Source of the DNA: Bacteroidota bacterium
GTDB taxonomy: Bacteria > Bacteroidota > Bacteroidia > Chitinophagales > Saprospiraceae
Direction of reading: 5' to 3'
Assembly (NCBI GenBank): GCA_016124585.1
Contig: WGNL01000008.1
Location: forward strand, 124,001 to 188,000
Length of the DNA: 64,000 nt
Shown: piece by piece, positions 1-64,000 of the stretch
How positions within the stretch are numbered: the stretch's first letter is position 1
Layout: each line of letters starts with the position of its first letter
Notes under the pieces: generated by a model
What the model saw: the letters and a program-made list of their open reading frames with translations, nothing else
Told to the model about the DNA's origin: nothing
The model's database searches: none
Position numbers and translations under genes: made by a program

Positions 1-1014
1 GAAGCATCCCAGGCTTGTCTCGATTTCAACGGCATGGGCATGTCCATCCTAGAAATCTCGCACCGCAGCAAGGAGTTCGATGCCGTGGCATTGGAGGCAG
101 AAGCCCTTGTCCGTGAAATCGGTGGCTTCGACGACCGCTTTGCCGTGCTCTTCCTCAGTGGCGGCGCTAGCACCCAGTTCGCCATGGCCCCCATGAATTT
201 GCTGAAGGAAGGTGAAAAAACTGCCTACGTGGACACTGGAACTTGGGCCAGCAAAGCTTTTAAAGAAGCAAAGCATTTCGGCAGCCCAGAGGTGTTGGCC
301 AGCAGCAAGGAAGCCAATTACAATTTCATTCCGAAGGACTATACAGTGCCAGCAGACGCAGCTTACTTGCACCTGACCAGCAACAATACCATCTTCGGAA
401 CGCAATTGCAGCAGTTTCCAACCTCGCCAGTGCCAATCGTTTGTGATATGTCTTCCGATATGTTCAGCCGCCCGTTCGACGTGGAGCAGTTCGGCCTCAT
501 TTACGCTGGCGCCCAAAAGAATATCGGCCCAGCAGGTGTGACGCTCGTCATCGTTCGGAAGGATTTGCTAGGCCGCAGTGGTCGCAAGTTGCCTAGTATG
601 ATGGACTACCAAATCCACGCCGACAACGGTTCCATGTTCAACACACCACCTGTGTTCCCGCTCTACGTTTTGATGTTGACCCTGCGCTGGCTGAAAGCCA
701 ACGGCGGCCTGTCGGCTATCCAACAAAAGAACGAGGCGAAAGCGGCGATTCTGTACAATGAAATTGACGACAACCCATTGTTTAAAGGAACTGTTGCAGT
801 TGAAGACCGTTCAAGAATGAACGTATGCTTTTTGCCAGTAAACCCCGATCACGAAGCACCGTTCATGGCAGCCGCCAAAGCAGCGGGTATTGATGGCATC
901 AAAGGCCACCGCTCCGTTGGAGGTTTCCGTGCCAGCATTTACAACGCCATGCCACAAGAGAGCGTCCAGGTGCTGGTAGATGTGATGCGGGAGTTTGCGA
1001 AGCAAAATGGTTGA
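1..1014 (+). CDS. serC: Phosphoserine aminotransferase, 5' end cut by window
   Basis: Transfers the amino group of glutamate to 3-phosphohydroxypyruvate, giving phosphoserine in cytoplasmic serine synthesis; the same family also acts in pyridoxal-phosphate synthesis. The reading frame is open from base 1, so the start lies outside the window and roughly 25 N-terminal residues are missing. Visible family signatures are FNGMGMSILEISHRSKEF at the left end, the pyridoxal-phosphate lysine in AGAQKNIGPAG (Lys codon 517-519), and GHRSVGGFRASIYNAMP near the C-terminus. The 337 visible residues fit a family of about 360. It is followed by the co-oriented bacilliredoxin gene. Identification is firm. 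Confidence 0.96.
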   Translation, partial: EASQACLDFNGMGMSILEISHRSKEFDAVALEAEALVREIGGFDDRFAVLFLSGGASTQFAMAPMNLLKEGEKTAYVDTGTWASKAFKEAKHFGSPEVLASSKEANYNFIPKDYTVPADAAYLHLTSNNTIFGTQLQQFPTSPVPIVCDMSSDMFSRPFDVEQFGLIYAGAQKNIGPAGVTLVIVRKDLLGRSGRKLPSMMDYQIHADNGSMFNTPPVFPLYVLMLTLRWLKANGGLSAIQQKNEAKAAILYNEIDDNPLFKGTVAVEDRSRMNVCFLPVNPDHEAPFMAAAKAAGIDGIKGHRSVGGFRASIYNAMPQESVQVLVDVMREFAKQNG

Positions 1015-1134
1015 TTGGTGACTGGTGAAAAGTGATTGGTGATTCGTTCAACCAAAACATAATTTGCCTTGTTTCCAGTCCGCTTGAGGCCAGAGTGCCT
1101 TCAATTTTTAATTATCAATTTTCAATTAAAAACT

Positions 1135-1548
1135 ATGTATCCAATAGAACTTACAGCGCCAATGGCTGCTGAACTTAACAATATCGGCTTTGAAAGCCTA
1201 ACGACGCCAGAAGCGGTGGAATCTGCGCTAGAAAATCAGGAAGGCACCACGCTGGTGGTTGTGAATTCCGTTTGCGGCTGTGCTGCCGCCAACGCCCGCC
1301 CCGGTGTGGCATATTCTTTGGCTGGCGCAAAAAGGCCGGACAAATTGGTGACGGTGTTCGCTGGTGTGGACAAAGGTGCGGTGGAAAAAGCACGGGAATT
1401 CCTGCTCCCCTATCCGCCGTCTTCGCCTTCGATTGCACTTTTCAAGGATGGCCGCTTGGTGCATTTCCTGGAGCGCCACCACATCGAAGGCCGCAGCGCT
1501 GACATCATCTCTGCTAATTTGCAGATGGCGTACGAGCGGTTTTGCTAA
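1135..1548 (+). CDS. BrxA/BrxB family bacilliredoxin
   Basis: Predicted 137-residue thioredoxin-fold protein of the YphP/YqiW family, which removes bacillithiol from mixed disulfides on proteins in the cytoplasm. The family's CGC active site is visible in [13 protein letters not shown] (Cys47 and Cys49), and the C-terminal half has the typical [24 protein letters not shown] segment. I chose the ATG at 1135 because the protein then begins [14 protein letters not shown], as family members do; the open frame upstream runs through AT-rich spacer. Bacillithiol use is known in Bacteroidota, which supports the call. It is transcribed with or after serC and ends at a strong hairpin. Confidence 0.93.
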
Positions 1549-1555
1549 TTAAAAG

Positions 1556-1615
1556 TTGAAAATTGACAATTGATAATGTCGAACACTGTGCGAATTTTCA
1601 ATTGTCAATTTTCAA
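1556..1615. terminator. AT-rich hairpin between convergent genes
   Basis: Two perfect 18-nt inverted arms (1556-1573 TTGAAAATTGACAATTGA and 1598-1615) with a 24-nt loop. The hairpin lies between the bacilliredoxin stop and the LysE-family stop codon at 1616-1618, so it could end transcription from both sides. It has no GC-rich core, so it is not a classical intrinsic terminator. Confidence 0.5.
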
Positions 1616-2242
1616 TTATCCATTAAGTAGTTTGTAGATTTGGAATAACCCGAATCCAATCAGGAGCAGCCCGATAAACTTGTTGATCCATTTTTTTATC
1701 TGCTCCGATTTGTTGAAAACTTTGGCTCCCAGCGCTGAGTATAAAAACAGCAAACCAAAAGTTCCCACCGCCGTTCCGACCGCAAACACAAATACATGCA
1801 GGTCGTCCCTTTCCAATAGATCATTAGCAGTCAAAATCGCTGCGAACGAAATCCAGAATGGAATCGCCAAAAGGTTGATGGAACTGAGGAAAATGCCTTT
1901 GTAAAATTCATTCCGCCGTTTGCCTACTGGCGCCTCTTCGTCGGTGGCAGGTTTGTGTTTTGCGAAGAAGAGAAAATAAATACCGCCACTGAGGAAGGCT
2001 ACCATTGCGATGAGTTGGAAGACCCGCTCGATTTGGGCATTTTCATTAAAAAGCCAGGTGAATTTCAAAGCAACATACGCCTGAATCAATTCCACCAAAC
2101 AAACCCCTGCTGCCATGAACATTGCCGGCCCCATTCCCTTGCGGATGGCCGTGTGCGCCACCGCCATATTGACCATTCCGAATGGCAAAGAGCCTGCAAA
2201 GCTGATGAGTACTGCGATTAAAAAATGTAGGATTAGGGTCAT
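1616..2242 (-). CDS. LysE/RhtB family exporter
   Basis: Predicted 208-residue inner-membrane protein with about six hydrophobic segments, of the LysE family that exports amino acids or related small molecules. The N-terminus (FLIAVLISFAGSLPFGMVNMAVAHTAIRKG) has the family pattern of a first helix, a Pro-Gly turn and a short polar loop. Later segments include AGVCLVELIQAYVAL and the last helix FIGLLLIGFGLFQIYKLL. The substrate cannot be told from sequence. It begins 4 bp after the ATP-grasp gene ends, so the two are very likely co-transcribed and translationally linked; an exporter beside a ligase may carry that ligase's product. Confidence 0.85.
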   Translation of the reverse strand: MTLILHFLIAVLISFAGSLPFGMVNMAVAHTAIRKGMGPAMFMAAGVCLVELIQAYVALKFTWLFNENAQIERVFQLIAMVAFLSGGIYFLFFAKHKPATDEEAPVGKRRNEFYKGIFLSSINLLAIPFWISFAAILTANDLLERDDLHVFVFAVGTAVGTFGLLFLYSALGAKVFNKSEQIKKWINKFIGLLLIGFGLFQIYKLLNG

Positions 2243-2246
2243 GGTG

Positions 2247-3365
2247 TCAAGTTTGGGCGATTGATTTTTTATAATCCGAATAAACCCGAAAGCTTTCGAT
2301 TGCTTCTTTTAACGTCATCGGTTTGATTCCATTCGCTGCTTGTGCTTTGGAGATTTGATAGATAACCTTCCAGTGCCGATAAATATCCCTGTATTTTTTT
2401 AGCATCGGATAAGCTGGGTCGTAGATATGCGCAGGCTCAGCTCCGATTCCGTTAAATTCCATCACTTTGAATTCACCGGTGCTTCGCAAATGCTCGATGG
2501 AACGGCATTTCATGTCAAAACGGCCATAATGTATCTCTTCCATTTGGGATAATACAGTCTCGAAAACCTGCGTCAATGCTGGGTCAATATGCTCGTTGCC
2601 ATTGAGGAACATGGTGCCACGGCAGTGGTTGCCGATGGGTTCCAATTCGAGGGTCTGTCCAAGTGCGGGCACTTGGTGCATTAGTGCTGGTTGCTCCCTT
2701 TCGAAGCGTTCGAGTTGCAGGTTGGCCCGGTCGGAGCGCTGCATGAGTTGATGGATACTGGAATGGCCATCGCCCGTCACTTTCAGCGTTTCTTTCACAC
2801 AGATGGAACTGACAGTAGTGGCCGCACTGCCCGGCATTCGGTGACACATCACGGCCAGTTCGAGTGGTTCATCCACCAATTTTTGAATCAAAAAATTGAT
2901 TTGGTTCTTCGAAAGGTAGTCTTGAAGTTCTGCTTCGTTCTTGATTTTTTTCACCAAAAAGCCTCGCTCGCCAATATCTGGCTTGGCAATTACGGGCCAT
3001 TTGTCGAGGCCCACTGACCGCATCTTTTCCATAACCGCCTGAAAATCAGTTCCCTTTTTCACAAAAACAGTAGCAGGTACATGACTGTCGGGGATGCGGC
3101 GAAGGATATTGAACTTGGATTCACCCCACATCCCGCTCGTTTCGATGACCGGGTTTACGACGGTAAAAAACAGCAACCGCCTTGCCCGCAGGGCAAAATA
3201 AGCTATGATAAGCACCAATGGTAGGTTGGCTGCCCACATGGGCCAGTATTCCCAATTGGTGAGCGTGACCCAAGTGCGGCTGCGCTTGATTTTTGCAAAA
3301 AAACTAGGTGTTGCCTGCCCGGCAGCAGCATCGGTTAGTTCCAGTATTTTTTCTGCTGTTTGCAA
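2247..3365 (-). CDS. ATP-grasp family protein with N-terminal membrane segment
   Basis: Predicted 372-residue protein. Residues ~37-70 hold a hydrophobic stretch (WPMWAANLPLVLIIAYFALRA). From about residue 100 an ATP-grasp-like fold follows, with a nucleotide-lysine region (WPVIAKPDIGERG), the central strand motif FLIQKLVDEPLELAV, and a metal-binding stretch GRFDMKCRS...FKVMEFNGIGAEPAHIYDP, resembling D-Ala-D-Ala ligase-type enzymes. Such enzymes join a carboxylate to an amine using ATP; the substrate is unknown. No ATG fits the N-terminus. A TTG at 3365 is the only good start before an in-frame stop, so the start is uncertain. Close coupling to the LysE gene suggests a make-and-export pair. 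Confidence 0.75.
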   Translation of the reverse strand: MQTAEKILELTDAAAGQATPSFFAKIKRSRTWVTLTNWEYWPMWAANLPLVLIIAYFALRARRLLFFTVVNPVIETSGMWGESKFNILRRIPDSHVPATVFVKKGTDFQAVMEKMRSVGLDKWPVIAKPDIGERGFLVKKIKNEAELQDYLSKNQINFLIQKLVDEPLELAVMCHRMPGSAATTVSSICVKETLKVTGDGHSSIHQLMQRSDRANLQLERFEREQPALMHQVPALGQTLELEPIGNHCRGTMFLNGNEHIDPALTQVFETVLSQMEEIHYGRFDMKCRSIEHLRSTGEFKVMEFNGIGAEPAHIYDPAYPMLKKYRDIYRHWKVIYQISKAQAANGIKPMTLKEAIESFRVYSDYKKSIAQT

Positions 3366-3388
3366 GGAGATTGGGAATTAGGAAATTG

Positions 3389-3453
3389 GAAATTGGAAAT
3401 TTATGGTTGCAGTTCGGTGTCGTAAAATTTCTAATTTCTAAATTTCCAATTTC
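3389..3453. repeat. AT-rich inverted repeat at gene ends
   Basis: Perfect 15-nt inverted arms (3389-3403 GAAATTGGAAATTTA and 3439-3453) built from degenerate copies of the unit GAAATTG. The right arm overlaps the stop codon of the MOSC gene (3452-3454). It probably forms a hairpin in the transcript between the MOSC and ATP-grasp genes. Confidence 0.5.
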
Positions 3454-3928
3454 AGTTCAAACGTACTTCGTCGCCGACTTTGATTTTACCGCCGGAAACC
3501 ACCCGGCAGGTGATGCCGCCGTGGCCCCGCATAGCATTGTAGCCACCTTTGCCAAGGTTTTCCTCCATGCGGGAGCAAGGGTGGCAAAGTCCAGTCATTT
3601 CAAGCACTGCTTCCCCGATTTTGAATTGCTGGTCGGCAAAAGCGAGTAGGTTGATGCCGCTCACGACGATATTGCGGCGGGTAAGTTCAGGCTCAATTTG
3701 CGCTTTCCCAAGGATGTAAGACATAGCTGCTAAGTGTTCCGCTTGGATGAGCGTTACCTGTCGTTTGCCACCACTGTTATTGTAGTGGTCACCGAAAAGC
3801 CCCGTGTCCTCGACGGCAATAACTTCCTCCATTGACACTATTTCGCCCCTTGCTTCAGGCCGGACGCTTACCCATTCGACTTTACCGACTTGCGGGATGT
3901 TGCGTATCAATTCTTTGATGTAGCTCAT
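3452..3928 (-). CDS. MOSC domain-containing protein
   Basis: Predicted 158-residue cytoplasmic protein made almost entirely of a MOSC domain, the fold shared with molybdenum cofactor sulfurase C-termini and YiiM-like proteins; these carry or transfer sulfur, or reduce N-hydroxylated compounds with molybdenum cofactor. Seen here are VEWVSVRPEARGE, the GDHYNN segment, the QVTLIQAEHL strand, and LEMTGLCHPCSRMEENLGKGGYNAMRGHGG with the conserved cysteine. I chose the ATG at 3928 (MSYIKELIRNIPQVG); the open frame further upstream is repeat sequence. It lies in a leftward set with the Rof-like gene before it and the ATP-grasp gene after it. The exact reaction is unknown. Confidence 0.88.
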   Translation of the reverse strand: MSYIKELIRNIPQVGKVEWVSVRPEARGEIVSMEEVIAVEDTGLFGDHYNNSGGKRQVTLIQAEHLAAMSYILGKAQIEPELTRRNIVVSGINLLAFADQQFKIGEAVLEMTGLCHPCSRMEENLGKGGYNAMRGHGGITCRVVSGGKIKVGDEVRLN

Positions 3929-3954
3929 ATTTTTTGGTTGATAACGGTTGATTG

Positions 3955-4023
3955 CAGTTGATAATGGTTGATAAGCGTTGATTCCAAGCGGGAAAATCAA
4001 CTGTTATTAACCATTATCAACTG
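3955..4023. repeat. Long imperfect hairpin of GTTGATAA-type units
   Basis: Arms 3955-3983 and 3995-4023 pair at 26 of 29 positions around an 11-nt loop; both arms and their flanks consist of degenerate copies of GGTTGATAA. The stop codon of the Rof-like gene (4017-4019) lies inside the right arm. The hairpin separates this gene from the MOSC start at 3928 and may act as a terminator or as an RNA-processing signal. Confidence 0.5.
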
Positions 4024-4271
4024 TTATCAACCACAATAGGCCCTAACACCTTGCCGCCGACGCTGATCAGTTGGTCGAGGCGGATTTTGTGGCCATTTGG
4101 CAAAAGTAAAAATTCTTCGCCGTTGCGACTGTAGAGGTCTTTGATGGCTTCGCAAATTTGAACTTGTTGGCCGTCGGGACGGGTGTAGGTGATTTCGATG
4201 GGTTCTTGCCGGAGAGCAAACAGCTCCAGTTCGGAGTGGAAATCGCAGGAGATGGGTTGGTAGGTTTTCAT
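4017..4271 (-). CDS. Rho-binding antiterminator (Rof/YaeO-like)
   Basis: Predicted 84-residue cytoplasmic protein. The start MKTYQPISCDFHSELELFAL and the beta-rich remainder, with a central RNGEEFLLLPNGHKIRLDQLISV, match the shape and length of Rof (YaeO). Rof binds the transcription terminator Rho and weakens Rho-dependent termination. Only general pattern similarity supports the call, since Rof proteins vary widely in sequence. It is the first gene of a leftward group with MOSC, ATP-grasp and LysE. Its stop codon sits inside a long hairpin, and its last residues VVDNS are partly encoded by that repeat. Confidence 0.72.
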   Translation of the reverse strand: MKTYQPISCDFHSELELFALRQEPIEITYTRPDGQQVQICEAIKDLYSRNGEEFLLLPNGHKIRLDQLISVGGKVLGPIVVDNS

Positions 4272-4349
4272 TTGACCGAAAACAGGCTAGCGGGGAGATA
4301 GTTCGATTTTCAATTGGGGCTGATTTTTACCAAAACCAGCCCCAGAATT

Positions 4350-4399
4350 ACCAAAAAACGAAAGCTGCCACCCACCCGACTTTTAGTACCCCATCTTTG
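4350..4399 (+). promoter_or_regulatory. Locus-1 promoter box upstream of receiver gene
   Basis: Box ACCAAAAAACGAAA at 4350-4363, exactly 32 nt, then TTTG at 4396-4399 within CATCTTTG, a near match to the Bacteroidota -7 element TAnnTTTG. The same arrangement with identical spacing recurs at four other promoters in locus 1 (17.2, 21.1, 23.5 and 25.5 kb). The start codon follows 30 nt after the TTTG. Confidence 0.75.
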
Positions 4400-4429
4400 T
4401 ACCAACAAAAACAAAAAACATTCTGAATT

Positions 4430-4825
4430 ATGAAAAAGACGATTTTATTGATAGACGATTGTGACATGATGCGCCGCTTCCTTACTCCTATTTTTAAGGA
4501 AAACTATGAGGTGGTATCACTAGGGAATGCGATGGAAGCCGTGCTTTGGCTCAAGACAAACCCAGCACCAGACGCTATCCTGCTTGACTTTGAACTGCCC
4601 GAGATGTCTGGCATGGACCTGCTGAAACACATCCGCCAGAACGATGACCTGACAAACGTGCCCATCCTTATGTTATCGGGCATGAAAGATGCTGAGCGGC
4701 GGTGGCAGTGTTTCGAGGCAGGTGCAAATGATTTTCTTGCCAAACCTTTTCATCCAAAGGAACTAGCACTTCGAGTGAATATGCTCTCAAAAAATGCTGT
4801 CTCCCTTGCCGTTACAACTGCCTGA
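4430..4825 (+). CDS. Stand-alone response regulator receiver protein
   Basis: Predicted 131-residue cytoplasmic protein consisting only of a CheY-like receiver domain. The acidic pair Asp9-Asp10, the phospho-acceptor Asp53 (LLDFELPEMSG), Ser83 (MLSGMKD) and Lys105 (FLAKPFHP) are all in place, so it should accept phosphate. It has no output domain and must signal by binding a partner. It is the first gene after a shared locus-1 promoter box and lies just upstream of the initiating sugar transferase, suggesting phospho-control of polysaccharide assembly. The partner could be the soluble hybrid kinase at 8.7-11.6 kb; that is inference. Confidence 0.93.
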   Translation: MKKTILLIDDCDMMRRFLTPIFKENYEVVSLGNAMEAVLWLKTNPAPDAILLDFELPEMSGMDLLKHIRQNDDLTNVPILMLSGMKDAERRWQCFEAGANDFLAKPFHPKELALRVNMLSKNAVSLAVTTA

Positions 4826-4889
4826 TATTCAAGCTACCCCTCTGGAACACCAGCCGTGCCCCCACCTTTTTTCTCAAAACAATAACATT

Positions 4890-5669
4890 ATGACTTTCCA
4901 GATTGAACAACCACTTAGTTTTCTTGAAGAAAAAATTATTTACAAAAGCTTCAAAAGGCTATTCGACATACTTGCCGCAGGTACGCTGCTGCTCTTGCTT
5001 TCCCCCCTTTTCTTGGTGGTGGCCATCTTGATAAAACTGAGCAGCAAAGGACCTGTCTTCTACGCCGCTAAGCGGGTAGGACAAGGCTACCGCACCTTCG
5101 ATTTTTACAAATTCCGCTCCATGCGCACCGACGCAGACCGCCTGTTGGAACAGATGAAAATGCAAAACCAGTACGGCAACCAAAGCACCCCTGTCCCCAA
5201 ATCGCAATTTTCATGGAACAAAACACAAGGCGATTTTCTGGTGGCTGACGAGGGTTACATCGCTGAAGATGAGTGGATTGCGACGAAAAACGAAGACGAG
5301 AAAAAAGCCTTCGTGAAGTTTAAGAACGACCCCCGCATCACCCGCATCGGGCATTTCATCCGCAATACCAGCATTGACGAGCTGCCGCAATTGGTGAACG
5401 TGCTGAAGGGCGACATGTCGCTGGTAGGCAACCGCCCGCTGCCCCTCTACGAAGCCTCCAAACTTACTTCCGACGACGCCATTGGCCGCTTTCTTGCCCC
5501 AGCGGGCATCACCGGACTCTGGCAAGTGACCGAACGTGGCAAGGCAAACACCAGCGCCGACAGCCGCAAGCGCCTTGACGTTACCTACGCTGAAGAATAT
5601 TCCTTCGGCATGGACATGATGATTCTACTGAAAACTCCCCTCGCCGCCCTCCAGCAAGAAAACGTGTAA
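4890..5669 (+). CDS. Initiating sugar-phosphate transferase (WcaJ/WbaP type)
   Basis: Predicted 259-residue membrane enzyme of the bacterial sugar transferase family. It moves a sugar phosphate from a UDP-sugar to undecaprenyl phosphate, the first step of repeat-unit synthesis. Visible are one N-terminal membrane helix ([22 protein letters not shown]), the [23 protein letters not shown] stretch, the [21 protein letters not shown] catalytic region, and GITGLWQV. There is no N-terminal CoA-binding or multi-helix domain, so it is the short form. A segment at residues ~80-125 (with [10 protein letters not shown]) is longer than in many relatives. I chose ATG 4890; the frame upstream overlaps the receiver gene. 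It is the only initiating transferase in the window and could serve both loci. Confidence 0.93.
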
Positions 5670-5706
5670 CAATATTAAAAACAAGCACCTTCAATTTTTC
5701 AAAACC

Positions 5707-7767
5707 ATGAAATATTTAGGTTTCTTCTTAATCCTGGCCACCTTGGCTTCCTGCAATCTAGACCTTCCTGAAGAGGCGATTGATGCCAGCGCCGCCGCCA
5801 TCCCGATGGAGGAGCTATACATCCCACAAGGATTTGACTTCAGCACCACCCGCTTGGTCAAGTTCACCGTATCAGCCAACGACGCCAGTGGCAACCGCCT
5901 GAAAAACGTACCTTTCCAAATCTTTTTGGTGGATGCGGAAACCCAGCTTGAGCTTCAAACTGCCAGCACTGGCACCAACGGTACTGCCGAGCTTGAATTG
6001 AACATCCCCATTACTACCGATAAAGTCCTTGTAAAAACACCGTACCTCGGCCTTCCTTCGGAAAAACTGGTGACGGTGGGAACCAATACCCATGTGGAAA
6101 TCAAGCTCGGCGAAGAGAACCGGGAAGGCTTCCAAGGCGGTGGGGAACAACTGTATTTACAGGGTCATACAAACAACGATAACACGATGGCAGCTTCTTC
6201 CCAAATGGTGGGCAGCCGAAGCACACTGAGTTTCAGCTACTTGGGCACTTACAATTCGCAAGGCAAACCTGATTATCTAGTAACGCCAAACGACGTGGTG
6301 AGTCAAGATGTGCTGGATGTCATCAACGCCAGCTTGCCAGAAGGCCAGCCTGTGCCTTCTTACCATCCCGAATATTTGGCCAACGACCTTGTTTCTACTG
6401 TCGAATTGGTTGAGGATGCCGAGGTTTGGGTGACCTTCGTACACGAAGGTGCCGGCTACCGTAATGCTCTTGGCTACTACACCTATCCCACCGATAACCC
6501 TCCGACCACGGTGGACGATATCGCTGATTTTAAAATCATTTTTCCTAATGTTTCCTTCAATGGCAGTGGCGGAAACCTCACGACTGGCAACAAGGTTTAC
6601 CTCGGCACTTTCACGGCTGGCACCAGCATCGGCTGGTTCATGGTACCGGATGGTTGGAACAGTTCTACAAAACTGGTGGATACCAAGCCAGACATCAAAT
6701 TTGCTGACAAAAACCTGAACACTTTCACGGCAGAACAATACCGCCAGCACACGGCGCTGCTCTACGACCAATCCCTCCAGAAGCTCATCCTGGGCATGGA
6801 GGACATCAGCCGACCAGGTGGCGACAACGACTTCAACGATGCGATTTTCTATGTGAGCGCCAATCCTTTCACCGCTGTGAAAACGGAGAATCTGGCTGCT
6901 GCCAAAAACGAAGATGACGATGATGAGGACGGTGTTAACAACTCTGTGGATGTGGAGCCAAACAACCCGAACATTGCCTTCTACAACTACACTCCTTCGC
7001 AAGGTCAGTACGGCACTTTCGCCTTCGAAGACCTGTTTCCGAACAAGGGCGATTACGACATGAACGACCTCGTGGTGGACTACAATTTCAAGGAATACCT
7101 GAATGCGAACAACGAGGTGGTGAAGATGGATGTCTCGCTGAAACTGCGTGCAGCTGGCGGCGTTCAGCAGAACGGGTTTGGGTTTGAATTGGGTGTGACA
7201 CCTGATAAAATTGCCTCCGTGATTGGCGCTCAAATTTCAGGAAACCAAACCTCCCTTGCTGCAAACGGCACAGAATCAGGCCAGAACAAAGCAGTCGTCA
7301 TTGCCTTCGACAATGCGCTCCAACTCCTTGGCGGCGGCAGTATCGTCAACACGGAAAAGGAAAAAGGCAGCGTGAACCCCGTGGACATTGACATGCAAAT
7401 CGTTTTCACAACCCCTGTTTCAAGGCAGGATTTGGGTACGGCACCTTTCAACCCATTTATGTTCGTGAACACCCTGCGAGGCAAGGAAGTACACCTCCCT
7501 GGCTTCCATCCAACGAAACTCGCCAACGCTGATTTTTTCAACTCGGGGGATGATGTAACGAATCCAGCCACTGGCATATACTACCAAACCGCTACCGGCC
7601 TGCCTTTTGCCATCAACATCCCGGTCAGCTTTGCCTACCCGATTGAGCGGACGCCCATAAACGCTGGCCACTTGAAGTTCACGCAGTGGGCACAGTCTGG
7701 CGGTACGCAGTTCGCAGATTGGTACAAAAACCTGAACGGCTACCGAGCCACGTCAAAAGTTTACTAA
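5707..7767 (+). CDS. LruC domain-containing lipoprotein
   Basis: Predicted 686-residue surface or outer-membrane lipoprotein. A lipobox (ATLASC, Cys16) ends the signal peptide. A DUF4114-like segment at ~300-390 (SIGWFMVPDGWNSS ... GGDNDFNDAIFYV) precedes an acidic stretch (NEDDDDEDGVNN). A LruC domain follows at ~430-680, including FEDLFPNKGDYDMNDLVVDYNF. The aspartate-rich loops suggest calcium binding. LruC proteins occur widely in surface lipoproteins and extracellular proteins; a precise role is unknown. It follows the sugar transferase by 37 bp, so it probably belongs to the same transcript, and may be a surface anchor or matrix partner of the polysaccharide. It ends at a bidirectional terminator. 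Confidence 0.87.
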   Translation: MKYLGFFLILATLASCNLDLPEEAIDASAAAIPMEELYIPQGFDFSTTRLVKFTVSANDASGNRLKNVPFQIFLVDAETQLELQTASTGTNGTAELELNIPITTDKVLVKTPYLGLPSEKLVTVGTNTHVEIKLGEENREGFQGGGEQLYLQGHTNNDNTMAASSQMVGSRSTLSFSYLGTYNSQGKPDYLVTPNDVVSQDVLDVINASLPEGQPVPSYHPEYLANDLVSTVELVEDAEVWVTFVHEGAGYRNALGYYTYPTDNPPTTVDDIADFKIIFPNVSFNGSGGNLTTGNKVYLGTFTAGTSIGWFMVPDGWNSSTKLVDTKPDIKFADKNLNTFTAEQYRQHTALLYDQSLQKLILGMEDISRPGGDNDFNDAIFYVSANPFTAVKTENLAAAKNEDDDDEDGVNNSVDVEPNNPNIAFYNYTPSQGQYGTFAFEDLFPNKGDYDMNDLVVDYNFKEYLNANNEVVKMDVSLKLRAAGGVQQNGFGFELGVTPDKIASVIGAQISGNQTSLAANGTESGQNKAVVIAFDNALQLLGGGSIVNTEKEKGSVNPVDIDMQIVFTTPVSRQDLGTAPFNPFMFVNTLRGKEVHLPGFHPTKLANADFFNSGDDVTNPATGIYYQTATGLPFAINIPVSFAYPIERTPINAGHLKFTQWAQSGGTQFADWYKNLNGYRATSKVY

Positions 7768-7769
7768 CA

Positions 7770-7792
7770 GTACAGTCAAGCTCCAGCTTGAC
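7770..7792 (+). repeat. REP-like palindrome, unit 1
   Basis: GTAC tetranucleotide at 7770-7773, one base, then GTCAAGCTCCAGCTTGAC (7775-7792), a perfect 8-bp stem around CC. It begins just after the LruC gene's stop codon and shares the following CCAGTTT with unit 2. Confidence 0.85.
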
Positions 7793-7814
7793 CCAGTTTC
7801 AATGCAAATAAAAA

Positions 7815-7850
7815 AAACCGCTAACAACATTGCGCTGTTAGCGGTTTTTC
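7815..7850. terminator. Bidirectional intrinsic terminator
   Basis: Perfect 12-bp stem (7815-7826 AAACCGCTAACA with 7836-7847) and 9-nt loop, with an A-run on the left and a T-run on the right, so it can serve both strands. It separates the convergent LruC gene and the LytTR regulator gene. Confidence 0.9.
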
Positions 7851-7853
7851 TTT

Positions 7854-7919
7854 GTACCGTCAAGCTCCAGCTTGACCCAGTTTATTGTTTTGCCTCGTCA
7901 AGCTGGAGCTTGATGTTAC
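7854..7919. repeat. REP-like palindromes, inverted pair (units 2 and 3)
   Basis: Unit 2 (7854-7876, plus orientation) has GTAC then GTCAAGCTCCAGCTTGAC. Unit 3 (7897-7919, minus orientation) has GTAA then the same core without its last base pair. The pair faces inward across a 20-bp spacer, like paired REP elements, next to the end of the LytTR gene. Confidence 0.82.
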
Positions 7920-7920
7920 A

Positions 7921-8616
7921 TTACAGTATCCGAAGGCGGTTCATCAAGATCGGCCTGTGCGCCCGGCTGATGGGGATGACCGATTTCTCGATCACCAACG
8001 TATTTTCCTCAATGTCCACGATTTTGTCGAGGTTGATGATGTAGCTGCGGTGAACCTTGAGGAAACGTGGGTCGTTCAGCCGCTCGTCGATGCCCCGCAG
8101 GGTACCGTGCACGATGTGGTTGGCACCAGCTGCAGTACGGATCCGAACGTAGTCGCCCACGTTTTCGAAAAACAAAATATCGTCGCAATTCAGCCGGACG
8201 AACTTGCCCTCGGTACGCACGTAGATATTTTTGGAACTGGACTGAAAATGCTGGTTGTCCACCTGGATGCCAACCACCCTCTGCACCGCTTGTTCAAACC
8301 TTGGCTGTGCGATTGGTTTTTTCAAAAAATCAATCGCCCCATATTCGAAGGCGTCGAAAGCATAATCTGCCTTGGAAGTGGTGAAAATTACCATCGGCAT
8401 CACTGGCAGTCGGTCAAGGAGTTCTAGGCCAGAGAGGCCGGGCATTTCCATGTCGAGAAAGAGCAGCTCTACGCTATTTTCTTCATTTTTGAAAAAATCG
8501 AGTGCTTCCTCGGCACTTTCGCAGATGCCTGCCACTTCAAGTTGCTCTTGCTTGCTGCACAATCGTTGGAGCGAAGTGCGGGCCATGCTATCATCATCAA
8601 TAATGAGGCATTTCAT
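7921..8616 (-). CDS. LytTR family response regulator
   Basis: Predicted 231-residue cytoplasmic regulator. The receiver domain (1-~120) has Asp7-Asp9, acceptor Asp55 (LLFLDMEMPGLSG), Thr80 and Lys100 (FLKKPI). The LytTR DNA-binding domain (~130-231) has NIYVRTEGKFVRLNCDDILFFENVGDYVRI and the ending RFLKVHRSYIINLDKIVDIEENTLVIEKSVIPISR. LytTR proteins bind paired direct repeats upstream of target promoters and often control surface or polysaccharide genes. It is the last gene of a three-gene leftward set (H-NOX, hybrid kinase, LytTR), 53 bp after the kinase, and is its likely phosphorylation target. Confidence 0.95.
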   Translation of the reverse strand: MKCLIIDDDSMARTSLQRLCSKQEQLEVAGICESAEEALDFFKNEENSVELLFLDMEMPGLSGLELLDRLPVMPMVIFTTSKADYAFDAFEYGAIDFLKKPIAQPRFEQAVQRVVGIQVDNQHFQSSSKNIYVRTEGKFVRLNCDDILFFENVGDYVRIRTAAGANHIVHGTLRGIDERLNDPRFLKVHRSYIINLDKIVDIEENTLVIEKSVIPISRAHRPILMNRLRIL

Positions 8617-8669
8617 AACAAAATGGATTATTTGGTGAAATTCCGATTTCAGATTTCAGATTTGAAACC

Positions 8670-11579
8670 TCAGGTGGCAAGCCCCCGGAGCCGATTTGCT
8701 TCCGCAAGAACCATGGGAAGCCCCACTGCCACTTTTTCATTTATTTGCTTGATAATCAATTGGATGGAAGTTTCATCCTCCCCTTTGCTGGCTTGGTCTT
8801 CCAGTATTTGAAAATCGGCCTCCAGCCAGGTCAGGCCGGCCATCGGGAAGGTGGGTTTGAGCTTGTGCGCAAGTTTGGCGGTAGCCCGCCAGTCTTTTTG
8901 CTCTGACATTTGGTGCAGCAAAACGTATTCGCTGTTGATTTTTTCCAAAAAAGCATCGAACATCTCAAGGGCATACTCCCGGTCATCGCCGTAAAGTTCT
9001 TGGAGATAGGCCCTGTCAAGGCCATTGGCTGTGTTAGGTTTTGCTTCCTCGCCTGCATTCTCCAGCGCTGGCATTTCCAGCACCTCACTGGAGCGTTTTT
9101 CTTCAATTTTCAGGTATTTTTCCAGGACGAGGTAAATCTGTTCCGGGGTAAACGGCTTCGACACGTAATCATTCATGCCCGCCTGAAAAGCCTTGTCCTT
9201 CCGGGAAAGCATGGCTGAGGCGGTGAGCGCCACGATAGGGGTTTCACGGTTGGGGTTGGCTGTGCTACGAATTGCAATAGAAGCTTCGTAGCCGTCCATT
9301 TCTGGCATCTGGATGTCCATGAAAATGAGGTCAAATGTCTCGGCCTGTGCCATTTCCAAACCTTCCCGTCCGTTGATGGCCATTTTGTGGGCAACGTTCC
9401 ATTTCTTGAACAAACTGGAAAGGTAGCGGCGGTTCATGCTGTTGTCCTCGACTATCAACACGAGGAAATTGTTGGAGAAATCTGCCCGAACGAATTTGTG
9501 CTGCTGCACCACCGTCGAAATTGGCTTGCCCGTATCCTTGAATTCGATTTCGAAAATGAATGTCGAGCCTTGCCCCTCTACACTTTCTACCCAGATGGTG
9601 CCGCCGTGGAGTTCGACGAGATTTTTCACAATGGAAAGCCCCAACCCAGTGCCGCCATATCGGCGGCGGATATCGCCATCCACCTGCCGGAAGCTCTGGA
9701 AAATAAGCTCAAGTTTGTTTGATGGTATGCCAATACCCGTATCATATACCTCGAATCGTACCTTCAAGGTCTTTCGTGCCCGACCAACGATAGATGCCCG
9801 TATCCCGATTTTGCCTTCTGCGGTGAATTTTTCGGCATTGCCGACCAGGTTCATCAGTATCTGGTTAAGCAGAAGGTCGTCTCCGATAACCAATGTGTCA
9901 AGCCTAGCGTCAACTTTCGATTCCACATCAACCGGCTTCGATTCCAGCTTGAGTTGGAAGGTTTTCTGCAAAGTGCGCACCAGCCCTCCGAGGTCGAATT
10001 CCTTGTTGTGCAGCTCCATTTTGCCTGCCCTGATCTTCGAGATATCAAGCAAGTCATTGATGAGGTAGCGCAGCATTTCGGAGGAATACTTCAAGATGTC
10101 CAGAAAATTATGTTGATCGGTGGTTGGCTCGGTATCGTAGAGCAGGTGCGTCATGCCGATGATAGCGTTCAACGGAGTGCGTATCTCGTGGCTCATGTTG
10201 GCGAGGAACTGCTTTTCGGCCTCCTGAGCTTCCTCTGCCCTCAGCCTTGCCTCGAACAGTTCCTGCTGTAATCGTCGCTGGGCCGTCACATCGTAATGTA
10301 TGCCGATGGTACCGATTACTTTTCCCCATTGATTGAAAATGGGTGCACCTGAAATCATAACCCAGATGCGGCTTCCATTTTTCTTGATGAGTTGGATTTC
10401 ATAAACGCTGGCTTTGCCCTTAATCCGGTCAATGGCCTGTTGTTTCATAACGGGCAGAAACTCATCGGGCAACAATATGTCGTTGGCTTTTTTCCCAACC
10501 AATTCGGCTTCCGAATATCCTACCATATCGCAAAACCGCTGATAAGCACGTCCGATCCGGCCTAAGTTATCCACTTCCAGAAGCCCAAGTTCCATGTTCT
10601 CGATAATAACCCGGTATTTTTCCTCACTGAGGCGGAGTTTTTCGTCAGCTTGGCGTTGTTCCGTGATGTCGCGGTATTGCCAAAGATGCCCCATATATTC
10701 TCCCTCCCCAAAAACAGGAATATAGTCACGGCTTAGTATCCGACCATCAGCCATTTGAATTTCATCGCCGACTCGTGTTTGCTTTTCTTTCAATAAAAAT
10801 TCTACGTCATGAATAAATTTATCTGGATCTGCAAATAGATGCTTGGACTGTTCTGCCGATTGAGAGCAGTCAGTGCCGACGAGCATCTCCGGCGGAACCG
10901 GAATGTTGAATTTTTTACAGAAGCGCTCATTGGCAAGAACAATTCTCCGGTTTTCATCTTCCACTAAAATACCTGATTGCAAATTGGCAATAAGGCTCGT
11001 GAGGCGAAGTTGGGTGTTTTTGAGCTGATCCTCTGCCAGCTTCCGTTTTGTAAAATCCCTAGCTACAGCCGCTGCCTCGGTTATTGCTCCCTCACTTATA
11101 ATAAACTGAACATGCTGTGCCAGCCAAATTATTTCACCCTCCTTCGTCAAAACCGGAAACTGTAGGTAAGTTTCCATCATATTTTCATCCCGGCATTTTT
11201 TATAGAAAACCTCTACCTCCTCTCGCCAATCGGGATGCACAAATTCTATGAAATGTCGCCCGATGATATCTTCTTGTGAATAGCCCAGCAACCTAGTAGC
11301 AGTTTTGTTGGCATATGTAAAATAACCTTGTGCATCGGCCCGGTAGATAATGTCGTTTGCGTTTTCTACGATTTGGCGATAACGCAACTCACTGGCTTTC
11401 AATGCCTTAGTCCTATCCAATATTTCTTGTTCGAGGTTCTCGTTCAACTTCCTCAACTGCAGGTTGGCCTCATACAATTCCACCGCTTTTTTTTCCAAAA
11501 TAGCCTCGGCCTGCTTGCGGGAACTGATCTCCCTTTCCAAACGGCGTTTGAGCAAGTCAATTTCTTTCTGTGGTTCCAT
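8670..11579 (-). CDS. Soluble hybrid sensor histidine kinase (PAS x3, REC, HPt)
   Basis: Predicted 969-residue kinase without membrane segments. In order: coiled coil (1-60), three PAS domains (about 62-185, 190-310, 315-440), HisKA with phospho-acceptor His464 (FLANMSHEIRTPLN), HATPase with N box (LMNLVGNAEKF), DTGIGI and GGTGLGLSIV, receiver with Asp755 (LIFMDIQMPEMDG) and Lys808, and an HPt domain with His905 (AHKLKPTFPMAGL). The order supports a His-Asp-His relay to a separate regulator such as the LytTR protein. Its cytoplasmic nature and the H-NOX gene 14 bp upstream suggest that H-NOX bound to NO tunes its activity, as known for H-NOX/hybrid-kinase pairs in Proteobacteria. Confidence 0.95.
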   Translation of the reverse strand: MEPQKEIDLLKRRLEREISSRKQAEAILEKKAVELYEANLQLRKLNENLEQEILDRTKALKASELRYRQIVENANDIIYRADAQGYFTYANKTATRLLGYSQEDIIGRHFIEFVHPDWREEVEVFYKKCRDENMMETYLQFPVLTKEGEIIWLAQHVQFIISEGAITEAAAVARDFTKRKLAEDQLKNTQLRLTSLIANLQSGILVEDENRRIVLANERFCKKFNIPVPPEMLVGTDCSQSAEQSKHLFADPDKFIHDVEFLLKEKQTRVGDEIQMADGRILSRDYIPVFGEGEYMGHLWQYRDITEQRQADEKLRLSEEKYRVIIENMELGLLEVDNLGRIGRAYQRFCDMVGYSEAELVGKKANDILLPDEFLPVMKQQAIDRIKGKASVYEIQLIKKNGSRIWVMISGAPIFNQWGKVIGTIGIHYDVTAQRRLQQELFEARLRAEEAQEAEKQFLANMSHEIRTPLNAIIGMTHLLYDTEPTTDQHNFLDILKYSSEMLRYLINDLLDISKIRAGKMELHNKEFDLGGLVRTLQKTFQLKLESKPVDVESKVDARLDTLVIGDDLLLNQILMNLVGNAEKFTAEGKIGIRASIVGRARKTLKVRFEVYDTGIGIPSNKLELIFQSFRQVDGDIRRRYGGTGLGLSIVKNLVELHGGTIWVESVEGQGSTFIFEIEFKDTGKPISTVVQQHKFVRADFSNNFLVLIVEDNSMNRRYLSSLFKKWNVAHKMAINGREGLEMAQAETFDLIFMDIQMPEMDGYEASIAIRSTANPNRETPIVALTASAMLSRKDKAFQAGMNDYVSKPFTPEQIYLVLEKYLKIEEKRSSEVLEMPALENAGEEAKPNTANGLDRAYLQELYGDDREYALEMFDAFLEKINSEYVLLHQMSEQKDWRATAKLAHKLKPTFPMAGLTWLEADFQILEDQASKGEDETSIQLIIKQINEKVAVGLPMVLAEANRLRGLAT

Positions 11580-11593
11580 GCTATTTGAAATGG

Positions 11594-12133
11594 CTATTTC
11601 TTAGTGATGAAAAAGGAAACGACACTGCCGCTTTCGTTTAGGTTTTCTCTTTCGAAATGCAAGTTCTCTTTGAAATGAGCGATTGAAGCCATTATTAGTC
11701 CTTCTGCTAAATCCCCCATCTTCCGCTCCGATATATAAATCATTTTCATGCTGTTTTCCCCTATACTTTCGATTTGAATGTTCGGTAGTTCAGCGTCTGG
11801 GTACAGTCTTTTTACTTCCACATGGATGTGGTGATCAACTGCTGCGAGAAATGAGAATGTATCAGTCAGATGCTCAAAAAACTGGCCATAAATCTTCACA
11901 AAAGATATGAAAAGGTGCTGGCCGAATCCATTCAAAAGCTTAGGAACAGAAGTCTCGGTTTTTACGCTCAGCGCATGTACCAAATCCACAATTTCTTGAT
12001 GGTCATAAGTGCCGATTGCCGTGTAGGCACCACCAGAAGGAAGATTGGTCTCGACCAGCAATTCGTCCACTGTTTCATAGCCAAATTGCTGTTCCACCAT
12101 CTCGATAAATTCTGTAAAAACGATTCCTTTCAT
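11594..12133 (-). CDS. H-NOX heme-nitric oxide sensor protein
   Basis: Predicted 179-residue cytoplasmic heme protein, the full length of a stand-alone H-NOX. It begins MKGIVFTEFIEMVEQQFGYE as family members do. The proximal heme ligand is His104 in HIHVEVKRLYPDAELP; Tyr111 and Pro117 follow at the same distances as Tyr112 and Pro118 after His105 in soluble guanylate cyclase. The heme-propionate motif YxSxR is present as Tyr133-Ser135-Arg137. H-NOX proteins bind NO and inhibit or activate a partner kinase or cyclase. The hybrid kinase starts 14 bp downstream, so they form one unit; the neighbouring polysaccharide genes suggest NO control of matrix production. Confidence 0.93.
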   Translation of the reverse strand: MKGIVFTEFIEMVEQQFGYETVDELLVETNLPSGGAYTAIGTYDHQEIVDLVHALSVKTETSVPKLLNGFGQHLFISFVKIYGQFFEHLTDTFSFLAAVDHHIHVEVKRLYPDAELPNIQIESIGENSMKMIYISERKMGDLAEGLIMASIAHFKENLHFERENLNESGSVVSFFITKK

Positions 12134-12361
12134 CGTATTAATTATCTCTTTAGTGTTGTTATCGTCCCAAAGTGGATAGCGACAAAGGCGATAAAATCAC
12201 ATGCTAAAACGCCTATAAACGGAACACTCCCTGAACGGTAGAATCAAGAACGCACACACAAAAGATTACAAGGCGGGGGGAATGAAATTCGGAATGTTGC
12301 TGTGTTCAAAGTCCTTGTTTTACAATGGGAATTTTTGTCCCAAAATGACGATTAGCGATAA

Positions 12362-13237
12362 TTAGGCCAAAAACAATCCGCTCCAAGTGCCGCTGGCAAG
12401 CGCCCTGAGGTTTTTGGTGTTGCCTTGCAACAATAATCTGATGGAATTTACTGGGAAAGAAACAGTGCAGAAGAAGAGAAGAAAGGCGCCGGATTTTAGT
12501 CCAGAAAAATTGCGGCGCATGAAAAGAATCCTGTTTCGGGTGAGATATTTTGTTTTCAATGGGCTGGCTTTGCCCGTGGAGATGCTCTCTTTGTGGAGGA
12601 TAAATGCGGAAGGTTCGTACCAGATTTCGAAGCCCGCCCGCCGGATCTGTTCGCACCAGTCCAGCTCTTCGTAGTAGAGAAAAAAATGGGCGGGCATCAG
12701 CCCCACCCGCTCAATGACCTCCCGGCGGAGCATCATCGCAGCACCGTGGGCGTAGGGCACTTGCCGTGGCTGGTCATGCTGCCCACGGTCCACCTCTCCC
12801 TGACCAATGACTTGGTTTCTTCCGGTCAGTGGGTTCACTGGCGTAAAACCAGCGTACTGGATCACGCCCGGCGTATCGAAATACTTGATCTTCGGGCTGG
12901 CGGCTCCCACGCCGGGTTGCTGGCAGCGGGCCACCAATGCCTCAATTAGCCCATCGGAAATGACGGTGTCATTGTTCACCAAAAAAACAAAATCGCCCTT
13001 GGCCTGCTGGATGCCGAGGTTGTTGCCCCCGGCAAATCCGAGGTTTGCCTCGCTCACAATCACCTGAACACCACCCAATTGCACCTTGAATTTTGCGGTA
13101 CAATCTTCCAAGGCACCATTGTCCACAACGATGGTTTCGAGGCTTGGATAGCTCAGCTTCGCAATGGAGCGGAGCAGGTCGAAAGTGACCTCAGCATGCC
13201 GAAAATTGACCGTGATGATGGAAACTAGTGGTGCCAT
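12362..13237 (-). CDS. Glycosyltransferase family 2
   Basis: Predicted 291-residue GT-A fold enzyme of the rhamnosyltransferase-like GT2 group, acting at the inner face of the cytoplasmic membrane. Seen are VSIITVNFRHAEVTFDLL, the nucleotide-binding IVVDNGALED, the NNLGIQQAKGDFVFLVNNDT segment with its DxD-like motif, and ELDWCEQIRRAGFEIWYEPSA, a typical acceptor-site region. I chose ATG 13237 (MAPLVSIITV); the frame continues upstream only through a repeat. It is the last gene of the leftward run flippase-GT2 in locus 1. The transferred sugar is unknown. Confidence 0.93.
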   Translation of the reverse strand: MAPLVSIITVNFRHAEVTFDLLRSIAKLSYPSLETIVVDNGALEDCTAKFKVQLGGVQVIVSEANLGFAGGNNLGIQQAKGDFVFLVNNDTVISDGLIEALVARCQQPGVGAASPKIKYFDTPGVIQYAGFTPVNPLTGRNQVIGQGEVDRGQHDQPRQVPYAHGAAMMLRREVIERVGLMPAHFFLYYEELDWCEQIRRAGFEIWYEPSAFILHKESISTGKASPLKTKYLTRNRILFMRRNFSGLKSGAFLLFFCTVSFPVNSIRLLLQGNTKNLRALASGTWSGLFLA

Positions 13238-13241
13238 AATT

Positions 13242-13294
13242 GTACCCTCAAGCTTGAGGCATGATTGTAGCTTCAAGCTCTAACTTGAAGTTGC
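13242..13294. repeat. REP-like palindromes, inverted pair (units 4 and 5)
   Basis: Unit 4 is shortened (GTAC, two bases, then TCAAGCTTGAG in 13242-13258, with the central four bases lost). Unit 5 (13271-13294, minus) has CTTCAAGCTCTAACTTGAAG and a GCAA tetranucleotide. The stop codon of the flippase gene (13248-13250) lies within unit 4. Confidence 0.75.
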
Positions 13295-14513
13295 GTTTCA
13301 ACAGTAATTGCCCAGCGCCTACCGTCAGTAGGATGCCCAAACCAGCCGCCACGGCCGCCCCGGTCACACCGAAGGCAGGCAGCAGCGTCAGCATTAGCAC
13401 CAAATTGACGGCCATGCTGAACAGCAGCATTTTAAAATTTATGCTGGACTTGCCCATAGCGTCCAATGTCATGCCGAAAGTTCGGCCCCAGGGTTTTACC
13501 AGCCCCGCCAGCGCCAAAATCTGCAATAAAACGGAAGCATCGGCATAGTTGCCGCCGCCCAAAACCTGCACGGCTTGCGGCGCAAAAATGATGAGCAAAA
13601 TTGAAAGTGGGCCTTGCACAAACAGCAGTTTCCGCACGGTGCCGTTAAAAACCTCCGGCGTGGGTTTGCCATCGGCAAGCGACTTGGCCATGCTCGGAAA
13701 TTGCGCCAGCGAAAGGCTGTTCAGCGGCAAATCGAGCAGGCCGTTCAGGCGGGTGGCGACGTTGTAAAGTGCCACGGAAGCGGGCGTGAGGAAGACGCCG
13801 ATGAGCAGCGTATCCAAGCGTTGGAAGAGCATCGAGAAAAAATTGGTGCCCGCCACGTAGCGCCCGAAGCGGTAGAGTTCCCACATTTTTTCTACTTCAA
13901 ATTTGCCGAAGGCAAAATGACCACGAAAGAAAATGGCCACTAGCAGCAAGCCCAACACCAGTCCAATAGTTTGAAAACCAAGCAGTTGCAGCAAGCTTGG
14001 CGTCGTTTTTTGCAAAAAACAATAGCCCGTGAGTGCCATTTGTGCCGCCCCGCTCAGGGAGTTGGCGAACAGTACGCCCCGGAAATCCCGCTTTGTCACC
14101 TGCACTGCCTCGGCGAAGCGGCCAAGCCCCTGCAACAGCGTGAAGGGCAGCGCCAGCGCTGCAAGTGTCTGAAGACTAGGCATTTGCAGGTAAAAACCAG
14201 CCAGCCAACTACAGAGGGCCAGCAGCAGCCCAAGCCCTACGCTCGCCAAACTGTTGAGGGCGAAAGCCGCCGTCAGCCAGCCTGCCCAGCCTTCAGGTTC
14301 GTGGGCGCTGAAGCGGACGAGGCCGTTTTGAAGAAGCCCCTGACGGGTCATGTCGGCGATGGCTACGAAGGTCAACCAAAGCGCCCACGCCCCCATCTGC
14401 TCAACTGGCAGCAGGCGGGCCAGCAGCATGAACGTGAGCAGCGTAAAGCCCTGAAGGGACAATGCGCTGCCTACTGAAAGGAGAGATGGATTATTTAACA
14501 GCTTGATTTTCAT
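13248..14513 (-). CDS. Polysaccharide flippase (Wzx-like), locus 1
   Basis: Predicted 421-residue inner-membrane protein with about 12 helices, of the MATE/MOP superfamily that flips lipid-linked repeat units. It begins with LLSVGSALSLQGFTLLTFMLLARLLPVEQMGAWAL, the usual first helix and LPVEQMG turn of Wzx-like proteins, and contains VAGTNFFSMLFQRLDTLLIGVFLTPASVALYN. I chose ATG 14513 (MKIKLLNNPSLLSVG) over a TTG 24 bp upstream; a 20-bp gap then follows the glycosyltransferase. The C-terminal residues ELEATIMPQA are encoded by a REP-like element, so the tail was probably altered by that insertion. Confidence 0.88.
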   Translation of the reverse strand: MKIKLLNNPSLLSVGSALSLQGFTLLTFMLLARLLPVEQMGAWALWLTFVAIADMTRQGLLQNGLVRFSAHEPEGWAGWLTAAFALNSLASVGLGLLLALCSWLAGFYLQMPSLQTLAALALPFTLLQGLGRFAEAVQVTKRDFRGVLFANSLSGAAQMALTGYCFLQKTTPSLLQLLGFQTIGLVLGLLLVAIFFRGHFAFGKFEVEKMWELYRFGRYVAGTNFFSMLFQRLDTLLIGVFLTPASVALYNVATRLNGLLDLPLNSLSLAQFPSMAKSLADGKPTPEVFNGTVRKLLFVQGPLSILLIIFAPQAVQVLGGGNYADASVLLQILALAGLVKPWGRTFGMTLDAMGKSSINFKMLLFSMAVNLVLMLTLLPAFGVTGAAVAAGLGILLTVGAGQLLLKRNFKLELEATIMPQA

Positions 14514-14533
14514 TTGCTTATCGCCTTTTTTTA

Positions 14534-15736
14534 TCAAATATTACTATGCACCAAATTGGTGATGGCCTCCTGCACGGTCACGCTGGGCCGTTCAATTTTG
14601 GCGTAAAGTGCTTCGGTTTGGCGGGCAATTTTTTCCCAACTGAATTTTTCCTGCATGTAGAATCGGCCCCACCGGCCCCATTGCACAGCAAAAAGTTCAT
14701 TCTCGAAGGTGTAGTTGATGCCCCAAGCGATTGTCTCAGGCTCGTGGTTACCGAGTAGGAGGCCGTTCTTGCGGTTCTTCACTACTTCCGGCACGCCGCC
14801 GACCGCCGTGGCGATGACGGGCTTGCCCAGCGCATTGGCTTCCATGAGCACAATGCCCTGTGTTTCGTGGTAGCTGGGCAGCACCAATGCCGAACTGCGC
14901 TCTACCCAAGCGTTCACGCCCTTGCTGTCCAGCGAACCAGTGAGTTGGATGCGGCCTTGCAGGTTATTTTGCTGAATTATTTTCTCTAGTTCAGGCCGGG
15001 CATCGCCGTCGCCAATCATCACGAGGCGGATCTCGTTATTTACATTCTTCATGGCTTCCACCAATGGGAACACGCCCTTCAGGGCTGTGAGGCGACCGAC
15101 GAAAACCAGCAGGTTCGGGTCGGCAGGCTTGGTGGTCAGGGTTTCCGGCACGTCAATGCCGTTGTAAATCTGGTGGGTTTTGCAGGTGAGGCCCGCCATT
15201 CTCAATTGAATCTCTGCCTGCATTTCGTCGCTGACGGCGATGAGCGCATCTGCATTGCGAAGCGACATGTTTTCCATGCGGGTGGCGGTCAGGCGGTGGA
15301 TTTTTTGGTCGAAACTCTCCTGTTTACCGATGGCCTTGTCCTGTTCGTTGGCGATGAGGCCGTGGAAGGTGCTGACGACGGGCGTTTTCACCCATTTTTT
15401 ATCCGATAAAAAAAGCGAACCGCTGCGGCCCTGCAGGTGGATGATGTCGAATTGGCCTTGGTTTTCGATGAGCCATTTGCGGGCCGCCCGATTGAAGGAA
15501 AGCTCTTCGGCAGCCGTGCTGACCAGCGGCATCCGGCGGCCTGGCAGATAAGGAAGCTCGATGATGCTGCGACCGCCCATGTCCACAGTGCGAAGGCCGT
15601 TTTTGTGGCTGCCAGCCGTGAGTATGTTGATTTCGTGGCCGAATTTGAGGAGCCACTCTGTCAGTTTCCAGACGTGGGTCTGGATGCCGCCCTGGAAGGT
15701 GTGGGGCAGAGTTTTTGAAACGAAAAGTATTTTCAT
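14534..15736 (-). CDS. Glycosyltransferase family 4
   Basis: Predicted 400-residue GT-B fold enzyme. The N-terminal domain starts MKILFVSKTLPHTFQGGIQ with the GGIQTHV loop. The C-terminal domain has LLVFVGRLTALKGVFPLVEAM and the EX7E motif in PSYHETQGIVLMEANALGKPVIATAVGG, which binds the nucleotide sugar. I chose ATG 15736; the open frame upstream crosses a small gene and a repeat and is not typical. It lies in the leftward run after the processive GT2 and before the flippase. The donor and acceptor sugars are unknown. Confidence 0.94.
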   Translation of the reverse strand: MKILFVSKTLPHTFQGGIQTHVWKLTEWLLKFGHEINILTAGSHKNGLRTVDMGGRSIIELPYLPGRRMPLVSTAAEELSFNRAARKWLIENQGQFDIIHLQGRSGSLFLSDKKWVKTPVVSTFHGLIANEQDKAIGKQESFDQKIHRLTATRMENMSLRNADALIAVSDEMQAEIQLRMAGLTCKTHQIYNGIDVPETLTTKPADPNLLVFVGRLTALKGVFPLVEAMKNVNNEIRLVMIGDGDARPELEKIIQQNNLQGRIQLTGSLDSKGVNAWVERSSALVLPSYHETQGIVLMEANALGKPVIATAVGGVPEVVKNRKNGLLLGNHEPETIAWGINYTFENELFAVQWGRWGRFYMQEKFSWEKIARQTEALYAKIERPSVTVQEAITNLVHSNI

Positions 15737-15777
15737 GGTGTAGTTTGAATTTTGTTTTGCTGGAAAAATTGGGCTTC

Positions 15778-15873
15778 TCAGCCTTCCTTTTTTCGTGCGT
15801 TCATGCCGCCAACCACGGCGCCAAGGATGAAAAAAATCATGATGATGTGCCAAGGCATTCCTTCTCCGAGCAT
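15778..15873 (-). CDS. Small single-helix membrane peptide (31 aa), tentative
   Basis: A short frame starting ATG at 15873 encodes 31 residues: a polar start (MLGEGMPWH), a hydrophobic helix (IIMIFFILGAVVGGM) and a basic tail (NARKKEG). This is the shape of a one-pass membrane peptide with its C-terminus in the cytoplasm by the positive-inside rule. It fits exactly between two glycosyltransferase genes on the same strand, where nothing else explains the 188-bp space. It is not recognised as a known family. Its size makes chance a real possibility; conservation in relatives would decide. Confidence 0.45.
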   Translation of the reverse strand: MLGEGMPWHIIMIFFILGAVVGGMNARKKEG

Positions 15874-15884
15874 GGTAGAATTTT

Positions 15885-15946
15885 ATACGTTCAAGCTCCA
15901 GCTTGAACTGGTTGAAAGTATTGGTCAAGCCGTAGCTTGACCGTAG
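15885..15946. repeat. REP-like palindromes, inverted pair (units 6 and 7)
   Basis: Unit 6 (15885-15908) has ATAC then GTTCAAGCTCCAGCTTGAAC. Unit 7 (15923-15946, minus) has GGTCAAGCCGTAGCTTGACC and a CTAC tetranucleotide. The stop codon of the processive GT2 gene (15925-15927) falls inside unit 7. Confidence 0.78.
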
Positions 15947-17106
15947 GCTGTACCGTGTGGCGTGTGCAAAAACTGCTTGCTGGCCAGCGGCATCAGCGTA
16001 AGTGCCTTCAGCGTGGCAGCAAAGGTTTTAGGCAGTTGCAGCAGCGCCTTGAAAAAGTCGGCATTCCAATGGCTGCGTGGGATGGCAAGTGCGAAGGAGG
16101 TCAGATTGCCCACCAACAACGCCAACCAAACCAGCGAAACATCTTGCCCGAACAAGGCCGAAACTACCGTGCCAAAAGCCAGCACACCCGGCAGCACGAG
16201 GCGTGGCGGCAGTGCCATTTGCAATGTTTTGTTGAAAAAATCAACTTGTCCCTTGGTCAAGAGCGCCTTGGCGGCAGCCCCTGCGAAGCGGCGACCATAG
16301 CGGTATTGCGCCGCCAGCCAGCGCCCACGTTGGCGGCTGTAGCTGTTGGTATTGTTCACTTTTTCATCCAGTACGATGGCCTCAGGAGCGTAGCCAATAG
16401 TCACGCCCATTTGCGTCAGCTTCAGTTCCAGTTCCTTGTCGAAGCCGCCGAGCGCATCCACGCTAGCCATCACGTTTTTGAAAATTTGGTAATCGAAGGC
16501 CATGCCCGAACCTGCCAAGCGGGCCGAAAGCCCAACAGCACGGTGGCCGCTGCAAAGCAGGTGGTTGTTCACCGCCTCCGACACGCCGTCCAGCACGGAC
16601 ATGGAACTGTCAGTGTTTTTGGCGGCCCGGCAGCCTTGCAATGCTTGGAAGCCCTTGCCCATCGCCTCGTTCATACGAAGGAGGAAATCGGGGCGCATGT
16701 GGTTGTCGGCGTCCAGCACGACCACGGCATCGAAGTCGTCGCCGAGGTGCGCCAACGCTGCATTGATGGACTTGGATTTGGTGCTTTCTTCGAAGGAAAC
16801 TTCCAGCGACTGCACACCGAGTTGCTTCATCTTTTTGATGGTCGAAGTCCATAGTTGGTCAGCAATGGGAACTACCTCGTAAAGTTCGTTTGGGTAGTTT
16901 TGGCGGAGCGCCGCTTTTACCGTCTCCACGACAACGGCATCCTCCCGATAGGCTGGAATCAGCACGGCGAAATGGCGGAATTTTTTATCCGTATTTCCTT
17001 TTTCGGTTTTGAAAAAATGGCCAGCGAAGGCGTAGAAAAGTTGGTACACAACAGCCCAACCGAGGTAAGCGAGCAACAAAAAAGTGAGAATTTGAAAAGC
17101 AATCAT
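15925..17106 (-). CDS. Processive-type glycosyltransferase family 2 with membrane helices
   Basis: Predicted 393-residue inner-membrane enzyme. An N-terminal helix (MIAFQILTFLLLAYLGWAVVYQLFYAF) precedes a cytoplasmic GT-A domain with LIPAYREDAVVVETVKAAL, the metal site VVLDADNHM, and SRQRGRW, which matches the QxxRW motif of processive or lipid-acceptor GT2 enzymes. Two C-terminal helices follow. I chose ATG 17106, which begins at that first helix, because the frame upstream runs through promoter and repeat sequence. A shared locus-1 promoter box lies at 17152-17214. Its last residues GQATA are encoded by a REP-like unit. It heads the run that continues with GT4, flippase and GT2. Confidence 0.93.
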   Translation of the reverse strand: MIAFQILTFLLLAYLGWAVVYQLFYAFAGHFFKTEKGNTDKKFRHFAVLIPAYREDAVVVETVKAALRQNYPNELYEVVPIADQLWTSTIKKMKQLGVQSLEVSFEESTKSKSINAALAHLGDDFDAVVVLDADNHMRPDFLLRMNEAMGKGFQALQGCRAAKNTDSSMSVLDGVSEAVNNHLLCSGHRAVGLSARLAGSGMAFDYQIFKNVMASVDALGGFDKELELKLTQMGVTIGYAPEAIVLDEKVNNTNSYSRQRGRWLAAQYRYGRRFAGAAAKALLTKGQVDFFNKTLQMALPPRLVLPGVLAFGTVVSALFGQDVSLVWLALLVGNLTSFALAIPRSHWNADFFKALLQLPKTFAATLKALTLMPLASKQFLHTPHGTAYGQATA

Positions 17107-17151
17107 TTGTCCATCAACATTTGCAAGGGGACTTGTTTTTGTTTGATGGTA

Positions 17152-17214
17152 CAAATGTGCGGGCTGGTTCCGTAGCAGGCGCTCAAGTTTCGTTTTTTGG
17201 TAGGAAAGCTTCGG
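17152..17214 (-). promoter_or_regulatory. Locus-1 promoter box upstream of processive GT2
   Basis: On the minus strand: CCGAAG, four bases, CCTACCAAAAAACGAAA ending at 17188, exactly 32 nt, then TTTG (17155-17152) in CACATTTG. The start codon at 17106 follows 45 nt later. Same layout as at 4.35, 21.1, 23.5 and 25.5 kb. Confidence 0.78.
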
Positions 17215-17224
17215 AGTTTGAAAT

Positions 17225-17248
17225 GTACGGTCAAGCTCCAGCTTGACC
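17225..17248 (+). repeat. REP-like palindrome, unit 8
   Basis: GTAC then GGTCAAGCTCCAGCTTGACC (17229-17248), a perfect 9-bp stem around CC. It lies 10 bp from the upstream edge of a locus-1 promoter box. Confidence 0.85.
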
Positions 17249-17339
17249 AAGAATTGAATATGAAAAAAAAATTCTTTTCCCAGATAACTTCCAGCAGCTA
17301 CATTGCCACTTAACAAAACATCAAGCTGAGAGGACCAAT

Positions 17340-17395
17340 GTACTTTCAAGCTCCAGCTTGAAATAACAACGCCTCAAGCTGGAGCTTGAGGGTAC
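17340..17395. repeat. REP-like inverted pair, left end of RAYT element (units 9, 10)
   Basis: GTAC, TTTCAAGCTCCAGCTTGAAA (17344-17363), an 8-bp spacer, CCTCAAGCTGGAGCTTGAGG (17372-17391), GTAC. The two palindromes face each other. The transposase start codon follows 5 bp later, at 17401. Confidence 0.9.
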
Positions 17396-17400
17396 AAGTT

Positions 17401-18056
17401 ATGAAGGAAAATTTTTATCACACGAAAAAAACTGCCACATTTTCAGCCTGCCGAGGGCACTTTTTTCATCACGTACCGGCTGTTCGGCTCCATCCCGATG
17501 GAGGTGGTGCGCGAAATGCAAGCTGAGTTTGATAAAAAGAAGACCGCCGTCTCGAACAACTCAAAATTGAGTTTATCTGAGAAAAAGCAACTGTTGTACG
17601 ACTGTTAAAAATGGCATTTTGGACAGGTAGATGCCTTTTTGGACAAAGCACCGAACGAACCGCATTGGTTAAAAAATAAAGCCATCGCAAAGATTGTCAG
17701 CGAGAGCATCCACACTTGTGAGGTAAGATATTTTCAGCTATGGTGCTACTGCATCATGGCCAATCACGTGCATCTTCTGATAACGTTGAAACCAGAATCG
17801 CCCGTCCTGTTTCAAGTGCTACAAAACCACAAAAGCTTTACGGGTGGCATTTTGCAACGAATTTTTGGGGCTTGAAGGGAATTTTTGGGAGAGGGAAAGC
17901 TATGACCACTTGGTGCGGAAGAATGACGAATTTGAACGCATCATGTTTTATATCCTCAACAATCCTGTGAAAGCAAAGCTTATCAAGAATTGGTGGGACT
18001 GGCCATGGACCTACCTTCACACTGATTGGCAACTGTACTTTCAAGCTCCAGCTTGA
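17401..18056 (+). pseudogene. REP-associated tyrosine transposase (RAYT), disrupted
   Basis: Remains of a Y1/HUH-type transposase of the RAYT family. Starting at ATG 17401, the pieces read FYHTKK, then HFQPAEGTFFITYRLFGSIP, then VDAFLDKAPNEPHWLKNKAI and LWCYCIMANHVHLLI (the HUH motif), then FWERESYDHLVR and FERIMFYILNNPVKAKLI, all in family order. Three lesions break it: an extra base in the A7 run at 17425-17431, a TAA stop at 17606-17608, and an extra base in the G4 run near 17867. Two lesions are in homopolymers, so sequencing error cannot be excluded. The frame ends at the TGA (18054-18056) of the right-hand repeat. Confidence 0.87.
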
Positions 18057-18090
18057 AACGTCAACTCCTCAAGCTGGAGCTTGAGGGTAC
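18035..18090. repeat. REP-like inverted pair, right end of RAYT element (units 11, 12)
   Basis: GTAC, TTTCAAGCTCCAGCTTGAAA (18039-18058), an 8-bp spacer, CCTCAAGCTGGAGCTTGAGG (18067-18086), GTAC. It differs from the left copy at four positions, all in the spacer. It carries the stop codons of both the transposase (plus) and the Wzy-like gene (minus). Confidence 0.9.
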
Positions 18091-19514
18091 ATATCCCACT
18101 TCGGTGCCATAAAAATCAGCGGAATCGCAATGTACATGATGATGCCTGTCGGCGTCTGGCTAAAGACCTGATTGCCGTAGCTGGATAGGAAGATGCCGCA
18201 CATGCCAGCGTACAGGGCGATGATTTTTTGACGGAGCAATTCGTCACGGATGTTCCAGCAGACGACCGCCCCTTTTCCCACAAAATAGCCGAACATGAAC
18301 AGGTGCAGGCAGATGCCGACAATGCCCGTCTCCGCCCAGACCTTTACATAGTAACTGTCCGTGGCCGTTTCAGCGAGTAGCGTACCAAGGCTGAAGCGAT
18401 GGCCCCAGAATCCCGCCGAACCGATACCTCCGCCAATGGGCCGGGTGCGGAGGTAATTGCCGAAAGTCACCTGGTTGCGCAAGCGCACGAGCAAGCTCTC
18501 GTCTTCGGGGTTCAGGGCGGTGCGCATACGGCGCACCTGCTCCACGCCTTGTAGGGCTTTGGTATATTTCAAAAAATAAAACGTCATGCCCATGACTAGT
18601 ACGCCAGCTATCAGCAGCTTGAAGTTTTTGCTCAAAATCAAATAGACAAACGCCCCAGCAGCCGGCACTGCCAGTGCCCCACGGGTGCCGGAAATCCCAA
18701 ATCCTACGAAAAAAATCAGGGCAGCGATGCCGTAGTACAAGCGGGTTTTCATCGGAAATTTGCCGATGGCAATGATGCCGCAAATCAAAAACATCATGGC
18801 TTGCTGTGCTCCGAATTGCCCAGCATCACTGTAAAACGAGAATACACGCAGCACGCCTGCCAGCATGTGCGTCATGGCAAAGCCTTCAACATAGAGCCAA
18901 TAGTCTTCGGCAGCATCGGTTCCGAAAATCATTTGCCGCAGACCCCAAAGCACGCCCAAAAAGGAAAGGAAAATACAAAAATGGAGGAACTTGTCGAGGT
19001 ATCTTGAATCCTGAAAAAGAAGAAAGGTAAGACCAAAGGCCAGCAATTGGTAGAGGCCCGCCCCACGCATGGCATAGAACCAGGCGGCGGCGCTGCGCAT
19101 CTCTGGGTTGAAAAGCTCCAGCATCACCATGCCGTACCAGATGAGCGTGACGAGCATGATGTCATTGCGGATGGGCTGCCAGTTTTCCTTTTTGCGAAGC
19201 TTAAAAATCAAACTGAGCCAGCCGATGACGAGGAACGCATCCACGAGGAGACCCCACGGCGCATCAATGTAGCGCCCGATGCCCGCCGAAAAAAAGCCGA
19301 CGATGAGCGAGCCCCAGAGGTTCCACTGCGGGTATTTCATCAGGGCGGCGAAGCCGAAAACGGCAATCGGAAGCCCGATAAGCGCCACTCCAATTGTAAA
19401 GCCCCCCTTTGCCACCAATACTCCCAACAGCGCCGCCAATATTACTATCGCCACCTTGAAAACAGGCAGCTTCAGCCAATCCGAACCAGTAGGATTTTTC
19501 TCTTTGAGGAACAT
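18069..19514 (-). CDS. O-antigen ligase/polymerase (Wzy-like), locus 1
   Basis: Predicted 481-residue inner-membrane protein with about 11 helices, of the Wzy_C/O-antigen ligase superfamily. These enzymes join lipid-linked repeat units into polymer at the outer face of the membrane. The central part has IFFVGFGISGTRGALAVPAAGAFVYLIL, a typical small-residue helix with an SGTRGA motif. A large loop before the C-terminal helices has ALNPEDESLLVRLRNQVTF and PIGGGIGSAGFWG. The final residues MYPQAPA are encoded by the right-end repeat of the RAYT element. The 249 bp upstream hold no gene, and no complete locus-1 promoter box was found there. Confidence 0.9.
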   Translation of the reverse strand: MFLKEKNPTGSDWLKLPVFKVAIVILAALLGVLVAKGGFTIGVALIGLPIAVFGFAALMKYPQWNLWGSLIVGFFSAGIGRYIDAPWGLLVDAFLVIGWLSLIFKLRKKENWQPIRNDIMLVTLIWYGMVMLELFNPEMRSAAAWFYAMRGAGLYQLLAFGLTFLLFQDSRYLDKFLHFCIFLSFLGVLWGLRQMIFGTDAAEDYWLYVEGFAMTHMLAGVLRVFSFYSDAGQFGAQQAMMFLICGIIAIGKFPMKTRLYYGIAALIFFVGFGISGTRGALAVPAAGAFVYLILSKNFKLLIAGVLVMGMTFYFLKYTKALQGVEQVRRMRTALNPEDESLLVRLRNQVTFGNYLRTRPIGGGIGSAGFWGHRFSLGTLLAETATDSYYVKVWAETGIVGICLHLFMFGYFVGKGAVVCWNIRDELLRQKIIALYAGMCGIFLSSYGNQVFSQTPTGIIMYIAIPLIFMAPKWDMYPQAPA

Positions 19515-19763
19515 TTTTTTAACAAATGAAGACTTGGCAACCGCAAATTCATTCCCTGTCCAACAGGTTTGCGCTCAGCCACTGGACTTTCACATGCCAA
19601 TTTCACTCCAAAAAACAACCGCCATTCCAAGTCTTTGGCAGACATGAAATGGCGGGTTGTCAAATAAACACCTTAACTATAATACAAACAAAAACTTTAA
19701 ACTGCACGATAGAAGCGCAAAAGCGGTGGGCTGCCCGATTTCGTTGTTTTAGCCTTTCTAAAT

Positions 19764-21092
19764 TTAAGAAAAGGCCAGCATAGCTGGGAACAAAGGCCAT
19801 TCCGTTTGCTTTCTTACTGTTTTTGGCTTAAAAAAAGCCATGCTAGCTTCTCCCCAACGGTTGAAATTATCGGGCATCCAAACTGTTTCGCCAGCGGCAA
19901 ACAGGATTTTGTTTTCAGTTACCACTTGTTGGATGGCGATGCCCATGTCGGCAGCACGCTGCTGCCAGGAGTTTCCGTGAGCAAATGCTATCCGCTGTTG
20001 GCTCCTGCCGTCATTTTCCAGTGCCGCTTCAAGCGCTTTGGCAAACTGTTTCGGGGTGTCAGCCACGCTAACCAAGTGCCTGAAATCATCAAGGTCGCCA
20101 AAATCGGTGGTGACCACGGGTTTGCCTGCGGCAAAATATTCGTTGATTTTGAGTGGGTAAATGCCCGCCGTCAGCTTGTTTTTCAAAAAAGGAATCATGC
20201 ACACCCCGAATTTCTGCACCCATGAAGGGAGACTCGCTACAGGCTGGCTGCCAACGAGCTCCACGTTGGGTAAACACCTGAGTCTTTCAACTTCCTGTGA
20301 ATTGATGCGCCCAACGAACACAAATTGATAGTTGGGCATGCTGATGACGGTTGATTCTAGCAGGTTGTAGTCCAAGCGTTCATCCAGGGAACCGAGGTAC
20401 CCGATGGTTCTGGAAGGGCGGCTGACGGTGGAGGAAGAATCGTTGAAAAGGTTGAAGTCAACGCCATTTTTCACCAAAAACGAGCGCTTCGCAATATGTT
20501 GTTTAGCCATGAAAAGTGGTGTGGAACTGGTCACGACGGCGTCCGCTTGCTGCATGAATTTCCTTTCGAGGCGCTCGCCGTGCTTGCCTGCCCACTTGGC
20601 AGCGCTTATTTCATCGTAACAGTAGTAAATCAGTGCTTTTTCGTTGAACTGGCGGGCAAGGAACACGCCGAGGAAGGGGTTGAAGGCATTCACCACCACG
20701 GGGCGGTGGAAGCCAAGGGTTTTCATCGCAGCTTGGATGGCCGTGTGTGCCTTGCGGGCATTGGCCCCCATCAAGGAATCGTAGAGGGCATCACCGTTGA
20801 TGAAATTCACTGGCATCATCGGAGGCAGGGTGAGCACGTTCATTTCAGCACCGTTGTCGAGGCGGAGGCTGCGCAGGCGCTGTTCTTTGCCGAGCATCCG
20901 GCGCCAAGGGGCCTTCGTTTTGCCAAGCTTGCCCATGATGGCATCCTTCCAGGTGAAGGGGTATTCGACGTACAGAACGGAATTGTCCTTGGCCAGTTCG
21001 CCCACCAATTGGACGGTACTTTTCAGGTATTCGCCCTCCCAAGCTGGGAGCCCAATGACGACAATTTGCTCGTTTCGAAGTGCCTGTTTCAT
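19764..21092 (-). CDS. Glycosyltransferase family 1/4
   Basis: Predicted 442-residue GT-B fold enzyme. The N-terminal domain has IVVIGLPAWEGEYLKSTVQLV and ALIYYCYDEISAAKWAG, a motif typical of TuaH-like and related polysaccharide glycosyltransferases (DxxDE-like). The C-terminal domain has IGYLGSLDERLDYNLLE, YQFVFVGRINSQEVERL and GIYPLKINEYFAAGKPVVTTDFG, the nucleotide-sugar loop. It is monocistronic or the first of a run, under its own locus-1 promoter box at 21133-21195. Donor and acceptor are unknown. The last ~35 residues (FNRWGEASMAFFKPKTVRKQ) look poorly conserved in type. Confidence 0.9.
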   Translation of the reverse strand: MKQALRNEQIVVIGLPAWEGEYLKSTVQLVGELAKDNSVLYVEYPFTWKDAIMGKLGKTKAPWRRMLGKEQRLRSLRLDNGAEMNVLTLPPMMPVNFINGDALYDSLMGANARKAHTAIQAAMKTLGFHRPVVVNAFNPFLGVFLARQFNEKALIYYCYDEISAAKWAGKHGERLERKFMQQADAVVTSSTPLFMAKQHIAKRSFLVKNGVDFNLFNDSSSTVSRPSRTIGYLGSLDERLDYNLLESTVISMPNYQFVFVGRINSQEVERLRCLPNVELVGSQPVASLPSWVQKFGVCMIPFLKNKLTAGIYPLKINEYFAAGKPVVTTDFGDLDDFRHLVSVADTPKQFAKALEAALENDGRSQQRIAFAHGNSWQQRAADMGIAIQQVVTENKILFAAGETVWMPDNFNRWGEASMAFFKPKTVRKQTEWPLFPAMLAFS

Positions 21093-21132
21093 ATTAATTG
21101 ATAAGATAAAAAGTGTTTGTTTTTTGTTGGCA

Positions 21133-21195
21133 CAAAGATGGGGAACATGTAGGCCCAGTGACGGAGGTTTTCGGTTTTTGGTAGGATCCCTTCGG
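21133..21195 (-). promoter_or_regulatory. Locus-1 promoter box upstream of GT1/4
   Basis: On the minus strand: CCGAAG, four bases, CCTACCAAAAACCGAAA ending at 21169 (one base differs from the other copies), exactly 32 nt, then TTTG (21136-21133) in CATCTTTG. The start codon at 21092 follows 40 nt later. Confidence 0.76.
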
Positions 21196-21200
21196 TTTTT

Positions 21201-21228
21201 GTACCGTCAAGCCCCAGCTTGGCAGTAC
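21201..21228 (+). repeat. REP-like palindrome, unit 13 (degenerate)
   Basis: GTAC, then GTCAAGCCCCAGCTTGGC (21206-21223) with two departures from the core, and a second GTAC at 21225-21228. It lies 5 bp from the upstream edge of the promoter box at 21133-21195. Confidence 0.72.
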
Positions 21229-21229
21229 G

Positions 21230-23443
21230 TTAAACCGCTTTTTTCCCAGAGAAATCAAAAAGCACAATGCGTTTGGCCCATTTGCGGAGCAAAGACCGAC
21301 GCTTCGGCAGTTCGCCAAGGCTGCTTTCGAGGGCTGTCGGTTCCAGTGCGTTCAGTGCGAAGTGCGGCTGCGATTTCAGGCCACGGCTGAAGGTAGCGAG
21401 CGCCTTAGTATCCGCTTCGTTCCACACCCGGTTGGCACGGGTGAAGAGCAGCGTCAGGTCATACTTGCCTACCAAATCAACTGGGTAAGGCGAGGTGAGC
21501 AGGCCCGGTATTTCGAAGTAGATGAAGTCAAATTCAGCGGGATCAAAGCTGGCATCGCCCAGCAGTTCCGCCTCAGTTTGCAGTTCAAAAAAGCGGTGGT
21601 CAATCTTGTACGCCCGATCGTCGGCGTGCATGATTTCATTTTCTCCTTCGGGAAAAAGAAAGGCCACCCGCTCGCCCGTGGCCCGCAGTTGCTCCACGCA
21701 AAGCCTCGTCAGGTAGGACTTGCCCTCCCCACTACGGGTACTGGCCACGCCCACCCGTTTGGTGCATCCTTGGCCAAGCCCCTGCTCCCTTAGGTTCAGT
21801 TTTACATGCTGCAACAACTGCCCCACGCTCTGTTTTTGAATGAACCCAAAATCCAGTTTCTCTGCTTTTTCCGAAGGAGCTGGAAACTTGGGAAAAGCGC
21901 CCACCACTTCCAACCCAACCACTTCGGCAGCACGGGACTGCGATTTCAGGGTGTTGTCCAACATTTCCAAGGCCACTACTCCTGCCAGCACCAGCACGAA
22001 GCCAGCCATAAAAGCAATTACCACACTCATCATCCGCTTCGAACCCGCAGGCTTCAATGGCATGAACGGCGGATCCACCACTTTCAGGTTGGCGCTCATC
22101 ATCATGCTGTACTGGTGCAGGCGGGCTTGGTTGTAGCTGTGCAGGTTTTCGAGATAGGCACGTTCGGCCACGTCAATTTCCCGCTCCATCCGTTTCAGGC
22201 GGCTGCCCCACGGGGCAAATTTGGAGTAGATAGTGTCGAACTCGATTTTGCGCTCCTTCAGCACCTCAAGCCGAGCCACCGACTGCTCGATTCCCACCAC
22301 TTGGTTCAGCCATTGCGTCAGCAGATCCTTCAGCTCCACACCCTCTGGCGTACGGTTCACGGCGAAGCTGGCGTTGGTCGTGTTCTTGATTTCCTTTTTG
22401 AGCAAATCGGCGTTGCGGTGCAGGTAGTCCAGCGCAGCGCTGTTGGTTTGCAGGCTATCAAAATTGAAGACTTCCATCCGGGCAATGCGGGAACTCAGGT
22501 CGCCCAGTTCCTGCCTTTTTTGCACTAGCTTTGAGTTCAAATCCGAAATATTCACATGTTTGCCCATCTCACGCTCCAGCCGCCGCATGGAACTGTCGGC
22601 GGCGTTCATGTTCATCAGTTCCTTGAAGTACATCTCGTCAAGGTCCTCTTTTTTGGCGGCGATAAAACGGGTCTGTTCGTAATAGTTGATGATTTTGTTG
22701 CTGACCATGAACGCCAGCAGCCCGTCTTCCCGGCCATTCAAGTTTGCTTGCGCTTCCTTGGTAGCTTTATCGAAAAAATCCAACACATCGGCGCTCTGCA
22801 CGGCCTTCATCCTGCACTGTTTTTCCACAAAAATATGGGTCAAATAAACTAGGGTCTGACGGCAGACCGCCGGGTCCATGGCCGAGTATTTGAAGCGCAG
22901 CATGTCACTCTTCCCCTCTCGCATCACCTGGATGGTCTCCATCTGTTCCACCCCGAAAAATGGGTTTTGGGAATACAGCAACTTGTGCAGGTCGTTCTCC
23001 TTGCGCTCATTGCGCAACGCTAAAATCTTGTTGTAAGTGGCCAAGGTATCACCGGGCACAGCCACCAGTTTTCGCACATTATGAACCTCAGGTTTTTTCA
23101 GTTCTTCCCAGCCTTCGAGGGTGATGAGTTCTGGGTCAGGTTCGGTAAGGATGATGTAGCGGGCTAACAGACGCATCGCTAGTTCCTCCCTAGTTTCGTA
23201 GGAGGTGGCGAGGCTGATGAGGTTCTCTATTTCGTTGTTGGTGTAGGCGTAGTCCACCTTCTCGCCGCCAGAGCTTTCAATGTTGTAGCCCGATACCAAG
23301 CCCGTGTTCACGAGGGTGTGGGAGCTGTATTCCGACTGTTCATTTCGGGTCAAGTAAAAAACCACACCTGCCAGCACGACTCCTGCCAGCATCATGGTTT
23401 TGAAATGGGAAGCAGCAATCCTGAAGAATTCGACTAGGTTCAT
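21230..23443 (-). CDS. Wzc/GumC-like chain-length and export protein, locus 1
   Basis: Predicted 737-residue inner-membrane protein of the polysaccharide co-polymerase type. An N-terminal helix (TMMLAGVVLAGVVFYLT) precedes a large periplasmic region with coiled coils. A second helix follows (MMSVVIAFMAGFVLVLAGVVAL), then a cytoplasmic P-loop domain with Walker A VASTRSGEGKSYLT. It differs from true BY-kinases: the Walker B-like strand reads FDFIYFEIPGLL, with Glu where Asp is expected, and the C-terminus (KRIVLFDFSGKKAV) has no tyrosine cluster. It probably controls chain length without phosphorylating itself. It has its own promoter box, 62 bp upstream. Confidence 0.87.
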   Translation of the reverse strand: MNLVEFFRIAASHFKTMMLAGVVLAGVVFYLTRNEQSEYSSHTLVNTGLVSGYNIESSGGEKVDYAYTNNEIENLISLATSYETREELAMRLLARYIILTEPDPELITLEGWEELKKPEVHNVRKLVAVPGDTLATYNKILALRNERKENDLHKLLYSQNPFFGVEQMETIQVMREGKSDMLRFKYSAMDPAVCRQTLVYLTHIFVEKQCRMKAVQSADVLDFFDKATKEAQANLNGREDGLLAFMVSNKIINYYEQTRFIAAKKEDLDEMYFKELMNMNAADSSMRRLEREMGKHVNISDLNSKLVQKRQELGDLSSRIARMEVFNFDSLQTNSAALDYLHRNADLLKKEIKNTTNASFAVNRTPEGVELKDLLTQWLNQVVGIEQSVARLEVLKERKIEFDTIYSKFAPWGSRLKRMEREIDVAERAYLENLHSYNQARLHQYSMMMSANLKVVDPPFMPLKPAGSKRMMSVVIAFMAGFVLVLAGVVALEMLDNTLKSQSRAAEVVGLEVVGAFPKFPAPSEKAEKLDFGFIQKQSVGQLLQHVKLNLREQGLGQGCTKRVGVASTRSGEGKSYLTRLCVEQLRATGERVAFLFPEGENEIMHADDRAYKIDHRFFELQTEAELLGDASFDPAEFDFIYFEIPGLLTSPYPVDLVGKYDLTLLFTRANRVWNEADTKALATFSRGLKSQPHFALNALEPTALESSLGELPKRRSLLRKWAKRIVLFDFSGKKAV

Positions 23444-23504
23444 TTTTTGTATGTAATAGTTAAGGTAAAATTGAAGGTGGGGGCGGCTTTTCTCAAATAC
23501 CCCA

Positions 23505-23567
23505 CAAAATTAAAAGCAGGCAAAGCGACGCTTTGCCTGCTTTCGTTTTTTGGTAGGTTTCCTTCGG
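23505..23567 (-). promoter_or_regulatory. Locus-1 promoter box upstream of Wzc-like gene, with hairpin in spacer
   Basis: On the minus strand: CCGAAG, four bases, CCTACCAAAAAACGAAA ending at 23541, exactly 32 nt, then TTTG (23508-23505) in TAATTTTG, a full TAnnTTTG match. The 32-nt spacer is mostly the hairpin at 23513-23543. Confidence 0.78.
23513..23543 (-). terminator. Hairpin inside promoter spacer, likely terminator of upstream gene
   Basis: Perfect 14-bp stem (23513-23526 AAAGCAGGCAAAGC with 23530-23543) and 3-nt loop, followed on the minus strand by TTAATTTTG. It would end transcription from the acyltransferase-TolC gene. It also lies between box and -7 element of the Wzc promoter. 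Confidence 0.75.
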
Positions 23568-23591
23568 AAAATGGAAGGCCGTTCGTAAAAA

Positions 23592-25451
23592 TCAGATTCC
23601 AGCTATCTCGCAGAGCATCCGGTAGCTGTGCCTGGCGGCCAGTTTGCTCTCTTCCAACTGCTTTTTCGCAGCGATGTTTTTGGATAAAACGGTCGTGTAC
23701 TCTGAGGCGGGCAGCGTACCTTCTTCAAAATATTTTTGAGCCACTTCTAGCGCCAACTGCATCGCCTCCACGTTCTGCGCCTCCAATTGCAGCAGTTGCA
23801 TATCCGCCTGAAAGCGGTCGTAGCGTACCAGCACCTCTTCCTGAATTTGCGCCTCCAGATTCAGCTTGTCCACCTGCGTCCGTTCCCATTCCAGCCGCTT
23901 GATGTTCACCTTGTCGGAGCGGTTGATGACATCGCCGAGCGACAGCCGCACGGTCAGGCCCGCATTGTATACCGCACTGCGGCGATCCACGGAAATGTAC
24001 TCCTGGTTGGTAGTCGTCTGCTGGTAGTCGAGCACGTTGTTGGTGCCGAGCAGCGCCGTCCCACCGACCGTCACGAGGTTGGCCCAGCTCTTTTTTTCCA
24101 GATTCATTTCCTGTTTTTTGGTCTCAATCCACACATCCTGCGAACGCAGGGCTGGCGATTTTTCAATGGCCATTTTCACCAAAGTATCCAGCGGCGGCAG
24201 TGGGTAATCGGTGGTTTCCGTTTGGGAAAACCCGATGACTGGGAGGACAAGCAAAATGACCGCTGAAGCGCCGATGACCGCTTTGCGCAAGCGGAAACTA
24301 GAAGTAAAAAAGCGCCGCAAGCTGGAGCTTGCGGGTACTCGTGAACCCATGAACGGTTTCTCCAGTACGAGGTAAAAAATTCCAGAACTCACCAGCACCA
24401 GTGGCAGCCCAATGGCCAATTGCAGGAGCAGGTTGGGCAGGTAGTGGTTTGTCAAAACAAGATTTTTGGTAAAACTCATCTGCAATTCCAGTAGCGGCAA
24501 ATGTGTCAGGTAAATGGAATAGCACATGCCACCGATGATGGCAACCCATTGGTTTTTAAGCAGTTGCGAAAAATATTTTCCCTGAAAGGCAGCCATGAAA
24601 ACCACCATCAGCGCCACTGCGAAGATGAGGCTTTTGCCAAGCTCCTCCGTCCAGGTGTAGGCCATGACGAGCAGCGCAGGCACCACCGCCAAGTCCCAAG
24701 CCCATTTTACCGAAGGCGCTTTTTGCCAGCGGGAAAGGTAGGCGTCAGCCAGCCAGATGCCGACGAGGAAGTGCTGCATTTGCCCCAGCAAAGTGAGTTT
24801 GAAGGGGAAATTTTGCCAGCCCATCGCATGTTGCAGCGTCACGAATCCGAAGATGCTGCCGAGCAGTACCCACTGGCGTGCACGTCCATTTTTTATCGAA
24901 AAAAACAGGCCGACGAGCCAAGGTGCGATGAGGTAAAACTGGATTTCGATTTCCAGCGACCAAGCCACCGGATTAATGACCGAGTATTCGCCGTAGATGA
25001 AATTATGAAGATAAAAACTGCTCGCCAGCCAGTGCGGCAGCAAATCACCCACCGTCCAGGCACCTTTTACAAGCAGCACCAGCGCAAACACCGTCATCCA
25101 AATCAAATACGGCGGTTCGATGCGGGTGAAACGGCGGATGAAATATTGCTTCAGATTAGGAACTTTTGCGCCTTCCAGCTGATGTTTGGCAAACGGCAAA
25201 GACAGCATGAAACCGCTGATGGCGAAGAAAATGAACACACCGATAGTGCCCCTGCTGGCCAAAAAAGCGAGTTGGTCCTGCTCGATTGGTGTCGAAAAAC
25301 TGATAGGCGTCTGGCGGATGAGCCGCTCGCTGATGTGCTGGACGATGACCGGCATGATGGCCAGAAACCGAAGTCCGTCCACCAGTGGAAGGTACTGGCC
25401 GTTAGAGGTTTCTCTTTTCAGTAAATTTGGAAGCTGCTTTAGGAACCACAT
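23592..25451 (-). CDS. Membrane acyltransferase fused to TolC-like outer-membrane protein
   Basis: A single 619-residue frame with two unlike parts. Residues 1-~370 are an acyltransferase-3 family membrane protein (LPLVDGLRFLAIMPVIVQHI with the family histidine, FAISGFMLSLPF, YSIYLTHLPLL), which would acetylate or otherwise acylate sugars. Residues ~388-619 begin with a complete signal peptide (LRKAVIGASAVILLVLPVIGFSQ) and continue as a short TolC-type coiled-coil protein (LVKMAIEKSPALRSQ ... YFEEGTLPASEYTTVLSKNIAAK). Residues 371-380 (RVPASSSLRR) between them are encoded by a REP-like palindrome. An internal signal peptide points to two former genes. A TTG codon (24290) could start the second part separately. 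Confidence 0.82.
   Translation of the reverse strand: MWFLKQLPNLLKRETSNGQYLPLVDGLRFLAIMPVIVQHISERLIRQTPISFSTPIEQDQLAFLASRGTIGVFIFFAISGFMLSLPFAKHQLEGAKVPNLKQYFIRRFTRIEPPYLIWMTVFALVLLVKGAWTVGDLLPHWLASSFYLHNFIYGEYSVINPVAWSLEIEIQFYLIAPWLVGLFFSIKNGRARQWVLLGSIFGFVTLQHAMGWQNFPFKLTLLGQMQHFLVGIWLADAYLSRWQKAPSVKWAWDLAVVPALLVMAYTWTEELGKSLIFAVALMVVFMAAFQGKYFSQLLKNQWVAIIGGMCYSIYLTHLPLLELQMSFTKNLVLTNHYLPNLLLQLAIGLPLVLVSSGIFYLVLEKPFMGSRVPASSSLRRFFTSSFRLRKAVIGASAVILLVLPVIGFSQTETTDYPLPPLDTLVKMAIEKSPALRSQDVWIETKKQEMNLEKKSWANLVTVGGTALLGTNNVLDYQQTTTNQEYISVDRRSAVYNAGLTVRLSLGDVINRSDKVNIKRLEWERTQVDKLNLEAQIQEEVLVRYDRFQADMQLLQLEAQNVEAMQLALEVAQKYFEEGTLPASEYTTVLSKNIAAKKQLEESKLAARHSYRMLCEIAGI
24315..24338 (-). repeat. 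REP-like palindrome, unit 14, inside coding sequence
   Basis: On the minus strand GTAC then CCGCAAGCTCCAGCTTGCGG, a perfect 9-bp stem around CC. It is in frame and lies exactly at the junction of the acyltransferase and TolC-like parts. Confidence 0.85.
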
Positions 25452-25473
25452 AGCTTTTGTTTTTTTGACGATA

Positions 25474-25536
25474 CAAAAATGCGGGCAGCCAAGCCGGGCG
25501 GGCAGGAGCTTTCGTTTTTTGGTAGGAATGCTTCGG
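25474..25536 (-). promoter_or_regulatory. Locus-1 promoter box upstream of acyltransferase-TolC gene
   Basis: On the minus strand: CCGAAG, four bases, CCTACCAAAAAACGAAA ending at 25510, exactly 32 nt, then TTTG (25477-25474) in CATTTTTG. The start codon at 25451 follows 22 nt later. Confidence 0.78.
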
Positions 25537-25541
25537 GAATT

Positions 25542-25597
25542 GTACCCTCAAGCTCCGACTTGAGAGGTAAATACTTCAAGCTAGAGCTTGAAGTTAC
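25542..25597. repeat. REP-like palindromes, inverted pair (units 15 and 16)
   Basis: Unit 15 (25542-25564) has GTAC then CTCAAGCTCCGACTTGAG. Unit 16 (25574-25597, minus) has CTTCAAGCTCTAGCTTGAAG and GTAA. The stop codon of the NtrC-type gene (25594-25596) lies in unit 16, and unit 15 begins 5 bp from the promoter box at 25474-25536. Confidence 0.8.
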
Positions 25598-26931
25598 AGC
25601 GAATATTCCTCAATCTTCCGGTACAGCGTCGCCAAGCCGATGCCGAGTAGTTCGGCGGTTTTGGTCTTGTTGCCCTTGGTGTGGGCCAGCACTTTACGGA
25701 TGTGCATCTTTTCGATTTCGGCGAGCTTCATCAAATCTATCTGGTTGCCAGACTCAGTATATTGGAAATCGAAAGGCAGGCAATCCAGTGTCAGTTCAGG
25801 GCCAGAAGCGAGGATGACGGCCCGCTCGATGACGTTCTTCAGTTCCCGGATATTCCCTTTCCAAGGGTGGTTGGTCAGCGCTTTTTTGAAGGATTCGTCC
25901 ATGCCGAGCACCGAGTGGCTCATTTTCACGCAAAACATTTTGATGAAATGCTCCGCCAAAAGCAGGATGTCACCAGGACGCTCGGCTAGGGACGGCAGCC
26001 GGATATTGAAAACGGAGAGGCGATAGTATAAATCAAGGCGGAAATTGCCCTTGTCACTCTCCTGCTGCAAATCCCGATTGGTGGCCGCTACGATGCGCAC
26101 ATCCACTTTCGTTTCCTTCGTCTCCCCCACTTTCATGAAAGCGCCTGTCTCCAGCACCCGCAGCAGTTTAGCTTGCAGCACGAGGTCCATTTCCCCGATT
26201 TCATCTAAGAAAATAGTTCCACCATTGGCTTCCTCGAAGAGGCCAATTTTATCCTTTACAGCTCCTGTGAACGAACCCGTTTTATGCCCAAACATCTCGC
26301 TTTCGAGCAATTCCTTGCCCAATGCACTGCAATTGATGGCCACGAACGGCTTGGCATTGCGTTGGCTGGCGCCATGGATTGCTTGCGCAAAAACCTCCTT
26401 GCCCGTGCCGGTTTCACCCGTCAGCAGGACGGTGGTGCTCGTGGCGGCCACTTTTTTCGCCATTTCGATGGCGTGCTGCATGGGCTTGGACTGGCCTACT
26501 ATTTTGGTGAAACTGTGGCGTTGGCTATTGGAATCGGCTGCCAATTCCTTCGCTTCGAATTGTTTCAACGCCTTCTCAACGGCCCGACTGAGCAGCGGGA
26601 TAATTTTGTTGTTGTCGTCGCCCTTGGTGATGTAGTCGAAGGCCCCGGCTTTGATGGCGGTCACGCTGTCCGGGATTGCGCCGAAGGCGGTGAGCAAAAT
26701 GACCTCGCTCTGCGGGCTGATGGATTTGATTTTCGGCACCATTTCCACCCCGTTGGCGTCGGGGAGCTTCACATCGCAGATGATGGCATGGATTTTTTCT
26801 TGGCCCAGCAGCTTCAGGCCCTTCGTGCCGTTTTCTGCCTGAAACACCTCGTAACCCTCCAGCCGGATGATGCGGCTGAGCAGGTTGCGGATGTCATTTT
26901 CGTCGTCGATTATTAGGATGTTGGCTTTCAT
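25594..26931 (-). CDS. NtrC-family sigma-54-dependent response regulator, locus 1
   Basis: Predicted 445-residue transcription activator. Receiver domain with Asp9-Asp10, acceptor Asp53 (IICDVKLPDANG) and Lys103. The AAA+ domain (~143-380) has Walker A GETGTGKE (172-179), the sigma-54 contact loop as GSFTGA (219-224; Ser where most have Ala) and Walker B FLDEIGEM. The C-terminal Fis-type helix-turn-helix is in NKTKTAELLGIGLATLYRKIEEY. It activates sigma-54 promoters on phosphorylation. ATG 26931 (MKANILIIDDE) was chosen over an ATG 9 bp upstream. No partner kinase lies next to it. Its targets are unknown; the locus-1 boxes seen here are of the YAnnTTTG type, not sigma-54 type. Confidence 0.95.
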   Translation of the reverse strand: MKANILIIDDENDIRNLLSRIIRLEGYEVFQAENGTKGLKLLGQEKIHAIICDVKLPDANGVEMVPKIKSISPQSEVILLTAFGAIPDSVTAIKAGAFDYITKGDDNNKIIPLLSRAVEKALKQFEAKELAADSNSQRHSFTKIVGQSKPMQHAIEMAKKVAATSTTVLLTGETGTGKEVFAQAIHGASQRNAKPFVAINCSALGKELLESEMFGHKTGSFTGAVKDKIGLFEEANGGTIFLDEIGEMDLVLQAKLLRVLETGAFMKVGETKETKVDVRIVAATNRDLQQESDKGNFRLDLYYRLSVFNIRLPSLAERPGDILLLAEHFIKMFCVKMSHSVLGMDESFKKALTNHPWKGNIRELKNVIERAVILASGPELTLDCLPFDFQYTESGNQIDLMKLAEIEKMHIRKVLAHTKGNKTKTAELLGIGLATLYRKIEEYSL

Positions 26932-27028
26932 GCAAGGCAAATGTAACGGTTTGAAAGTAGTCTTGGCTGAAAGTTACGACAAGTACGAAACAAAAAATGC
27001 CAATCAAAAGGTAGCCTCAGAGCCATTT

Positions 27029-28309
27029 TTAGGCTGCATCTGTATCGGCGAAACGTTTCGAAGCCTTTGTGACTTTTTTTGGGAAAAATCCCTGCATTGC
27101 TTCCAAGCCCAAATCCCATGCCGACAAAAGCCAGTGCGCCTGCTCGTGGAGTGGGTTTTGCCGAAGGTATTTCAGCAAATAATAGCTGGTATTGCGCAGC
27201 AAATACAGCAAATACAGCTGCTCAAAATCCCCAGAATTGGCGTCCAACAACGCTCGTATTTTTTTATTTTTTTTTGTTGAAAAAATGGCCGCATGAATCT
27301 GGTCATAGCCCTGTTTTTTCACCAAAACACCCGACTGGAAAATGAAGTGAAAAATATCGTTGAGCAAGGGCAGCCGCTCCGCCAGTTCCCAGTCGTAAAC
27401 ATGCAGTTTTTCAGTGCCGAGATACATGTTCCAAGGGGTGAAATCACCGTGGGCAATGGTGGTTGTCAAGGTCATTTCTGTATCAAAAGCGTCGTACAGC
27501 GCTTGAAGTTTTTTGATGATTTTGCCTACTGTTTTTGGCTCCAAGCCATTGAGAACCGGCTGCAGTCGAAGCGCTTCAAGGTTGGCTGTTATCTCCGCCC
27601 AAAACGGTAAACTGCCAAGTTGGTCTTGCTGCGCAGTTCGTTCAGACAGCTCCACAACTGCCTCAAAATGAGCATTTTGCAAATAAAAACTATTGCTGGC
27701 ATTTTGCGGCTTTACATCTGAAACCAATAGCCCACTGTCAAAATGCTTGGCCTTTGGAGCCTGCATTTTTTCAAGCTCAAAATACACTAATGCCGAAAGC
27801 ACTTGCCCTTCGTTGGCCACTAATCTTGCCGCTGCTTCCGTCAGCGGTTGCTTGTAAAACCAGCTTTTTCCTTCCACATCCTCAAAGGCAATTACAGCCT
27901 TGCGGTTCTCTCCAACTGTGCCCGTGAATATGGCCATTTTGTCAGCAGCGCCAGGAGGTATCAGGCCACTGAAAGGAGGTGTTTCTTTGTAAAAAACATG
28001 CACCTGACCGGAACGCAACAACCAATCGTTGCGAAGCAAAAAAACAGTTTTGAAAGTAAGTTGGAAGAGGAAGCCCCGCCAGCCGGAGCCGTTGTAAAGC
28101 CGCAAGAAAACGGTTCGCCTACTGCCCAGCGGATACAACCAACGGATGGTGCCGTCGGGGTTGTTCACGTAGCCAAAACTGAGGCAATGGAAACCCGGCA
28201 CTACCGATTTTTTACCGAAGGAAAAAAGCCTAGTAACAGCGCAGAGATGCTGGCCCGGGAAGAATATTTTGGCCAGCAGCGCTTTTTCGTTTGGGGCAGC
28301 CCTGCTCAT
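27029..28309 (-). CDS. Phosphotransferase (aminoglycoside/choline kinase-like)
   Basis: Predicted 426-residue cytoplasmic protein. The C-terminal two thirds hold a kinase-like fold with the catalytic loop TIAHGDFTPWNMYLG and the metal-binding LHVYDWELAERLPLLNDIFHF, as in aminoglycoside and choline phosphotransferases. The first ~130 residues are of unknown type. Members near polysaccharide genes are thought to phosphorylate sugars or substituents; the substrate here is unknown. Its ATG overlaps the stop of the Wzy-like gene by four bases (ATGA), so the two are translationally coupled, and it belongs to the locus-2 promoter at 29.6 kb rather than to locus 1. Confidence 0.83.
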   Translation of the reverse strand: MSRAAPNEKALLAKIFFPGQHLCAVTRLFSFGKKSVVPGFHCLSFGYVNNPDGTIRWLYPLGSRRTVFLRLYNGSGWRGFLFQLTFKTVFLLRNDWLLRSGQVHVFYKETPPFSGLIPPGAADKMAIFTGTVGENRKAVIAFEDVEGKSWFYKQPLTEAAARLVANEGQVLSALVYFELEKMQAPKAKHFDSGLLVSDVKPQNASNSFYLQNAHFEAVVELSERTAQQDQLGSLPFWAEITANLEALRLQPVLNGLEPKTVGKIIKKLQALYDAFDTEMTLTTTIAHGDFTPWNMYLGTEKLHVYDWELAERLPLLNDIFHFIFQSGVLVKKQGYDQIHAAIFSTKKNKKIRALLDANSGDFEQLYLLYLLRNTSYYLLKYLRQNPLHEQAHWLLSAWDLGLEAMQGFFPKKVTKASKRFADTDAA

Positions 28310-29559
28310 GCTGCTACCATTTTTGAATGGGCAAATTTCACGGACTGGGTGGAGGTGGCAGGCACTGTTTTTACCACAAAAAGCAGGATGAGCAATTGGT
28401 AGAATTGGATGCCGTAGTTGGATTCGCCGAAGATGCCGAACTCGGTGAAGGAGTTGATGAGGAGCGGTACGAGCATCATGCCTGCCAGCGCCCGATGGCT
28501 TGCATCGTTGCTCCGTCCGATGGCGAAAAACGTAGCCAGCATTTGCAGGAAGCAGGTGAAAAAACCAACTAGACCGAGGTTAAGCAAGACCTGAGCGAAG
28601 GTGTTGTGGGTCATTTTGGCAGAATAAGAATGCACGCTGTTGAAGTATTCGCCGTCGGCAATGCACATAAAGCCATAGCCAAAAAGTGGCCGTTGCGTGA
28701 AGCCTTCCGTTAGCAGGTCTTTCCAAAAAGGCAGCCGCCCGGTCATGCTCATCACTTCGTTGATGTCGCCTTGTTTCAAAAAAACGGAGTAAAAAACGAA
28801 AGGCAAAACGATGGTCACCGCAGCGACGGAGAAAATGACGAGCCGTAGATTGCCGTTCCGCAAGATGAAAATGGCCGAAACCAGCAGCAAAGCCAGTAAT
28901 GACGAGCGGGACTGTGTGTAGTAAACGACGAACAGGCTAACCGCTACGGCCAAGAGGTTGATGGTTTTGGGCCGCTTGTCGAGCAATTCCACGTAGCCCA
29001 TGACGGCCAGCAGGCAGGCCAGCATTCCCAGTTCATTAGGATTGATGATGATGCCACCGAGGCGGGAAACCTCGCCTTCGTGAGTTTTTCGGAAGAAGGT
29101 ATCGGGGTCGGTGTACATGCCAACGATGAAGCCGAGACAAATGAACAGCGCCGCCCGTCCGAAGACGAGGGAGAGTCGGGCGTGGTTGTCGCTGAGGGTG
29201 TTGTAGTAGGTGAGCAGTTTTGTAAAAAACCAAGCGAAGGCCAGCGCTTCGATGATCATGCTGAGTTGCAGCAGGGCATAATCCGGCAGTGCTGCCCAAG
29301 TGACTGAGAGTAGCCCCAGTAGCAGATAACCGACGTACAGTGCCAATGGGGTAATGTTTCCGAAGGAAAAATCGAAGCCCCGGTGCTTGTCCCGAAGTGA
29401 TTTGAGTAGCAAAAATGCGGCGAGGGTGAGCATGACCCGCAGGCCCGTTTTCAGCGCCTGCGTCAAGATGACAGAGTCAGGAAACAGGGTGAAATAGCTC
29501 AAAATCCTGAGGGTAAACAGGATGATAATCTTGTTGAGCATGGCCTGGCTGCGGTACAT
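28306..29559 (-). CDS. O-antigen ligase/polymerase (Wzy-like), locus 2
   Basis: Predicted 417-residue inner-membrane protein with about 10-11 helices. Signatures are the periplasmic loop motif RLGGIIINPNELGMLACLLAVMGY, the YYTQSRSSLLALLLV helix, and a large loop with TGRLPFWKDLLTEGFTQRPLFGYGF and HNTFAQVLLNLGLVGF, the classical Wzy_C pattern. It would polymerise repeat units at the outer face of the inner membrane. It is the second such protein in the window and only distantly like the one at 18-19.5 kb. A locus-2 sigma-54-type promoter lies 36 bp upstream. Confidence 0.93.
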   Translation of the reverse strand: MYRSQAMLNKIIILFTLRILSYFTLFPDSVILTQALKTGLRVMLTLAAFLLLKSLRDKHRGFDFSFGNITPLALYVGYLLLGLLSVTWAALPDYALLQLSMIIEALAFAWFFTKLLTYYNTLSDNHARLSLVFGRAALFICLGFIVGMYTDPDTFFRKTHEGEVSRLGGIIINPNELGMLACLLAVMGYVELLDKRPKTINLLAVAVSLFVVYYTQSRSSLLALLLVSAIFILRNGNLRLVIFSVAAVTIVLPFVFYSVFLKQGDINEVMSMTGRLPFWKDLLTEGFTQRPLFGYGFMCIADGEYFNSVHSYSAKMTHNTFAQVLLNLGLVGFFTCFLQMLATFFAIGRSNDASHRALAGMMLVPLLINSFTEFGIFGESNYGIQFYQLLILLFVVKTVPATSTQSVKFAHSKMVAA

Positions 29560-29594
29560 GGCGGTGGTTTTACATTATCATTGACTTTTTAACA

Positions 29595-29708
29595 ACGATA
29601 AAAATGCCAATAAAAAAAAGATGGCTAACCCGTTGTTTATCAACGAATTAGCCTGTGGGTATAACATCTGTGTTAATCTGTTTCGGTAAAAAAGTCCCAA
29701 TTTGGGAA
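29595..29708 (-). promoter_or_regulatory. Locus-2 sigma-54-type promoter of Wzy-like gene (site E)
   Basis: On the minus strand: TTCCCAAATTGGGA (29695-29708), 63 nt from its first C to TTGATAAACAA (29643-29633), then 23 nt to TGGCATT (29609-29603). GG-N10-GT gives the -24/-12 pair. About 24 nt would separate the transcript start from ATG 29559. Confidence 0.62.
29612..29653 (-). terminator. Intrinsic terminator of FG-GAP surface protein gene
   Basis: Hairpin with two stems (GGCTAA/TTAGCC at 29623-29628/29648-29653 and CGTTG/CAACG inside), followed on the minus strand by eight T. It lies 87 bp past the stop of the large surface-protein gene and overlaps the dyad of promoter site E. Confidence 0.7.
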
Positions 29709-29739
29709 AAGTGGAGAGCTCTGATGGTCTTTCAATACA

Positions 29740-32700
29740 TCAATTCTTCATCAGCATCATTTTGCCAAAATAGCCACGTCCTTTGCTATCCACAGCTTTT
29801 ACGATATAACTGCCAGTGCCAAGGTGGTAGAGATAAAGTTCTTGCCGTTGTCCTTCCACGACGGGAGCCTCGTAAACTTGCCGCCCAAACTGGTTAAACA
29901 CTTTCATTTCTACAAAAAACGAAGCTGGGTCCAAGCTCAAGTCGAATGACTGTACCATGACTTTACCTGAACTTGGGTTCGGAAAAAGTTGGAGTGGCCT
30001 TGCAACGGCTTTGGTTTCCTTTACAATTTCTGAGGTCAGTACGTTCTCGACGGTATTTGTTACAACTGGTTCCAGGTTATCAAAGAAAATGGATGCTTGA
30101 TTGAGCAAATGGTCGCCAATGACAAGGCTTGTGGCGGGCTTAATCCGGAACGAAACGTAACCGTGGCTTTCTGCTTCGTTGGAAAGACTATCTGGCAGAT
30201 TGATGTTTGGGAAAATCCAGGTTAGCTTGTGGTTTTTGTCCACTTGGAGCCGATAGGTGTGACTTGCACTGCCAAGTTCGAGTGTGGAAATATCCAGACT
30301 TGCCGTAAGCTCATCTTCTACCCTGATCTGTGCCGCTGGAATGTTCCCCACATTTTGGAACCTAATTTTGTAATAAAGCCATTCATCCCGCTTTACATAC
30401 CTAGCTGGACTGACCGAAATATCATTGGGATCGAAAGCCGCCACTGTCTGCGACTTGTCCACGGAGCTGTTGTTGGTTTGGCTCAATTCAGCGTTTCCGT
30501 TGCCGATGTCAGCTTGTAAGGAAATCTCAGTGCCGATTGGCGTCAGAGGGTCGACTGTGTAGGAAATGAAAACGGTGCCCTGCTGCTGTGGTGCTAGGTC
30601 GGCCAAGCCGAATGTCAAGACAGAGGTGGTGCTTTTATCGGAAGAATAAGGCAATGAACTGAGCAATACCGAAATTTCTGAAGGAATCGTCACTTTTAGT
30701 TCAACGTTTCTGGCGGCTGCCGTGCCAATATTTTTGTAGTTGACAATCATCAAATTGTGCTGACCGATACGATGAGCTGCTGCAAAAATCTCGGTAGTGA
30801 GGTCTGGCAAATTGCTGACGATGGAATTGCCAAAATCAACATTGGCATATTTCAAACCAGCAGCAGCAACCGTCACGGATTGCTGGCCACTGTTATTGGG
30901 ACATTGTGGATTAAAATTGCTGCCAGGAGATTCCTGTAAAGTGTAGCTGCCTGTGGGCAAAAACGCCGAGTAATAACCATTTTCATCGGCATACACCACC
31001 GTGTTGCCAGGCTGGAATTCGACCCGCGCATTGGGCACGCCAATCCTGTTGGTAGAACTGCCCACGGGCGCTTGGCTTGGGTCAACGACAAATTGTGAGG
31101 CAATGGTCGCACAATCCTTTGCGGCTGGCAAATATGGACTGACTCCTACAGGATTTGCCCAAGCTGGCGTACAATACTGTGAAATATTTGCCGACCAGTT
31201 GGTGCCAGTGAGGTTGAAGGTGTTTTGGATATTCCCGTTGTCCAGCCAGATGACAAGACCTGTACCATTGACCTCAGCTGGTGACAGGTTCTGAAATCCG
31301 CCATTGGTCACATGTACCTTTGTATCCTCAACCACCATTTTTCCAAAGATATAATTCTGGAAATTGCCGCCAATCTCCATTTTGACACTTTGCAAGGTAT
31401 CAATGCCAGCGTTGTTATAGCTACCCGACAATTGAAAAACGGCGTTTTTCCATTTTTTTGAGCCAATGCTGTAATGGCCACCTGTTACATAAATCTTGCT
31501 CAGCTGAGCCTCAAACTTACCCGAAGAACCAACGATATCGAAATTTCCATTTTCCATGTTGAGTTCTCCGCCAAGTAGCTTCACGCTGGCATCTGCAATA
31601 GTCAAATTCCCATTTTGCAACGTAAGCTTGGCATTGGTAACAAACAATTGACTATTGCCATTGATGTAGATATTGCCATTGGTAATGGTTACATCATGTT
31701 CAATACTGATGGTTTTGTTGAAAATATTGCTGTAAGAAGGCACCACGCCACCTGCCCAAGTGGAAGCCGAATTCCAGTTTCCTGCCTGGACAGATCGGTA
31801 ATTTGCCGATTGGGCAGCCTGTGGCAACCCACTGCCACTGTTGCAGTCTATATTTTCTTCGTAATAAACCTGGCCGCTCACCTCAGCGGCATCGTCTTCC
31901 GTGATGACGAGGAACTGGTTCACCGCCTGATTGCTCAAAGTCTGCCGATAGCCCGAAGGCCAAATCACCTGAATGGAAGCAATCACGCTGGCATTTCCCA
32001 AGCCGATGCTGGCAACCAAGCTGTTTTGGCCACCAGTGCCGCCACCAGTCTGTCCTGAAATCATCCGGATCTGCGTCACTGACTGTCCGTTAATCGTGGC
32101 AGTGACCAAGATTTTAGCCCCGATCGCCGACTTGTTTGAATTCGTGCCGATGAGCTTGATGCTTGTCCAGTTCTTACAAGTTCCTTTCAGGTTTTTGTAG
32201 AAAAAATTGCCAGTGCCTTCGCGGTTGGCCACGAAGAGGTCAAGGTCGCCGTCATGGTCATAATCGGCCCAAGCCGCACCGAAGGAAAATCCGCCAGCAG
32301 TGGTTATTTCATTTTGGATACTGGTAAAGCTATCATTGCCATCATTGCGGTAAAGGGAATTATTGTCACCGTCCCTCGCCACGAAGAGGTCAAGGTCACC
32401 GTCGTTGTCCCAATCTGCCCAAGCGCTGCCGTGAGCATTGCCTCTATCTGTGACGATGTTGCCAGTGGTTATTTTGGTGAAAGTACCGTTGCCGTTGTTT
32501 TGGTACAGGTAGCAGGGTTCGTTGCCCGCATTGGTGACGAAAAGGTCAAAATACCCATCGTTGTTGTAATCTGCCCAAGAAGCGCCCACGCTGCTGCCGC
32601 CGTCATTGACGATTGTACCAGTAGTTACCCGCTGAAAATTCCCGCCGCCTGCATTGTGGTAAAGGCTGTTGTTTTGACCGCCCGTGTTTGCCACGAAGAG

Positions 32701-34206
32701 GTCGAGCAGGCCATCGTTGTCGTAATCGCCCCACACACCAGAGACGGAACGGGACGCCTCATTGGTGATGGCGTTGTTCGTCACTTCGCTGAAAGTGCCG
32801 TCGCCGTTGTTGTGGTAAAGCAGGTTGAACGCTGTTTCCCAATACACTGCAACGAACATGTCTAGGAAGCCGTCGTTGTCGTAATCCCCCCAGCTCACAC
32901 CGTGCGAGTAACCTGTGGAGCTGACGATTGGGTCGCCCAAAACTTTGGTGAAATTCTCGCCGCCCTCGTTCCGGTAGAGGTAATTTTCGAAGCCAATATT
33001 ATTGCCAACGTAGAGGTCGAGGTCGCCGTCGTTGTCGTAATCGCCCCAAGAAGAAGATACCGAAGACGCCAAGTCTGTGCTGAAAGGCGCTGTGCTTACT
33101 TTCGTGAAACTGCCGTTGCCGTTGTTGCGGTAAAGTGCGTTCGGCTGGTTGGGGTCGTGCGTCGTTACAAAGAGGTCGGGGTAATTGTCGTTGTTATAAT
33201 CGCCCCAAGATGCGCCCCAGTCATCGCCACCGCCTTCAAGTCCAATGTCCGTGCCGATCAGTTGCTTGGCAAAATCCTCAGGGGTGCCTACGAGGCAGGG
33301 GTCTGGCGGCGGAAAGGAATTCGGTGCATTCACGACGACTGTTCCGTAATTGGAAGTATGCTTGACATTATTGCCATTACTGCTTGCACCATAAGGTTTT
33401 ATTTCCGTTGAAATTGAATTGCATTTAACCTTGAAAGTGTATCGTACCGTGACATGATAAGTACCGCCACCCAAGGAGGAAGGGAAGATGAAATTCAAGG
33501 TATTGAGCGTATTCAAAGGAATGAATAAGGGAACATCGGTACTGATTATCGTAGTGCCTATAAGCTGAAGGCAAGAAGCATCAAAGTTTAGGTTGCCAGC
33601 TGGTTGGAACAGCGCAAACCCATTATTGGGCACATTGCCTAATTCATAAATTTGATCGTAATAGGTGGTTGAACCAAGAATCAAACCTGGACCAGTAGTA
33701 AATGTACCCAGCAAGCCTCCCGCAGTAGCAGAGATACTGCTCCTAGTCTTCATTTCCACTTGTGATTGTACAGTGCCAGGGTTGGAATCTGATACCGTAA
33801 TTTTTACAGTCATCGTTGAGTTTACAACACATGGGTAACTTAGGTACCAAAACAAGGTAGTACATGCCCCTGGGGTAAGTGTTCCAATGGTCTGTGTAAC
33901 CGGCTGTCCACTCTGTAATGCAAAGCCTGGTTCCAATCCGCTCAATGTAGCCGACAAATTAGTGAGTATGCCAAGCGATGTATTACAAATACTATAAGCC
34001 ACATACGCAGCCCGAGGGCCACCACAGGGGTCGTTTGAATCGAGGATAAATCGTGTGCCTGACTTGTTGGTAATGCTAACTGCTCCTATGTTGAGGGCAT
34101 TAACCCGCTGAATGCTAAAGCAAAGTGCGAAGAAGAGAAGCATAAACCAAAAAAATGGCCTGCCACTCAACCGAGGCTGTTCGAGTTTTTGTAAAGTAAG
34201 ACCCAT
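29740..34206 (-). CDS. Large T9SS surface protein with FG-GAP repeats and ASPIC/UnbV domain
   Basis: Predicted 1488-residue secreted protein. In order: signal peptide (FFWFMLLFFALCFSIQRVNA); a beta-rich N-terminal region; at ~315-690 at least seven FG-GAP/VCBS repeats of the type WGDYDNDGDLDLFV with calcium-loop aspartates; an ASPIC/UnbV-like segment (LVASIGLGNASVIASIQVIWPSG); a strand-repeat stretch (LTLQNGNLTIADASVKLLGG); a carboxypeptidase-regulatory-like fold (GVPNARVEFQPGN); a DUF11-like segment; a domain with YYKIRFQNVGNIPAAQIRVED; and a type A sorting domain (LQLFPNPSSGKVMVQ). It should be displayed by the T9SS, perhaps binding polysaccharide. Locus-2 promoter site A lies 35 bp upstream. 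Confidence 0.9.
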   Translation of the reverse strand: MGLTLQKLEQPRLSGRPFFWFMLLFFALCFSIQRVNALNIGAVSITNKSGTRFILDSNDPCGGPRAAYVAYSICNTSLGILTNLSATLSGLEPGFALQSGQPVTQTIGTLTPGACTTLFWYLSYPCVVNSTMTVKITVSDSNPGTVQSQVEMKTRSSISATAGGLLGTFTTGPGLILGSTTYYDQIYELGNVPNNGFALFQPAGNLNFDASCLQLIGTTIISTDVPLFIPLNTLNTLNFIFPSSLGGGTYHVTVRYTFKVKCNSISTEIKPYGASSNGNNVKHTSNYGTVVVNAPNSFPPPDPCLVGTPEDFAKQLIGTDIGLEGGGDDWGASWGDYNNDNYPDLFVTTHDPNQPNALYRNNGNGSFTKVSTAPFSTDLASSVSSSWGDYDNDGDLDLYVGNNIGFENYLYRNEGGENFTKVLGDPIVSSTGYSHGVSWGDYDNDGFLDMFVAVYWETAFNLLYHNNGDGTFSEVTNNAITNEASRSVSGVWGDYDNDGLLDLFVANTGGQNNSLYHNAGGGNFQRVTTGTIVNDGGSSVGASWADYNNDGYFDLFVTNAGNEPCYLYQNNGNGTFTKITTGNIVTDRGNAHGSAWADWDNDGDLDLFVARDGDNNSLYRNDGNDSFTSIQNEITTAGGFSFGAAWADYDHDGDLDLFVANREGTGNFFYKNLKGTCKNWTSIKLIGTNSNKSAIGAKILVTATINGQSVTQIRMISGQTGGGTGGQNSLVASIGLGNASVIASIQVIWPSGYRQTLSNQAVNQFLVITEDDAAEVSGQVYYEENIDCNSGSGLPQAAQSANYRSVQAGNWNSASTWAGGVVPSYSNIFNKTISIEHDVTITNGNIYINGNSQLFVTNAKLTLQNGNLTIADASVKLLGGELNMENGNFDIVGSSGKFEAQLSKIYVTGGHYSIGSKKWKNAVFQLSGSYNNAGIDTLQSVKMEIGGNFQNYIFGKMVVEDTKVHVTNGGFQNLSPAEVNGTGLVIWLDNGNIQNTFNLTGTNWSANISQYCTPAWANPVGVSPYLPAAKDCATIASQFVVDPSQAPVGSSTNRIGVPNARVEFQPGNTVVYADENGYYSAFLPTGSYTLQESPGSNFNPQCPNNSGQQSVTVAAAGLKYANVDFGNSIVSNLPDLTTEIFAAAHRIGQHNLMIVNYKNIGTAAARNVELKVTIPSEISVLLSSLPYSSDKSTTSVLTFGLADLAPQQQGTVFISYTVDPLTPIGTEISLQADIGNGNAELSQTNNSSVDKSQTVAAFDPNDISVSPARYVKRDEWLYYKIRFQNVGNIPAAQIRVEDELTASLDISTLELGSASHTYRLQVDKNHKLTWIFPNINLPDSLSNEAESHGYVSFRIKPATSLVIGDHLLNQASIFFDNLEPVVTNTVENVLTSEIVKETKAVARPLQLFPNPSSGKVMVQSFDLSLDPASFFVEMKVFNQFGRQVYEAPVVEGQRQELYLYHLGTGSYIVKAVDSKGRGYFGKMMLMKN

Positions 34207-34240
34207 TTCAAGAAGTTAGACGAAGGGGCAATCGGTGGGA

Positions 34241-34345
34241 GCAAAAAATGAACCCAAGACCCAAGTAATTGAAAATCAAATACTTGCATCAAAAAAAACC
34301 ATTCCTTAACTTTATTTTATTGGGAATTTTTCCAAAAATGGGAAA
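34241..34345 (-). promoter_or_regulatory. Locus-2 sigma-54-type promoter of FG-GAP surface protein (site A)
   Basis: On the minus strand: TTTCCCATTTTTGGAA plus a second TTCCCA 18 nt later (34345-34321), 63 nt from the first C to TTGATTTTCAA (34279-34269), then 12 nt to TGGGTTC. GG-N10-GC (34254-34241) is a full -24/-12 match. The ATG at 34206 follows 34 nt after it. Confidence 0.72.
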
Positions 34346-34359
34346 CGGGAATGGCTCTT

Positions 34360-35475
34360 TTACGAAGCATAAATCCGCAAAAGCTCCCCGCAGATTTGCC
34401 TCCAATCGAAAACTTCCTGCACCATCCGCTTTGCATTGGCCCCAATCGGCTTTAGCTTATTTTGTTTGTAAAAACCGGCAGTACTTTCCATCGCTCCACA
34501 AACTACTTCGGGATTGAGCACCCCTTCCATCGGAAATCCCGCCGCATATTGTCGAATGTAGCTATTGATATTTGTGCCCTCGCTGGTGAGGCAGGGCAGA
34601 CCAAGTGCCGCAGCTTCCAGCACAGCCATTGGAAAACCTTCCGAACGGCTCGTATGCAGAAAGACATCAACATTGGCCATCAGACGGTACTTTTCGTCGC
34701 CATATTTTGCACCTAAAAAAATGACATGTTGTTGAATTCCTAGTTCATTCACTAAATGCTCCAGTGCCTTCCGGTCTTCGCCATCACCGATGATTTCCAA
34801 CTTGGCTTGGTAGCCCTTTTTCAAAAAAAGCGCAAAGCCATGCAGCATGAAATCGAGGCCCTTGTAGTAAATATCCAGTCTGCCGCAGAAGCCGAAAGTG
34901 AGCTGAGGCTTGGGAGTTTTCAAAATATCCTTCGGCAGTTCGGAAAGCTCCATCCCATTGGGAATCAGCACTCTATGAGCATTTTTCGTGAGCAAACCTA
35001 AATGCTCAAATTCCAAGTCTCCCAATAGTTGAACAGCTTTGGCATTTTCTACCAAGCTTTTTTCAAACAAGGAAAAATAAAGCCGCTTGCGCAATTTGCC
35101 CTTTTGCAAAGCAACCGCACTGAACGAGCCGTGTGGGGTAAAAACATATTCGATGCCTTGCTTTTTCAGCATTTTTGTCAACAGGTAAAACTCCATGATG
35201 AATGCCCCGTGAACATGGACAATTACATCTTGGGGCAATGTCCTAACTGAATTTACGAGGTCATCGTCAAGCCAGATTTTATTGCTGGACTGTAAAAAAA
35301 GCTTAGTCTTGAAGCTACGTTTAGGGTAATTGTGTTCTAAAGAATTGGCGATGCCCCAGACTGTTACATCATGCCCCATTTTTTGTTGCGTTTTCGCCAA
35401 TTGGTACGCCACTTTGTTTACCCCGTTCATGCGGTCGGGATTGGCTTTTCCAAGTACTGCATGGATGATTTTCAC
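34360..35475 (-). CDS. Glycosyltransferase family 4, locus 2
   Basis: Predicted 371-residue GT-B fold enzyme. Seen are KIIHAVLGKANPDRMNGVNKVAYQLA (acceptor-domain start), GIEYVFTPHGSFSAVALQKGKLRK, LTFGFCGRLDIYYKGLDFMLHGFALF, and the EX7E motif in TSRSEGFPMAVLEAAALGLPCLTSEG. The start is a GTG at 35475, giving MKIIHAV; no ATG fits. It starts 5 bp after the flippase gene ends and is the last gene of the run Wza, Wzc, flippase, GT4. Donor sugar unknown. Confidence 0.93.
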   Translation of the reverse strand: MKIIHAVLGKANPDRMNGVNKVAYQLAKTQQKMGHDVTVWGIANSLEHNYPKRSFKTKLFLQSSNKIWLDDDLVNSVRTLPQDVIVHVHGAFIMEFYLLTKMLKKQGIEYVFTPHGSFSAVALQKGKLRKRLYFSLFEKSLVENAKAVQLLGDLEFEHLGLLTKNAHRVLIPNGMELSELPKDILKTPKPQLTFGFCGRLDIYYKGLDFMLHGFALFLKKGYQAKLEIIGDGEDRKALEHLVNELGIQQHVIFLGAKYGDEKYRLMANVDVFLHTSRSEGFPMAVLEAAALGLPCLTSEGTNINSYIRQYAAGFPMEGVLNPEVVCGAMESTAGFYKQNKLKPIGANAKRMVQEVFDWRQICGELLRIYAS

Positions 35476-35480
35476 GGGTT

Positions 35481-36776
35481 TCAGGATTGAGAATTAGAAA
35501 GATGGAAGATTTGGGAAGTATCAGTTTTTTTGAAAATAGCAAAACCATATACTACCAATGTCAGCACTTGGGCACCAATCAAGCCTGCCACCACGCCACC
35601 CATGCCCCATCGCTCCACGACGGGATAAGCCACCAGCAAGCTGACCAAGGCACTGGCCGTGTATCCAATAAAAATGGGCTTGGTAAATTGCATGGAACGC
35701 AGTGCAAATCGCTGCAAAGTAGCGATGTAACCTAGAAGATACACGACTGCATAAGCTCCAACCAAATAAGCAAATGCTTGATAGTCAGTACCGTATAACC
35801 AACCGATGAGCCAGTGCGACACCAAGGTCAGGATACCTAAAAGCCCAACGACGGGGATAGCCACCAAGCCTCCTGCTCGCCGTAGATAAGCGAACATTGC
35901 CTTTTCTCCCTTCGTAAAAAACTGTCGGGCAGCCTCCACTGGAACGATGTTTTCCATGGCGAGAAAAATCACGTGGCACAAGCCGACCATGTTTTGCGCC
36001 ATGCGCAAAGCACCGACCGCCACTGTCCCCTGCGTTGCCGCAGCAGCCACGAGGAAGTAATTGCCAGAAAACCATTGTACCAGCGAGGTGCCCAACAGCC
36101 AAAAAGAATAATGATAATGTTCCTTTGCAGTTTTGAGGATTTGTTTTCTATTCCATCGTTTTATGAGTTGGTGACCAATTAGTCGCACACCTATCCCACA
36201 ACTTATTCCATATGACACCATTATTGACCAAAGTGCTATATCAAGGTCAAGACTACCGTCAATTTTAAATAAAATCAAACAAGAGAATAAAGAAATATAA
36301 AGTATGACATCCATTAACAATGGGATATTAAACTGCCCATTTGCGAAGCAATATTTTTTAACAAAATCCTGAATTAAATAAAATGCGGAAACGAAGCCAA
36401 TTGCAGGTATTTGCTGCAACAAGTCCACCTTATATCCTATTATTTTCATTAAAGAATAAAAAGCCAAGGCCATAAAAACCAAACTAATGGATATGAGCAA
36501 TTGAAGTCCGGAAAGTGACTCTAAATAAGTAGCTCGCCTGTAAGATTCTTTTCCAGCAATAAGCGTCAAAAATGGTTGGGTAATATATGCTTGATGAAGG
36601 CTCAGCAGAAATAACACCCCCATCCAGAGTAGGCTATATTGTCCAAAAACCGCTAAACCCAACCAACGAGCCAAAAGCACTCCTAAAGCGAAATTCCCCC
36701 CAGAAGCCACTGCTTGGCCGAGCAGTGCGAGGGATTTTGGGGAGACGAGGATGGATTTTACCTTGGGAATGGACAT
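35481..36776 (-). CDS. Polysaccharide flippase (Wzx-like), locus 2
   Basis: Predicted 431-residue inner-membrane protein with about 12 helices of the MATE/MOP superfamily. The N-terminal part (SLALLGQAVASGGNFALGVLLARWLGLAVFGQYSLLWMGV) has the helix, arginine and FGQY turn usual for Wzx-like proteins, and a mid-part SLVQWFSGNYFLVAAAATQGTVAVGALRMAQN follows the family layout. The stretch ~36120-36600 is visibly richer in A+T than its neighbours, which is common in flippase genes and may mark older transfer. It lies 66 bp after the Wzc gene and 5 bp before the GT4 gene. Confidence 0.9.
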   Translation of the reverse strand: MSIPKVKSILVSPKSLALLGQAVASGGNFALGVLLARWLGLAVFGQYSLLWMGVLFLLSLHQAYITQPFLTLIAGKESYRRATYLESLSGLQLLISISLVFMALAFYSLMKIIGYKVDLLQQIPAIGFVSAFYLIQDFVKKYCFANGQFNIPLLMDVILYISLFSCLILFKIDGSLDLDIALWSIMVSYGISCGIGVRLIGHQLIKRWNRKQILKTAKEHYHYSFWLLGTSLVQWFSGNYFLVAAAATQGTVAVGALRMAQNMVGLCHVIFLAMENIVPVEAARQFFTKGEKAMFAYLRRAGGLVAIPVVGLLGILTLVSHWLIGWLYGTDYQAFAYLVGAYAVVYLLGYIATLQRFALRSMQFTKPIFIGYTASALVSLLVAYPVVERWGMGGVVAGLIGAQVLTLVVYGFAIFKKTDTSQIFHLSNSQS

Positions 36777-36842
36777 TTGAAAGTGAATGGGAAGCGCTAT
36801 TTTTTGAATTTTATCCTGCGATTTTTAATAAAAACTCCTACC

Positions 36843-39122
36843 CTACCTTACGATGTTGTAGTACTTTTTCATGTACCGCTTATACCCTGGCACTTTTGAA
36901 CTGACGGCTTGGCCATTCAATACGATGTAGAGGTTCGGCACATGGAAATCATTTGTGAGGTTGGCAATTTTGTCGAGCATCCGCTTTTTGGTGAAACCCG
37001 CCCGGATGACGAACAAATTCGCCGTACTGTCCGACATGATGGGGAGGCTGTCTTCGAAAACGCCGAGCGGTGGCGTATCAACAATGACCACATCAAAATG
37101 CCAGCGGAAATCATAGATAAAATCCAATGAACGTCGATTGAACAACAGTGCATAATTCTGTGATTCCAAACGCCCAGCAGTAAGGATGTACAGATTTTCT
37201 TCTGTTGTTTTTTGGATGGCATTGAGGGCATAAACCCGGCCTTCCAGCACGTCGCAGTAGCCAATCGTATTCTGTACTTTGAAATTGAGATGAAGTGTCG
37301 GTTTGCGCACATCCATGTCCACCACCAGTACCCGTTTTCCAACAGCAGCATAGGCTTTTGCCAATTCAGTGGCAGTAAACGACTTACCCTCGGCAGGCAG
37401 CATTGAGGTCGTCACCAGCAATTTACCTTGGTGCTTCAGAGCAGTATCGGGCAGTTTGTCGATAGATGCGACCAACCCAGAAACCAGGGCAAAACCATCA
37501 TCGTGTTTTTTGAGCTTCTGATAAACACTGCCAAGCATAGGCACAGGCAAATTGTCGAGGTCATCCTTGCCCTTGATTCTGTCTTTGAAAAAACTGCGCA
37601 CGTAGGCGAAAGTCATACCCAACAACATGGCAAACAAGGCACTCAAGCCGTACAGCAGCGATTTGTTTGGGGAAACGACCTGCTTGGGCCGCTCCGCATG
37701 TTCGATGATTTTATGCGGATAAAGGTCGGATGCTTTCACGATGGCCAACTCCGTTCGCTTGCGCATGAGGTGGTTGTACATGTTCTCATTGAGAGAGACT
37801 TCCCGTTCCAGCGCCACAAAGTTCCGTTCCTTCTCCGGGAAGCGCTTGATGTCGGCATTGAGTTTTCTGAGATTTTGGTCTACCTCGTCCTGTTTCGCCC
37901 TGATGTTATTCATGGTGGTAATCAGAGTCTCGTTCAGGAAGGTCCTCGATTCCTTGATTTTTTCATCCACATTCGCCACAGCAGGATTGGTGGGTGTGTA
38001 CTGCTGGAGCAGGTCTTTGCGAAGCGCTTCATAACCCTGCGCCTTGAAGAAGGTCTCCCGGAAAATGGGGTCTTGCAGCGCCTCAAAATTTGGGGAAAAC
38101 TCCTGCAAGTTTTTGCCCGTAAAAAGCGGCGTTTGCAAACGTTCCATCTCGGCATATTTCATGTCAAGGTCGATTCGGCGAAGGTCCAACTGGGTCAGTT
38201 CTTTCAGTGTGGCGTCGGTTTCTTGGTCAAAATTGATGACTTGGTTGCCACCTCGAAAACCCGACAAATTGGCTTCGGCGCTGCGCAATTTGGCCCCAAC
38301 CTCTGCCAACTGCTGATCGAGGAAAGCTAGGGTGGAATCGGCTTGCATCTTCTTGCTCTGCTCCCCTTCCCGGATGTAGGTTTCCATCAGTTCATTGACA
38401 AATGCTTGCGCTTTTTCGGGCAGTTCGTGGTTGAAGTAGATTTTTACGATGGAAATATCCTTTTCTACAGGTTTCACAAAAAGTTTCTCCCCAGCGTAGC
38501 GGTCGGCCAGTGCATCGAGGCTGTTAATTTTGAAAGCAAAACGGTCGCCTTCGTTCAGGCAATTGGGCTTTTGCGCCAGCACTGCCTCATTTTTATGGAT
38601 GGTAAAGTGTAGGCCAAGTTGGTTCACTGGCTCGCCAAGTGCTACCTCCAAGCCAGTGGAGTCGGTCTCCCCACCCTGCCGTAGCCGAAAACGGTCGTTG
38701 CCGAGGTAATCAAAATATTGCAGCTTGTTTTGCTGTGCAGCCGTAATGTCAGCATACTCAATCGTGAAGGGGCATTCTTCGTCCAACTCCACCAGCCGGA
38801 GCTTACCCACCCGAAACACGGATAGTTCCCAGTCCAGTTGTTGCAAGGCTTTTTTTACCAAATCCTTCGAGCGGAAAACCTCTACTTCTGTCAAAAAATT
38901 CTCGCCGCCATTGGGAGATGAACCATTGTCTTCGCTAAAAATCCCAAAAGTAGCTTGGTTCTGGTTGTTGATTTTGATGGCACCTTCTGCTCGGTATTCC
39001 GGCGTCATGTAAGTGATAGCGCGGCGAGTGGCCAAAAGCGCCAGTACCATCAAAATGATGATCACAGGCGAATTTTTGATGAGTGGGGCAATAAGCTGGT
39101 TGTATTCTTTTTTGAAATTCAT
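36843..39122 (-). CDS. wzc: Wzc-type bacterial tyrosine kinase and co-polymerase
   Basis: Predicted 759-residue inner-membrane protein. Helix 1 (VIIILMVLALLATRRAI) and helix 2 (LYGLSALFAMLLGMTFAYVR, ~490-510) bracket a long periplasmic coiled-coil region. The cytoplasmic BY-kinase domain has Walker A TSMLPAEGKSFTA (~573-583), Walker A' VLVVDMDVRKP and Walker B DVVIVDTPPLG. The C-terminus ends in a tyrosine cluster (YKRYMKKYYNIVR), the usual autophosphorylation site. Cycles of phosphorylation set chain length and export with Wza. It lies 85 bp after wza. Unlike the Wzc-like protein of locus 1, all kinase features are present. Confidence 0.95.
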   Translation of the reverse strand: MNFKKEYNQLIAPLIKNSPVIIILMVLALLATRRAITYMTPEYRAEGAIKINNQNQATFGIFSEDNGSSPNGGENFLTEVEVFRSKDLVKKALQQLDWELSVFRVGKLRLVELDEECPFTIEYADITAAQQNKLQYFDYLGNDRFRLRQGGETDSTGLEVALGEPVNQLGLHFTIHKNEAVLAQKPNCLNEGDRFAFKINSLDALADRYAGEKLFVKPVEKDISIVKIYFNHELPEKAQAFVNELMETYIREGEQSKKMQADSTLAFLDQQLAEVGAKLRSAEANLSGFRGGNQVINFDQETDATLKELTQLDLRRIDLDMKYAEMERLQTPLFTGKNLQEFSPNFEALQDPIFRETFFKAQGYEALRKDLLQQYTPTNPAVANVDEKIKESRTFLNETLITTMNNIRAKQDEVDQNLRKLNADIKRFPEKERNFVALEREVSLNENMYNHLMRKRTELAIVKASDLYPHKIIEHAERPKQVVSPNKSLLYGLSALFAMLLGMTFAYVRSFFKDRIKGKDDLDNLPVPMLGSVYQKLKKHDDGFALVSGLVASIDKLPDTALKHQGKLLVTTSMLPAEGKSFTATELAKAYAAVGKRVLVVDMDVRKPTLHLNFKVQNTIGYCDVLEGRVYALNAIQKTTEENLYILTAGRLESQNYALLFNRRSLDFIYDFRWHFDVVIVDTPPLGVFEDSLPIMSDSTANLFVIRAGFTKKRMLDKIANLTNDFHVPNLYIVLNGQAVSSKVPGYKRYMKKYYNIVR

Positions 39123-39207
39123 GGCCTTGAATTTTCTAAAAATGACGTGTTGCCGGGATGTTGTTCTTTGCCAAATGCTTCATTTTGAAACCATAGTGCA
39201 TTTAGGA

Positions 39208-39954
39208 TTATCGCAGGATTATCGATGCAGCCAATGCGACACCACCCAAAATGCCACCAACCACAGCGGCACGCCGCAGCCTTTCGTCAGCGCCCTTCTT
39301 CTCGTTAGGCCCGATGTACACTACGTCGTCCGATTGAAGCTGCACATTGTAATCACCAAAAGTGACAAGGTCTGTCAAGTCTACCACCAGTTCGACGGGC
39401 TTGTTTTGTACCTGTCGGATAATTTTCACCTCATGTCCTTTGGCGTAGGGCGTCAGGCCAGCCGCAGAGCCAATTATTTCCACAAGCGTCATCTGTTCGT
39501 TGTCCAGTGGGTATCTGCCGGGCTTATTCACTTCCCCCAATACCGTCACAAAATGATTGATAACCCTCACGTTGATGATAGGATCCTTCAGCAACGCTCG
39601 GTATTTTTCCTCCATCAAATAATTCACCTCTTTCACATCATAGCCCGCCACTTTCACCCGTCCGATCTGTGGGAAATTCACCTCCCCATCATTGTCCACC
39701 ACGAGCCATTTGCCGGTCACCTCATCGGAATTGTAAACACTATTGACCGAACCAATACTCAGTTCTTCATGTCCCCAGATACTGAGACTGAGCTTGTCTC
39801 CAGGTTTTATTACAGCTTCTTTTGGTTGAAAATATTGCTTCAGCACGTTCCGGTTGTCAGTTACAGGGCCAGGGCTTTGGAACAATTGCTGCGGAGGGCT
39901 GCACGAGGCAAGCATTGCGGTGAGCGCAAACAAATAAATCAATGGCCTAAGCAT
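39208..39954 (-). CDS. wza: Polysaccharide export lipoprotein (Wza-like)
   Basis: Predicted 248-residue outer-membrane lipoprotein of the polysaccharide export family. Signal peptide with lipobox (TAMLASC, Cys18). A Poly_export domain (~55-130) has IKPGDKLSLSIWGHEELSIGSVNSVY and DNDGEVNFPQIGRVKVAGYDVKEVNYLM, and a SLBB domain (~135-215) has VTVLGEVNKPGRYPL. A C-terminal helix (AAVVGGILGGVALAASIIL) could cross the outer membrane, as in Wza. It is the only exporter of this type in the window and heads the run Wza-Wzc-flippase-GT4 under locus-2 promoter site D. Confidence 0.95.
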   Translation of the reverse strand: MLRPLIYLFALTAMLASCSPPQQLFQSPGPVTDNRNVLKQYFQPKEAVIKPGDKLSLSIWGHEELSIGSVNSVYNSDEVTGKWLVVDNDGEVNFPQIGRVKVAGYDVKEVNYLMEEKYRALLKDPIINVRVINHFVTVLGEVNKPGRYPLDNEQMTLVEIIGSAAGLTPYAKGHEVKIIRQVQNKPVELVVDLTDLVTFGDYNVQLQSDDVVYIGPNEKKGADERLRRAAVVGGILGGVALAASIILR

Positions 39955-39990
39955 GGTCTAGTTTTTTACATTATCATCTAGACTTGTAAA

Positions 39991-40102
39991 ACCAGCAACG
40001 TGCCATTTAAAACCAGTACTTAAACAACTGAAAGTCAGCTACTTAAGCTATCTCACTAATTCGGCAGTATCTAGTTTAGGGAAAGGTTTCCCAAAATGGG
40101 AA
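39991..40102 (-). promoter_or_regulatory. Locus-2 sigma-54-type promoter of wza operon (site D)
   Basis: On the minus strand: perfect palindrome TTCCCATTTTGGGAA (40102-40088), 62 nt from its first C to CTGACTTTCAG (40038-40028), then 22 nt to TGGCACG (40005-39999), the exact sigma-54 -24 consensus. The -12 reads GT. ATG 39954 follows about 37 nt later. Confidence 0.74.
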
Positions 40103-40118
40103 TTGGCGGGAACACCAG

Positions 40119-41876
40119 TTATTTCATCAAAGCCACCTCGGTTCTCCGGTTTTCAGCACGGCCTTGGTGTGAGCCGTTGCTTTGCCGGGGCATCGCTTCA
40201 CCGTAGGAAATCATTTCCATTTGCTCGGCAGGAATGCCTTTCATGCGCAGGTAATCCTTCACAGACTTTGCCCGACGAAGCCCCAGTTCGTAATTGTAGG
40301 CAACAGTTCCCTCTGTATCCGTGTGGCCAGAAATGATGAGGTGTGTCGATGGTTCCTTTTTCATTTGCTCCGCAAAATCATCCAAAAGCGCTTGAAAACT
40401 TGGAGCGATAACGGCCTCATCCGACGTGAAAGTGACGACCACTGCTGGCTCGTTGGCGGCAGCTAGTAAGGCATTTGGGCAACCACCAAACTCTCGAAGT
40501 CCACGTAAATAGGGACATTGGTCGTCAAGGTCCGATAACCCGTCCCTGTCGGTATCGGGGCAGCCATTGAGTTCGGGCTGACCTTTGATGAAGACACATT
40601 CGTCTTCCCGGTCAGCCACACCGTCCTTGTCAGTATCCCGGTCGAAAATGGGGCAGCCGTGGTTTTCGAAATGGCCGAAAATCTCTGGGCAGGAGTCTTC
40701 CTGATCATAAATGCCATCACCATCTCGGTCGTTGCAGCCGTGGAACTGCCGCTGGCCAGGTTCGAGCGGGCATTCGTCGAGGTCATCGTTCAGACCATCC
40801 TTATCTGTGTCGAAAGTGACCTCAGCACCTGCTTCCGGGCAGCCTTGGAGTTCTTTTAGCCCTGCCACTTTGGGACATTTATCGCGGTTATCAAACACAC
40901 CATCGCCATCCGTGTCCTTCAGTTTCTTTTTGGGGTTTTGGTCAAAACGGAGGTACAATCCGAGTTCCAGTGCACCACGCCCACCAGTAGCAGCATCCAG
41001 CCCCGAAACATTTGCATCGTAGCTGGCCCAGATACTTTTATTGCCAATCTCCATGCCCACCTGTACTAGCACCGCATCGCCCATGCGGTAGGCCATTCCA
41101 GCGTTGAAGTCGGCATTTTTATCAAAAGTCCCATTGATTTTTACACCGTAAAGCACCTCCTGATGAACGCCCTGTTTTTGTAGCAAAAAATGTGGCGTGA
41201 GGATAAGGCGATTGTCAATTTTCATGTCCAAGCTGCCATGAATCGTGGTTCGCATGGGCAAGTCGTAGACCTCGCCAAAAAAGCCTTCGTTGGGCAAGTG
41301 GATATGTGACAATGACATGCCCAGGCTGCTTTTCAAATTCCCTGTACTTCCCCATTGGCCTTGCCAAAGCAGGCCAGCACCGAAATCGGCAAATGAGACC
41401 TTGGTCCGGTCGAAAACCTCCCGATTGGGCAAAGAAGCGTCGTAGCCCACCCCATCAGCATATTGGTTGTCGAAAGTGAGCAAGGCCGGATCCACCCGTT
41501 TTTGCAATTTACCAATACCCACTCCTATCGACAACGAGCCTTCCTGCGCCAGCCGCTTGTGATAGGCACCTGTGAACATGGCGGCTGTGGTTTTGAGACT
41601 AGCTGGCCCCGCTTGGTTTTGGTGCAATTGAAAACCCAAACCCACCTGCCTTAATTTTAACTCTGCGGTTGTTCCCATTGTGGTGAAACCGCTCACAATA
41701 CTGTTCCATTGGCTACGGTACTGCACCCCGACTTGCGCATCGTATTTGCCCACCGCCGTCAATGCCGGGTTGAACAACATACCTGCGGGCTGGTAATTGG
41801 ACAAGTTGATGTCCTGTGCAAGCAAACTGGAAGCCACAAGCAAGCAAAGGACGAGTATTTGGTAATTTTTGTTCAT
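40119..41876 (-). CDS. PorP/SprF-type protein fused to TSP3 repeats and OmpA domain
   Basis: Predicted 585-residue outer-membrane protein in three parts. After a signal peptide (VLCLLVASSLLAQ), residues ~20-310 are a PorP/SprF-type beta-barrel (NLSNYQPAGMLFNPALTAVG). Five thrombospondin type 3 repeats follow (DTDGDGVFDNRDKCP and similar). The C-terminal OmpA domain binds peptidoglycan (LIISGHTDTEGTVAYNYELG, with NRRTEVALM at the end). PorP/SprF proteins serve the T9SS and are needed to display partner adhesins with type B sorting domains. The gene before it (44244 to 41938) encodes such a protein, 61 bp upstream. I chose ATG 41876 because it begins the signal peptide. Confidence 0.9.
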   Translation of the reverse strand: MNKNYQILVLCLLVASSLLAQDINLSNYQPAGMLFNPALTAVGKYDAQVGVQYRSQWNSIVSGFTTMGTTAELKLRQVGLGFQLHQNQAGPASLKTTAAMFTGAYHKRLAQEGSLSIGVGIGKLQKRVDPALLTFDNQYADGVGYDASLPNREVFDRTKVSFADFGAGLLWQGQWGSTGNLKSSLGMSLSHIHLPNEGFFGEVYDLPMRTTIHGSLDMKIDNRLILTPHFLLQKQGVHQEVLYGVKINGTFDKNADFNAGMAYRMGDAVLVQVGMEIGNKSIWASYDANVSGLDAATGGRGALELGLYLRFDQNPKKKLKDTDGDGVFDNRDKCPKVAGLKELQGCPEAGAEVTFDTDKDGLNDDLDECPLEPGQRQFHGCNDRDGDGIYDQEDSCPEIFGHFENHGCPIFDRDTDKDGVADREDECVFIKGQPELNGCPDTDRDGLSDLDDQCPYLRGLREFGGCPNALLAAANEPAVVVTFTSDEAVIAPSFQALLDDFAEQMKKEPSTHLIISGHTDTEGTVAYNYELGLRRAKSVKDYLRMKGIPAEQMEMISYGEAMPRQSNGSHQGRAENRRTEVALMK

Positions 41877-41937
41877 TATCAAGGGAGTGGGCTGAATTCG
41901 ACTTAGGTTTTCAAGGAGAGGTGTTATCAAACATGAA

Positions 41938-44244
41938 TCATCGTAGCAAAGTCACCATGCCAGACAGCACCTTTTCTTTTTGATTGGAATTGATTTTCAC
42001 AAAATAGGCGTAGGTCCCGCTCTGCACGGGAAGTCCATTTCGTAAGCCATCCCAACCGGCATCGGGGTTTTCGGACTGAAAAAGGGGCTCGCCCCACTGG
42101 TTGAACACAGCCATGAAAAATGGACCATCTACTTGGCCACGAACCCGGAACTGGTCGTTTTCCCCATCACCGTTTGGGGTAAAAGCATTGGGGATGAAAA
42201 TACCGGGCAGGTCAGGGGCGCTGGTTATTCGGATAAAATCGGACTTGAGCAAACTGTGCCGACAACCAAAAGCATCCTTCGCATTTAGCGCTACCGAATA
42301 TTGCCCCTCCACATCGTAACGATGGGTTGGGCTGGGCTGTGTGGAGCTGTTTAGCGCACCCGTATTCGGATCGCCAAACTGCCACTCAAATGCTACAGGT
42401 TGGTCATTGCCAATGCTGCTGAAAGTTATGGATTGGCCCACTGGCGCAATGCGTTGCGAAGCACCAAAATCATAGGAAGGCACTGGTGCGGCTTGTACTT
42501 CCAATTCATTGGAAAGTGCCGTGATGCCCGTGCTGGGGTCAGTGGCTTGTACTTGATAAACACCAATTTCGCTGACTTCCAAGGTCGGAGCCGTTTGGCC
42601 AGCAATGTGCCATCCGTCCTTTAACCACTGGTTGCCAGTGGGTGAGGATGATTTCAAAACAAGCGTCCCACCTGAGCAAAGTAATTGGCCAGCTTGGGCA
42701 ATGATGGTGAGCACATCAGGCAAGGGAGTTACCTGCACAGCTAGAATTTGCGACATGCTAGTACAGCCGCTGGCGGTTAGTTCGACGAAGTAATCACCTG
42801 ACGTTGTGACCGTGATGGTTTGCGTAGCTTCTCCATTCGACCAAAGTAACTGACCTGTACCGCCAGCAATTAAGATGAATGAATCACCTTCGTAAAAATT
42901 GAGTGGCCCAACGGCGGAAATGCTGACTGTTGGTATTTCGGTAATGTTGATGGCAATCAGGTTTGAAGAAAGCACTTGCCCCAAATAGTCCGTCTCTGCT
43001 TTGATAGTATGTGGCCCCGGCGTCAATTGCGAAGCAGAAAAGCTACTGGAAGTGTCGCTTTGTATCATGGTTCCATCCAGATAGAATCGGTAATTGTTGA
43101 AAATTTGCGGCGCAGCGGAAAGGTTAAGGGCATCGCCTTCACAAATTTCCGTAGAGCCGTTCAAATTGACCAGTGAAAGGCTGATGGGTGGCGCAGCATC
43201 CAAATTTAGCTCCCGAACGACGTGGTTGTATGAGTCGCAAACAAAAACGCTTTTTGTTTTGGTGGACCAAGTGAGTCCGGTAGTTCCTTTGAAAGCAGCA
43301 GTGCTGCCTTGGCCGTCTTGGTATCCAGGAACTTGAGGATTGCCCACTACGGTAGAAACCACACCGTTTGGTTCTATTTTGCGGATAACGTAATTGTAAC
43401 CATCGGCCACGAACACATTGCCGTCATCATCCACTGTCACATCCCACGGATAATTGAACATCGCATCCGAGGAAGGACCATTGGCGTGGCCTTGAATGCC
43501 ATTTCCGGCGAGGGTTGTCACAATGCCCTGTGGGGTCACCTTCCTTATCTTGTGGTTCCACTCATCAGCCACAAGGATATTGCCAGCGTGGTCTATGGTC
43601 AGGCCATAGGGCCGCCAAAACTGTGCATCCGTCCCAGTACCGTCCGCATCGCCGGGGATATAGGCCATACCCGCCACTGTTGTTACGAAACCATCCGTTG
43701 AGACTTTTCGGATGATATTAGTCAGATGGTCTGCCACGTAAAGATTGCCAAAAGCATCAATCTCGATGCCCGTAGGATTGCCGAAGGTGGAAGAAAGTGC
43801 AAGTCCGTTGCTGGTGCCGTAGTTCCCAGTGCCAGCAATGGTTTCCACTTTACCGCTGAGGGTTATTTTACGGATTTTGTTGTTTTTGGTATCAGCGACG
43901 TACACCACACCATCGGGAGTGGCGCAAATACCCAGTGGCTCATGGAAACGTGCAGCGCTACCAATGCCATCGTTGCTGCCACTTATCCCAGCAGTTCCGG
44001 CTAGGGTTGTCACCGTATGGGTGTTGGTATCCAAAATTCGGATGACATGGTTGTTCTGGTCGGCAATAAAAATATGCCCAAGCGTATCGGCTGCAATGCC
44101 ATGTGGGTTGAAAAAGCGAGAACTGAGCGCTGGCCCATCATTGGAGCCAGGCGTCTCTACTACGCCAGCCACAGTCGTAACCCACTGCGCATTCGCCATT
44201 GCGAAGCACGACAGTAAGGTAAGTGTGATGACGATTTTCTGCAT
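41938..44244 (-). CDS. NHL-repeat surface protein with type B T9SS sorting domain
   Basis: Predicted 768-residue secreted protein. Signal peptide MQKIVITLTLLSCFAMANAQ (start ATG 44244). At ~25-370 lie about six NHL repeats (FFNPHGIAADTLGHIFIADQNNHVIRI and similar), forming a beta-propeller. Ig-like segments and a PKD domain (ITFSSIGNDQPVAFEWQFGDPN) follow. The gliding-motility type sorting domain ends the protein (IPNAFTPNGDGENDQFRV ... VLSGMVTLLR). Type B proteins of this kind need a PorP/SprF partner, which is the next gene. It lies under locus-2 promoter site C-minus, so it should be made together with the polysaccharide. Confidence 0.92.
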   Translation of the reverse strand: MQKIVITLTLLSCFAMANAQWVTTVAGVVETPGSNDGPALSSRFFNPHGIAADTLGHIFIADQNNHVIRILDTNTHTVTTLAGTAGISGSNDGIGSAARFHEPLGICATPDGVVYVADTKNNKIRKITLSGKVETIAGTGNYGTSNGLALSSTFGNPTGIEIDAFGNLYVADHLTNIIRKVSTDGFVTTVAGMAYIPGDADGTGTDAQFWRPYGLTIDHAGNILVADEWNHKIRKVTPQGIVTTLAGNGIQGHANGPSSDAMFNYPWDVTVDDDGNVFVADGYNYVIRKIEPNGVVSTVVGNPQVPGYQDGQGSTAAFKGTTGLTWSTKTKSVFVCDSYNHVVRELNLDAAPPISLSLVNLNGSTEICEGDALNLSAAPQIFNNYRFYLDGTMIQSDTSSSFSASQLTPGPHTIKAETDYLGQVLSSNLIAINITEIPTVSISAVGPLNFYEGDSFILIAGGTGQLLWSNGEATQTITVTTSGDYFVELTASGCTSMSQILAVQVTPLPDVLTIIAQAGQLLCSGGTLVLKSSSPTGNQWLKDGWHIAGQTAPTLEVSEIGVYQVQATDPSTGITALSNELEVQAAPVPSYDFGASQRIAPVGQSITFSSIGNDQPVAFEWQFGDPNTGALNSSTQPSPTHRYDVEGQYSVALNAKDAFGCRHSLLKSDFIRITSAPDLPGIFIPNAFTPNGDGENDQFRVRGQVDGPFFMAVFNQWGEPLFQSENPDAGWDGLRNGLPVQSGTYAYFVKINSNQKEKVLSGMVTLLR

Positions 44245-44272
44245 GAGCCAATTCTGCTTTGCAATTGCAAAA

Positions 44273-44375
44273 GAGAAATGCACGCCATTTTTTAAAATAT
44301 TGAATATCAATGATTTACAAGGAAAAACAAAACACTATTTTCCAATTTTGGGAAGACATTTATGGTTTTGGGAAT
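44273..44375 (-). promoter_or_regulatory. Locus-2 sigma-54-type promoter of NHL protein operon (site C-minus)
   Basis: On the minus strand: ATTCCCAAAACC (from 44375) and a second CTTCCCAAAATTGGAA 20 nt later, 62 nt from the first C to TTGATATTCAA (44310-44300), then 12 nt to TGGCGTG (44287-44281). The -12 position (TC) is a poor match. ATG 44244 follows. Confidence 0.6.
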
Positions 44376-44515
44376 GCCTGAGCAAGTGAATTCCAAAGCT
44401 TGAAGGCGTTAATCTTTGAACAATGCGCTGCCCCACAGCGCATTTCATGGCAAGATTTTGAATTTGGTGACTAGCATTTCTGTTCCCCAAAACGCTCCCA
44501 AAACAGGAGCCTATT

Positions 44516-44619
44516 TTTCCCACCTATTGTCCCAAATTCCAAAAACGGGAACGATTCTCGAAAACAAATTTTCCCAACTAACTGAAAATCAATGACTTGC
44601 ATTTTGGCATTTTTCAGGT
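44516..44619 (+). promoter_or_regulatory. Locus-2 sigma-54-type promoter of DUF1972 glycosyltransferase (site C-plus)
   Basis: TTTCCCA at 44516 and further TCCCA/GGGAA half-sites to 44552, 63 nt from the first C to CTGAAAATCAA (44582-44592), then 12 nt to TGGCATT (44605-44611), with GG-N10-GT. ATG 44653 follows 33 nt after it. It lies back to back with site C-minus. Confidence 0.68.
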
Positions 44620-44652
44620 AATGCTATTTCGGAATTTTATTCAATAAAAACT

Positions 44653-45858
44653 ATGACAAGTCAGAACACCAAGTTAGGCATTATCGGCACTGTTGGAGTA
44701 CCCGCTAAATACGGCGGATTCGAAACACTCGCCCAACAACTGGCACTCAACCTTCGGGGAGAGTATGAACCAACGGTTTATTGCAGCGCAAAAAACTACA
44801 CCAAACAAGAGCGGGTTGCCAATTGGAATGGTATCAAGCTCTTTTACTTGCCTTTTAGTGCCAATGGTCCACAGAGCGTTATCTACGATATTGTTTCGAT
44901 GATACACGCAATGATTTTTATGGACGTAATGCTTGTACTTGGCGTTTCTGGCGGCATATTCCTTCCTATTGTTAAGCTGTTTGCCCCAAGTAAGCAAGTC
45001 GTTGTCAACTTAGACGGCCTTGAATGGAGGCGGGCAAAATGGCAGGGATTTGCGAAGCGGTTTCTGAAATTCAGTGAAAAAATAGCCGTGCGTTATGCTG
45101 ATGAACTCGTGACTGACAATGCCGCCATCCAACGTTACGTGCTAGAAATGTACGGTGCTACAAGCCGCCTTATCGAGTATGGTGCCGACCATGCAGAGGC
45201 AGTTCAAATCCAGCCTGACTTCGTCCAAAAACATCCTTTCCTTACAACAGACTATGCCTTTAAGGTGTGCAGAATAGAACCGGAAAATAATATCCACTTG
45301 GTGCTGGAGGCATTTGCAAGATATGAAAAAATGCCGCTCGTGCTGGTCGGCAATTGGGAGCATAGCCCCTATGGCCATGAGTTGCGCCTACTTTATCGGC
45401 AGTATAAAAACCTTTACCTGTTAGACCCCATTTATGAACCGCAGGAATTGGACATGCTTCGCTCCAATTGTATGATGTATGTGCATGGCCATAGTGCAGG
45501 CGGTACCAACCCTTCCCTAGTTGAAGCGATGTACTTGGGGCTTCCGGTGCTGTCGTTTGGAGCGATTTACAACCGCATCACCACGCAGGAGCGTGCACTT
45601 TTCTTCGAAACTGTGGAGGAACTTATCGATATTTTGAAACAAATACCAAGGATGGACCTCAGCGAAATTGCACATGACTTGAAATGGATCGCCGATATTA
45701 GGTACAATTGGCCAACTATTTCACAAAAATACAGCATGGCCTTCCGGGGCGCCGAGCGGGAACTTACGCCTGCACTTGATTCCGAATTGGCTTTGGCGCT
45801 TCAACGTATATCGGATTGGGCTCCAGTTGGTGTTTATCCAGTGAATAGGATTGGGTAA
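44653..45858 (+). CDS. DUF1972-type glycosyltransferase
   Basis: Predicted 401-residue GT-B fold enzyme. The N-terminal DUF1972 domain is recognised by LGIIGTVGVPAKYGGFETLAQQL and the NLDGLEWRRAKW segment, typical of rhamnosyl- and related transferases of polysaccharide loci (WchF-like). The C-terminal GT4 domain has KVCRIEPENNIHLVLEAF and HSAGGTNPSLVEAMYLGLPVLSF. Donor sugar is not certain. It is a single-gene unit divergent from the NHL-protein operon and driven by its own locus-2 promoter. Confidence 0.93.
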   Translation: MTSQNTKLGIIGTVGVPAKYGGFETLAQQLALNLRGEYEPTVYCSAKNYTKQERVANWNGIKLFYLPFSANGPQSVIYDIVSMIHAMIFMDVMLVLGVSGGIFLPIVKLFAPSKQVVVNLDGLEWRRAKWQGFAKRFLKFSEKIAVRYADELVTDNAAIQRYVLEMYGATSRLIEYGADHAEAVQIQPDFVQKHPFLTTDYAFKVCRIEPENNIHLVLEAFARYEKMPLVLVGNWEHSPYGHELRLLYRQYKNLYLLDPIYEPQELDMLRSNCMMYVHGHSAGGTNPSLVEAMYLGLPVLSFGAIYNRITTQERALFFETVEELIDILKQIPRMDLSEIAHDLKWIADIRYNWPTISQKYSMAFRGAERELTPALDSELALALQRISDWAPVGVYPVNRIG

Positions 45859-46277
45859 ATTTAATTTTCAAGAAAGCTTCAAGTGAACCTGAAAAACTGA
45901 TCTGGGCCACTTTTAAAGCTGCTCGGAACTCACACCAAAACATGGATTATTGCCTTTAGGTAATGTCCCTCACCATCAATTTGGCAAGACCATAAAGGTA
46001 TTTACGAAGCATGCTGCCCTTGGATTTACAGGGCTAAATTCGAAGAGTAACCGTTTTTGGATACTCTCGCAACCATGATTTTCACTCTAATTTCTATCAA
46101 TGCCTAAAACCTAATAGGCGGCATTAACGGCTTGGCAGGAGACCTTTACACTATTTGCCAGATATTTGGCATTGTACTTTGCCTACGTTGCGAAGATCAA
46201 ACAGCGATTTGTTAGCCATGTATAAAAAGGCTAGGTGTGAGCCTTGGTAGAATGATTCTGTAAGTTTAATTGAAATA
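45859..46277. other. Gene-free 419-bp interval
   Basis: Lies between the ends of two convergent genes, the DUF1972 glycosyltransferase and the NtrC-type regulator. I see no coding pattern, no clear intrinsic terminator and no recognised RNA. Base composition is close to that of the other spacers. It may be a remnant of a lost gene. Confidence 0.5.
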
Positions 46278-47654
46278 TTAGCTGTACACGCTTCGCTGTT
46301 GCTTTCCGTTATCAGCCAACATTCTGTAAATAGTGGATTTACCGATATCCAGTTTTTTCGCCACCAACAACACATCGTTGTTGTAACGTTCGAGGTAGTG
46401 GTTGATAATACGGTTTTTATACTCTTCCAAGGTAAGTGTCTCGCTGAGAAATGCAGCTTCTTTCCGCACGCTGTTGAAACGGATATCACTTGCCTCCACA
46501 GCGCCATTGCTAGCCATGACTGCCGCCAATTCCATCTGGGCCTTCAATTCCCGTACATTGCCTGGGTAGGCATAGTCCAGCATTTTGGCTTTAGCCTCTT
46601 TGGATAATTGCATGTCCCCAAGGCCGTTGGCTTGTGCGAAACTGTCCAGGAAAAACTGACCCAATAAAATGATATCGTTGGAACGCTCTCGAAGTGGCGG
46701 CATGCTGATGTTCAGTCCAAGGAGCCGGTAGTAGAGGTCTTCCCGAAAATTGCCACGCTGCACTTCGTCCGCCAAACTGCGGTTAGTGGCTGTGATGAGC
46801 CTAGCATCGAAAGGGATTGGAGCATCGCCGCCAACCCGCATGATTTCCCGTTCTTGAAGTACCCGCAGGAGCTTTGCCTGCATGTTCATGTCCATTTCCC
46901 CAATTTCATCAAGGAAAAGCGTACCGCCATCCGCCTGTTCGAATTGGCCTTTTTTTCGGGCAATTGCACCAGTGAATGCCCCTTTTTCATACCCAAAAAG
47001 CTCACTTTCGAGTAGCTCCTTCGGGATAGCACTCATGTTCACCGCAACGAAAGGGCCATTGTATCTGGTCGAATTTTGGTGGATGGATTTGGCTACGAGT
47101 TCTTTGCCAGTACCGGTTTCACCTACAACCGAAACCGTGATATTGGTAGAAGTTGCCTTTTCCATCAGCTCAAATACCTCCGCCATGGGCTTGCTATTCC
47201 CCAGAATATCAGTACCAAAAGCTGGCTTTCCCATAGGAACTGGCTTTGCATTAGCTGTCGCCACGCTTTCCTGAATTTCAGTTTTGATACTGTTGAGGGT
47301 GTGGAGCAGCCGCTCTTTGGTTTCCTCATCTTTGGTGATATAATCCGAGGCACCCAATTTCAGCAGCCGTACGGCGGTCGCCACATCCAATTGGCCAGAG
47401 AGCACAATGACATGTGTATCTGGGCTTTGTTGCTTGATTTTGAGAAGCAACGCTTCTCCTTCCGAATCGGGTAGTGAATAATCAAGGGAAACGATGTCAG
47501 GCTTTTCCTGGATGCGCTGCAAAAGCGCTTGCCCGGTGTTGAACACGACTACTTCATGGTCAGGATTTATGCCCATCACGTACTTCACAAGGCGTTGGTA
47601 AAGGGGGTCGTCTTCAACTACGAAAATTCGTGTAGATTGCTTCTTTACTTTCAT
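46278..47654 (-). CDS. NtrC-family sigma-54-dependent response regulator, locus 2
   Basis: Predicted 458-residue activator. The receiver has Glu14-Asp15-Asp16, acceptor Asp58 (DIVSLDYSLPDSEG) and Lys108 (YITKDEE). The AAA+ domain has Walker A GETGTGKE (178-185), the exact sigma-54 loop GAFTGA (225-230), Walker B FLDEIGEM and the NVREL motif. The C-terminal Fis-type helix-turn-helix is in NDVLLVAKKLDIGKSTIYRML. It lies centrally among six genes or operons whose promoters share TTCCCA sites ~85-97 nt before a TGGCA-like element, the usual distance for NtrC-type binding sites, so it is the leading candidate for their activator. No cognate kinase is adjacent. Confidence 0.95.
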   Translation of the reverse strand: MKVKKQSTRIFVVEDDPLYQRLVKYVMGINPDHEVVVFNTGQALLQRIQEKPDIVSLDYSLPDSEGEALLLKIKQQSPDTHVIVLSGQLDVATAVRLLKLGASDYITKDEETKERLLHTLNSIKTEIQESVATANAKPVPMGKPAFGTDILGNSKPMAEVFELMEKATSTNITVSVVGETGTGKELVAKSIHQNSTRYNGPFVAVNMSAIPKELLESELFGYEKGAFTGAIARKKGQFEQADGGTLFLDEIGEMDMNMQAKLLRVLQEREIMRVGGDAPIPFDARLITATNRSLADEVQRGNFREDLYYRLLGLNISMPPLRERSNDIILLGQFFLDSFAQANGLGDMQLSKEAKAKMLDYAYPGNVRELKAQMELAAVMASNGAVEASDIRFNSVRKEAAFLSETLTLEEYKNRIINHYLERYNNDVLLVAKKLDIGKSTIYRMLADNGKQQRSVYS

Positions 47655-47717
47655 GCGCTACTGTGGAAGGGGGGATAGGGTGCATCAATCGAGGGTATGC
47701 ATCCTTTACAAATTGCA

Positions 47718-47820
47718 TTCCCATTTTTGGATTTTCATTCCAAATGGGGGAAATTAGGTAGGGAAAACATAATTTAAATAATTGATTTTCAATGCATTGC
47801 AAAAAAGGCATTAAAATAGA
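47718..47820 (+). promoter_or_regulatory. Locus-2 sigma-54-type promoter of nucleotide-kinase-like operon (site B)
   Basis: TTCCCATTTTTGGA with the facing TTCCAAATGGGGGAA (47718-47752), 62 nt from the first C to TTGATTTTCAA (47782-47792), then 13 nt to AGGCATT. The -12 reads GA. The predicted transcript start is almost at the GTG 47833, so the message may be leaderless. It also lies upstream of the divergent regulator gene. Confidence 0.58.
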
Positions 47821-47832
47821 CTTCTCTCATGT

Positions 47833-49254
47833 GTGACAAACTCATCCATCATACTGAACGACCGTTTCTTTTTCATTCAAACCTTGTTTGGCTTCCTTGC
47901 CAGTGTCGAATATGTGTGGCTGAAAGCGGTTTTCCCAAAACCGGAAGAAACACCAGAGCAGTCTGACATCGACTTGCTGGTACATGAAGCTGACTGGCCA
48001 AGCCTGCTTTTTTTCATCAGCAAACAGGCCTGTGTCACCCATTGCGAAGCGACTCGAAAAAATGATGCGACCTACCTCCGTCTCCAATTTCAAGATGGCT
48101 CAAAACTAAAGCTAGACTTACTATCTGCGCTGGTTCGCAAGCAGTTCAGCTACTTACCTAACCACTATCTGCTCGCTAACCTGCAAAGGAACGGTGGTAT
48201 CGTTACCTACACTCCTCAGGTGCTGTTGGAGCACGTACTTTTTTTCAATTTCCTCAACCATGCTGGGCTTCCACCGAAATACGTGCAGTATTTTGGAGCA
48301 ATGAGCATTGCGGAGCAAAAAAAGCTGGTCAACTTTATAAACGTCAAGTACGGCACTAGCTTCGCTGATTTTCAGGGGATGTCCATTTTCAAAAAAACAG
48401 AAAAAGCACGCTTCTTAACATACTTAAGGTCTCAGCCAGAGAACCGGTTAATCGCACGGATTCGGAATTATGCGGATTATTTGGCAAGCCAATTTTGGAA
48501 CAAAAAAATACCAACACCAAGAATCGTTACCTTCTCAGGTGTGGATGGTGCAGGAAAAAGTACCTTGCTTAACGACCTAAAAACTGTGCTAACCGAGCGG
48601 CTTGGCCAACGGGTTGTCACCCTAAGACACCGCCCTTCGCTGCTGCCAATCCTCAGCGCCATTACCCACGGCAAACAAGCTGCGGAGGCACGTGCCACTA
48701 CCCAATTGCCCCGACAGGGCAACAATGGCAGTACATTAAGTTCTCTGTTGCGGTTCGGTTATTACTACGCTGATTATTTTTTCGGACAGGTGTACATCTG
48801 GCTGCGCTACCTGTTGCCCGGTTACACGGTTGTCTACGACCGTTATTACTTCGACTTCATTGTGGATGGTAAGCGTTCCAATATCTCACTAAGCGAGAAT
48901 TTACCCAGATTTTTCTTCCGCTTCCTTGCGAAACCCGGCCTGAACATCTTCCTCCATGCCAGTCCAGACACCATTTTACAACGTAAAAAAGAGCTGCCAC
49001 GAGCTGATATTGAGCAAATGACCATGCAGTACATGGCACTTTTTGAGGAACTGAAAACAAAGTCCCGAAGCCAGTACATCTGCATCGAAAATCTTGACCG
49101 GATGGCTACGCTGGAGACCATTTTGGCTCATTATTTTTTGGGGAATTTGGACTACAAAAAACCAATGATTGAAGCTACTCCAAGCTCAAAAGTCAAAGCC
49201 TCCATTCGTAAATCCCAAATCGCAAACCCAACTGCCGTTCTAGAATCATGTTGA
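47833..49254 (+). CDS. Nucleotidyltransferase-like and thymidylate-kinase-like two-domain protein
   Basis: Predicted 473-residue cytoplasmic protein. Residues 1-~200 resemble a nucleotidyltransferase or its substrate-binding part (EQSDIDLLVHEADWPSLL; a GS motif is not visible). Residues ~228-440 are a P-loop kinase domain like thymidylate kinase, with Walker A SGVDGAGKSTLL (~236-245), VVYDRYYFDF and a lid-like LPRADIEQM region. Such proteins occur in polysaccharide loci, but their substrate is unknown. The start is a GTG (47833). Its end overlaps the acyltransferase start by 7 bp, so it heads a coupled four-gene run. Confidence 0.72.
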   Translation: MTNSSIILNDRFFFIQTLFGFLASVEYVWLKAVFPKPEETPEQSDIDLLVHEADWPSLLFFISKQACVTHCEATRKNDATYLRLQFQDGSKLKLDLLSALVRKQFSYLPNHYLLANLQRNGGIVTYTPQVLLEHVLFFNFLNHAGLPPKYVQYFGAMSIAEQKKLVNFINVKYGTSFADFQGMSIFKKTEKARFLTYLRSQPENRLIARIRNYADYLASQFWNKKIPTPRIVTFSGVDGAGKSTLLNDLKTVLTERLGQRVVTLRHRPSLLPILSAITHGKQAAEARATTQLPRQGNNGSTLSSLLRFGYYYADYFFGQVYIWLRYLLPGYTVVYDRYYFDFIVDGKRSNISLSENLPRFFFRFLAKPGLNIFLHASPDTILQRKKELPRADIEQMTMQYMALFEELKTKSRSQYICIENLDRMATLETILAHYFLGNLDYKKPMIEATPSSKVKASIRKSQIANPTAVLESC

Positions 49255-49970
49255 CACGAGTTTTGGAAAATATCATTCGCCGTAAAAATGCCAGTTTCAA
49301 TTTTGATGAGGCATTGACCCCGCTCGTATTACGGGAATTGGTCTGGCAAAAAACCGGAGATTGGTTACGGGGGCTGCGGTTGTTGCTACGAGGCAGGCGC
49401 ACTGTAGGACTGTTTTTGGGCAAAAATGTGCGGCTCCGAAATCTACCCAATATTCGTTTCGGCAAATGGGTGCAATTGGAGGACTTCGTTTTTGTTTCAG
49501 CATTGGGTACTCGCCCAATAACCTTCGGGAACAATGTGAAAATTGGAGCTTTCAGCCGTCTGGTCACCTCCACAACCTTGCATGACATCGGCTCGCATAT
49601 CTGTATTGGTAACAATGTTGGCATTGGCGAATTTGCCTACCTCGGTGGTGCTGGTGGCCTCGACATCGGCGACGATTGCATCATCGGGCAGTACTTCAGT
49701 TGCCACCCTGAAAATCATGTTTTCAGCGATCCAACCAAGCCCATCCGACTCCAACCAACCACTAGACAAGGCATCCACATTGGCAATAACTGTTGGATTG
49801 GCGCCAAGGTCACTATCCTTGACGGCGTGCGCATTGGCAACAATTGCGTTATCGCTGCGGGAGCGGTTGTCACCCGTTCCATGCCCGCCAATTCTGTCAT
49901 CGGAGGTGTACCTGCCAAGATTATTAAAACTATTCATGAACCTTCAAAAACAGCATTTTCGCTCTCATGA
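49248..49970 (+). CDS. Left-handed beta-helix acyltransferase (WbbJ/LpxA-like fold)
   Basis: Predicted 240-residue cytoplasmic enzyme with many hexapeptide repeats ([LIV]-G-x4), for example NVKIGAFSRLVT, HICIGNNVGIGEFAYLG, LDIGDDCIIGQ, IHIGNNCWIGAKVTILDGVRIGNNCVIAAGAVV and the closing SVIGGVPAKIIK. These form a left-handed beta-helix trimer that moves acetyl or other acyl groups from CoA to sugars. The likely catalytic His lies in SCHPENHVF. It overlaps the preceding gene by 7 bp and the following GT4 by 4 bp, so the three are translationally coupled. Confidence 0.92.
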   Translation: MLTRVLENIIRRKNASFNFDEALTPLVLRELVWQKTGDWLRGLRLLLRGRRTVGLFLGKNVRLRNLPNIRFGKWVQLEDFVFVSALGTRPITFGNNVKIGAFSRLVTSTTLHDIGSHICIGNNVGIGEFAYLGGAGGLDIGDDCIIGQYFSCHPENHVFSDPTKPIRLQPTTRQGIHIGNNCWIGAKVTILDGVRIGNNCVIAAGAVVTRSMPANSVIGGVPAKIIKTIHEPSKTAFSLS

Positions 49971-51244
49971 AAAAAAAAGTGCTCATCACCGCTTACGCCG
50001 TAAATCCGTATAAAGGCTCCGAGGATGGCATCGGTTGGAATATCATCCTTCACCTTTGCAGCCACTGCGATGTAGTGGCCGTCACCCGACACAACAACCG
50101 ACCTGATATTGAAAGATACTTAGCGCAGAACCCTTTGTCGGTTGGCGAAAATCTTCGTTTTGAATATTTTGACTTGCCCCGTTGGGCTTCATTTTGGAAG
50201 CGAGGGGAAAGGGGGGCACTCTCCTACCACTACTTTTGGCACTTGGGCGTTGCATTTTTCATCCTTGCTAAAAAATGGTCGTTCGACCTGGCCCATCACC
50301 TAAATTTCAACAGTGACTGGTCGCCATCATTCCTTTGGTTGCTCCGAAAACCGTTTGTCTGGGGCCCAGTTGGGCATCATCCCAGAATTCCGAAAGAATT
50401 CATTTTGCCGTACGGCACAAAAGCCCGCCGCATTGACCAGCTTCGTTGGCGGACAAAACGGTTTTTCTGGACTTTCGACCCGTTTTTAAACCTGACCAAA
50501 CGGACGGCCCAAAAGGTCATTGGCCTAAATTCCAGTGTTGGGAAAGTACTAAAGCTTTCAACTGAAAAAATCGTGACCCTACCTGCCATAGCATCCGAAT
50601 TACCTGATATTCAATCCTTTGCAACTGATAAATTCCGAGTACTGTCCGTAGGGCGTTTTGTTCCACTAAAAGGCTTCGACGTGACCATTCGAGCATTCGC
50701 CCATTTTTACAAAAAACAAAATGAAACGGCACAAAGACGCCTAGAACTGGTACTCATCGGCAAGGGGCCGGAGCGGGAGCGGCTTCAAAAAATGGTCGTG
50801 GAAAGTGGCTTGCCAACAGCAGCTATACGCTTCGTGGAGTGGGTGCAGCGGGAGGAATTGCCTCAATTTTTCGCCAGTTCACAGGTTTTTCTGTTTCCAT
50901 CGCACGAAGGAGGAGGCATGGTGGTGGCGGAGGCAATGGGCTTCGGGCTACCTGTTCTTTGCTTCAACAATGTGGGCCCTGGCGAGAATGTAGACGATAC
51001 CTGCGGAATAAAAGTCAACTACTCGTTGGGCTACGAGTTGTCAATCAACGAATTTTCCCTAGCTCTGGAACGACTGTTCCACGATGAGGCTTGGCGGTTA
51101 AAATTGAGCTCAGGTGCTCGGCAGTATTTCGTCAAAAATTTTTCCTGGGAACAAAAAGCGGCACAAATAAACCAAGTATATGATAAGATTTCTCCCTCCA
51201 TTTCTGTAAGCAAACCGCTCCTTGTGCTTCAGGCCACAGAATAA
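49967..51244 (+). CDS. Glycosyltransferase family 4
   Basis: Predicted 425-residue GT-B fold enzyme. Seen are KKKVLITAYAVNPYKGSEDGIGWNI, WGPVGHHPRIPKEFI, FRVLSVGRFVPLKGFDVTIRAF, and the EX7E motif in FLFPSHEGGGMVVAEAMGFGLPVLCF. The VNPYKGSEDGIGW start is typical of a Bacteroidota exopolysaccharide GT4 subgroup. ATGA overlap with the acyltransferase. Donor unknown. Confidence 0.94.
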   Translation: MKKKVLITAYAVNPYKGSEDGIGWNIILHLCSHCDVVAVTRHNNRPDIERYLAQNPLSVGENLRFEYFDLPRWASFWKRGERGALSYHYFWHLGVAFFILAKKWSFDLAHHLNFNSDWSPSFLWLLRKPFVWGPVGHHPRIPKEFILPYGTKARRIDQLRWRTKRFFWTFDPFLNLTKRTAQKVIGLNSSVGKVLKLSTEKIVTLPAIASELPDIQSFATDKFRVLSVGRFVPLKGFDVTIRAFAHFYKKQNETAQRRLELVLIGKGPERERLQKMVVESGLPTAAIRFVEWVQREELPQFFASSQVFLFPSHEGGGMVVAEAMGFGLPVLCFNNVGPGENVDDTCGIKVNYSLGYELSINEFSLALERLFHDEAWRLKLSSGARQYFVKNFSWEQKAAQINQVYDKISPSISVSKPLLVLQATE

Positions 51245-51268
51245 ACTAACCACAAAAAAACATTAACT

Positions 51269-52348
51269 ATGAAAAAAATAATCTTCGTCCACTTGCTAAA
51301 TGACTTTAGCGGAAGCCCGCTGGTGTTGTCCACTGCCATTCGCCAATTTGTAGCGGAAGGTCTGGAAGTGGAGTTAGTGACTTCGGCAGGGAAGGGCTTC
51401 TTGAATAATATGGAGGGTGTACGGTACCACCTCTTGGAATACCGTTTTTTTGAGAATAAAGCAAAACGATTGATGGCGCTGTTATGGAGTCAAGCAGTTG
51501 TTTTTTTCAAAATTTTATCGCTTTCCAAAAGTGGTACCGTGGTGTATGTGAACACCCTGCTACCTTTTGGAGCAGCCTTGGCTGGTCGGATTTTGGGTAA
51601 GAAAGTAATCTACCATCTACATGAAACCACAGTGAACCCGCCAATTTTAAAAGCTTTTTTAAAAAAAACGGCTGCATTTTGCGCTTCTGAAGCCATTTAC
51701 GTTTCACAATTTTTAATGGAAAAAGAACCACTTCCGGGCATTTCCTCACGGGTGGTTTACAATTGCTTGTCACAAGATTTTGTGGAAACAGCGGCCAAGC
51801 ATTTAGTCAATCATCCAATAAAATCTGGCCCTTTCACGGTGCTGATGCTGTGTTCGTTAAAAAGATACAAAGGAGTCGGCGAATTTGTAAGCTTGGCGAA
51901 GCGGCTTCCCGACTTCCGGTTCGTCATGGTATTGAATGCAGGCTATGATAGCATTCAAAGATTCTTCATAGAGCAGCCCCTACCAGAAAACCTCTTCATC
52001 TTCCCCGCTCAAAAAAGCGTTCATTCCTTTTATCAAGAAGCACATCTGGTACTGAACCTCTCGCACCCTGAGCAGTGGGTCGAGACATTTGGGATGACCC
52101 TGCTGGAGGCGATGAGCTATGGCCTACCAGTGATTGCACCACCTGTGGGAGGGCCTGTGGAATTGGTTAAGGATGGGTTCAATGGCTATCAAATTGACCA
52201 GCGGAACCTGACATTGCTTTCTGAAAAAATTGAAGAAATATTGACTGTTTCAGATGACTATCAGCGGTTGTCGGAAAATGCAAGCAGTTTTGCGAAGCAA
52301 TTCAATGAGCAGGAATTTAGGAGAGAATTGGCGAACGTGGTGGCATGA
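51269..52348 (+). CDS. Glycosyltransferase family 4
   Basis: Predicted 359-residue GT-B fold enzyme, last gene of the coupled run that begins at 47833. Seen are MKKIIFVHLLNDFSGSPLVL, VIYHLHETTVNPPILKAFLKK, the sugar-nucleotide region FTVLMLCSLKRYKGVGEFVSLA, and QWVETFGMTLLEAMSYGLPVIAPPVGG with the EX7E-type glutamates. It starts 24 bp after the preceding GT4 and ends before a strong bidirectional terminator. Donor and acceptor are unknown. Confidence 0.93.
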   Translation: MKKIIFVHLLNDFSGSPLVLSTAIRQFVAEGLEVELVTSAGKGFLNNMEGVRYHLLEYRFFENKAKRLMALLWSQAVVFFKILSLSKSGTVVYVNTLLPFGAALAGRILGKKVIYHLHETTVNPPILKAFLKKTAAFCASEAIYVSQFLMEKEPLPGISSRVVYNCLSQDFVETAAKHLVNHPIKSGPFTVLMLCSLKRYKGVGEFVSLAKRLPDFRFVMVLNAGYDSIQRFFIEQPLPENLFIFPAQKSVHSFYQEAHLVLNLSHPEQWVETFGMTLLEAMSYGLPVIAPPVGGPVELVKDGFNGYQIDQRNLTLLSEKIEEILTVSDDYQRLSENASSFAKQFNEQEFRRELANVVA

Positions 52349-52373
52349 TGAACTGGTCTTTTTCGATGAAATA

Positions 52374-52410
52374 AAAAAATGGCGAGCATGCCGTATGCTC
52401 GCCATTTTTT
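52374..52410. terminator. Bidirectional intrinsic terminator
   Basis: Perfect stem GGCGAGCAT/ATGCTCGCC (52381-52389 and 52395-52403) with loop GCCGT, extended by A-run and T-run on its two sides. It separates the GT4 gene from the convergent type B T9SS protein gene. Confidence 0.92.
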
Positions 52411-52452
52411 AGTTTTGAAAATCAATTTTATCTACTGATATTCAATTAATTA

Positions 52453-55257
52453 TCAACGTATCAAATCAATGTAGCCTCGCAGCAAATTCGGCGAAAGTAC
52501 CGTGCCTGACACCCGTTGCTCGAAGACTTTGCAAGTGTAATAGTAAGTGCCTGAAGGAAGTGATTTACCCCTCAAATTATTGCCATCCCAATTGATGTTC
52601 GGATCATTGGTTTTGAAAACCAGTTCACCCCAACGGTTGAAGATGGTCAGCTCAATGCTTTCAACGAAACAATAAGGATATGGGATGAACAAATCGTTGG
52701 CATCGTCGCCATTAGGGGTGAAGGCGTTCGGCAACTCATAACTTGGGCAGTTGTCGGTGCAAACAATATTGCTGAAATCACTTTCATTGAGGAAGGTGTC
52801 AAGCGCCGTGACGGCGTAGCAACCCGCCAGCCCTCTTTCGGGTTGATGGAAATACGTCGTGTCACCAGAGTCAGAAATCTCACCAACAAGTGCTAGGTCA
52901 CCATTTTCAAACGGCTTGAAATAAATGCGATAGCTAACCACATCATCAGTTTCTTCGCAAATATTCATGGGGTTGTCCCACAACAACTTGTTTTCCAATT
53001 TTTCTTGTTCTTGGCACGAGCTACCAGAATTGCAGATATTACTGACCTCTAAAACTGGTGGGCACGGCGGCACGTTGTCAATTGGCGTAGCGCAGGCTTC
53101 CTGTGAAAGATTGATCAGCGGCGAGGGAATACCCGATATTCCATATGACCCTTTGGCCTTGATGTAATAGCAGTATTCTCGACCGTTTAACAAGCCTTTG
53201 TCTACATAAAAACTATCCTTGGTAATACCAATAGAATCCCATGCAGTGCCATTTTTTCGATAAACAACATATTCAATATTCACCCAAGGCACCTTGTATT
53301 TCCATGTTAGGATGTTGCGGTTGTCCGTTGGTTCGATTTGCAACCAAACCGATGAGGCCGACGGAGAATCACCTATCGGTACATTCTCATTTTTTACAAA
53401 AAAGTCAATCTTGTAATTGTAAGGATTGCCCTTAGTGTCGAGCACGGCAGCTTGGTCAATAAAGATGTTTTGATTTAGCTCCCAAAAAGTTGGACTAGTG
53501 AAACTGGCAATGGAGGTAAAGTTGGTGCCATCAATGTCCCTCGCCCGCTTAAGTTCATAACGGTATGGACCATGATTGAGCAACGTGTCCAAGTCTTCAG
53601 CCACTGGTTTAGTCCATTTTACCTCAATGATACCGTTGGAAGTGCTGGTCTGTTCAACGCTTACGTTCGTAAGCAGCGGCACATCCCGGCTGAGTTGGAT
53701 GCACACTTCATCGGAAGGGAGGCTTTCCACTTGGTTGTATGGATGTCCACTGGCAGTTCGCTTCGCAAAATTGCCAAGGATGCGGTAACAATAAGTTCGG
53801 CCCCGTTCCACATCGGTGTCCACAAAAGCATAGCGCCCATTTACCACATCTAGGGTTGGGCCTATATTCGTGTAGCCCTTTCCTGCCAAGCCGGGCATGC
53901 AAGTATCCCTTACAAAAGGATTGCTTCCTTCTTTTCGCCAAACAGTGAATTTATAGAAATAGTCATCCTTGGCATCCTCACATTGGTATGGTTTAGCCCA
54001 TGATACCGTGATTCTATCAGAGCTTGGGTCGGCCTTGACATCAGCAGGTGGAGGGCCCACGACTTTGATTCGCACCCCTTTTTGGGTAGCCAATCCAGTA
54101 GTCAGGCCTTGGGTATTCTGAACGAAGAAATCATCTTCTGCTTTGAATACCACGGTGTATGGCAGGTTGGAAATATGCTCACAGGTGGTTTGCCACCGGA
54201 AGTTTTTCGTGGCTGGCTGTGTTTGATAAGTGGCCGAAGGGTTTCCAATAGGGCGCCAAGTGTCCGCATCGTCAGCAGGGCTGTACTCCACCAAAAATGG
54301 AGCGCCAAGAGCCGAAAGCTTGATTTTGTCACCAACATCGGGATCAGTGGCTGTAACGTCAAAATCAACGACTTCGCCCGCCACGACACAGATTTCGTCA
54401 ATGGTCTTTATTTCGGGAGCATGGTTGCCGTTGCAATCCTCCACCAAAATCTGCATGTCCAAAACAGTAGTATCTCTGGCGATTCCGTTCCGCCATGAGA
54501 TGATCCTTATTGCTACATTGTATTCGCCTTTTTTTTGAGGGGCATTCCATATAAGGGTTCCAGTTTGACTGTTCAACTCCAGTATACCTCCTTCGTTTCC
54601 AACTACATTTTGTGGCCAACTGTAATTGGGAACTTGCTGATTGGGGCCTTGCAGTGGCACCATCAGTTCGTAAGTCAATTGGTCATCATCGATGTCAAAT
54701 GCACCGGGGTTATGGATAAAAATTTGTCCGGTGCAGGCATAATCGACAGGGTCATTCAACAATATTGGAGAACTATTGCAACCCTCAAATTGGCCGTTGT
54801 AAAGTGTAAAAGCTGTCTGTAGGTGAAATTGGACATTTTCCGAACCGGGGTAGTTTACATTCAGGATACCACCGTTCCTATTGGGATCCGTGACGTAAAT
54901 GAGGTAGTGGCCTGGCCCGTCGTAGGTGAATTCAGCAATGTATTTATTAAATTTAATATCGTTGGGCCAAGGTTCACCTTGCGGAGGTAGATTTGGGTCC
55001 GTTTGTGGGCCGTTCACCCTTGGCACTTGTACGCAGGTTTGGTTGGCATCTCCCCAACAAAGCGTCAAAGTGTCACGGTCAGCCTGCACACTGCTGGTCT
55101 TGGTGTAGGTATAAATTGTGGCCCTTACTTTATTGCTGTTGCAAGGTGCTAGTTGCTCCACGTAAATGTAACCAGCACGGTTGTGAGTGGCATGCGCAAC
55201 TTTTACAAAGAAAAAGGAGATGAGTCCAAAGACGAGTAGGCGTAAGGTCGTTTTCAT
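52453..55257 (-). CDS. Large secreted protein with type B T9SS sorting domain
   Basis: Predicted 934-residue surface protein. Signal peptide (LRLLVFGLISFFFVKVAHA) then a domain starting THNRAGYIYVEQLAP, common in Bacteroidota gliding-motility-type proteins (DxxGD-like loops, LTYELMVPLQGPNQQVP). Cadherin- and Ig-like stretches (APEIKTIDEICVVAGEVVDFDVTATDPDVGD) and several fibronectin type III-like domains follow (ITVSWAKPYQCEDAKDD). The gliding-motility C-terminal domain ends it (LPNAFTPNGDDANDLFIPYPYC ... LLRGYIDLIR). No PorP/SprF gene lies beside it, so it may use the one at 40.1 kb. Its promoter does not show the locus-2 layout. Confidence 0.88.
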   Translation of the reverse strand: MKTTLRLLVFGLISFFFVKVAHATHNRAGYIYVEQLAPCNSNKVRATIYTYTKTSSVQADRDTLTLCWGDANQTCVQVPRVNGPQTDPNLPPQGEPWPNDIKFNKYIAEFTYDGPGHYLIYVTDPNRNGGILNVNYPGSENVQFHLQTAFTLYNGQFEGCNSSPILLNDPVDYACTGQIFIHNPGAFDIDDDQLTYELMVPLQGPNQQVPNYSWPQNVVGNEGGILELNSQTGTLIWNAPQKKGEYNVAIRIISWRNGIARDTTVLDMQILVEDCNGNHAPEIKTIDEICVVAGEVVDFDVTATDPDVGDKIKLSALGAPFLVEYSPADDADTWRPIGNPSATYQTQPATKNFRWQTTCEHISNLPYTVVFKAEDDFFVQNTQGLTTGLATQKGVRIKVVGPPPADVKADPSSDRITVSWAKPYQCEDAKDDYFYKFTVWRKEGSNPFVRDTCMPGLAGKGYTNIGPTLDVVNGRYAFVDTDVERGRTYCYRILGNFAKRTASGHPYNQVESLPSDEVCIQLSRDVPLLTNVSVEQTSTSNGIIEVKWTKPVAEDLDTLLNHGPYRYELKRARDIDGTNFTSIASFTSPTFWELNQNIFIDQAAVLDTKGNPYNYKIDFFVKNENVPIGDSPSASSVWLQIEPTDNRNILTWKYKVPWVNIEYVVYRKNGTAWDSIGITKDSFYVDKGLLNGREYCYYIKAKGSYGISGIPSPLINLSQEACATPIDNVPPCPPVLEVSNICNSGSSCQEQEKLENKLLWDNPMNICEETDDVVSYRIYFKPFENGDLALVGEISDSGDTTYFHQPERGLAGCYAVTALDTFLNESDFSNIVCTDNCPSYELPNAFTPNGDDANDLFIPYPYCFVESIELTIFNRWGELVFKTNDPNINWDGNNLRGKSLPSGTYYYTCKVFEQRVSGTVLSPNLLRGYIDLIR

Positions 55258-55652
55258 ATAAAACTGCGTTGAAATTGCTTTTTAAAGCCAAAATAATGCC
55301 CTTAAAATTACAGGAAAAAGTTGGAAGGCATGTCGATTTTTAAAGTTTCGTCATGCACCAGCTGTTTTGTGGGCAAAAATTCTAACGAACGATACCTGCA
55401 TCAAGTTTTCCAAACCATCCAAAAACTATACAGTTTGCGTTATATTTAATTTTAAAAAAAATCACGTCTAAATCAAAATCACATTTTTCCAATTTGCTGA
55501 TTATCAACTATTTGCAGCAATAAATCATCCACAGTACAGATTAACTTTGTGAATTATCCAGCATTTTCATTAAACTCGCCTTACAAAACTGTCAACTCAA
55601 AAAATGAGCATTAGTATTGTCAACTAACCGGTACTTAACAACCATTACCGTC
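55258..55652. promoter_or_regulatory. 395-bp divergent promoter region
   Basis: No gene seen. It separates the type B T9SS gene (leftward) from the MerR gene (rightward). Towards MerR, CTGATTATCAA (55497-55507) resembles the dyads of locus 2 but has no TTCCCA site 62 nt before it. TAACTTTG, within ATTAACTTTGTG near 55540-55549, fits the -7 element TAnnTTTG, giving a plausible MerR promoter. Confidence 0.5.
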
Positions 55653-55982
55653 ATGAGTAAACTCCTGGATTCCCTCACCAAACGATATTACTCCGTCACC
55701 GAAGTCGCCAAAATGTTCGGTGTCACCACCAGCCTCGTGCGCTACTGGGAGCAGCAGTTCGAGTTCCTGCGCCCCGTCAAGTCCAGCACAGGCGAACGTC
55801 GTTTCACGCCTGACAATATCCAACAGTTTGAGGTCATTTACCACCTAGTGAAAGGGCAGGGCTACACACTCACTGGCGCCAAGCGGTATTTGAAAGAGGA
55901 AAAAGAAAAAATTCGACAAAAACAGGATGCGCTGAAAACCTTGCGGCGGCTCAGGGGTTTTTTGGAAGATTTGAAAATTTAG
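55653..55982 (+). CDS. MerR family transcriptional regulator
   Basis: Predicted 109-residue DNA-binding protein. Winged helix-turn-helix: KRYYSVTEVAKMFGVTTSLVRYWEQQF, then ERRFTPDNIQQFEVIYHLV and a C-terminal helix of charged residues (LKEEKEKIRQKQDALKTLRR) forming the dimer coiled coil. There is no effector domain or metal cysteines, so it is of the short type common in Bacteroidota, whose ligand, if any, is unknown. ATG 55653 begins MSKLLDSLTKRYYSV. It likely binds spaced inverted repeats at its targets. Confidence 0.95.
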   Translation: MSKLLDSLTKRYYSVTEVAKMFGVTTSLVRYWEQQFEFLRPVKSSTGERRFTPDNIQQFEVIYHLVKGQGYTLTGAKRYLKEEKEKIRQKQDALKTLRRLRGFLEDLKI

Positions 55983-56049
55983 TCGGTGAACGGTGACTGT
56001 TGATTGGTGACTAGGCACGTAATTCACCCTTCATTAATCACAAATTACT

Positions 56050-57030
56050 TTGGAACTTACCTATCTGCCTGGCCAAAAAGGCGCTTCCATCAACAGTGCT
56101 GGCCAATACTACCACCCCGACTTTCCGTTCGAGCTGCAATGGACAGACGTGCTGAAATGGAAAACTTCTCCCAACCCTTATGCTGAACAGAAGAAAAAAG
56201 ACACTTGGCGACCAAAGGTCGTCAAGGACGAAGGCTTTCTCCACCGCAACGCCGATGAGATGCTTTGGCTCGGCCATGCCTCGTTTTTCTTTCGGTTAAA
56301 CGGTGTGAACATCATCGTTGACCCTGTTTTCGGAAAACTGACGCCGTTCACGCCCCGCTACTCCGAACTACCTGTTTTGCCCGAAAAATTCACAAACCTT
56401 GACCTTATCCTAATCACGCACGACCATCGTGACCACTGCGACGAACAAAGCTTGAAATTATTGCTACGCAATAATCCGAATACCAAGGTCATCACCGGGC
56501 TGGGCATGGCGAAGGTTATCCAGCCTTGGAGCCATGGTCAAAAAATCGTGGAAATGGACTGGCATCAGCAGCTATGCCTTGAAGATTCAGCGTTGAAAAT
56601 CACCTACCTGCCCACCCGGCACTGGTGCCGCCGCTGGCTCACCGACATGAATGTTCGGCTTTGGGGTGCCTTCGTCCTCGAAAGCCCTGAAAGCATAATT
56701 TACTTTGGCGGCGATTCAGGTTACGGGCCTCATTTTGCGCATGCAAAGACGCTTTTCCCGAAAATCGACTATGCATTCCTGGGCATCGGTGCCTTTGCCC
56801 CAGTTTGGTTCATGAAGACAAACCACATGAGCCCCAGCGATGCTTGGCAGGCATTTCAGGATTTGGGCGCTGCGAAACTAGTACCCATGCACTACGGCAC
56901 TTTTGACTTGAGCGATGAGCCAATTGGGGAGCCGGAGCGATTATTAATGGAAATTACTGTGGGTAGCGAAAAAGTTGAATTTTTGACGATTGGGGAATCA
57001 AAACCAGTCCGTACCTTGGCGAGGGTCTAA
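56050..57030 (+). CDS. MBL-fold metallo-hydrolase (NAPE-PLD/UlaG-like)
   Basis: Predicted 326-residue cytoplasmic enzyme with the metallo-beta-lactamase fold. The metal motif HxHxDH is in LILITHDHRDHCDEQ. Further ligands are in TRHWCRRW, YFGGDSGYG and LVPMHYGTFDL, and MLWLGHASFFFRLNGVNIIVDPVFG is the typical first strand pair. This pattern matches the N-acylphosphatidylethanolamine-hydrolysing phospholipase D group, though the substrate here is untested. There is no ATG that fits; a TTG at 56050 is the likely start, since a stop lies in frame 15 bp upstream. Confidence 0.93.
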   Translation: MELTYLPGQKGASINSAGQYYHPDFPFELQWTDVLKWKTSPNPYAEQKKKDTWRPKVVKDEGFLHRNADEMLWLGHASFFFRLNGVNIIVDPVFGKLTPFTPRYSELPVLPEKFTNLDLILITHDHRDHCDEQSLKLLLRNNPNTKVITGLGMAKVIQPWSHGQKIVEMDWHQQLCLEDSALKITYLPTRHWCRRWLTDMNVRLWGAFVLESPESIIYFGGDSGYGPHFAHAKTLFPKIDYAFLGIGAFAPVWFMKTNHMSPSDAWQAFQDLGAAKLVPMHYGTFDLSDEPIGEPERLLMEITVGSEKVEFLTIGESKPVRTLARV

Positions 57031-57044
57031 ATCAATTTTTCGCC

Positions 57045-57554
57045 ATGAGTTTCATAGTAAAAAATCTGTTGTTGACGGCCGTCTTCCTTGCCTTCTTCCT
57101 TTTCATCAGTAAAAAAATGCGCACTGGGTTGACCTTTGGCGAGGTGGTCGGTTTTGAGTTTTCTGGCTTCAAAAAAAGCTCGGAAACAACCGTCAGGGAA
57201 TGGCAAACTGCCACCAGTCAAACCAATTTGACGAAACTGGAAGCTCTATACCAAAATACCCGTTATGATTTCCTGTATATCGTCGGCTACGTGTTTCTCG
57301 GAATTTTCATCGCAAGATTAGCGGCCGGAGAAGCTCGCATTGGTACAGCCAATACCATTGCCATCCTCCTACTCGTAGCGGGCCTCTGCGATGTGGTGGA
57401 GAACCTTCAAATCCTTCAAATCATCAAGGGAAATTTTGGCCGGCGGCCATTGGTAATGTCACTTTGCGCAGCGGTGAAATTTGGGCTGCTGGGCGTGTCT
57501 TTGGTTTGGGCTGTGGTGCTTGGAGTTACCCAATTTATTAGGCAAGCCAAGTGA
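57045..57554 (+). CDS. Unrecognised 169-residue membrane protein
   Basis: Not recognised as a named family. Four hydrophobic segments are visible: NLLLTAVFLAFFLFIS, FLYIVGYVFLGIFIARLA, TIAILLLVAGLCDVVENLQIL and AVKFGLLGVSLVWAVVLGV. A soluble loop (KKSSETTVREWQTATSQTN) lies between the first two. Aspartate and glutamate in the third helix (CDVVENLQ) are unusual and may be functional. It starts 14 bp after the metallo-hydrolase gene and is probably co-transcribed with it. Confidence 0.85.
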   Translation: MSFIVKNLLLTAVFLAFFLFISKKMRTGLTFGEVVGFEFSGFKKSSETTVREWQTATSQTNLTKLEALYQNTRYDFLYIVGYVFLGIFIARLAAGEARIGTANTIAILLLVAGLCDVVENLQILQIIKGNFGRRPLVMSLCAAVKFGLLGVSLVWAVVLGVTQFIRQAK

Positions 57555-57575
57555 GCTCACCAATAAATTGGGCAG

Positions 57576-58196
57576 CTACGATTTGTATTTCAAAATATCA
57601 ATCACCTCGCCGCAAAACCCATAATCCACCGCTACATTCGAAGCTACGACGACCGTTCGGTTGCCAATAAACCGTTCCGTCAGCGACAAATACCAGTCCA
57701 CCCCTTGGGCATCGAGGTTGGTGGTAGGCTCATCCAACAGCAGCAAGGAAGAATCGGAGCAGCAAGCTAGTGCCAGTTTCAGCCGCTGCTTCATGCCACT
57801 GGAAAAATGCCGCACTTGCTTGTCCTTTGCCTTCGGAAATGCCAGTAAATCCAGTACATCCGAGGTTGTCAGGCTAGCCATCAGCGGCCTGAATTTTTGG
57901 TGAAAATCCAGCGCTTCCACCAGCGAAAACTCTTCAATCAACTCGATATACGGCGCTGCATAGCTCACTTGCCGGTACACTTCGTCCGCTGCAATTTTTT
58001 TGCCTTCGTCAACAAACTCGACCTTCCCTTTAGTCGGGGACAAATGCCCACTCAAGACCTTCATCAGCGTGGATTTGCCACTCCCATTCGGCCCCGTGAT
58101 GGCCGTCCGACTGCCCTCAACCAACTGATAATCAATCCCTTTGAATATCCAGTCGTAGCGATAGCGCTTGGAGACTTGTTCGAGTTTGATTTGCAT
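57576..58196 (-). CDS. ABC transporter ATP-binding protein
   Basis: Predicted 206-residue ATPase. Walker A AITGPNGSGKSTLM, signature FSSGMKQRLKLALACC, Walker B SLLLLDEPTTNLDAQG are all present. The signature is the SGMKQR form common in ABC-2 type exporters. No permease gene lies in the window, so the partner is elsewhere. I chose ATG 58196 (MQIKLEQVSKRYRYDWIFKG); the frame upstream is AT-rich spacer. It lies downstream of mnmG on the same strand with an AT-rich hairpin between. Substrate unknown. Confidence 0.93.
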   Translation of the reverse strand: MQIKLEQVSKRYRYDWIFKGIDYQLVEGSRTAITGPNGSGKSTLMKVLSGHLSPTKGKVEFVDEGKKIAADEVYRQVSYAAPYIELIEEFSLVEALDFHQKFRPLMASLTTSDVLDLLAFPKAKDKQVRHFSSGMKQRLKLALACCSDSSLLLLDEPTTNLDAQGVDWYLSLTERFIGNRTVVVASNVAVDYGFCGEVIDILKYKS

Positions 58197-58203
58197 CCAA
58201 TTC

Positions 58204-58282
58204 AATTGAAAATGGAGAATTGTAAATTGAAAATTAGCTACCGTTGCTTCATTTTCAATTAACAATTTTTAATTATCCATTT
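58204..58282. repeat. AT-rich imperfect inverted repeat between mnmG and ABC gene
   Basis: Degenerate copies of AATTGAAAA on the left and TTTTCAATT on the right can pair imperfectly. The mnmG stop codon (58283-58285) borders it. It resembles the hairpins at 1.6, 3.4 and 4.0 kb. Confidence 0.4.
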
Positions 58283-60178
58283 CTATCGCCCCATATGCAC
58301 CAGCAGCACGCTCACATCCGCAGGCGTGACGCCACTGATGCGGCTGGCTTGGCCGATGGTGTGAGGACGGACTTTGCTCAGCTTCTCACGGGCTTCTTTG
58401 GAAATGGACGTAAGTTGCTGATAGTCAAAATTTTCATAAATCTTGACCGCTTCTAGGCGGAGCATTTTATCAGCCATTTCCTGTTCCTTTCGGATATAAC
58501 CATCATATTTCATGCTGGTTTCCGCTTCACTAAGGTAGTCGGAATCATATTGGTTGAGTTGGGAATCAAGGTCGGGCAGCACATTGCGCAAGCCAGCCAA
58601 ATCCACATTGGGGCGGAGCAGGATGCCGTGCAGCTTCACTTGTTGCCGGATTGGCGCTGAGTCCAAGCTTTCCAAGTAGCCGTTCACCTGGTCGGGTGTC
58701 ACGCTGGTTTCTTTGAAATACTGTTCGATGGACTGCGCAGCCGCCTGTTTTTCCCGCACTTTTTCCATTCGTTGCGCTATGCTGGGGGCTTCGCCAAATG
58801 CACTATCTGCATTTTCACCCATCATTTTTTCCATCAAATGGGTGAGCCGTAAATCCGCATTGTCCTGCCTTAGCAAAATGCGGTACTCTGCCCGGCTGGT
58901 GAACATCCGGTAAGGCTCCTCGGTGCCCTTGTTCACGAGGTCGTCAATCAGCACGCCGATGTAGGCTTCGCTCCTTTTCAGGATAAAAGGCTCTTGCTCG
59001 TTGATGGCCAAATGCGCATTGATTCCCGCCATCAATCCTTGACAACCAGCTTCTTCGTAACCCGTCGTGCCGTTGATTTGCCCTGCAAAAAACAGGTTTT
59101 TAACCAAGTGCGTTTCTAGGGAAAGCTTGAGTTGGTTCGGTGGAAAATAGTCGTACTCGATGGCATAGCCAGGGCGGAACATCTTGGCGTTTTCGAATCC
59201 AGCGATTTTGCGGAGCGCCTTGAATTGCACATCTTCGGGCAACGAGGAAGAGAAGCCATTGACGTAAATCTCGCAGGTATCCCAACCTTCCGGTTCCACA
59301 AAAAGCTGGTGCCGTTCCTTGTCGGCAAAGCGGTTGATCTTGTCTTCGATGCTGGGGCAGTAGCGTGGGCCGAGGCCCTGAATCCGGCCTTGAAACATTG
59401 GTGATTTTTCGAAACCTTCTTTCAAAACATCGTGTACCTCTTGGCTCGTGTAGGTGATATGGCAAGGCAGTTGGCGCTCCAGCCGTGGGGTGTCCGTGTA
59501 GCTGAATTTTCCCGCAGGGTTGTCGCCCTCCTGTATTTCCATTCTGGAGTAATCGAGCGAACGGCCATCGAGCCGTGGGGGCGTTCCGGTCTTCATACGA
59601 CCTGCTTCGAAGCCGAGTTGGATGAGCTGCTCAGTGATGCCTGTGGCGGCCTGCTCCCCTGCCCTTCCGCCGCCGAACTGCTTCTCGCCTATGTGGATGA
59701 TGCCGTTCAAAAACGTGCCGTTGGTCAGCACAACTGCCTGACTTTCAATCTGCAAGCCCATGCCAGTCATCACACCGACGACCACGCCGTTTTTTACCAA
59801 AAGCCCGCTGACCATATCCTGCCAGAAGTCCACGTTGGGGTGTGCTTCGAGCATTTGCCGCCACTTGGCTGCGAATTGCATACGGTCGCTCTGCGCACGA
59901 GGGCTCCACATGGCGGGGCCTTTTGAGAGGTTGAGCATCCGAAACTGCACGGCGGTATGGTCGGTCACGATGCCGGAATAGCCGCCGAGGGCATCAATTT
60001 CACGCACAATTTGGCCTTTGGCCACACCTCCCATTGCCGGGTTGCAGGACATCTGGGCGATGGTCTGCATGTTCATGGTCACGAGCAGCACCTTCGAGCC
60101 GAGATTGGCGGCAGCCACCGCCGCTTCGCAACCTGCGTGGCCTGCACCTACTACTATGACGTCGTATTTTGGAAACAC
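58283..60178 (-). CDS. mnmG: tRNA uridine-5-carboxymethylaminomethyl modification enzyme
   Basis: Predicted 631-residue FAD enzyme that works with MnmE to make cmnm5U at the wobble position of some tRNAs. Full-length compared with the family (~620-630). FAD dinucleotide motif VGAGHAGCEAAVAAANLGSK, family motifs CNPAMGGVAKGQIVREIDALGG, GTFLNGIIHIGEKQFGGGRAGE, RYCPSIEDKINRFADKERH and CQGLMAGINAH are all visible. The start is a GTG (60178). mnmE is not in the window. A small hairpin (60190-60216) lies before it. Confidence 0.98.
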   Translation of the reverse strand: MFPKYDVIVVGAGHAGCEAAVAAANLGSKVLLVTMNMQTIAQMSCNPAMGGVAKGQIVREIDALGGYSGIVTDHTAVQFRMLNLSKGPAMWSPRAQSDRMQFAAKWRQMLEAHPNVDFWQDMVSGLLVKNGVVVGVMTGMGLQIESQAVVLTNGTFLNGIIHIGEKQFGGGRAGEQAATGITEQLIQLGFEAGRMKTGTPPRLDGRSLDYSRMEIQEGDNPAGKFSYTDTPRLERQLPCHITYTSQEVHDVLKEGFEKSPMFQGRIQGLGPRYCPSIEDKINRFADKERHQLFVEPEGWDTCEIYVNGFSSSLPEDVQFKALRKIAGFENAKMFRPGYAIEYDYFPPNQLKLSLETHLVKNLFFAGQINGTTGYEEAGCQGLMAGINAHLAINEQEPFILKRSEAYIGVLIDDLVNKGTEEPYRMFTSRAEYRILLRQDNADLRLTHLMEKMMGENADSAFGEAPSIAQRMEKVREKQAAAQSIEQYFKETSVTPDQVNGYLESLDSAPIRQQVKLHGILLRPNVDLAGLRNVLPDLDSQLNQYDSDYLSEAETSMKYDGYIRKEQEMADKMLRLEAVKIYENFDYQQLTSISKEAREKLSKVRPHTIGQASRISGVTPADVSVLLVHMGR

Positions 60179-60255
60179 GGTTTATTGATTATCCAAAGGA
60201 CTCCTTTGGAGATGATAATTGATTGATGATTGGGAGTGCAAAGGTAGGAAAATGC

Positions 60256-60287
60256 AGAAAGCCCAAAGCGTGTGCTTTGGGCTTTCT
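60256..60287. terminator. Intrinsic terminator after TonB/MORN lipoprotein gene
   Basis: Perfect 14-bp stem (60256-60269 AGAAAGCCCAAAGC with 60274-60287) and loop GTGT. It lies 16 bp past the stop of the leftward lipoprotein gene. The T-run on that strand is short (TGCATTTTCC). Confidence 0.8.
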
Positions 60288-60302
60288 GTTTTGAAGGAGT
60301 AA

Positions 60303-61235
60303 CTACTCTAGTTTGAATTTAACCGGAATATTGAAAATAACCCGGACGGGTTTGCCGTCTTGGTAGCCTGGTTCCCATTTTGGCATCAGTCTGAGTACTC
60401 GTTCGCACTCATTTTGAATCTCATTGATAATGCCTCGCTTCGTCTTAATATTGGTGACACTTCCGTCCTTTTCCACCACGAAAGTGAGGTAGGCTGTTCC
60501 TTGAATGCCATTCTCTCTGGCCATTGGCGGGTACTTGATGTTTGAATAAATGAACTGGAGCATCTTTGTTTCAGCGCATTTCTTTTTTTCTTCCTTAGGT
60601 TGAGTTTCACAACCTGAAAAATAAGGCTGTACATCCACTTCTTTAAAAACCAAAGGAACAGGTGAATTGTCCTCAAATTTTTCTTCTTTTTCGAGCTCAT
60701 TGTCCTTATAGGTTCCCTGTCGTACCAATTTTCCTTCCTCGTTCCAGATTTTGAAACTGCCATTACGCTTACCGTTGGTGAAATTCATTTCCGAACGCTT
60801 GTTGCCAAGAGAATCGAGACCTAACCAAAGCCCTTCTTGGGAACCGTTTACATATTTGCCTTTGCTCACATTTCCATCGTTCCAGATGGTAAATTCGCCA
60901 ATACGCTTTCCATTTGACAAATCTCCCTCAAACCAAAGGGAGCCATCGTCCCACCACTCTCTGGTAGGCCCAGTCGCAACGTTCAAAGTTTTGTCCGTGT
61001 AAGTGATAAACTGTGTCAACTGACGTGTTTCTGGAAAATAAACTTTCTTCACAAATTTGCCATCTGCAGTTTTCTCGACCGAGTAGTCATAGCCAGCATC
61101 CACAGGGGTTGAACCCGGTTCCAGTTTATCGACATACTTGTTGGAATAATCAACTTTAGTGTAATTGGAACCTGCATAAGGCACGAAGCAACCTACTAAA
61201 AGGGAGGCAAGTAAGACGAAGACAAAGCGTTTCAT
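60303..61235 (-). CDS. Lipoprotein with MORN-like repeats and TonB C-terminal domain
   Basis: Predicted 310-residue lipoprotein (signal peptide FVFVLLASLLVGC). Residues ~85-190 carry at least four MORN_2-like repeats of the type GDLSNGKRIGEFTIWNDGN, typical of Bacteroidota. Residues ~220-310 form a TonB C-terminal domain (GTAYLTFVVEKDGSVTNIKTKRG ... KPVRVIFNIPVKFKLE), of the type found apart from ExbB/D systems. Its role is unknown. I chose ATG 61235, which begins the signal peptide. Confidence 0.88.
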   Translation of the reverse strand: MKRFVFVLLASLLVGCFVPYAGSNYTKVDYSNKYVDKLEPGSTPVDAGYDYSVEKTADGKFVKKVYFPETRQLTQFITYTDKTLNVATGPTREWWDDGSLWFEGDLSNGKRIGEFTIWNDGNVSKGKYVNGSQEGLWLGLDSLGNKRSEMNFTNGKRNGSFKIWNEEGKLVRQGTYKDNELEKEEKFEDNSPVPLVFKEVDVQPYFSGCETQPKEEKKKCAETKMLQFIYSNIKYPPMARENGIQGTAYLTFVVEKDGSVTNIKTKRGIINEIQNECERVLRLMPKWEPGYQDGKPVRVIFNIPVKFKLE

Positions 61236-61425
61236 GAAAAAGATGGTTTTGATTTGTGGCAAAGATATAGAAGCGATTGTCATTCAACGAAAAATACACG
61301 TCAAGGAACTGATAATTTAAGTGGACATTTGCCCCGCCAAAACAACCTACTGGCCAAAGTTCCATGATGGAAAATAAGCTATTAGGCTTCGCTGGCGAAC
61401 TTTGCGTTTTGCGCAAAAACCATCA

Positions 61426-62454
61426 ATGACAAAGCAACAAACCTTGCAAGCAAATTCTGTCCAGGAGCTGGCCGCTTACTTGATAGACCCTGACATCAAA
61501 ATCGAACACGAAGCCAATATCATTGACCGCCTCCATGAAGTGTTTTCCGAGTTGGCCATTGTCTCTGGCTTCGACGGAGAGGAGGGCTGGAAGCACGACG
61601 TGCAGACCTCGTCGGGCATGGCCATCGGTGTAAACGAGGCGGCCCGCTGCCTGCTCGACTACCGCCGGACGGGACAGTTTTTCCGGGGGCTGTACGCTGC
61701 GATTAGAGAAGCAAAGCGGCTTTTCCCGAAGGAAACCATCAAAGTGCTTTACGCTGGCTGCGGGCCTTACGCCCCATTCTTGACATTAATTGCTCCGCAA
61801 TTTTTGCCGGGGGAAGTGGTGTTTTCATTGATTGAAATCAATGGGGAATCATTGGAAATTGCCAAAGCGCTGGTGGCCGAATTTGGGTTGCAGGACTACT
61901 TACAGGACACCTTCCTCGCAGATGCCACGCTACTCCAGGTACCTGCCGCAAAGGACTACCACATCCTTTTCACCGAAACAATGGACACGGCCCTGGAACG
62001 GGAGCCGATGGTGCCTATCCTATTGAACCTGCTACCACAACTGCGCCCCAACGTGCTGGTACTGCCCCGCAATGTGACCATCGAAGGTGTCTTTTTCAGC
62101 CATTCCGAGCTTCCCAACGGTATTGACATCCTCTGGGAACTGACCTCCACCATCCCCGGCCATTCCATCGGCACGGTAATGGACATGGCAGAGGCGCTTG
62201 AAACTTACCTTGACTTGGAAGAAAAGGATGGTATTTTCCATGAACTGCAATGCGAACTGCCACCGCAGGAATACCGTGATTTTTTTGCGCTGTACACTAC
62301 GGTGGAGGTTTGGGAAGGGATTTTCCTGTACAAAAACGAATCGGACATCACCGACCTGCGAGTACGCGATTTGAAAGACCTGCCGCCTTGCGATTATATA
62401 AATTTCGAGTACCTACTGGGGGAGGAATTGGAGTTGCTTTTTGGCGTGAGCTGA
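61426..62454 (+). CDS. Class I SAM-dependent methyltransferase-like protein
   Basis: Predicted 342-residue cytoplasmic protein. A Rossmann-fold SAM-binding motif is seen (ETIKVLYAGCGPYAPFLTL, ~105-123), followed by an acidic strand FSLIEINGESLEIAKAL and a later motif FTETMDTALEREPMVPILLNLLPQL, as in arginine methyltransferase-like proteins. The C-terminal third is of a less familiar type (FFALYTTVEVWEGIFLYKN). Substrate is unknown. I chose ATG 61426 (MTKQQTLQANSVQEL); an ATG 24 bp earlier is possible. Confidence 0.78.
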   Translation: MTKQQTLQANSVQELAAYLIDPDIKIEHEANIIDRLHEVFSELAIVSGFDGEEGWKHDVQTSSGMAIGVNEAARCLLDYRRTGQFFRGLYAAIREAKRLFPKETIKVLYAGCGPYAPFLTLIAPQFLPGEVVFSLIEINGESLEIAKALVAEFGLQDYLQDTFLADATLLQVPAAKDYHILFTETMDTALEREPMVPILLNLLPQLRPNVLVLPRNVTIEGVFFSHSELPNGIDILWELTSTIPGHSIGTVMDMAEALETYLDLEEKDGIFHELQCELPPQEYRDFFALYTTVEVWEGIFLYKNESDITDLRVRDLKDLPPCDYINFEYLLGEELELLFGVS

Positions 62455-62463
62455 AGCAAAATA

Positions 62464-62495
62464 AAAGGTCCAAGCCACTTTTGGCTCGAACCTTT
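62464..62495. terminator. Bidirectional hairpin terminator
   Basis: Arms 62464-62477 and 62482-62495 pair at 12 of 14 positions (AAAGGT/ACCTTT outside, AGCCA/TGGCT inside) around loop CTTT. It lies between the convergent methyltransferase and T9SS protein genes. Confidence 0.68.
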
Positions 62496-62513
62496 GGATA
62501 TATTAAATGAGAA

Positions 62514-64000
62514 TCATCGAACTATCAATTTGCCAGAAACCGTCAGCTTATCCCCGTTTTCAATTCTAAAAAAGTAAATTCCGCTCACTAACCCACTTCG
62601 TTGAACCATTACTTTATTTTGGGCAAATGCTTGGCGCAAAACCTCTCGACCGACGCCGTCAATTATCACGAGCGTGTTTTCGCCGGGCTGTTGGTCTTCC
62701 AACTCAATTATTGCCCATTCACCCATTGGGTTGGGCGAAATCTTCACTTGCATTCCCTTCCCGAAAGTCTCCACGGAGCCGCTTACCACCTGCACCCACG
62801 GCTCATGGACGGTATGGAAAGTGGTGTTCGTGTAAACTGGAGCATTGTAGTCGAAGTAGATGCCTGCTGTGTTCTCGACGACTGTACCGGGCTGGTTGTC
62901 AGGCTTTTGTGAAATATGAAACTGCACAAACCCATGCGAGGCGGCTTCATTCGTCGTGCTGTCTGGCAGTAGGATATTTTCAAAGATGAATTTAGCAATT
63001 CCCTGTCCGCTCAACTCGAACAGGTACGGGTGGCTAGCTGCTCCGGGCCGGATGGTGGCGGGGTCGAGAAAAGAAGAGAGAGTGTCAATTAGCACCACAC
63101 GGAAGGCTGTGTCGGTGCCAGTGTTTTGGAAGCGGATGAGGTAATCCAATGCAGTTCTGTTGTCAATAAAATGTTCGTCCTGCCAGCCAGTGGGCTCAGC
63201 GGACTTGTCGTTTGGGTCGAAACTGGCGACGACTTCGTGGCAATCAATGTCGAGCCAAGGTTCACCGTCGTCTTGAGGGAATTGGTTGAAGACACCGGGG
63301 TTGACGGGACCTACGCAACCCTCCACAGAAGCTGAAGCGAAGGCATTGCCGAATAAAGGCGGCAGGTTAGGGTCTTGGGCAGCAAGGAGATGATAAGTGG
63401 CTCCGTTAGCGGCTTCCACTGAACTCGTAAATGATTGATTTGCAAGTAGGTCTAATTCGCCTGAGAACAGGATGATGTTGTCCTCTATGACGATGTATTC
63501 GTAAGGTTGCGGCATATTACCGCCTGTATTGGTAATGGTGAAATGGACGGAATCGCCTTCACACGTACCACTAATTTCGAGATTAGCACCTGTCCATGTG
63601 TTGTTGCAAATGGTGTCAGGAAAGATATGGGCTACCGAGCATATGGTTTGACCCATCAGAGAAGAATCGCAGTCAATATTTGCTGTAATTTGGAAAGAAC
63701 TACATTCGTCAATTTCAACTTGACCTATATCAAACAATAAGGCTTGGCCAGTTTGCGAAATCAAAGGAACAGTAGCACTCACGTACTGCATTTGAGGGTC
63801 TAATTCAACTTGAACAATCACATCATTAGCGGCTAATGTTCCATTGTTACAATAGTGAACGAAATAGTTCACTTCGGAGCATAAGCGAATTATTGGGGTT
63901 GACATACTAACTTCCATCAGGGGACAAGCCACGGGGGCTTGTACTGGAATTTCCAATTCTATTGTGTCAGTCGTTGAATTTACATTGACTATATAGGAAG
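62514..64000 (-). CDS. T9SS surface protein, 5' end cut by window
   Basis: The frame is open to the right edge, so the N-terminus lies outside. Visible are a beta-rich region with conserved-repeat-like segments (MSTPIIRLCSEVNYFVHYCNNGTLAAND), a domain with DYLIRFQNTGTDTAFRVVLIDTLSSFLDPATIRPG that also occurs in the large protein at 29.7-34.2 kb (YYKIRFQNVGNIPAAQIRVED), and a type A T9SS sorting domain at the end (VKISPNPMGEWAIIELED ... GIYFFRIENGDKLTVSGKLIVR). It is likely displayed or released at the cell surface. Function unknown. Confidence 0.9.
   Translation of the reverse strand, partial: SYIVNVNSTTDTIELEIPVQAPVACPLMEVSMSTPIIRLCSEVNYFVHYCNNGTLAANDVIVQVELDPQMQYVSATVPLISQTGQALLFDIGQVEIDECSSFQITANIDCDSSLMGQTICSVAHIFPDTICNNTWTGANLEISGTCEGDSVHFTITNTGGNMPQPYEYIVIEDNIILFSGELDLLANQSFTSSVEAANGATYHLLAAQDPNLPPLFGNAFASASVEGCVGPVNPGVFNQFPQDDGEPWLDIDCHEVVASFDPNDKSAEPTGWQDEHFIDNRTALDYLIRFQNTGTDTAFRVVLIDTLSSFLDPATIRPGAASHPYLFELSGQGIAKFIFENILLPDSTTNEAASHGFVQFHISQKPDNQPGTVVENTAGIYFDYNAPVYTNTTFHTVHEPWVQVVSGSVETFGKGMQVKISPNPMGEWAIIELEDQQPGENTLVIIDGVGREVLRQAFAQNKVMVQRSGLVSGIYFFRIENGDKLTVSGKLIVR

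Follow-up and report, generated by a model that had tools for sequence, protein, structure and literature searches.

The window, a stretch of 64,000 nucleotides from the genome of an environmental Bacteroidota bacterium (Saprospiraceae), carries polysaccharide and surface protein genes in six transcription units, and the same composite of upstream elements is present at the head of each of them (sites E, A, D, C-minus, C-plus and B; Table 1). The membrane protein of unit D, which has no Pfam or NCBIfam match, is read as Wzx-like. An earlier note on this DNA had placed an NtrC-type regulator among these genes, and rightly so, as the protein called REG here combines a receiver with an AAA+ sigma-54 interaction domain containing GAFTGA. 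A second NtrC-type regulator is encoded at 25594-26940, with one loose half-site upstream. At 8.7-12.1 kb, 34 kb from REG, an H-NOX gene adjoins a histidine kinase gene, a pair that is absent from the earlier note as given.

Table 1. Genes and putative regulatory elements of the window
Feature	Positions	Strand	Remarks
Hybrid histidine kinase	8670..11579	-	PAS-PAS-HisKA-HATPase-REC (Pfam), HPt-like C-terminus
H-NOX (haem-NO-binding) sensor protein	11594..12133	-	HNOB 6.6e-40; best PDB sequence match 6bde
Unit E	27029..29559	-	Wzy_C-type protein (28306-29559), APH-family protein (27029-28309)
Site E, -24/-12	29583..29609	-	TTGGCA..GT; predicted +1 29583
Site E, IHF-type palindrome	29626..29650	-	1 mismatch
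Site E, activator palindrome	29694..29708	-	TTCCCAAATTGGGAC; second arm not found
Unit A	29740..34206	-	1488-aa FG-GAP/ASPIC surface protein; Por_Secre_tail match just under cut-off
Site A, -24/-12	34229..34255	-	GG-N10-GC; predicted +1 34229
Site A, IHF-type palindrome	34262..34286	-	exact
Site A, activator palindrome	34330..34344	-	TTCCCATTTTTGGAA; second TTCCCA 18 nt downstream
Unit D	34360..39954	-	OPX export protein (39208-39954), Wzc-like chain-length protein, membrane protein, glycosyltransferase
Site D, -24/-12	39979..40005	-	TGGCACG..GT; predicted +1 39979
Site D, IHF-type palindrome	40021..40045	-	fits with NNN centre
Site D, activator palindrome	40088..40102	-	TTCCCATTTTGGGAA, perfect; TTCCC arm 19 nt downstream
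Unit C-minus	40119..44244	-	NHL/PKD/CHU_C type IX-sorted protein, PorP/SprF-OmpA protein
Site C-minus, -24	44261..44287	-	TGGCG; TC, not GC, at -12 position
Site C-minus, IHF-type palindrome	44293..44317	-	exact
Site C-minus, activator elements	44340..44374	-	TTCCCA at 44374, palindrome TTCCCAAAATTGGAA at 44354-44340
Site C-plus, activator elements	44517..44551	+	TTCCCA at 44517, TTCCAAAAACGGGAA at 44537-44551
Site C-plus, IHF-type palindrome	44575..44599	+	exact
Site C-plus, -24/-12	44605..44631	+	TGGCA..GT; predicted +1 44631
Unit C-plus	44653..45858	+	glycosyltransferase
REG	46278..47654	-	receiver + sigma-54 AAA+ response regulator, NtrC type; Pfam Sigma54_activat 6.4e-70, Response_reg 1.1e-19
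Site B, activator elements	47718..47752	+	TTCCCATTTTTGGAT and TTCCAAATGGGGGAA, spaced 20 bp; site also in 8 further congeneric genomes
Site B, IHF-type palindrome	47775..47799	+	exact
Site B, -24/-12	47806..47832	+	AGGCA..GA; predicted +1 47832
Unit B	47833..52348	+	thymidylate-kinase-like protein, hexapeptide acyltransferase, two glycosyltransferases

The shared layout and its recurrence in relatives

A search of the window for TTCCCA-N55..60-YTGANNNTCA, a composite pattern tuned on the window itself, returned five matches (A, D, C-minus, C-plus and B) against 0.03 expected, a number reached in none of 100 shuffles; site E matches apart from a single mismatch in the dyad. Between the end of TTCCCA and YTGA there are 59 nt at E, A and C-plus and 58 nt at D, C-minus and B. 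These values equal those of the earlier note (63, 63, 62, 62, 63 and 62) minus a constant 4 at all six sites. The first TTCCCA precedes the GG of the -24 element by 100 nt at E, 90 at A, 98 at D, 88 at C-minus and 89 at both C-plus and B, which bears out its upstream placement and replaces the proposed ~85-97 nt by 88-100 nt. The element itself is present as claimed, in reality as one arm of the palindrome TTCCCANNNTGGGAA. Genome-wide, TTCCCANNNTKGGA is matched 14 times (site D contributing on both strands), six of these matches falling in the 18-kb stretch with the six sites, against 1+1 for the reversed control. A second TTCC-type arm follows 16-23 nt on in 27 of 29 aligned sites, by a loose test without a control, and the loose half-site alone is also found upstream of 17 of 85 control genes. 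A genome scan with the looser pattern TTCCCA-N50..65-TGANNNTCA gave 35 matches, only five of them at these sites, and five with the reversed control.

In other Saprospiraceae the layout recurs before the same genes. In a scan of 26 loci, which skipped genes with less than 150 nt upstream and loci repeating the same genome, the composite was found upstream of OPX (7/7), FG-GAP (4/4), NTtmk (11/14) and NHL genes (7/10), and upstream of none of 85 control genes from ten other families; GT44 (4/12), WZY (2/6) and PorP genes (2/11) mostly lack its strict form. Seven more distant loci (L143-L149) yielded nine matches in six places, against 0, 0, 2, 1 and 1 in five shuffles, and here the layout stands before NTtmk, GT44, OPX and PorP genes. 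No clear excess was seen at 33 distant REG-homologue loci with other neighbour genes (L150-L182; seven matches, shuffles 3, 5, 4, 5 and 5), and the layout therefore goes with the REG clade plus this gene set. Searching 44 loci (L139-L182) for TGGCA-N6-TTG with an upstream TTCC..GGAA revealed no regulon-like promoter, which proves nothing since the L140-L149 sites were missed as well. One scan with the composite gave 23 matches, two sites being counted twice and several probably being due to chance (shuffles 3-6). Three of 23 candidate rows were dropped from the 29-site alignment (L070 at 6878, L192 at 9992, and L194). For L070 this was probably wrong, because it lies before an NHL gene, was later counted as a composite match and has GG-N10-GC.

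A 25-bp palindrome common throughout the genome

The dyad YTGAnnnTCAR noted earlier at the six promoters does occur there, as part of a 25-bp palindrome, YAANNNNYTGAWWWTCARNNNNTTR, that is common genome-wide and not promoter-specific. Read on either strand it gives the IHF consensus, the two halves sharing one central base pair. Exact copies number 117 in this genome (reversed control, 0), and 29-128 in 11 of 14 congeneric genomes, this one included; the other three have 0-2. Across the 29 aligned sites the arms are near-invariant (A at -6 in 29/29 and at -5 in 28/29, the T's of TTR in 25/29 and 27/29). Because there are 117 copies in the genome, the dyad was rejected as part of REG's own recognition. 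The palindrome was also rejected as a mark of sigma-54, copies elsewhere mostly lacking -24/-12 elements downstream.

Both halves match the fixed positions of the IHF consensus, given as TAAnnnnTTGATW in PMC10380432, except that two of these positions have Y where the consensus has T. Two HU-family proteins (PF00216) are encoded in the genome, and the RNP tip is present in HU1, not in HU2. One or more HU-family proteins are encoded in the three palindrome-poor congeners too; presence or absence of the gene was thus rejected as the reason why some congeners lack the palindrome, and HU-family proteins are candidate binders.

At sigma-54 promoters, IHF sites lie between the activator site and the -24 element. 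The palindrome occupies this very position and each of its halves fits the IHF consensus, which argues against the view that a separate dimeric transcription factor binds it, in which case the likeness to the IHF consensus would be convergence and the six promoters would receive a second input of independent origin. The perfect symmetry would suit such a factor, as would the 117 copies here against 0-2 in congeners that have HU-family genes, and the distribution of 46 checked copies, 26 being intergenic and 20 intragenic by a simple ORF test. At site B of G003 and G004, on the other hand, the right half has decayed and the left half is kept, and we regard a separate factor as rather unlikely. 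We tentatively suggest that the genus evolved a symmetric IHF-type site read by a homodimeric HU-family protein, which might have spread to ~30-130 copies per genome, three congeners having lost it or never acquired it; the REG regulon, putatively NO-gated in this species, would use it as a fixed bend. To our knowledge, no sequence-specific symmetric IHF-type site read by a homodimeric HU-family protein has been described.

The candidate activator and a possible nitric oxide input

REG aligns with NtrC1 (4l4u) from the receiver through the C-terminal DNA-binding region, SLDYSLPD being aligned with LLDLLLPD around the phospho-acceptor Asp. Its C-terminus, where a Fis-type helix-turn-helix would be expected, aligns with that of 4l4u, and Pfam calls neither HTH_8 nor another helix-turn-helix there. 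As an activator of the six promoters, REG is the strongest candidate. Since the genome has 26 REG-like matches, REG included (27 of 73 candidates scored), another activator could read TTCCCA. This number and the loose half-site before the second regulator leave some room for an enhancer-binding protein such as that at 25594-26940 to drive the same sigma-54 regulon, with REG serving other genes, but we consider this improbable: site B lies in the REG intergenic region, is found beside REG in eight other congeneric genomes, and the composite shows no clear excess at the 33 distant REG-homologue loci.

The H-NOX protein is the only PF07700 match of its genome and contains the IHVEV histidine as well as YISER, which we take to be the YxSxR haem motif. 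In the kinase, Hpt is not called by Pfam and AHKLKPT occurs in the C-terminus; Hpt was called in four of the six proteins scanned. A close REG homologue (51-65 % identical) adjoins H-NOX and hybrid kinase genes in six other genomes (L143, L144, L146, G045 at L081, G023 at L080 and L199, and G027 at L072), counted among 70 locus rows in which some genomes have several. In its own genome, the window kinase is the best match to the L144 kinase that adjoins the REG homologue (537.8 bits against 331.8 for the next). These observations point to the kinase as the likely phosphate source for REG, and nitric oxide as an input to the regulon appears moderately probable. H-NOX was found in 16 of 60 genomes, this one included; REG and site B are present in G001, G003, G004 and G006, which lack H-NOX.

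Probable sigma-54 promoters and the proposed circuit

The GG of the -24 element stands 6-8 or 16-18 nt after the palindrome (23 and 6 of the 29 aligned sites, respectively), in agreement with the proposed difference of about one helical turn between two spacing classes. As for the -12 position, GG-N10-GC at A and GT at C-plus, D and E were read correctly; site B has GA and C-minus has TC. This missing -12 G at C-minus is the weak point of the sigma-54 reading. Of six further sites upstream of NHL genes, five lack it as well, L070 being the exception, as do 7 of 29 aligned sites overall. The -12 parts are too degenerate for a strict scan with TGGCACGNNNNTTGCW, which, at up to three mismatches, recovered none of the six sites. 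Start codons follow the predicted +1 by 24 nt (E), 23 (A), 25 (D), 17 (C-minus) and 22 (C-plus), as anticipated for five of the six sites; at B the predicted +1 lies 1 nt before the listed GTG and ~20 nt before an ATA codon aligned with the ATG of the relatives.

The median -24/-12 score after the palindrome is 7.5 (n = 29) against 2.0 for 92 unrelated copies; scores of at least 6 occur at 26/29 regulon sites and 5/92 control flanks, and of at least 5 at 28/29 and 28/92, GG counts and part of the score being biased by the GGC requirement with which 20 of the 29 sites were chosen. TTCCCA at regulon spacing was found in none of the 92 control flanks. With a single RpoN match in the genome (C4:53358-53831) and a layout that recurs before the same genes and not before control genes, sigma-54 remains the best reading. 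An ordinary Bacteroidota sigma factor, with the layout reflecting a repressor/activator pair, is very improbable, for it would accommodate the degenerate -12, absent at C-minus, but not the G found there in 22/29 aligned sites against 13/92 control flanks, nor 5'UTRs that, measured from the sigma-54 position, are 17-25 nt long at five of the six sites.

The six sites are thus probably sigma-54 promoters of one regulon for exopolysaccharide and type IX-sorted surface proteins, with REG as activator, the palindrome as bend and possibly a NO-gated kinase as input. From the directly observed sequences, spacings, cross-species recurrence, domain content, palindrome abundance and gene adjacency in relatives, we infer binding, bending, sigma-54 dependence, phosphotransfer, and NO as the signal with its sign. 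Phosphorylated REG dimers would recognise TTCCCANNNTGGGAA, in many cases together with a further, degenerate site ~20 bp on, and a protein that bends DNA, most probably an HU/IHF-family member, would occupy the 25-bp palindrome between REG site and promoter. The bend would bring the AAA+ ring of REG to RNA polymerase-sigma-54 at -24/-12, where ATP hydrolysis would drive open complex formation; shifting the promoter by about one helical turn, from 6-8 to 16-18 nt past the bend site, would keep the helix face. The kinase at 8670-11579 may phosphorylate REG via a His-Asp-His-Asp relay under the control of the neighbouring H-NOX, and nitric oxide would change the output, lowering it by analogy with Vibrio fischeri. 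The promoter part of this model is highly probable and firmer than its nitric oxide input, which is moderately probable.

Such a base-level model suggests how members of a largely uncultured Bacteroidota family may co-switch slime and type IX-sorted surface proteins, possibly with nitric oxide as an input. The palindrome, found throughout the genome, gives a starting point for the study of nucleoid proteins in the group. Promoters of the nif and glnH type are IHF-assisted sigma-54 promoters, composed of activator site, bend site and -24/-12. The same three parts are proposed here, with a bend site that differs in being symmetric and in having many copies across the genome.

The best reading is a Syp/Prs-like sigma-54 regulon, with nitric oxide as a possible input; among the open-licence PMC papers listed, no title or abstract opening describes such a circuit for Bacteroidota. 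In the HnoX-HahK-SypF-SypG/sigma-54/syp system of V. fischeri, H-NOX and a kinase feed, as proposed here, an NtrC-type sigma-54 regulator of a polysaccharide locus; HnoX restrains HahK, according to PMC12369376, and the SypG site given in PMC10162802, TTCTCANNNTGMDWN, resembles TTCCCANNNTGGGAA. The likeness of REG to SypG is drawn by description. The present case concerns another phylum, a separate SypF step was not seen, and the targets include type IX-sorted proteins, and the bend site is a symmetric one of 25 bp.

The proteobacterial PEP-CTERM system PrsK-PrsR/sigma-54 likewise unites an NtrC-type regulator, exopolysaccharide genes, sorted exported proteins and a motif with -24/-12. In PMC1569441, the regulator is described as usually lying near exopolysaccharide genes, with a proposed control of exported, C-terminally sorted proteins via an upstream motif and -24/-12, and RpoN dependence is reported for one PEP-CTERM gene in PMC9850573. 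In comparison, sorting is here of type IX (CHU_C, Por tail) and not by exosortase, the site is found at the very genes for the polysaccharide, and REG scores 363.8 bits with the PrsR profile (TIGR02915), under the curated cut-off of 502.6. If true, the model would be a counterpart, in a different phylum and with a different sorting system, to the Syp circuit of Vibrio and the PEP-CTERM circuits of proteobacteria that underlie the formation of biofilms and flocs.

A composite layout at six predicted promoters

Six predicted sigma-54 promoters in an 18-kb stretch of the window (sites E, A, D, C-minus, C-plus and B) had been proposed in the earlier note to share a fixed layout, and this holds: the window contains five matches to TTCCCA-N55..60-YTGANNNTCA, where shuffling predicts 0.03, and site E matches with one mismatch in the dyad. 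The spacings listed for the six sites were reproduced apart from a constant offset, and start codons indeed follow 17-25 nt after the predicted transcription start at five of them. A scan of the whole genome with N58..60 as the spacer (TTCCCA-N58..60-YTGANNNTCA) gave eight matches, five here and three on other contigs, with none in the reversed control. At site B, which precedes the thymidylate-kinase-like gene NTtmk, the listed GTG start lies 1 nt downstream of the predicted +1. The start codon of this gene, ATG in relatives, is ATA here; the ATA aligns with their ATG and lies about 20 nt from the predicted +1.

TTCCCA is the opening arm of a palindrome that reaches its perfect form at site D (TTCCCATTTTGGGAA). 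For NtrC-type activators a double site is usual. The second arm, usually degenerate, was found at every one of the six sites but E, 18-21 nt further downstream; among the 29 sites aligned from the window and congeneric genomes, 27 have one when tested loosely. In this alignment, the distance from the dyad-centred palindrome to the GG of the -24/-12 element is 6-8 nt in 23 sites and 16-18 nt in six. The GG count itself is biased because 20 of the 29 sites were picked under a GGC requirement; the -12 base, free of this selection, is G in 22/29 sites against 13/92 control flanks. The seven sites lacking it are C-minus, five sites upstream of its NHL homologues, and L192. A sixth site before an NHL homologue (L070), dropped from the set, reads GG-N10-GC.

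Coordinates of the features discussed
Feature	Sequence	Position	Strand
LytTR response regulator, beside the H-NOX/hybrid kinase pair	window	7921-8616	
H-NOX, then hybrid histidine kinase	window	8670-12133	
Second polysaccharide cluster	window	12362-26940	
NtrC-type response regulator of that cluster	window	25594-26940	
Exact 25-bp palindrome (example)	window	34262-34286	
Exact 25-bp palindrome (example)	window	44293-44317	
Exact 25-bp palindrome (example)	window	44575-44599	
REG	window	46278-47654	-
Exact 25-bp palindrome (example)	window	47775-47799	
ATA of the site-B gene	window	47851-47853	
Exact 25-bp palindrome (example)	window	55490-55514	
Palindrome of L224	own genome, C7	158374-158398	

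A 25-bp IHF-type palindrome

The dyad forms the core of a longer palindrome of 25 bp, YAANNNNYTGAWWWTCARNNNNTTR. The outer arms of this palindrome, YAA and TTR, are conserved almost like the core, and all 29 aligned sites have A or T at the centre. Both halves, which have the central base pair in common, fit the IHF consensus TAAnnnnTTGATW as quoted in the available portion of PMC10380432.

The own genome has 117 exact copies of the palindrome, the reversed control none. Beyond the six sites, 46 copies were inspected; a simple ORF test places 26 of them between genes and 20 inside genes. Across the 14 genomes of the genus (G000-G013, own genome first) the counts are 117, 91, 0, 2, 1, 128, 105, 62, 81, 53, 29, 104, 82 and 62, so that 11 are rich (29-128 copies) and three hold 0-2. 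In 22 additional genomes from the family and order there are 0-21 copies, and in the 147 others sampled across the phylum 0-10, where the reversed control also gives 1-2 in eight genomes. In G003 and G004, where the palindrome is nearly lost, site B retains the left half only. The palindrome is thus a general element of the genus, of which the regulon makes use. Outside this locus, at L224, a palindrome is followed at the regulon spacing by the near-consensus TTGGCACGGCGTTTGGC, a possible sigma-54 promoter.

Recurrence upstream of the same genes

The composite pattern, tuned on the window, was sought upstream of genes in 26 loci (the window, 18 congeneric stretches and L143-L149). It precedes OPX export genes in 7/7 cases, FG-GAP surface proteins in 4/4, NTtmk in 11/14 and NHL surface proteins in 7/10, then GT44 in 4/12, WZY in 2/6, PorP in 2/11 and REG in 2/15, the last from the intergenic region common to NTtmk. 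It was found upstream of neither the single EBP2 gene, a second NtrC-type regulator (0/1), nor any of 85 control genes from ten other families (HEXAP, GT49, GT51, GT4wecA, HK, HNOX, WZC, WZX, APH and GT34). A loose half-site by itself precedes 48/64 target genes against 17/85 controls. L143-L149 hold nine composite matches against 0-2 in shuffles, and the 33 more distant loci L150-L182 seven against 3-5; a looser reading of divergent loci adds sites, e.g., upstream of NTtmk, GT44 and OPX in L144.

The candidate regulator and comparable systems

REG, the candidate activator, is an NtrC-type response regulator scoring below the PrsR cut-off, with relatives in records from Saprospiraceae, Cyclobacteriaceae, Roseivirga, Chitinophagales and Bacteroidales. 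The order REG, H-NOX, hybrid kinase is found in L143, L144 and L146, and the three genes also lie together in G045, G023 and G027, the last with a second kinase. The window H-NOX is the only one found in the own genome, and the window hybrid kinase is its clear best match to the L144 kinase (one-way search with the latter as query). These associations point to a link between REG and the H-NOX/kinase pair that is comparative, not positional, in the own genome. Of 22 genomes with REG (one, G057, with a partial REG) 10 have H-NOX, as do 6 of the 38 without REG, own genome included (Fisher p 0.017, kinship ignored), which suggests that H-NOX is an optional input to the circuit. In G003 and G004 a kinase follows REG and no H-NOX was found anywhere in the genome.

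Among the loci L139-L182, a 156-aa protein adjoins REG and kinase in 19/44 and a rhomboid-type protein in 14/44; in many L150-L182 records these neighbours stand in place of polysaccharide genes. Another polysaccharide cluster in the window encodes glycosyltransferases, a flippase and a chain-length protein, together with an NtrC-type response regulator of its own.

Published work already links sigma-54 in general with the cell exterior (PMC3162934, in part), and a 2025 sigma-54 regulon survey covers Bacteroidota, the terms IHF, H-NOX and Saprospira being absent from its available text (PMC12316311). The predicted circuit is similar to the PrsK/PrsR system of PEP-CTERM bacteria (PMC1569441; PMC9850573, both in excerpt); in the Aquincola strain of the latter study, as far as its excerpt goes, the polysaccharide genes themselves are apparently RpoN1-independent. 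It may also be likened to HnoX-HahK-SypF-SypG of Vibrio fischeri, where, according to the accessible parts of the reports, HahK is held back by HnoX and syp is driven by SypG (PMC12369376), acting through TTCTCANNNTGMDWN (PMC10162802).
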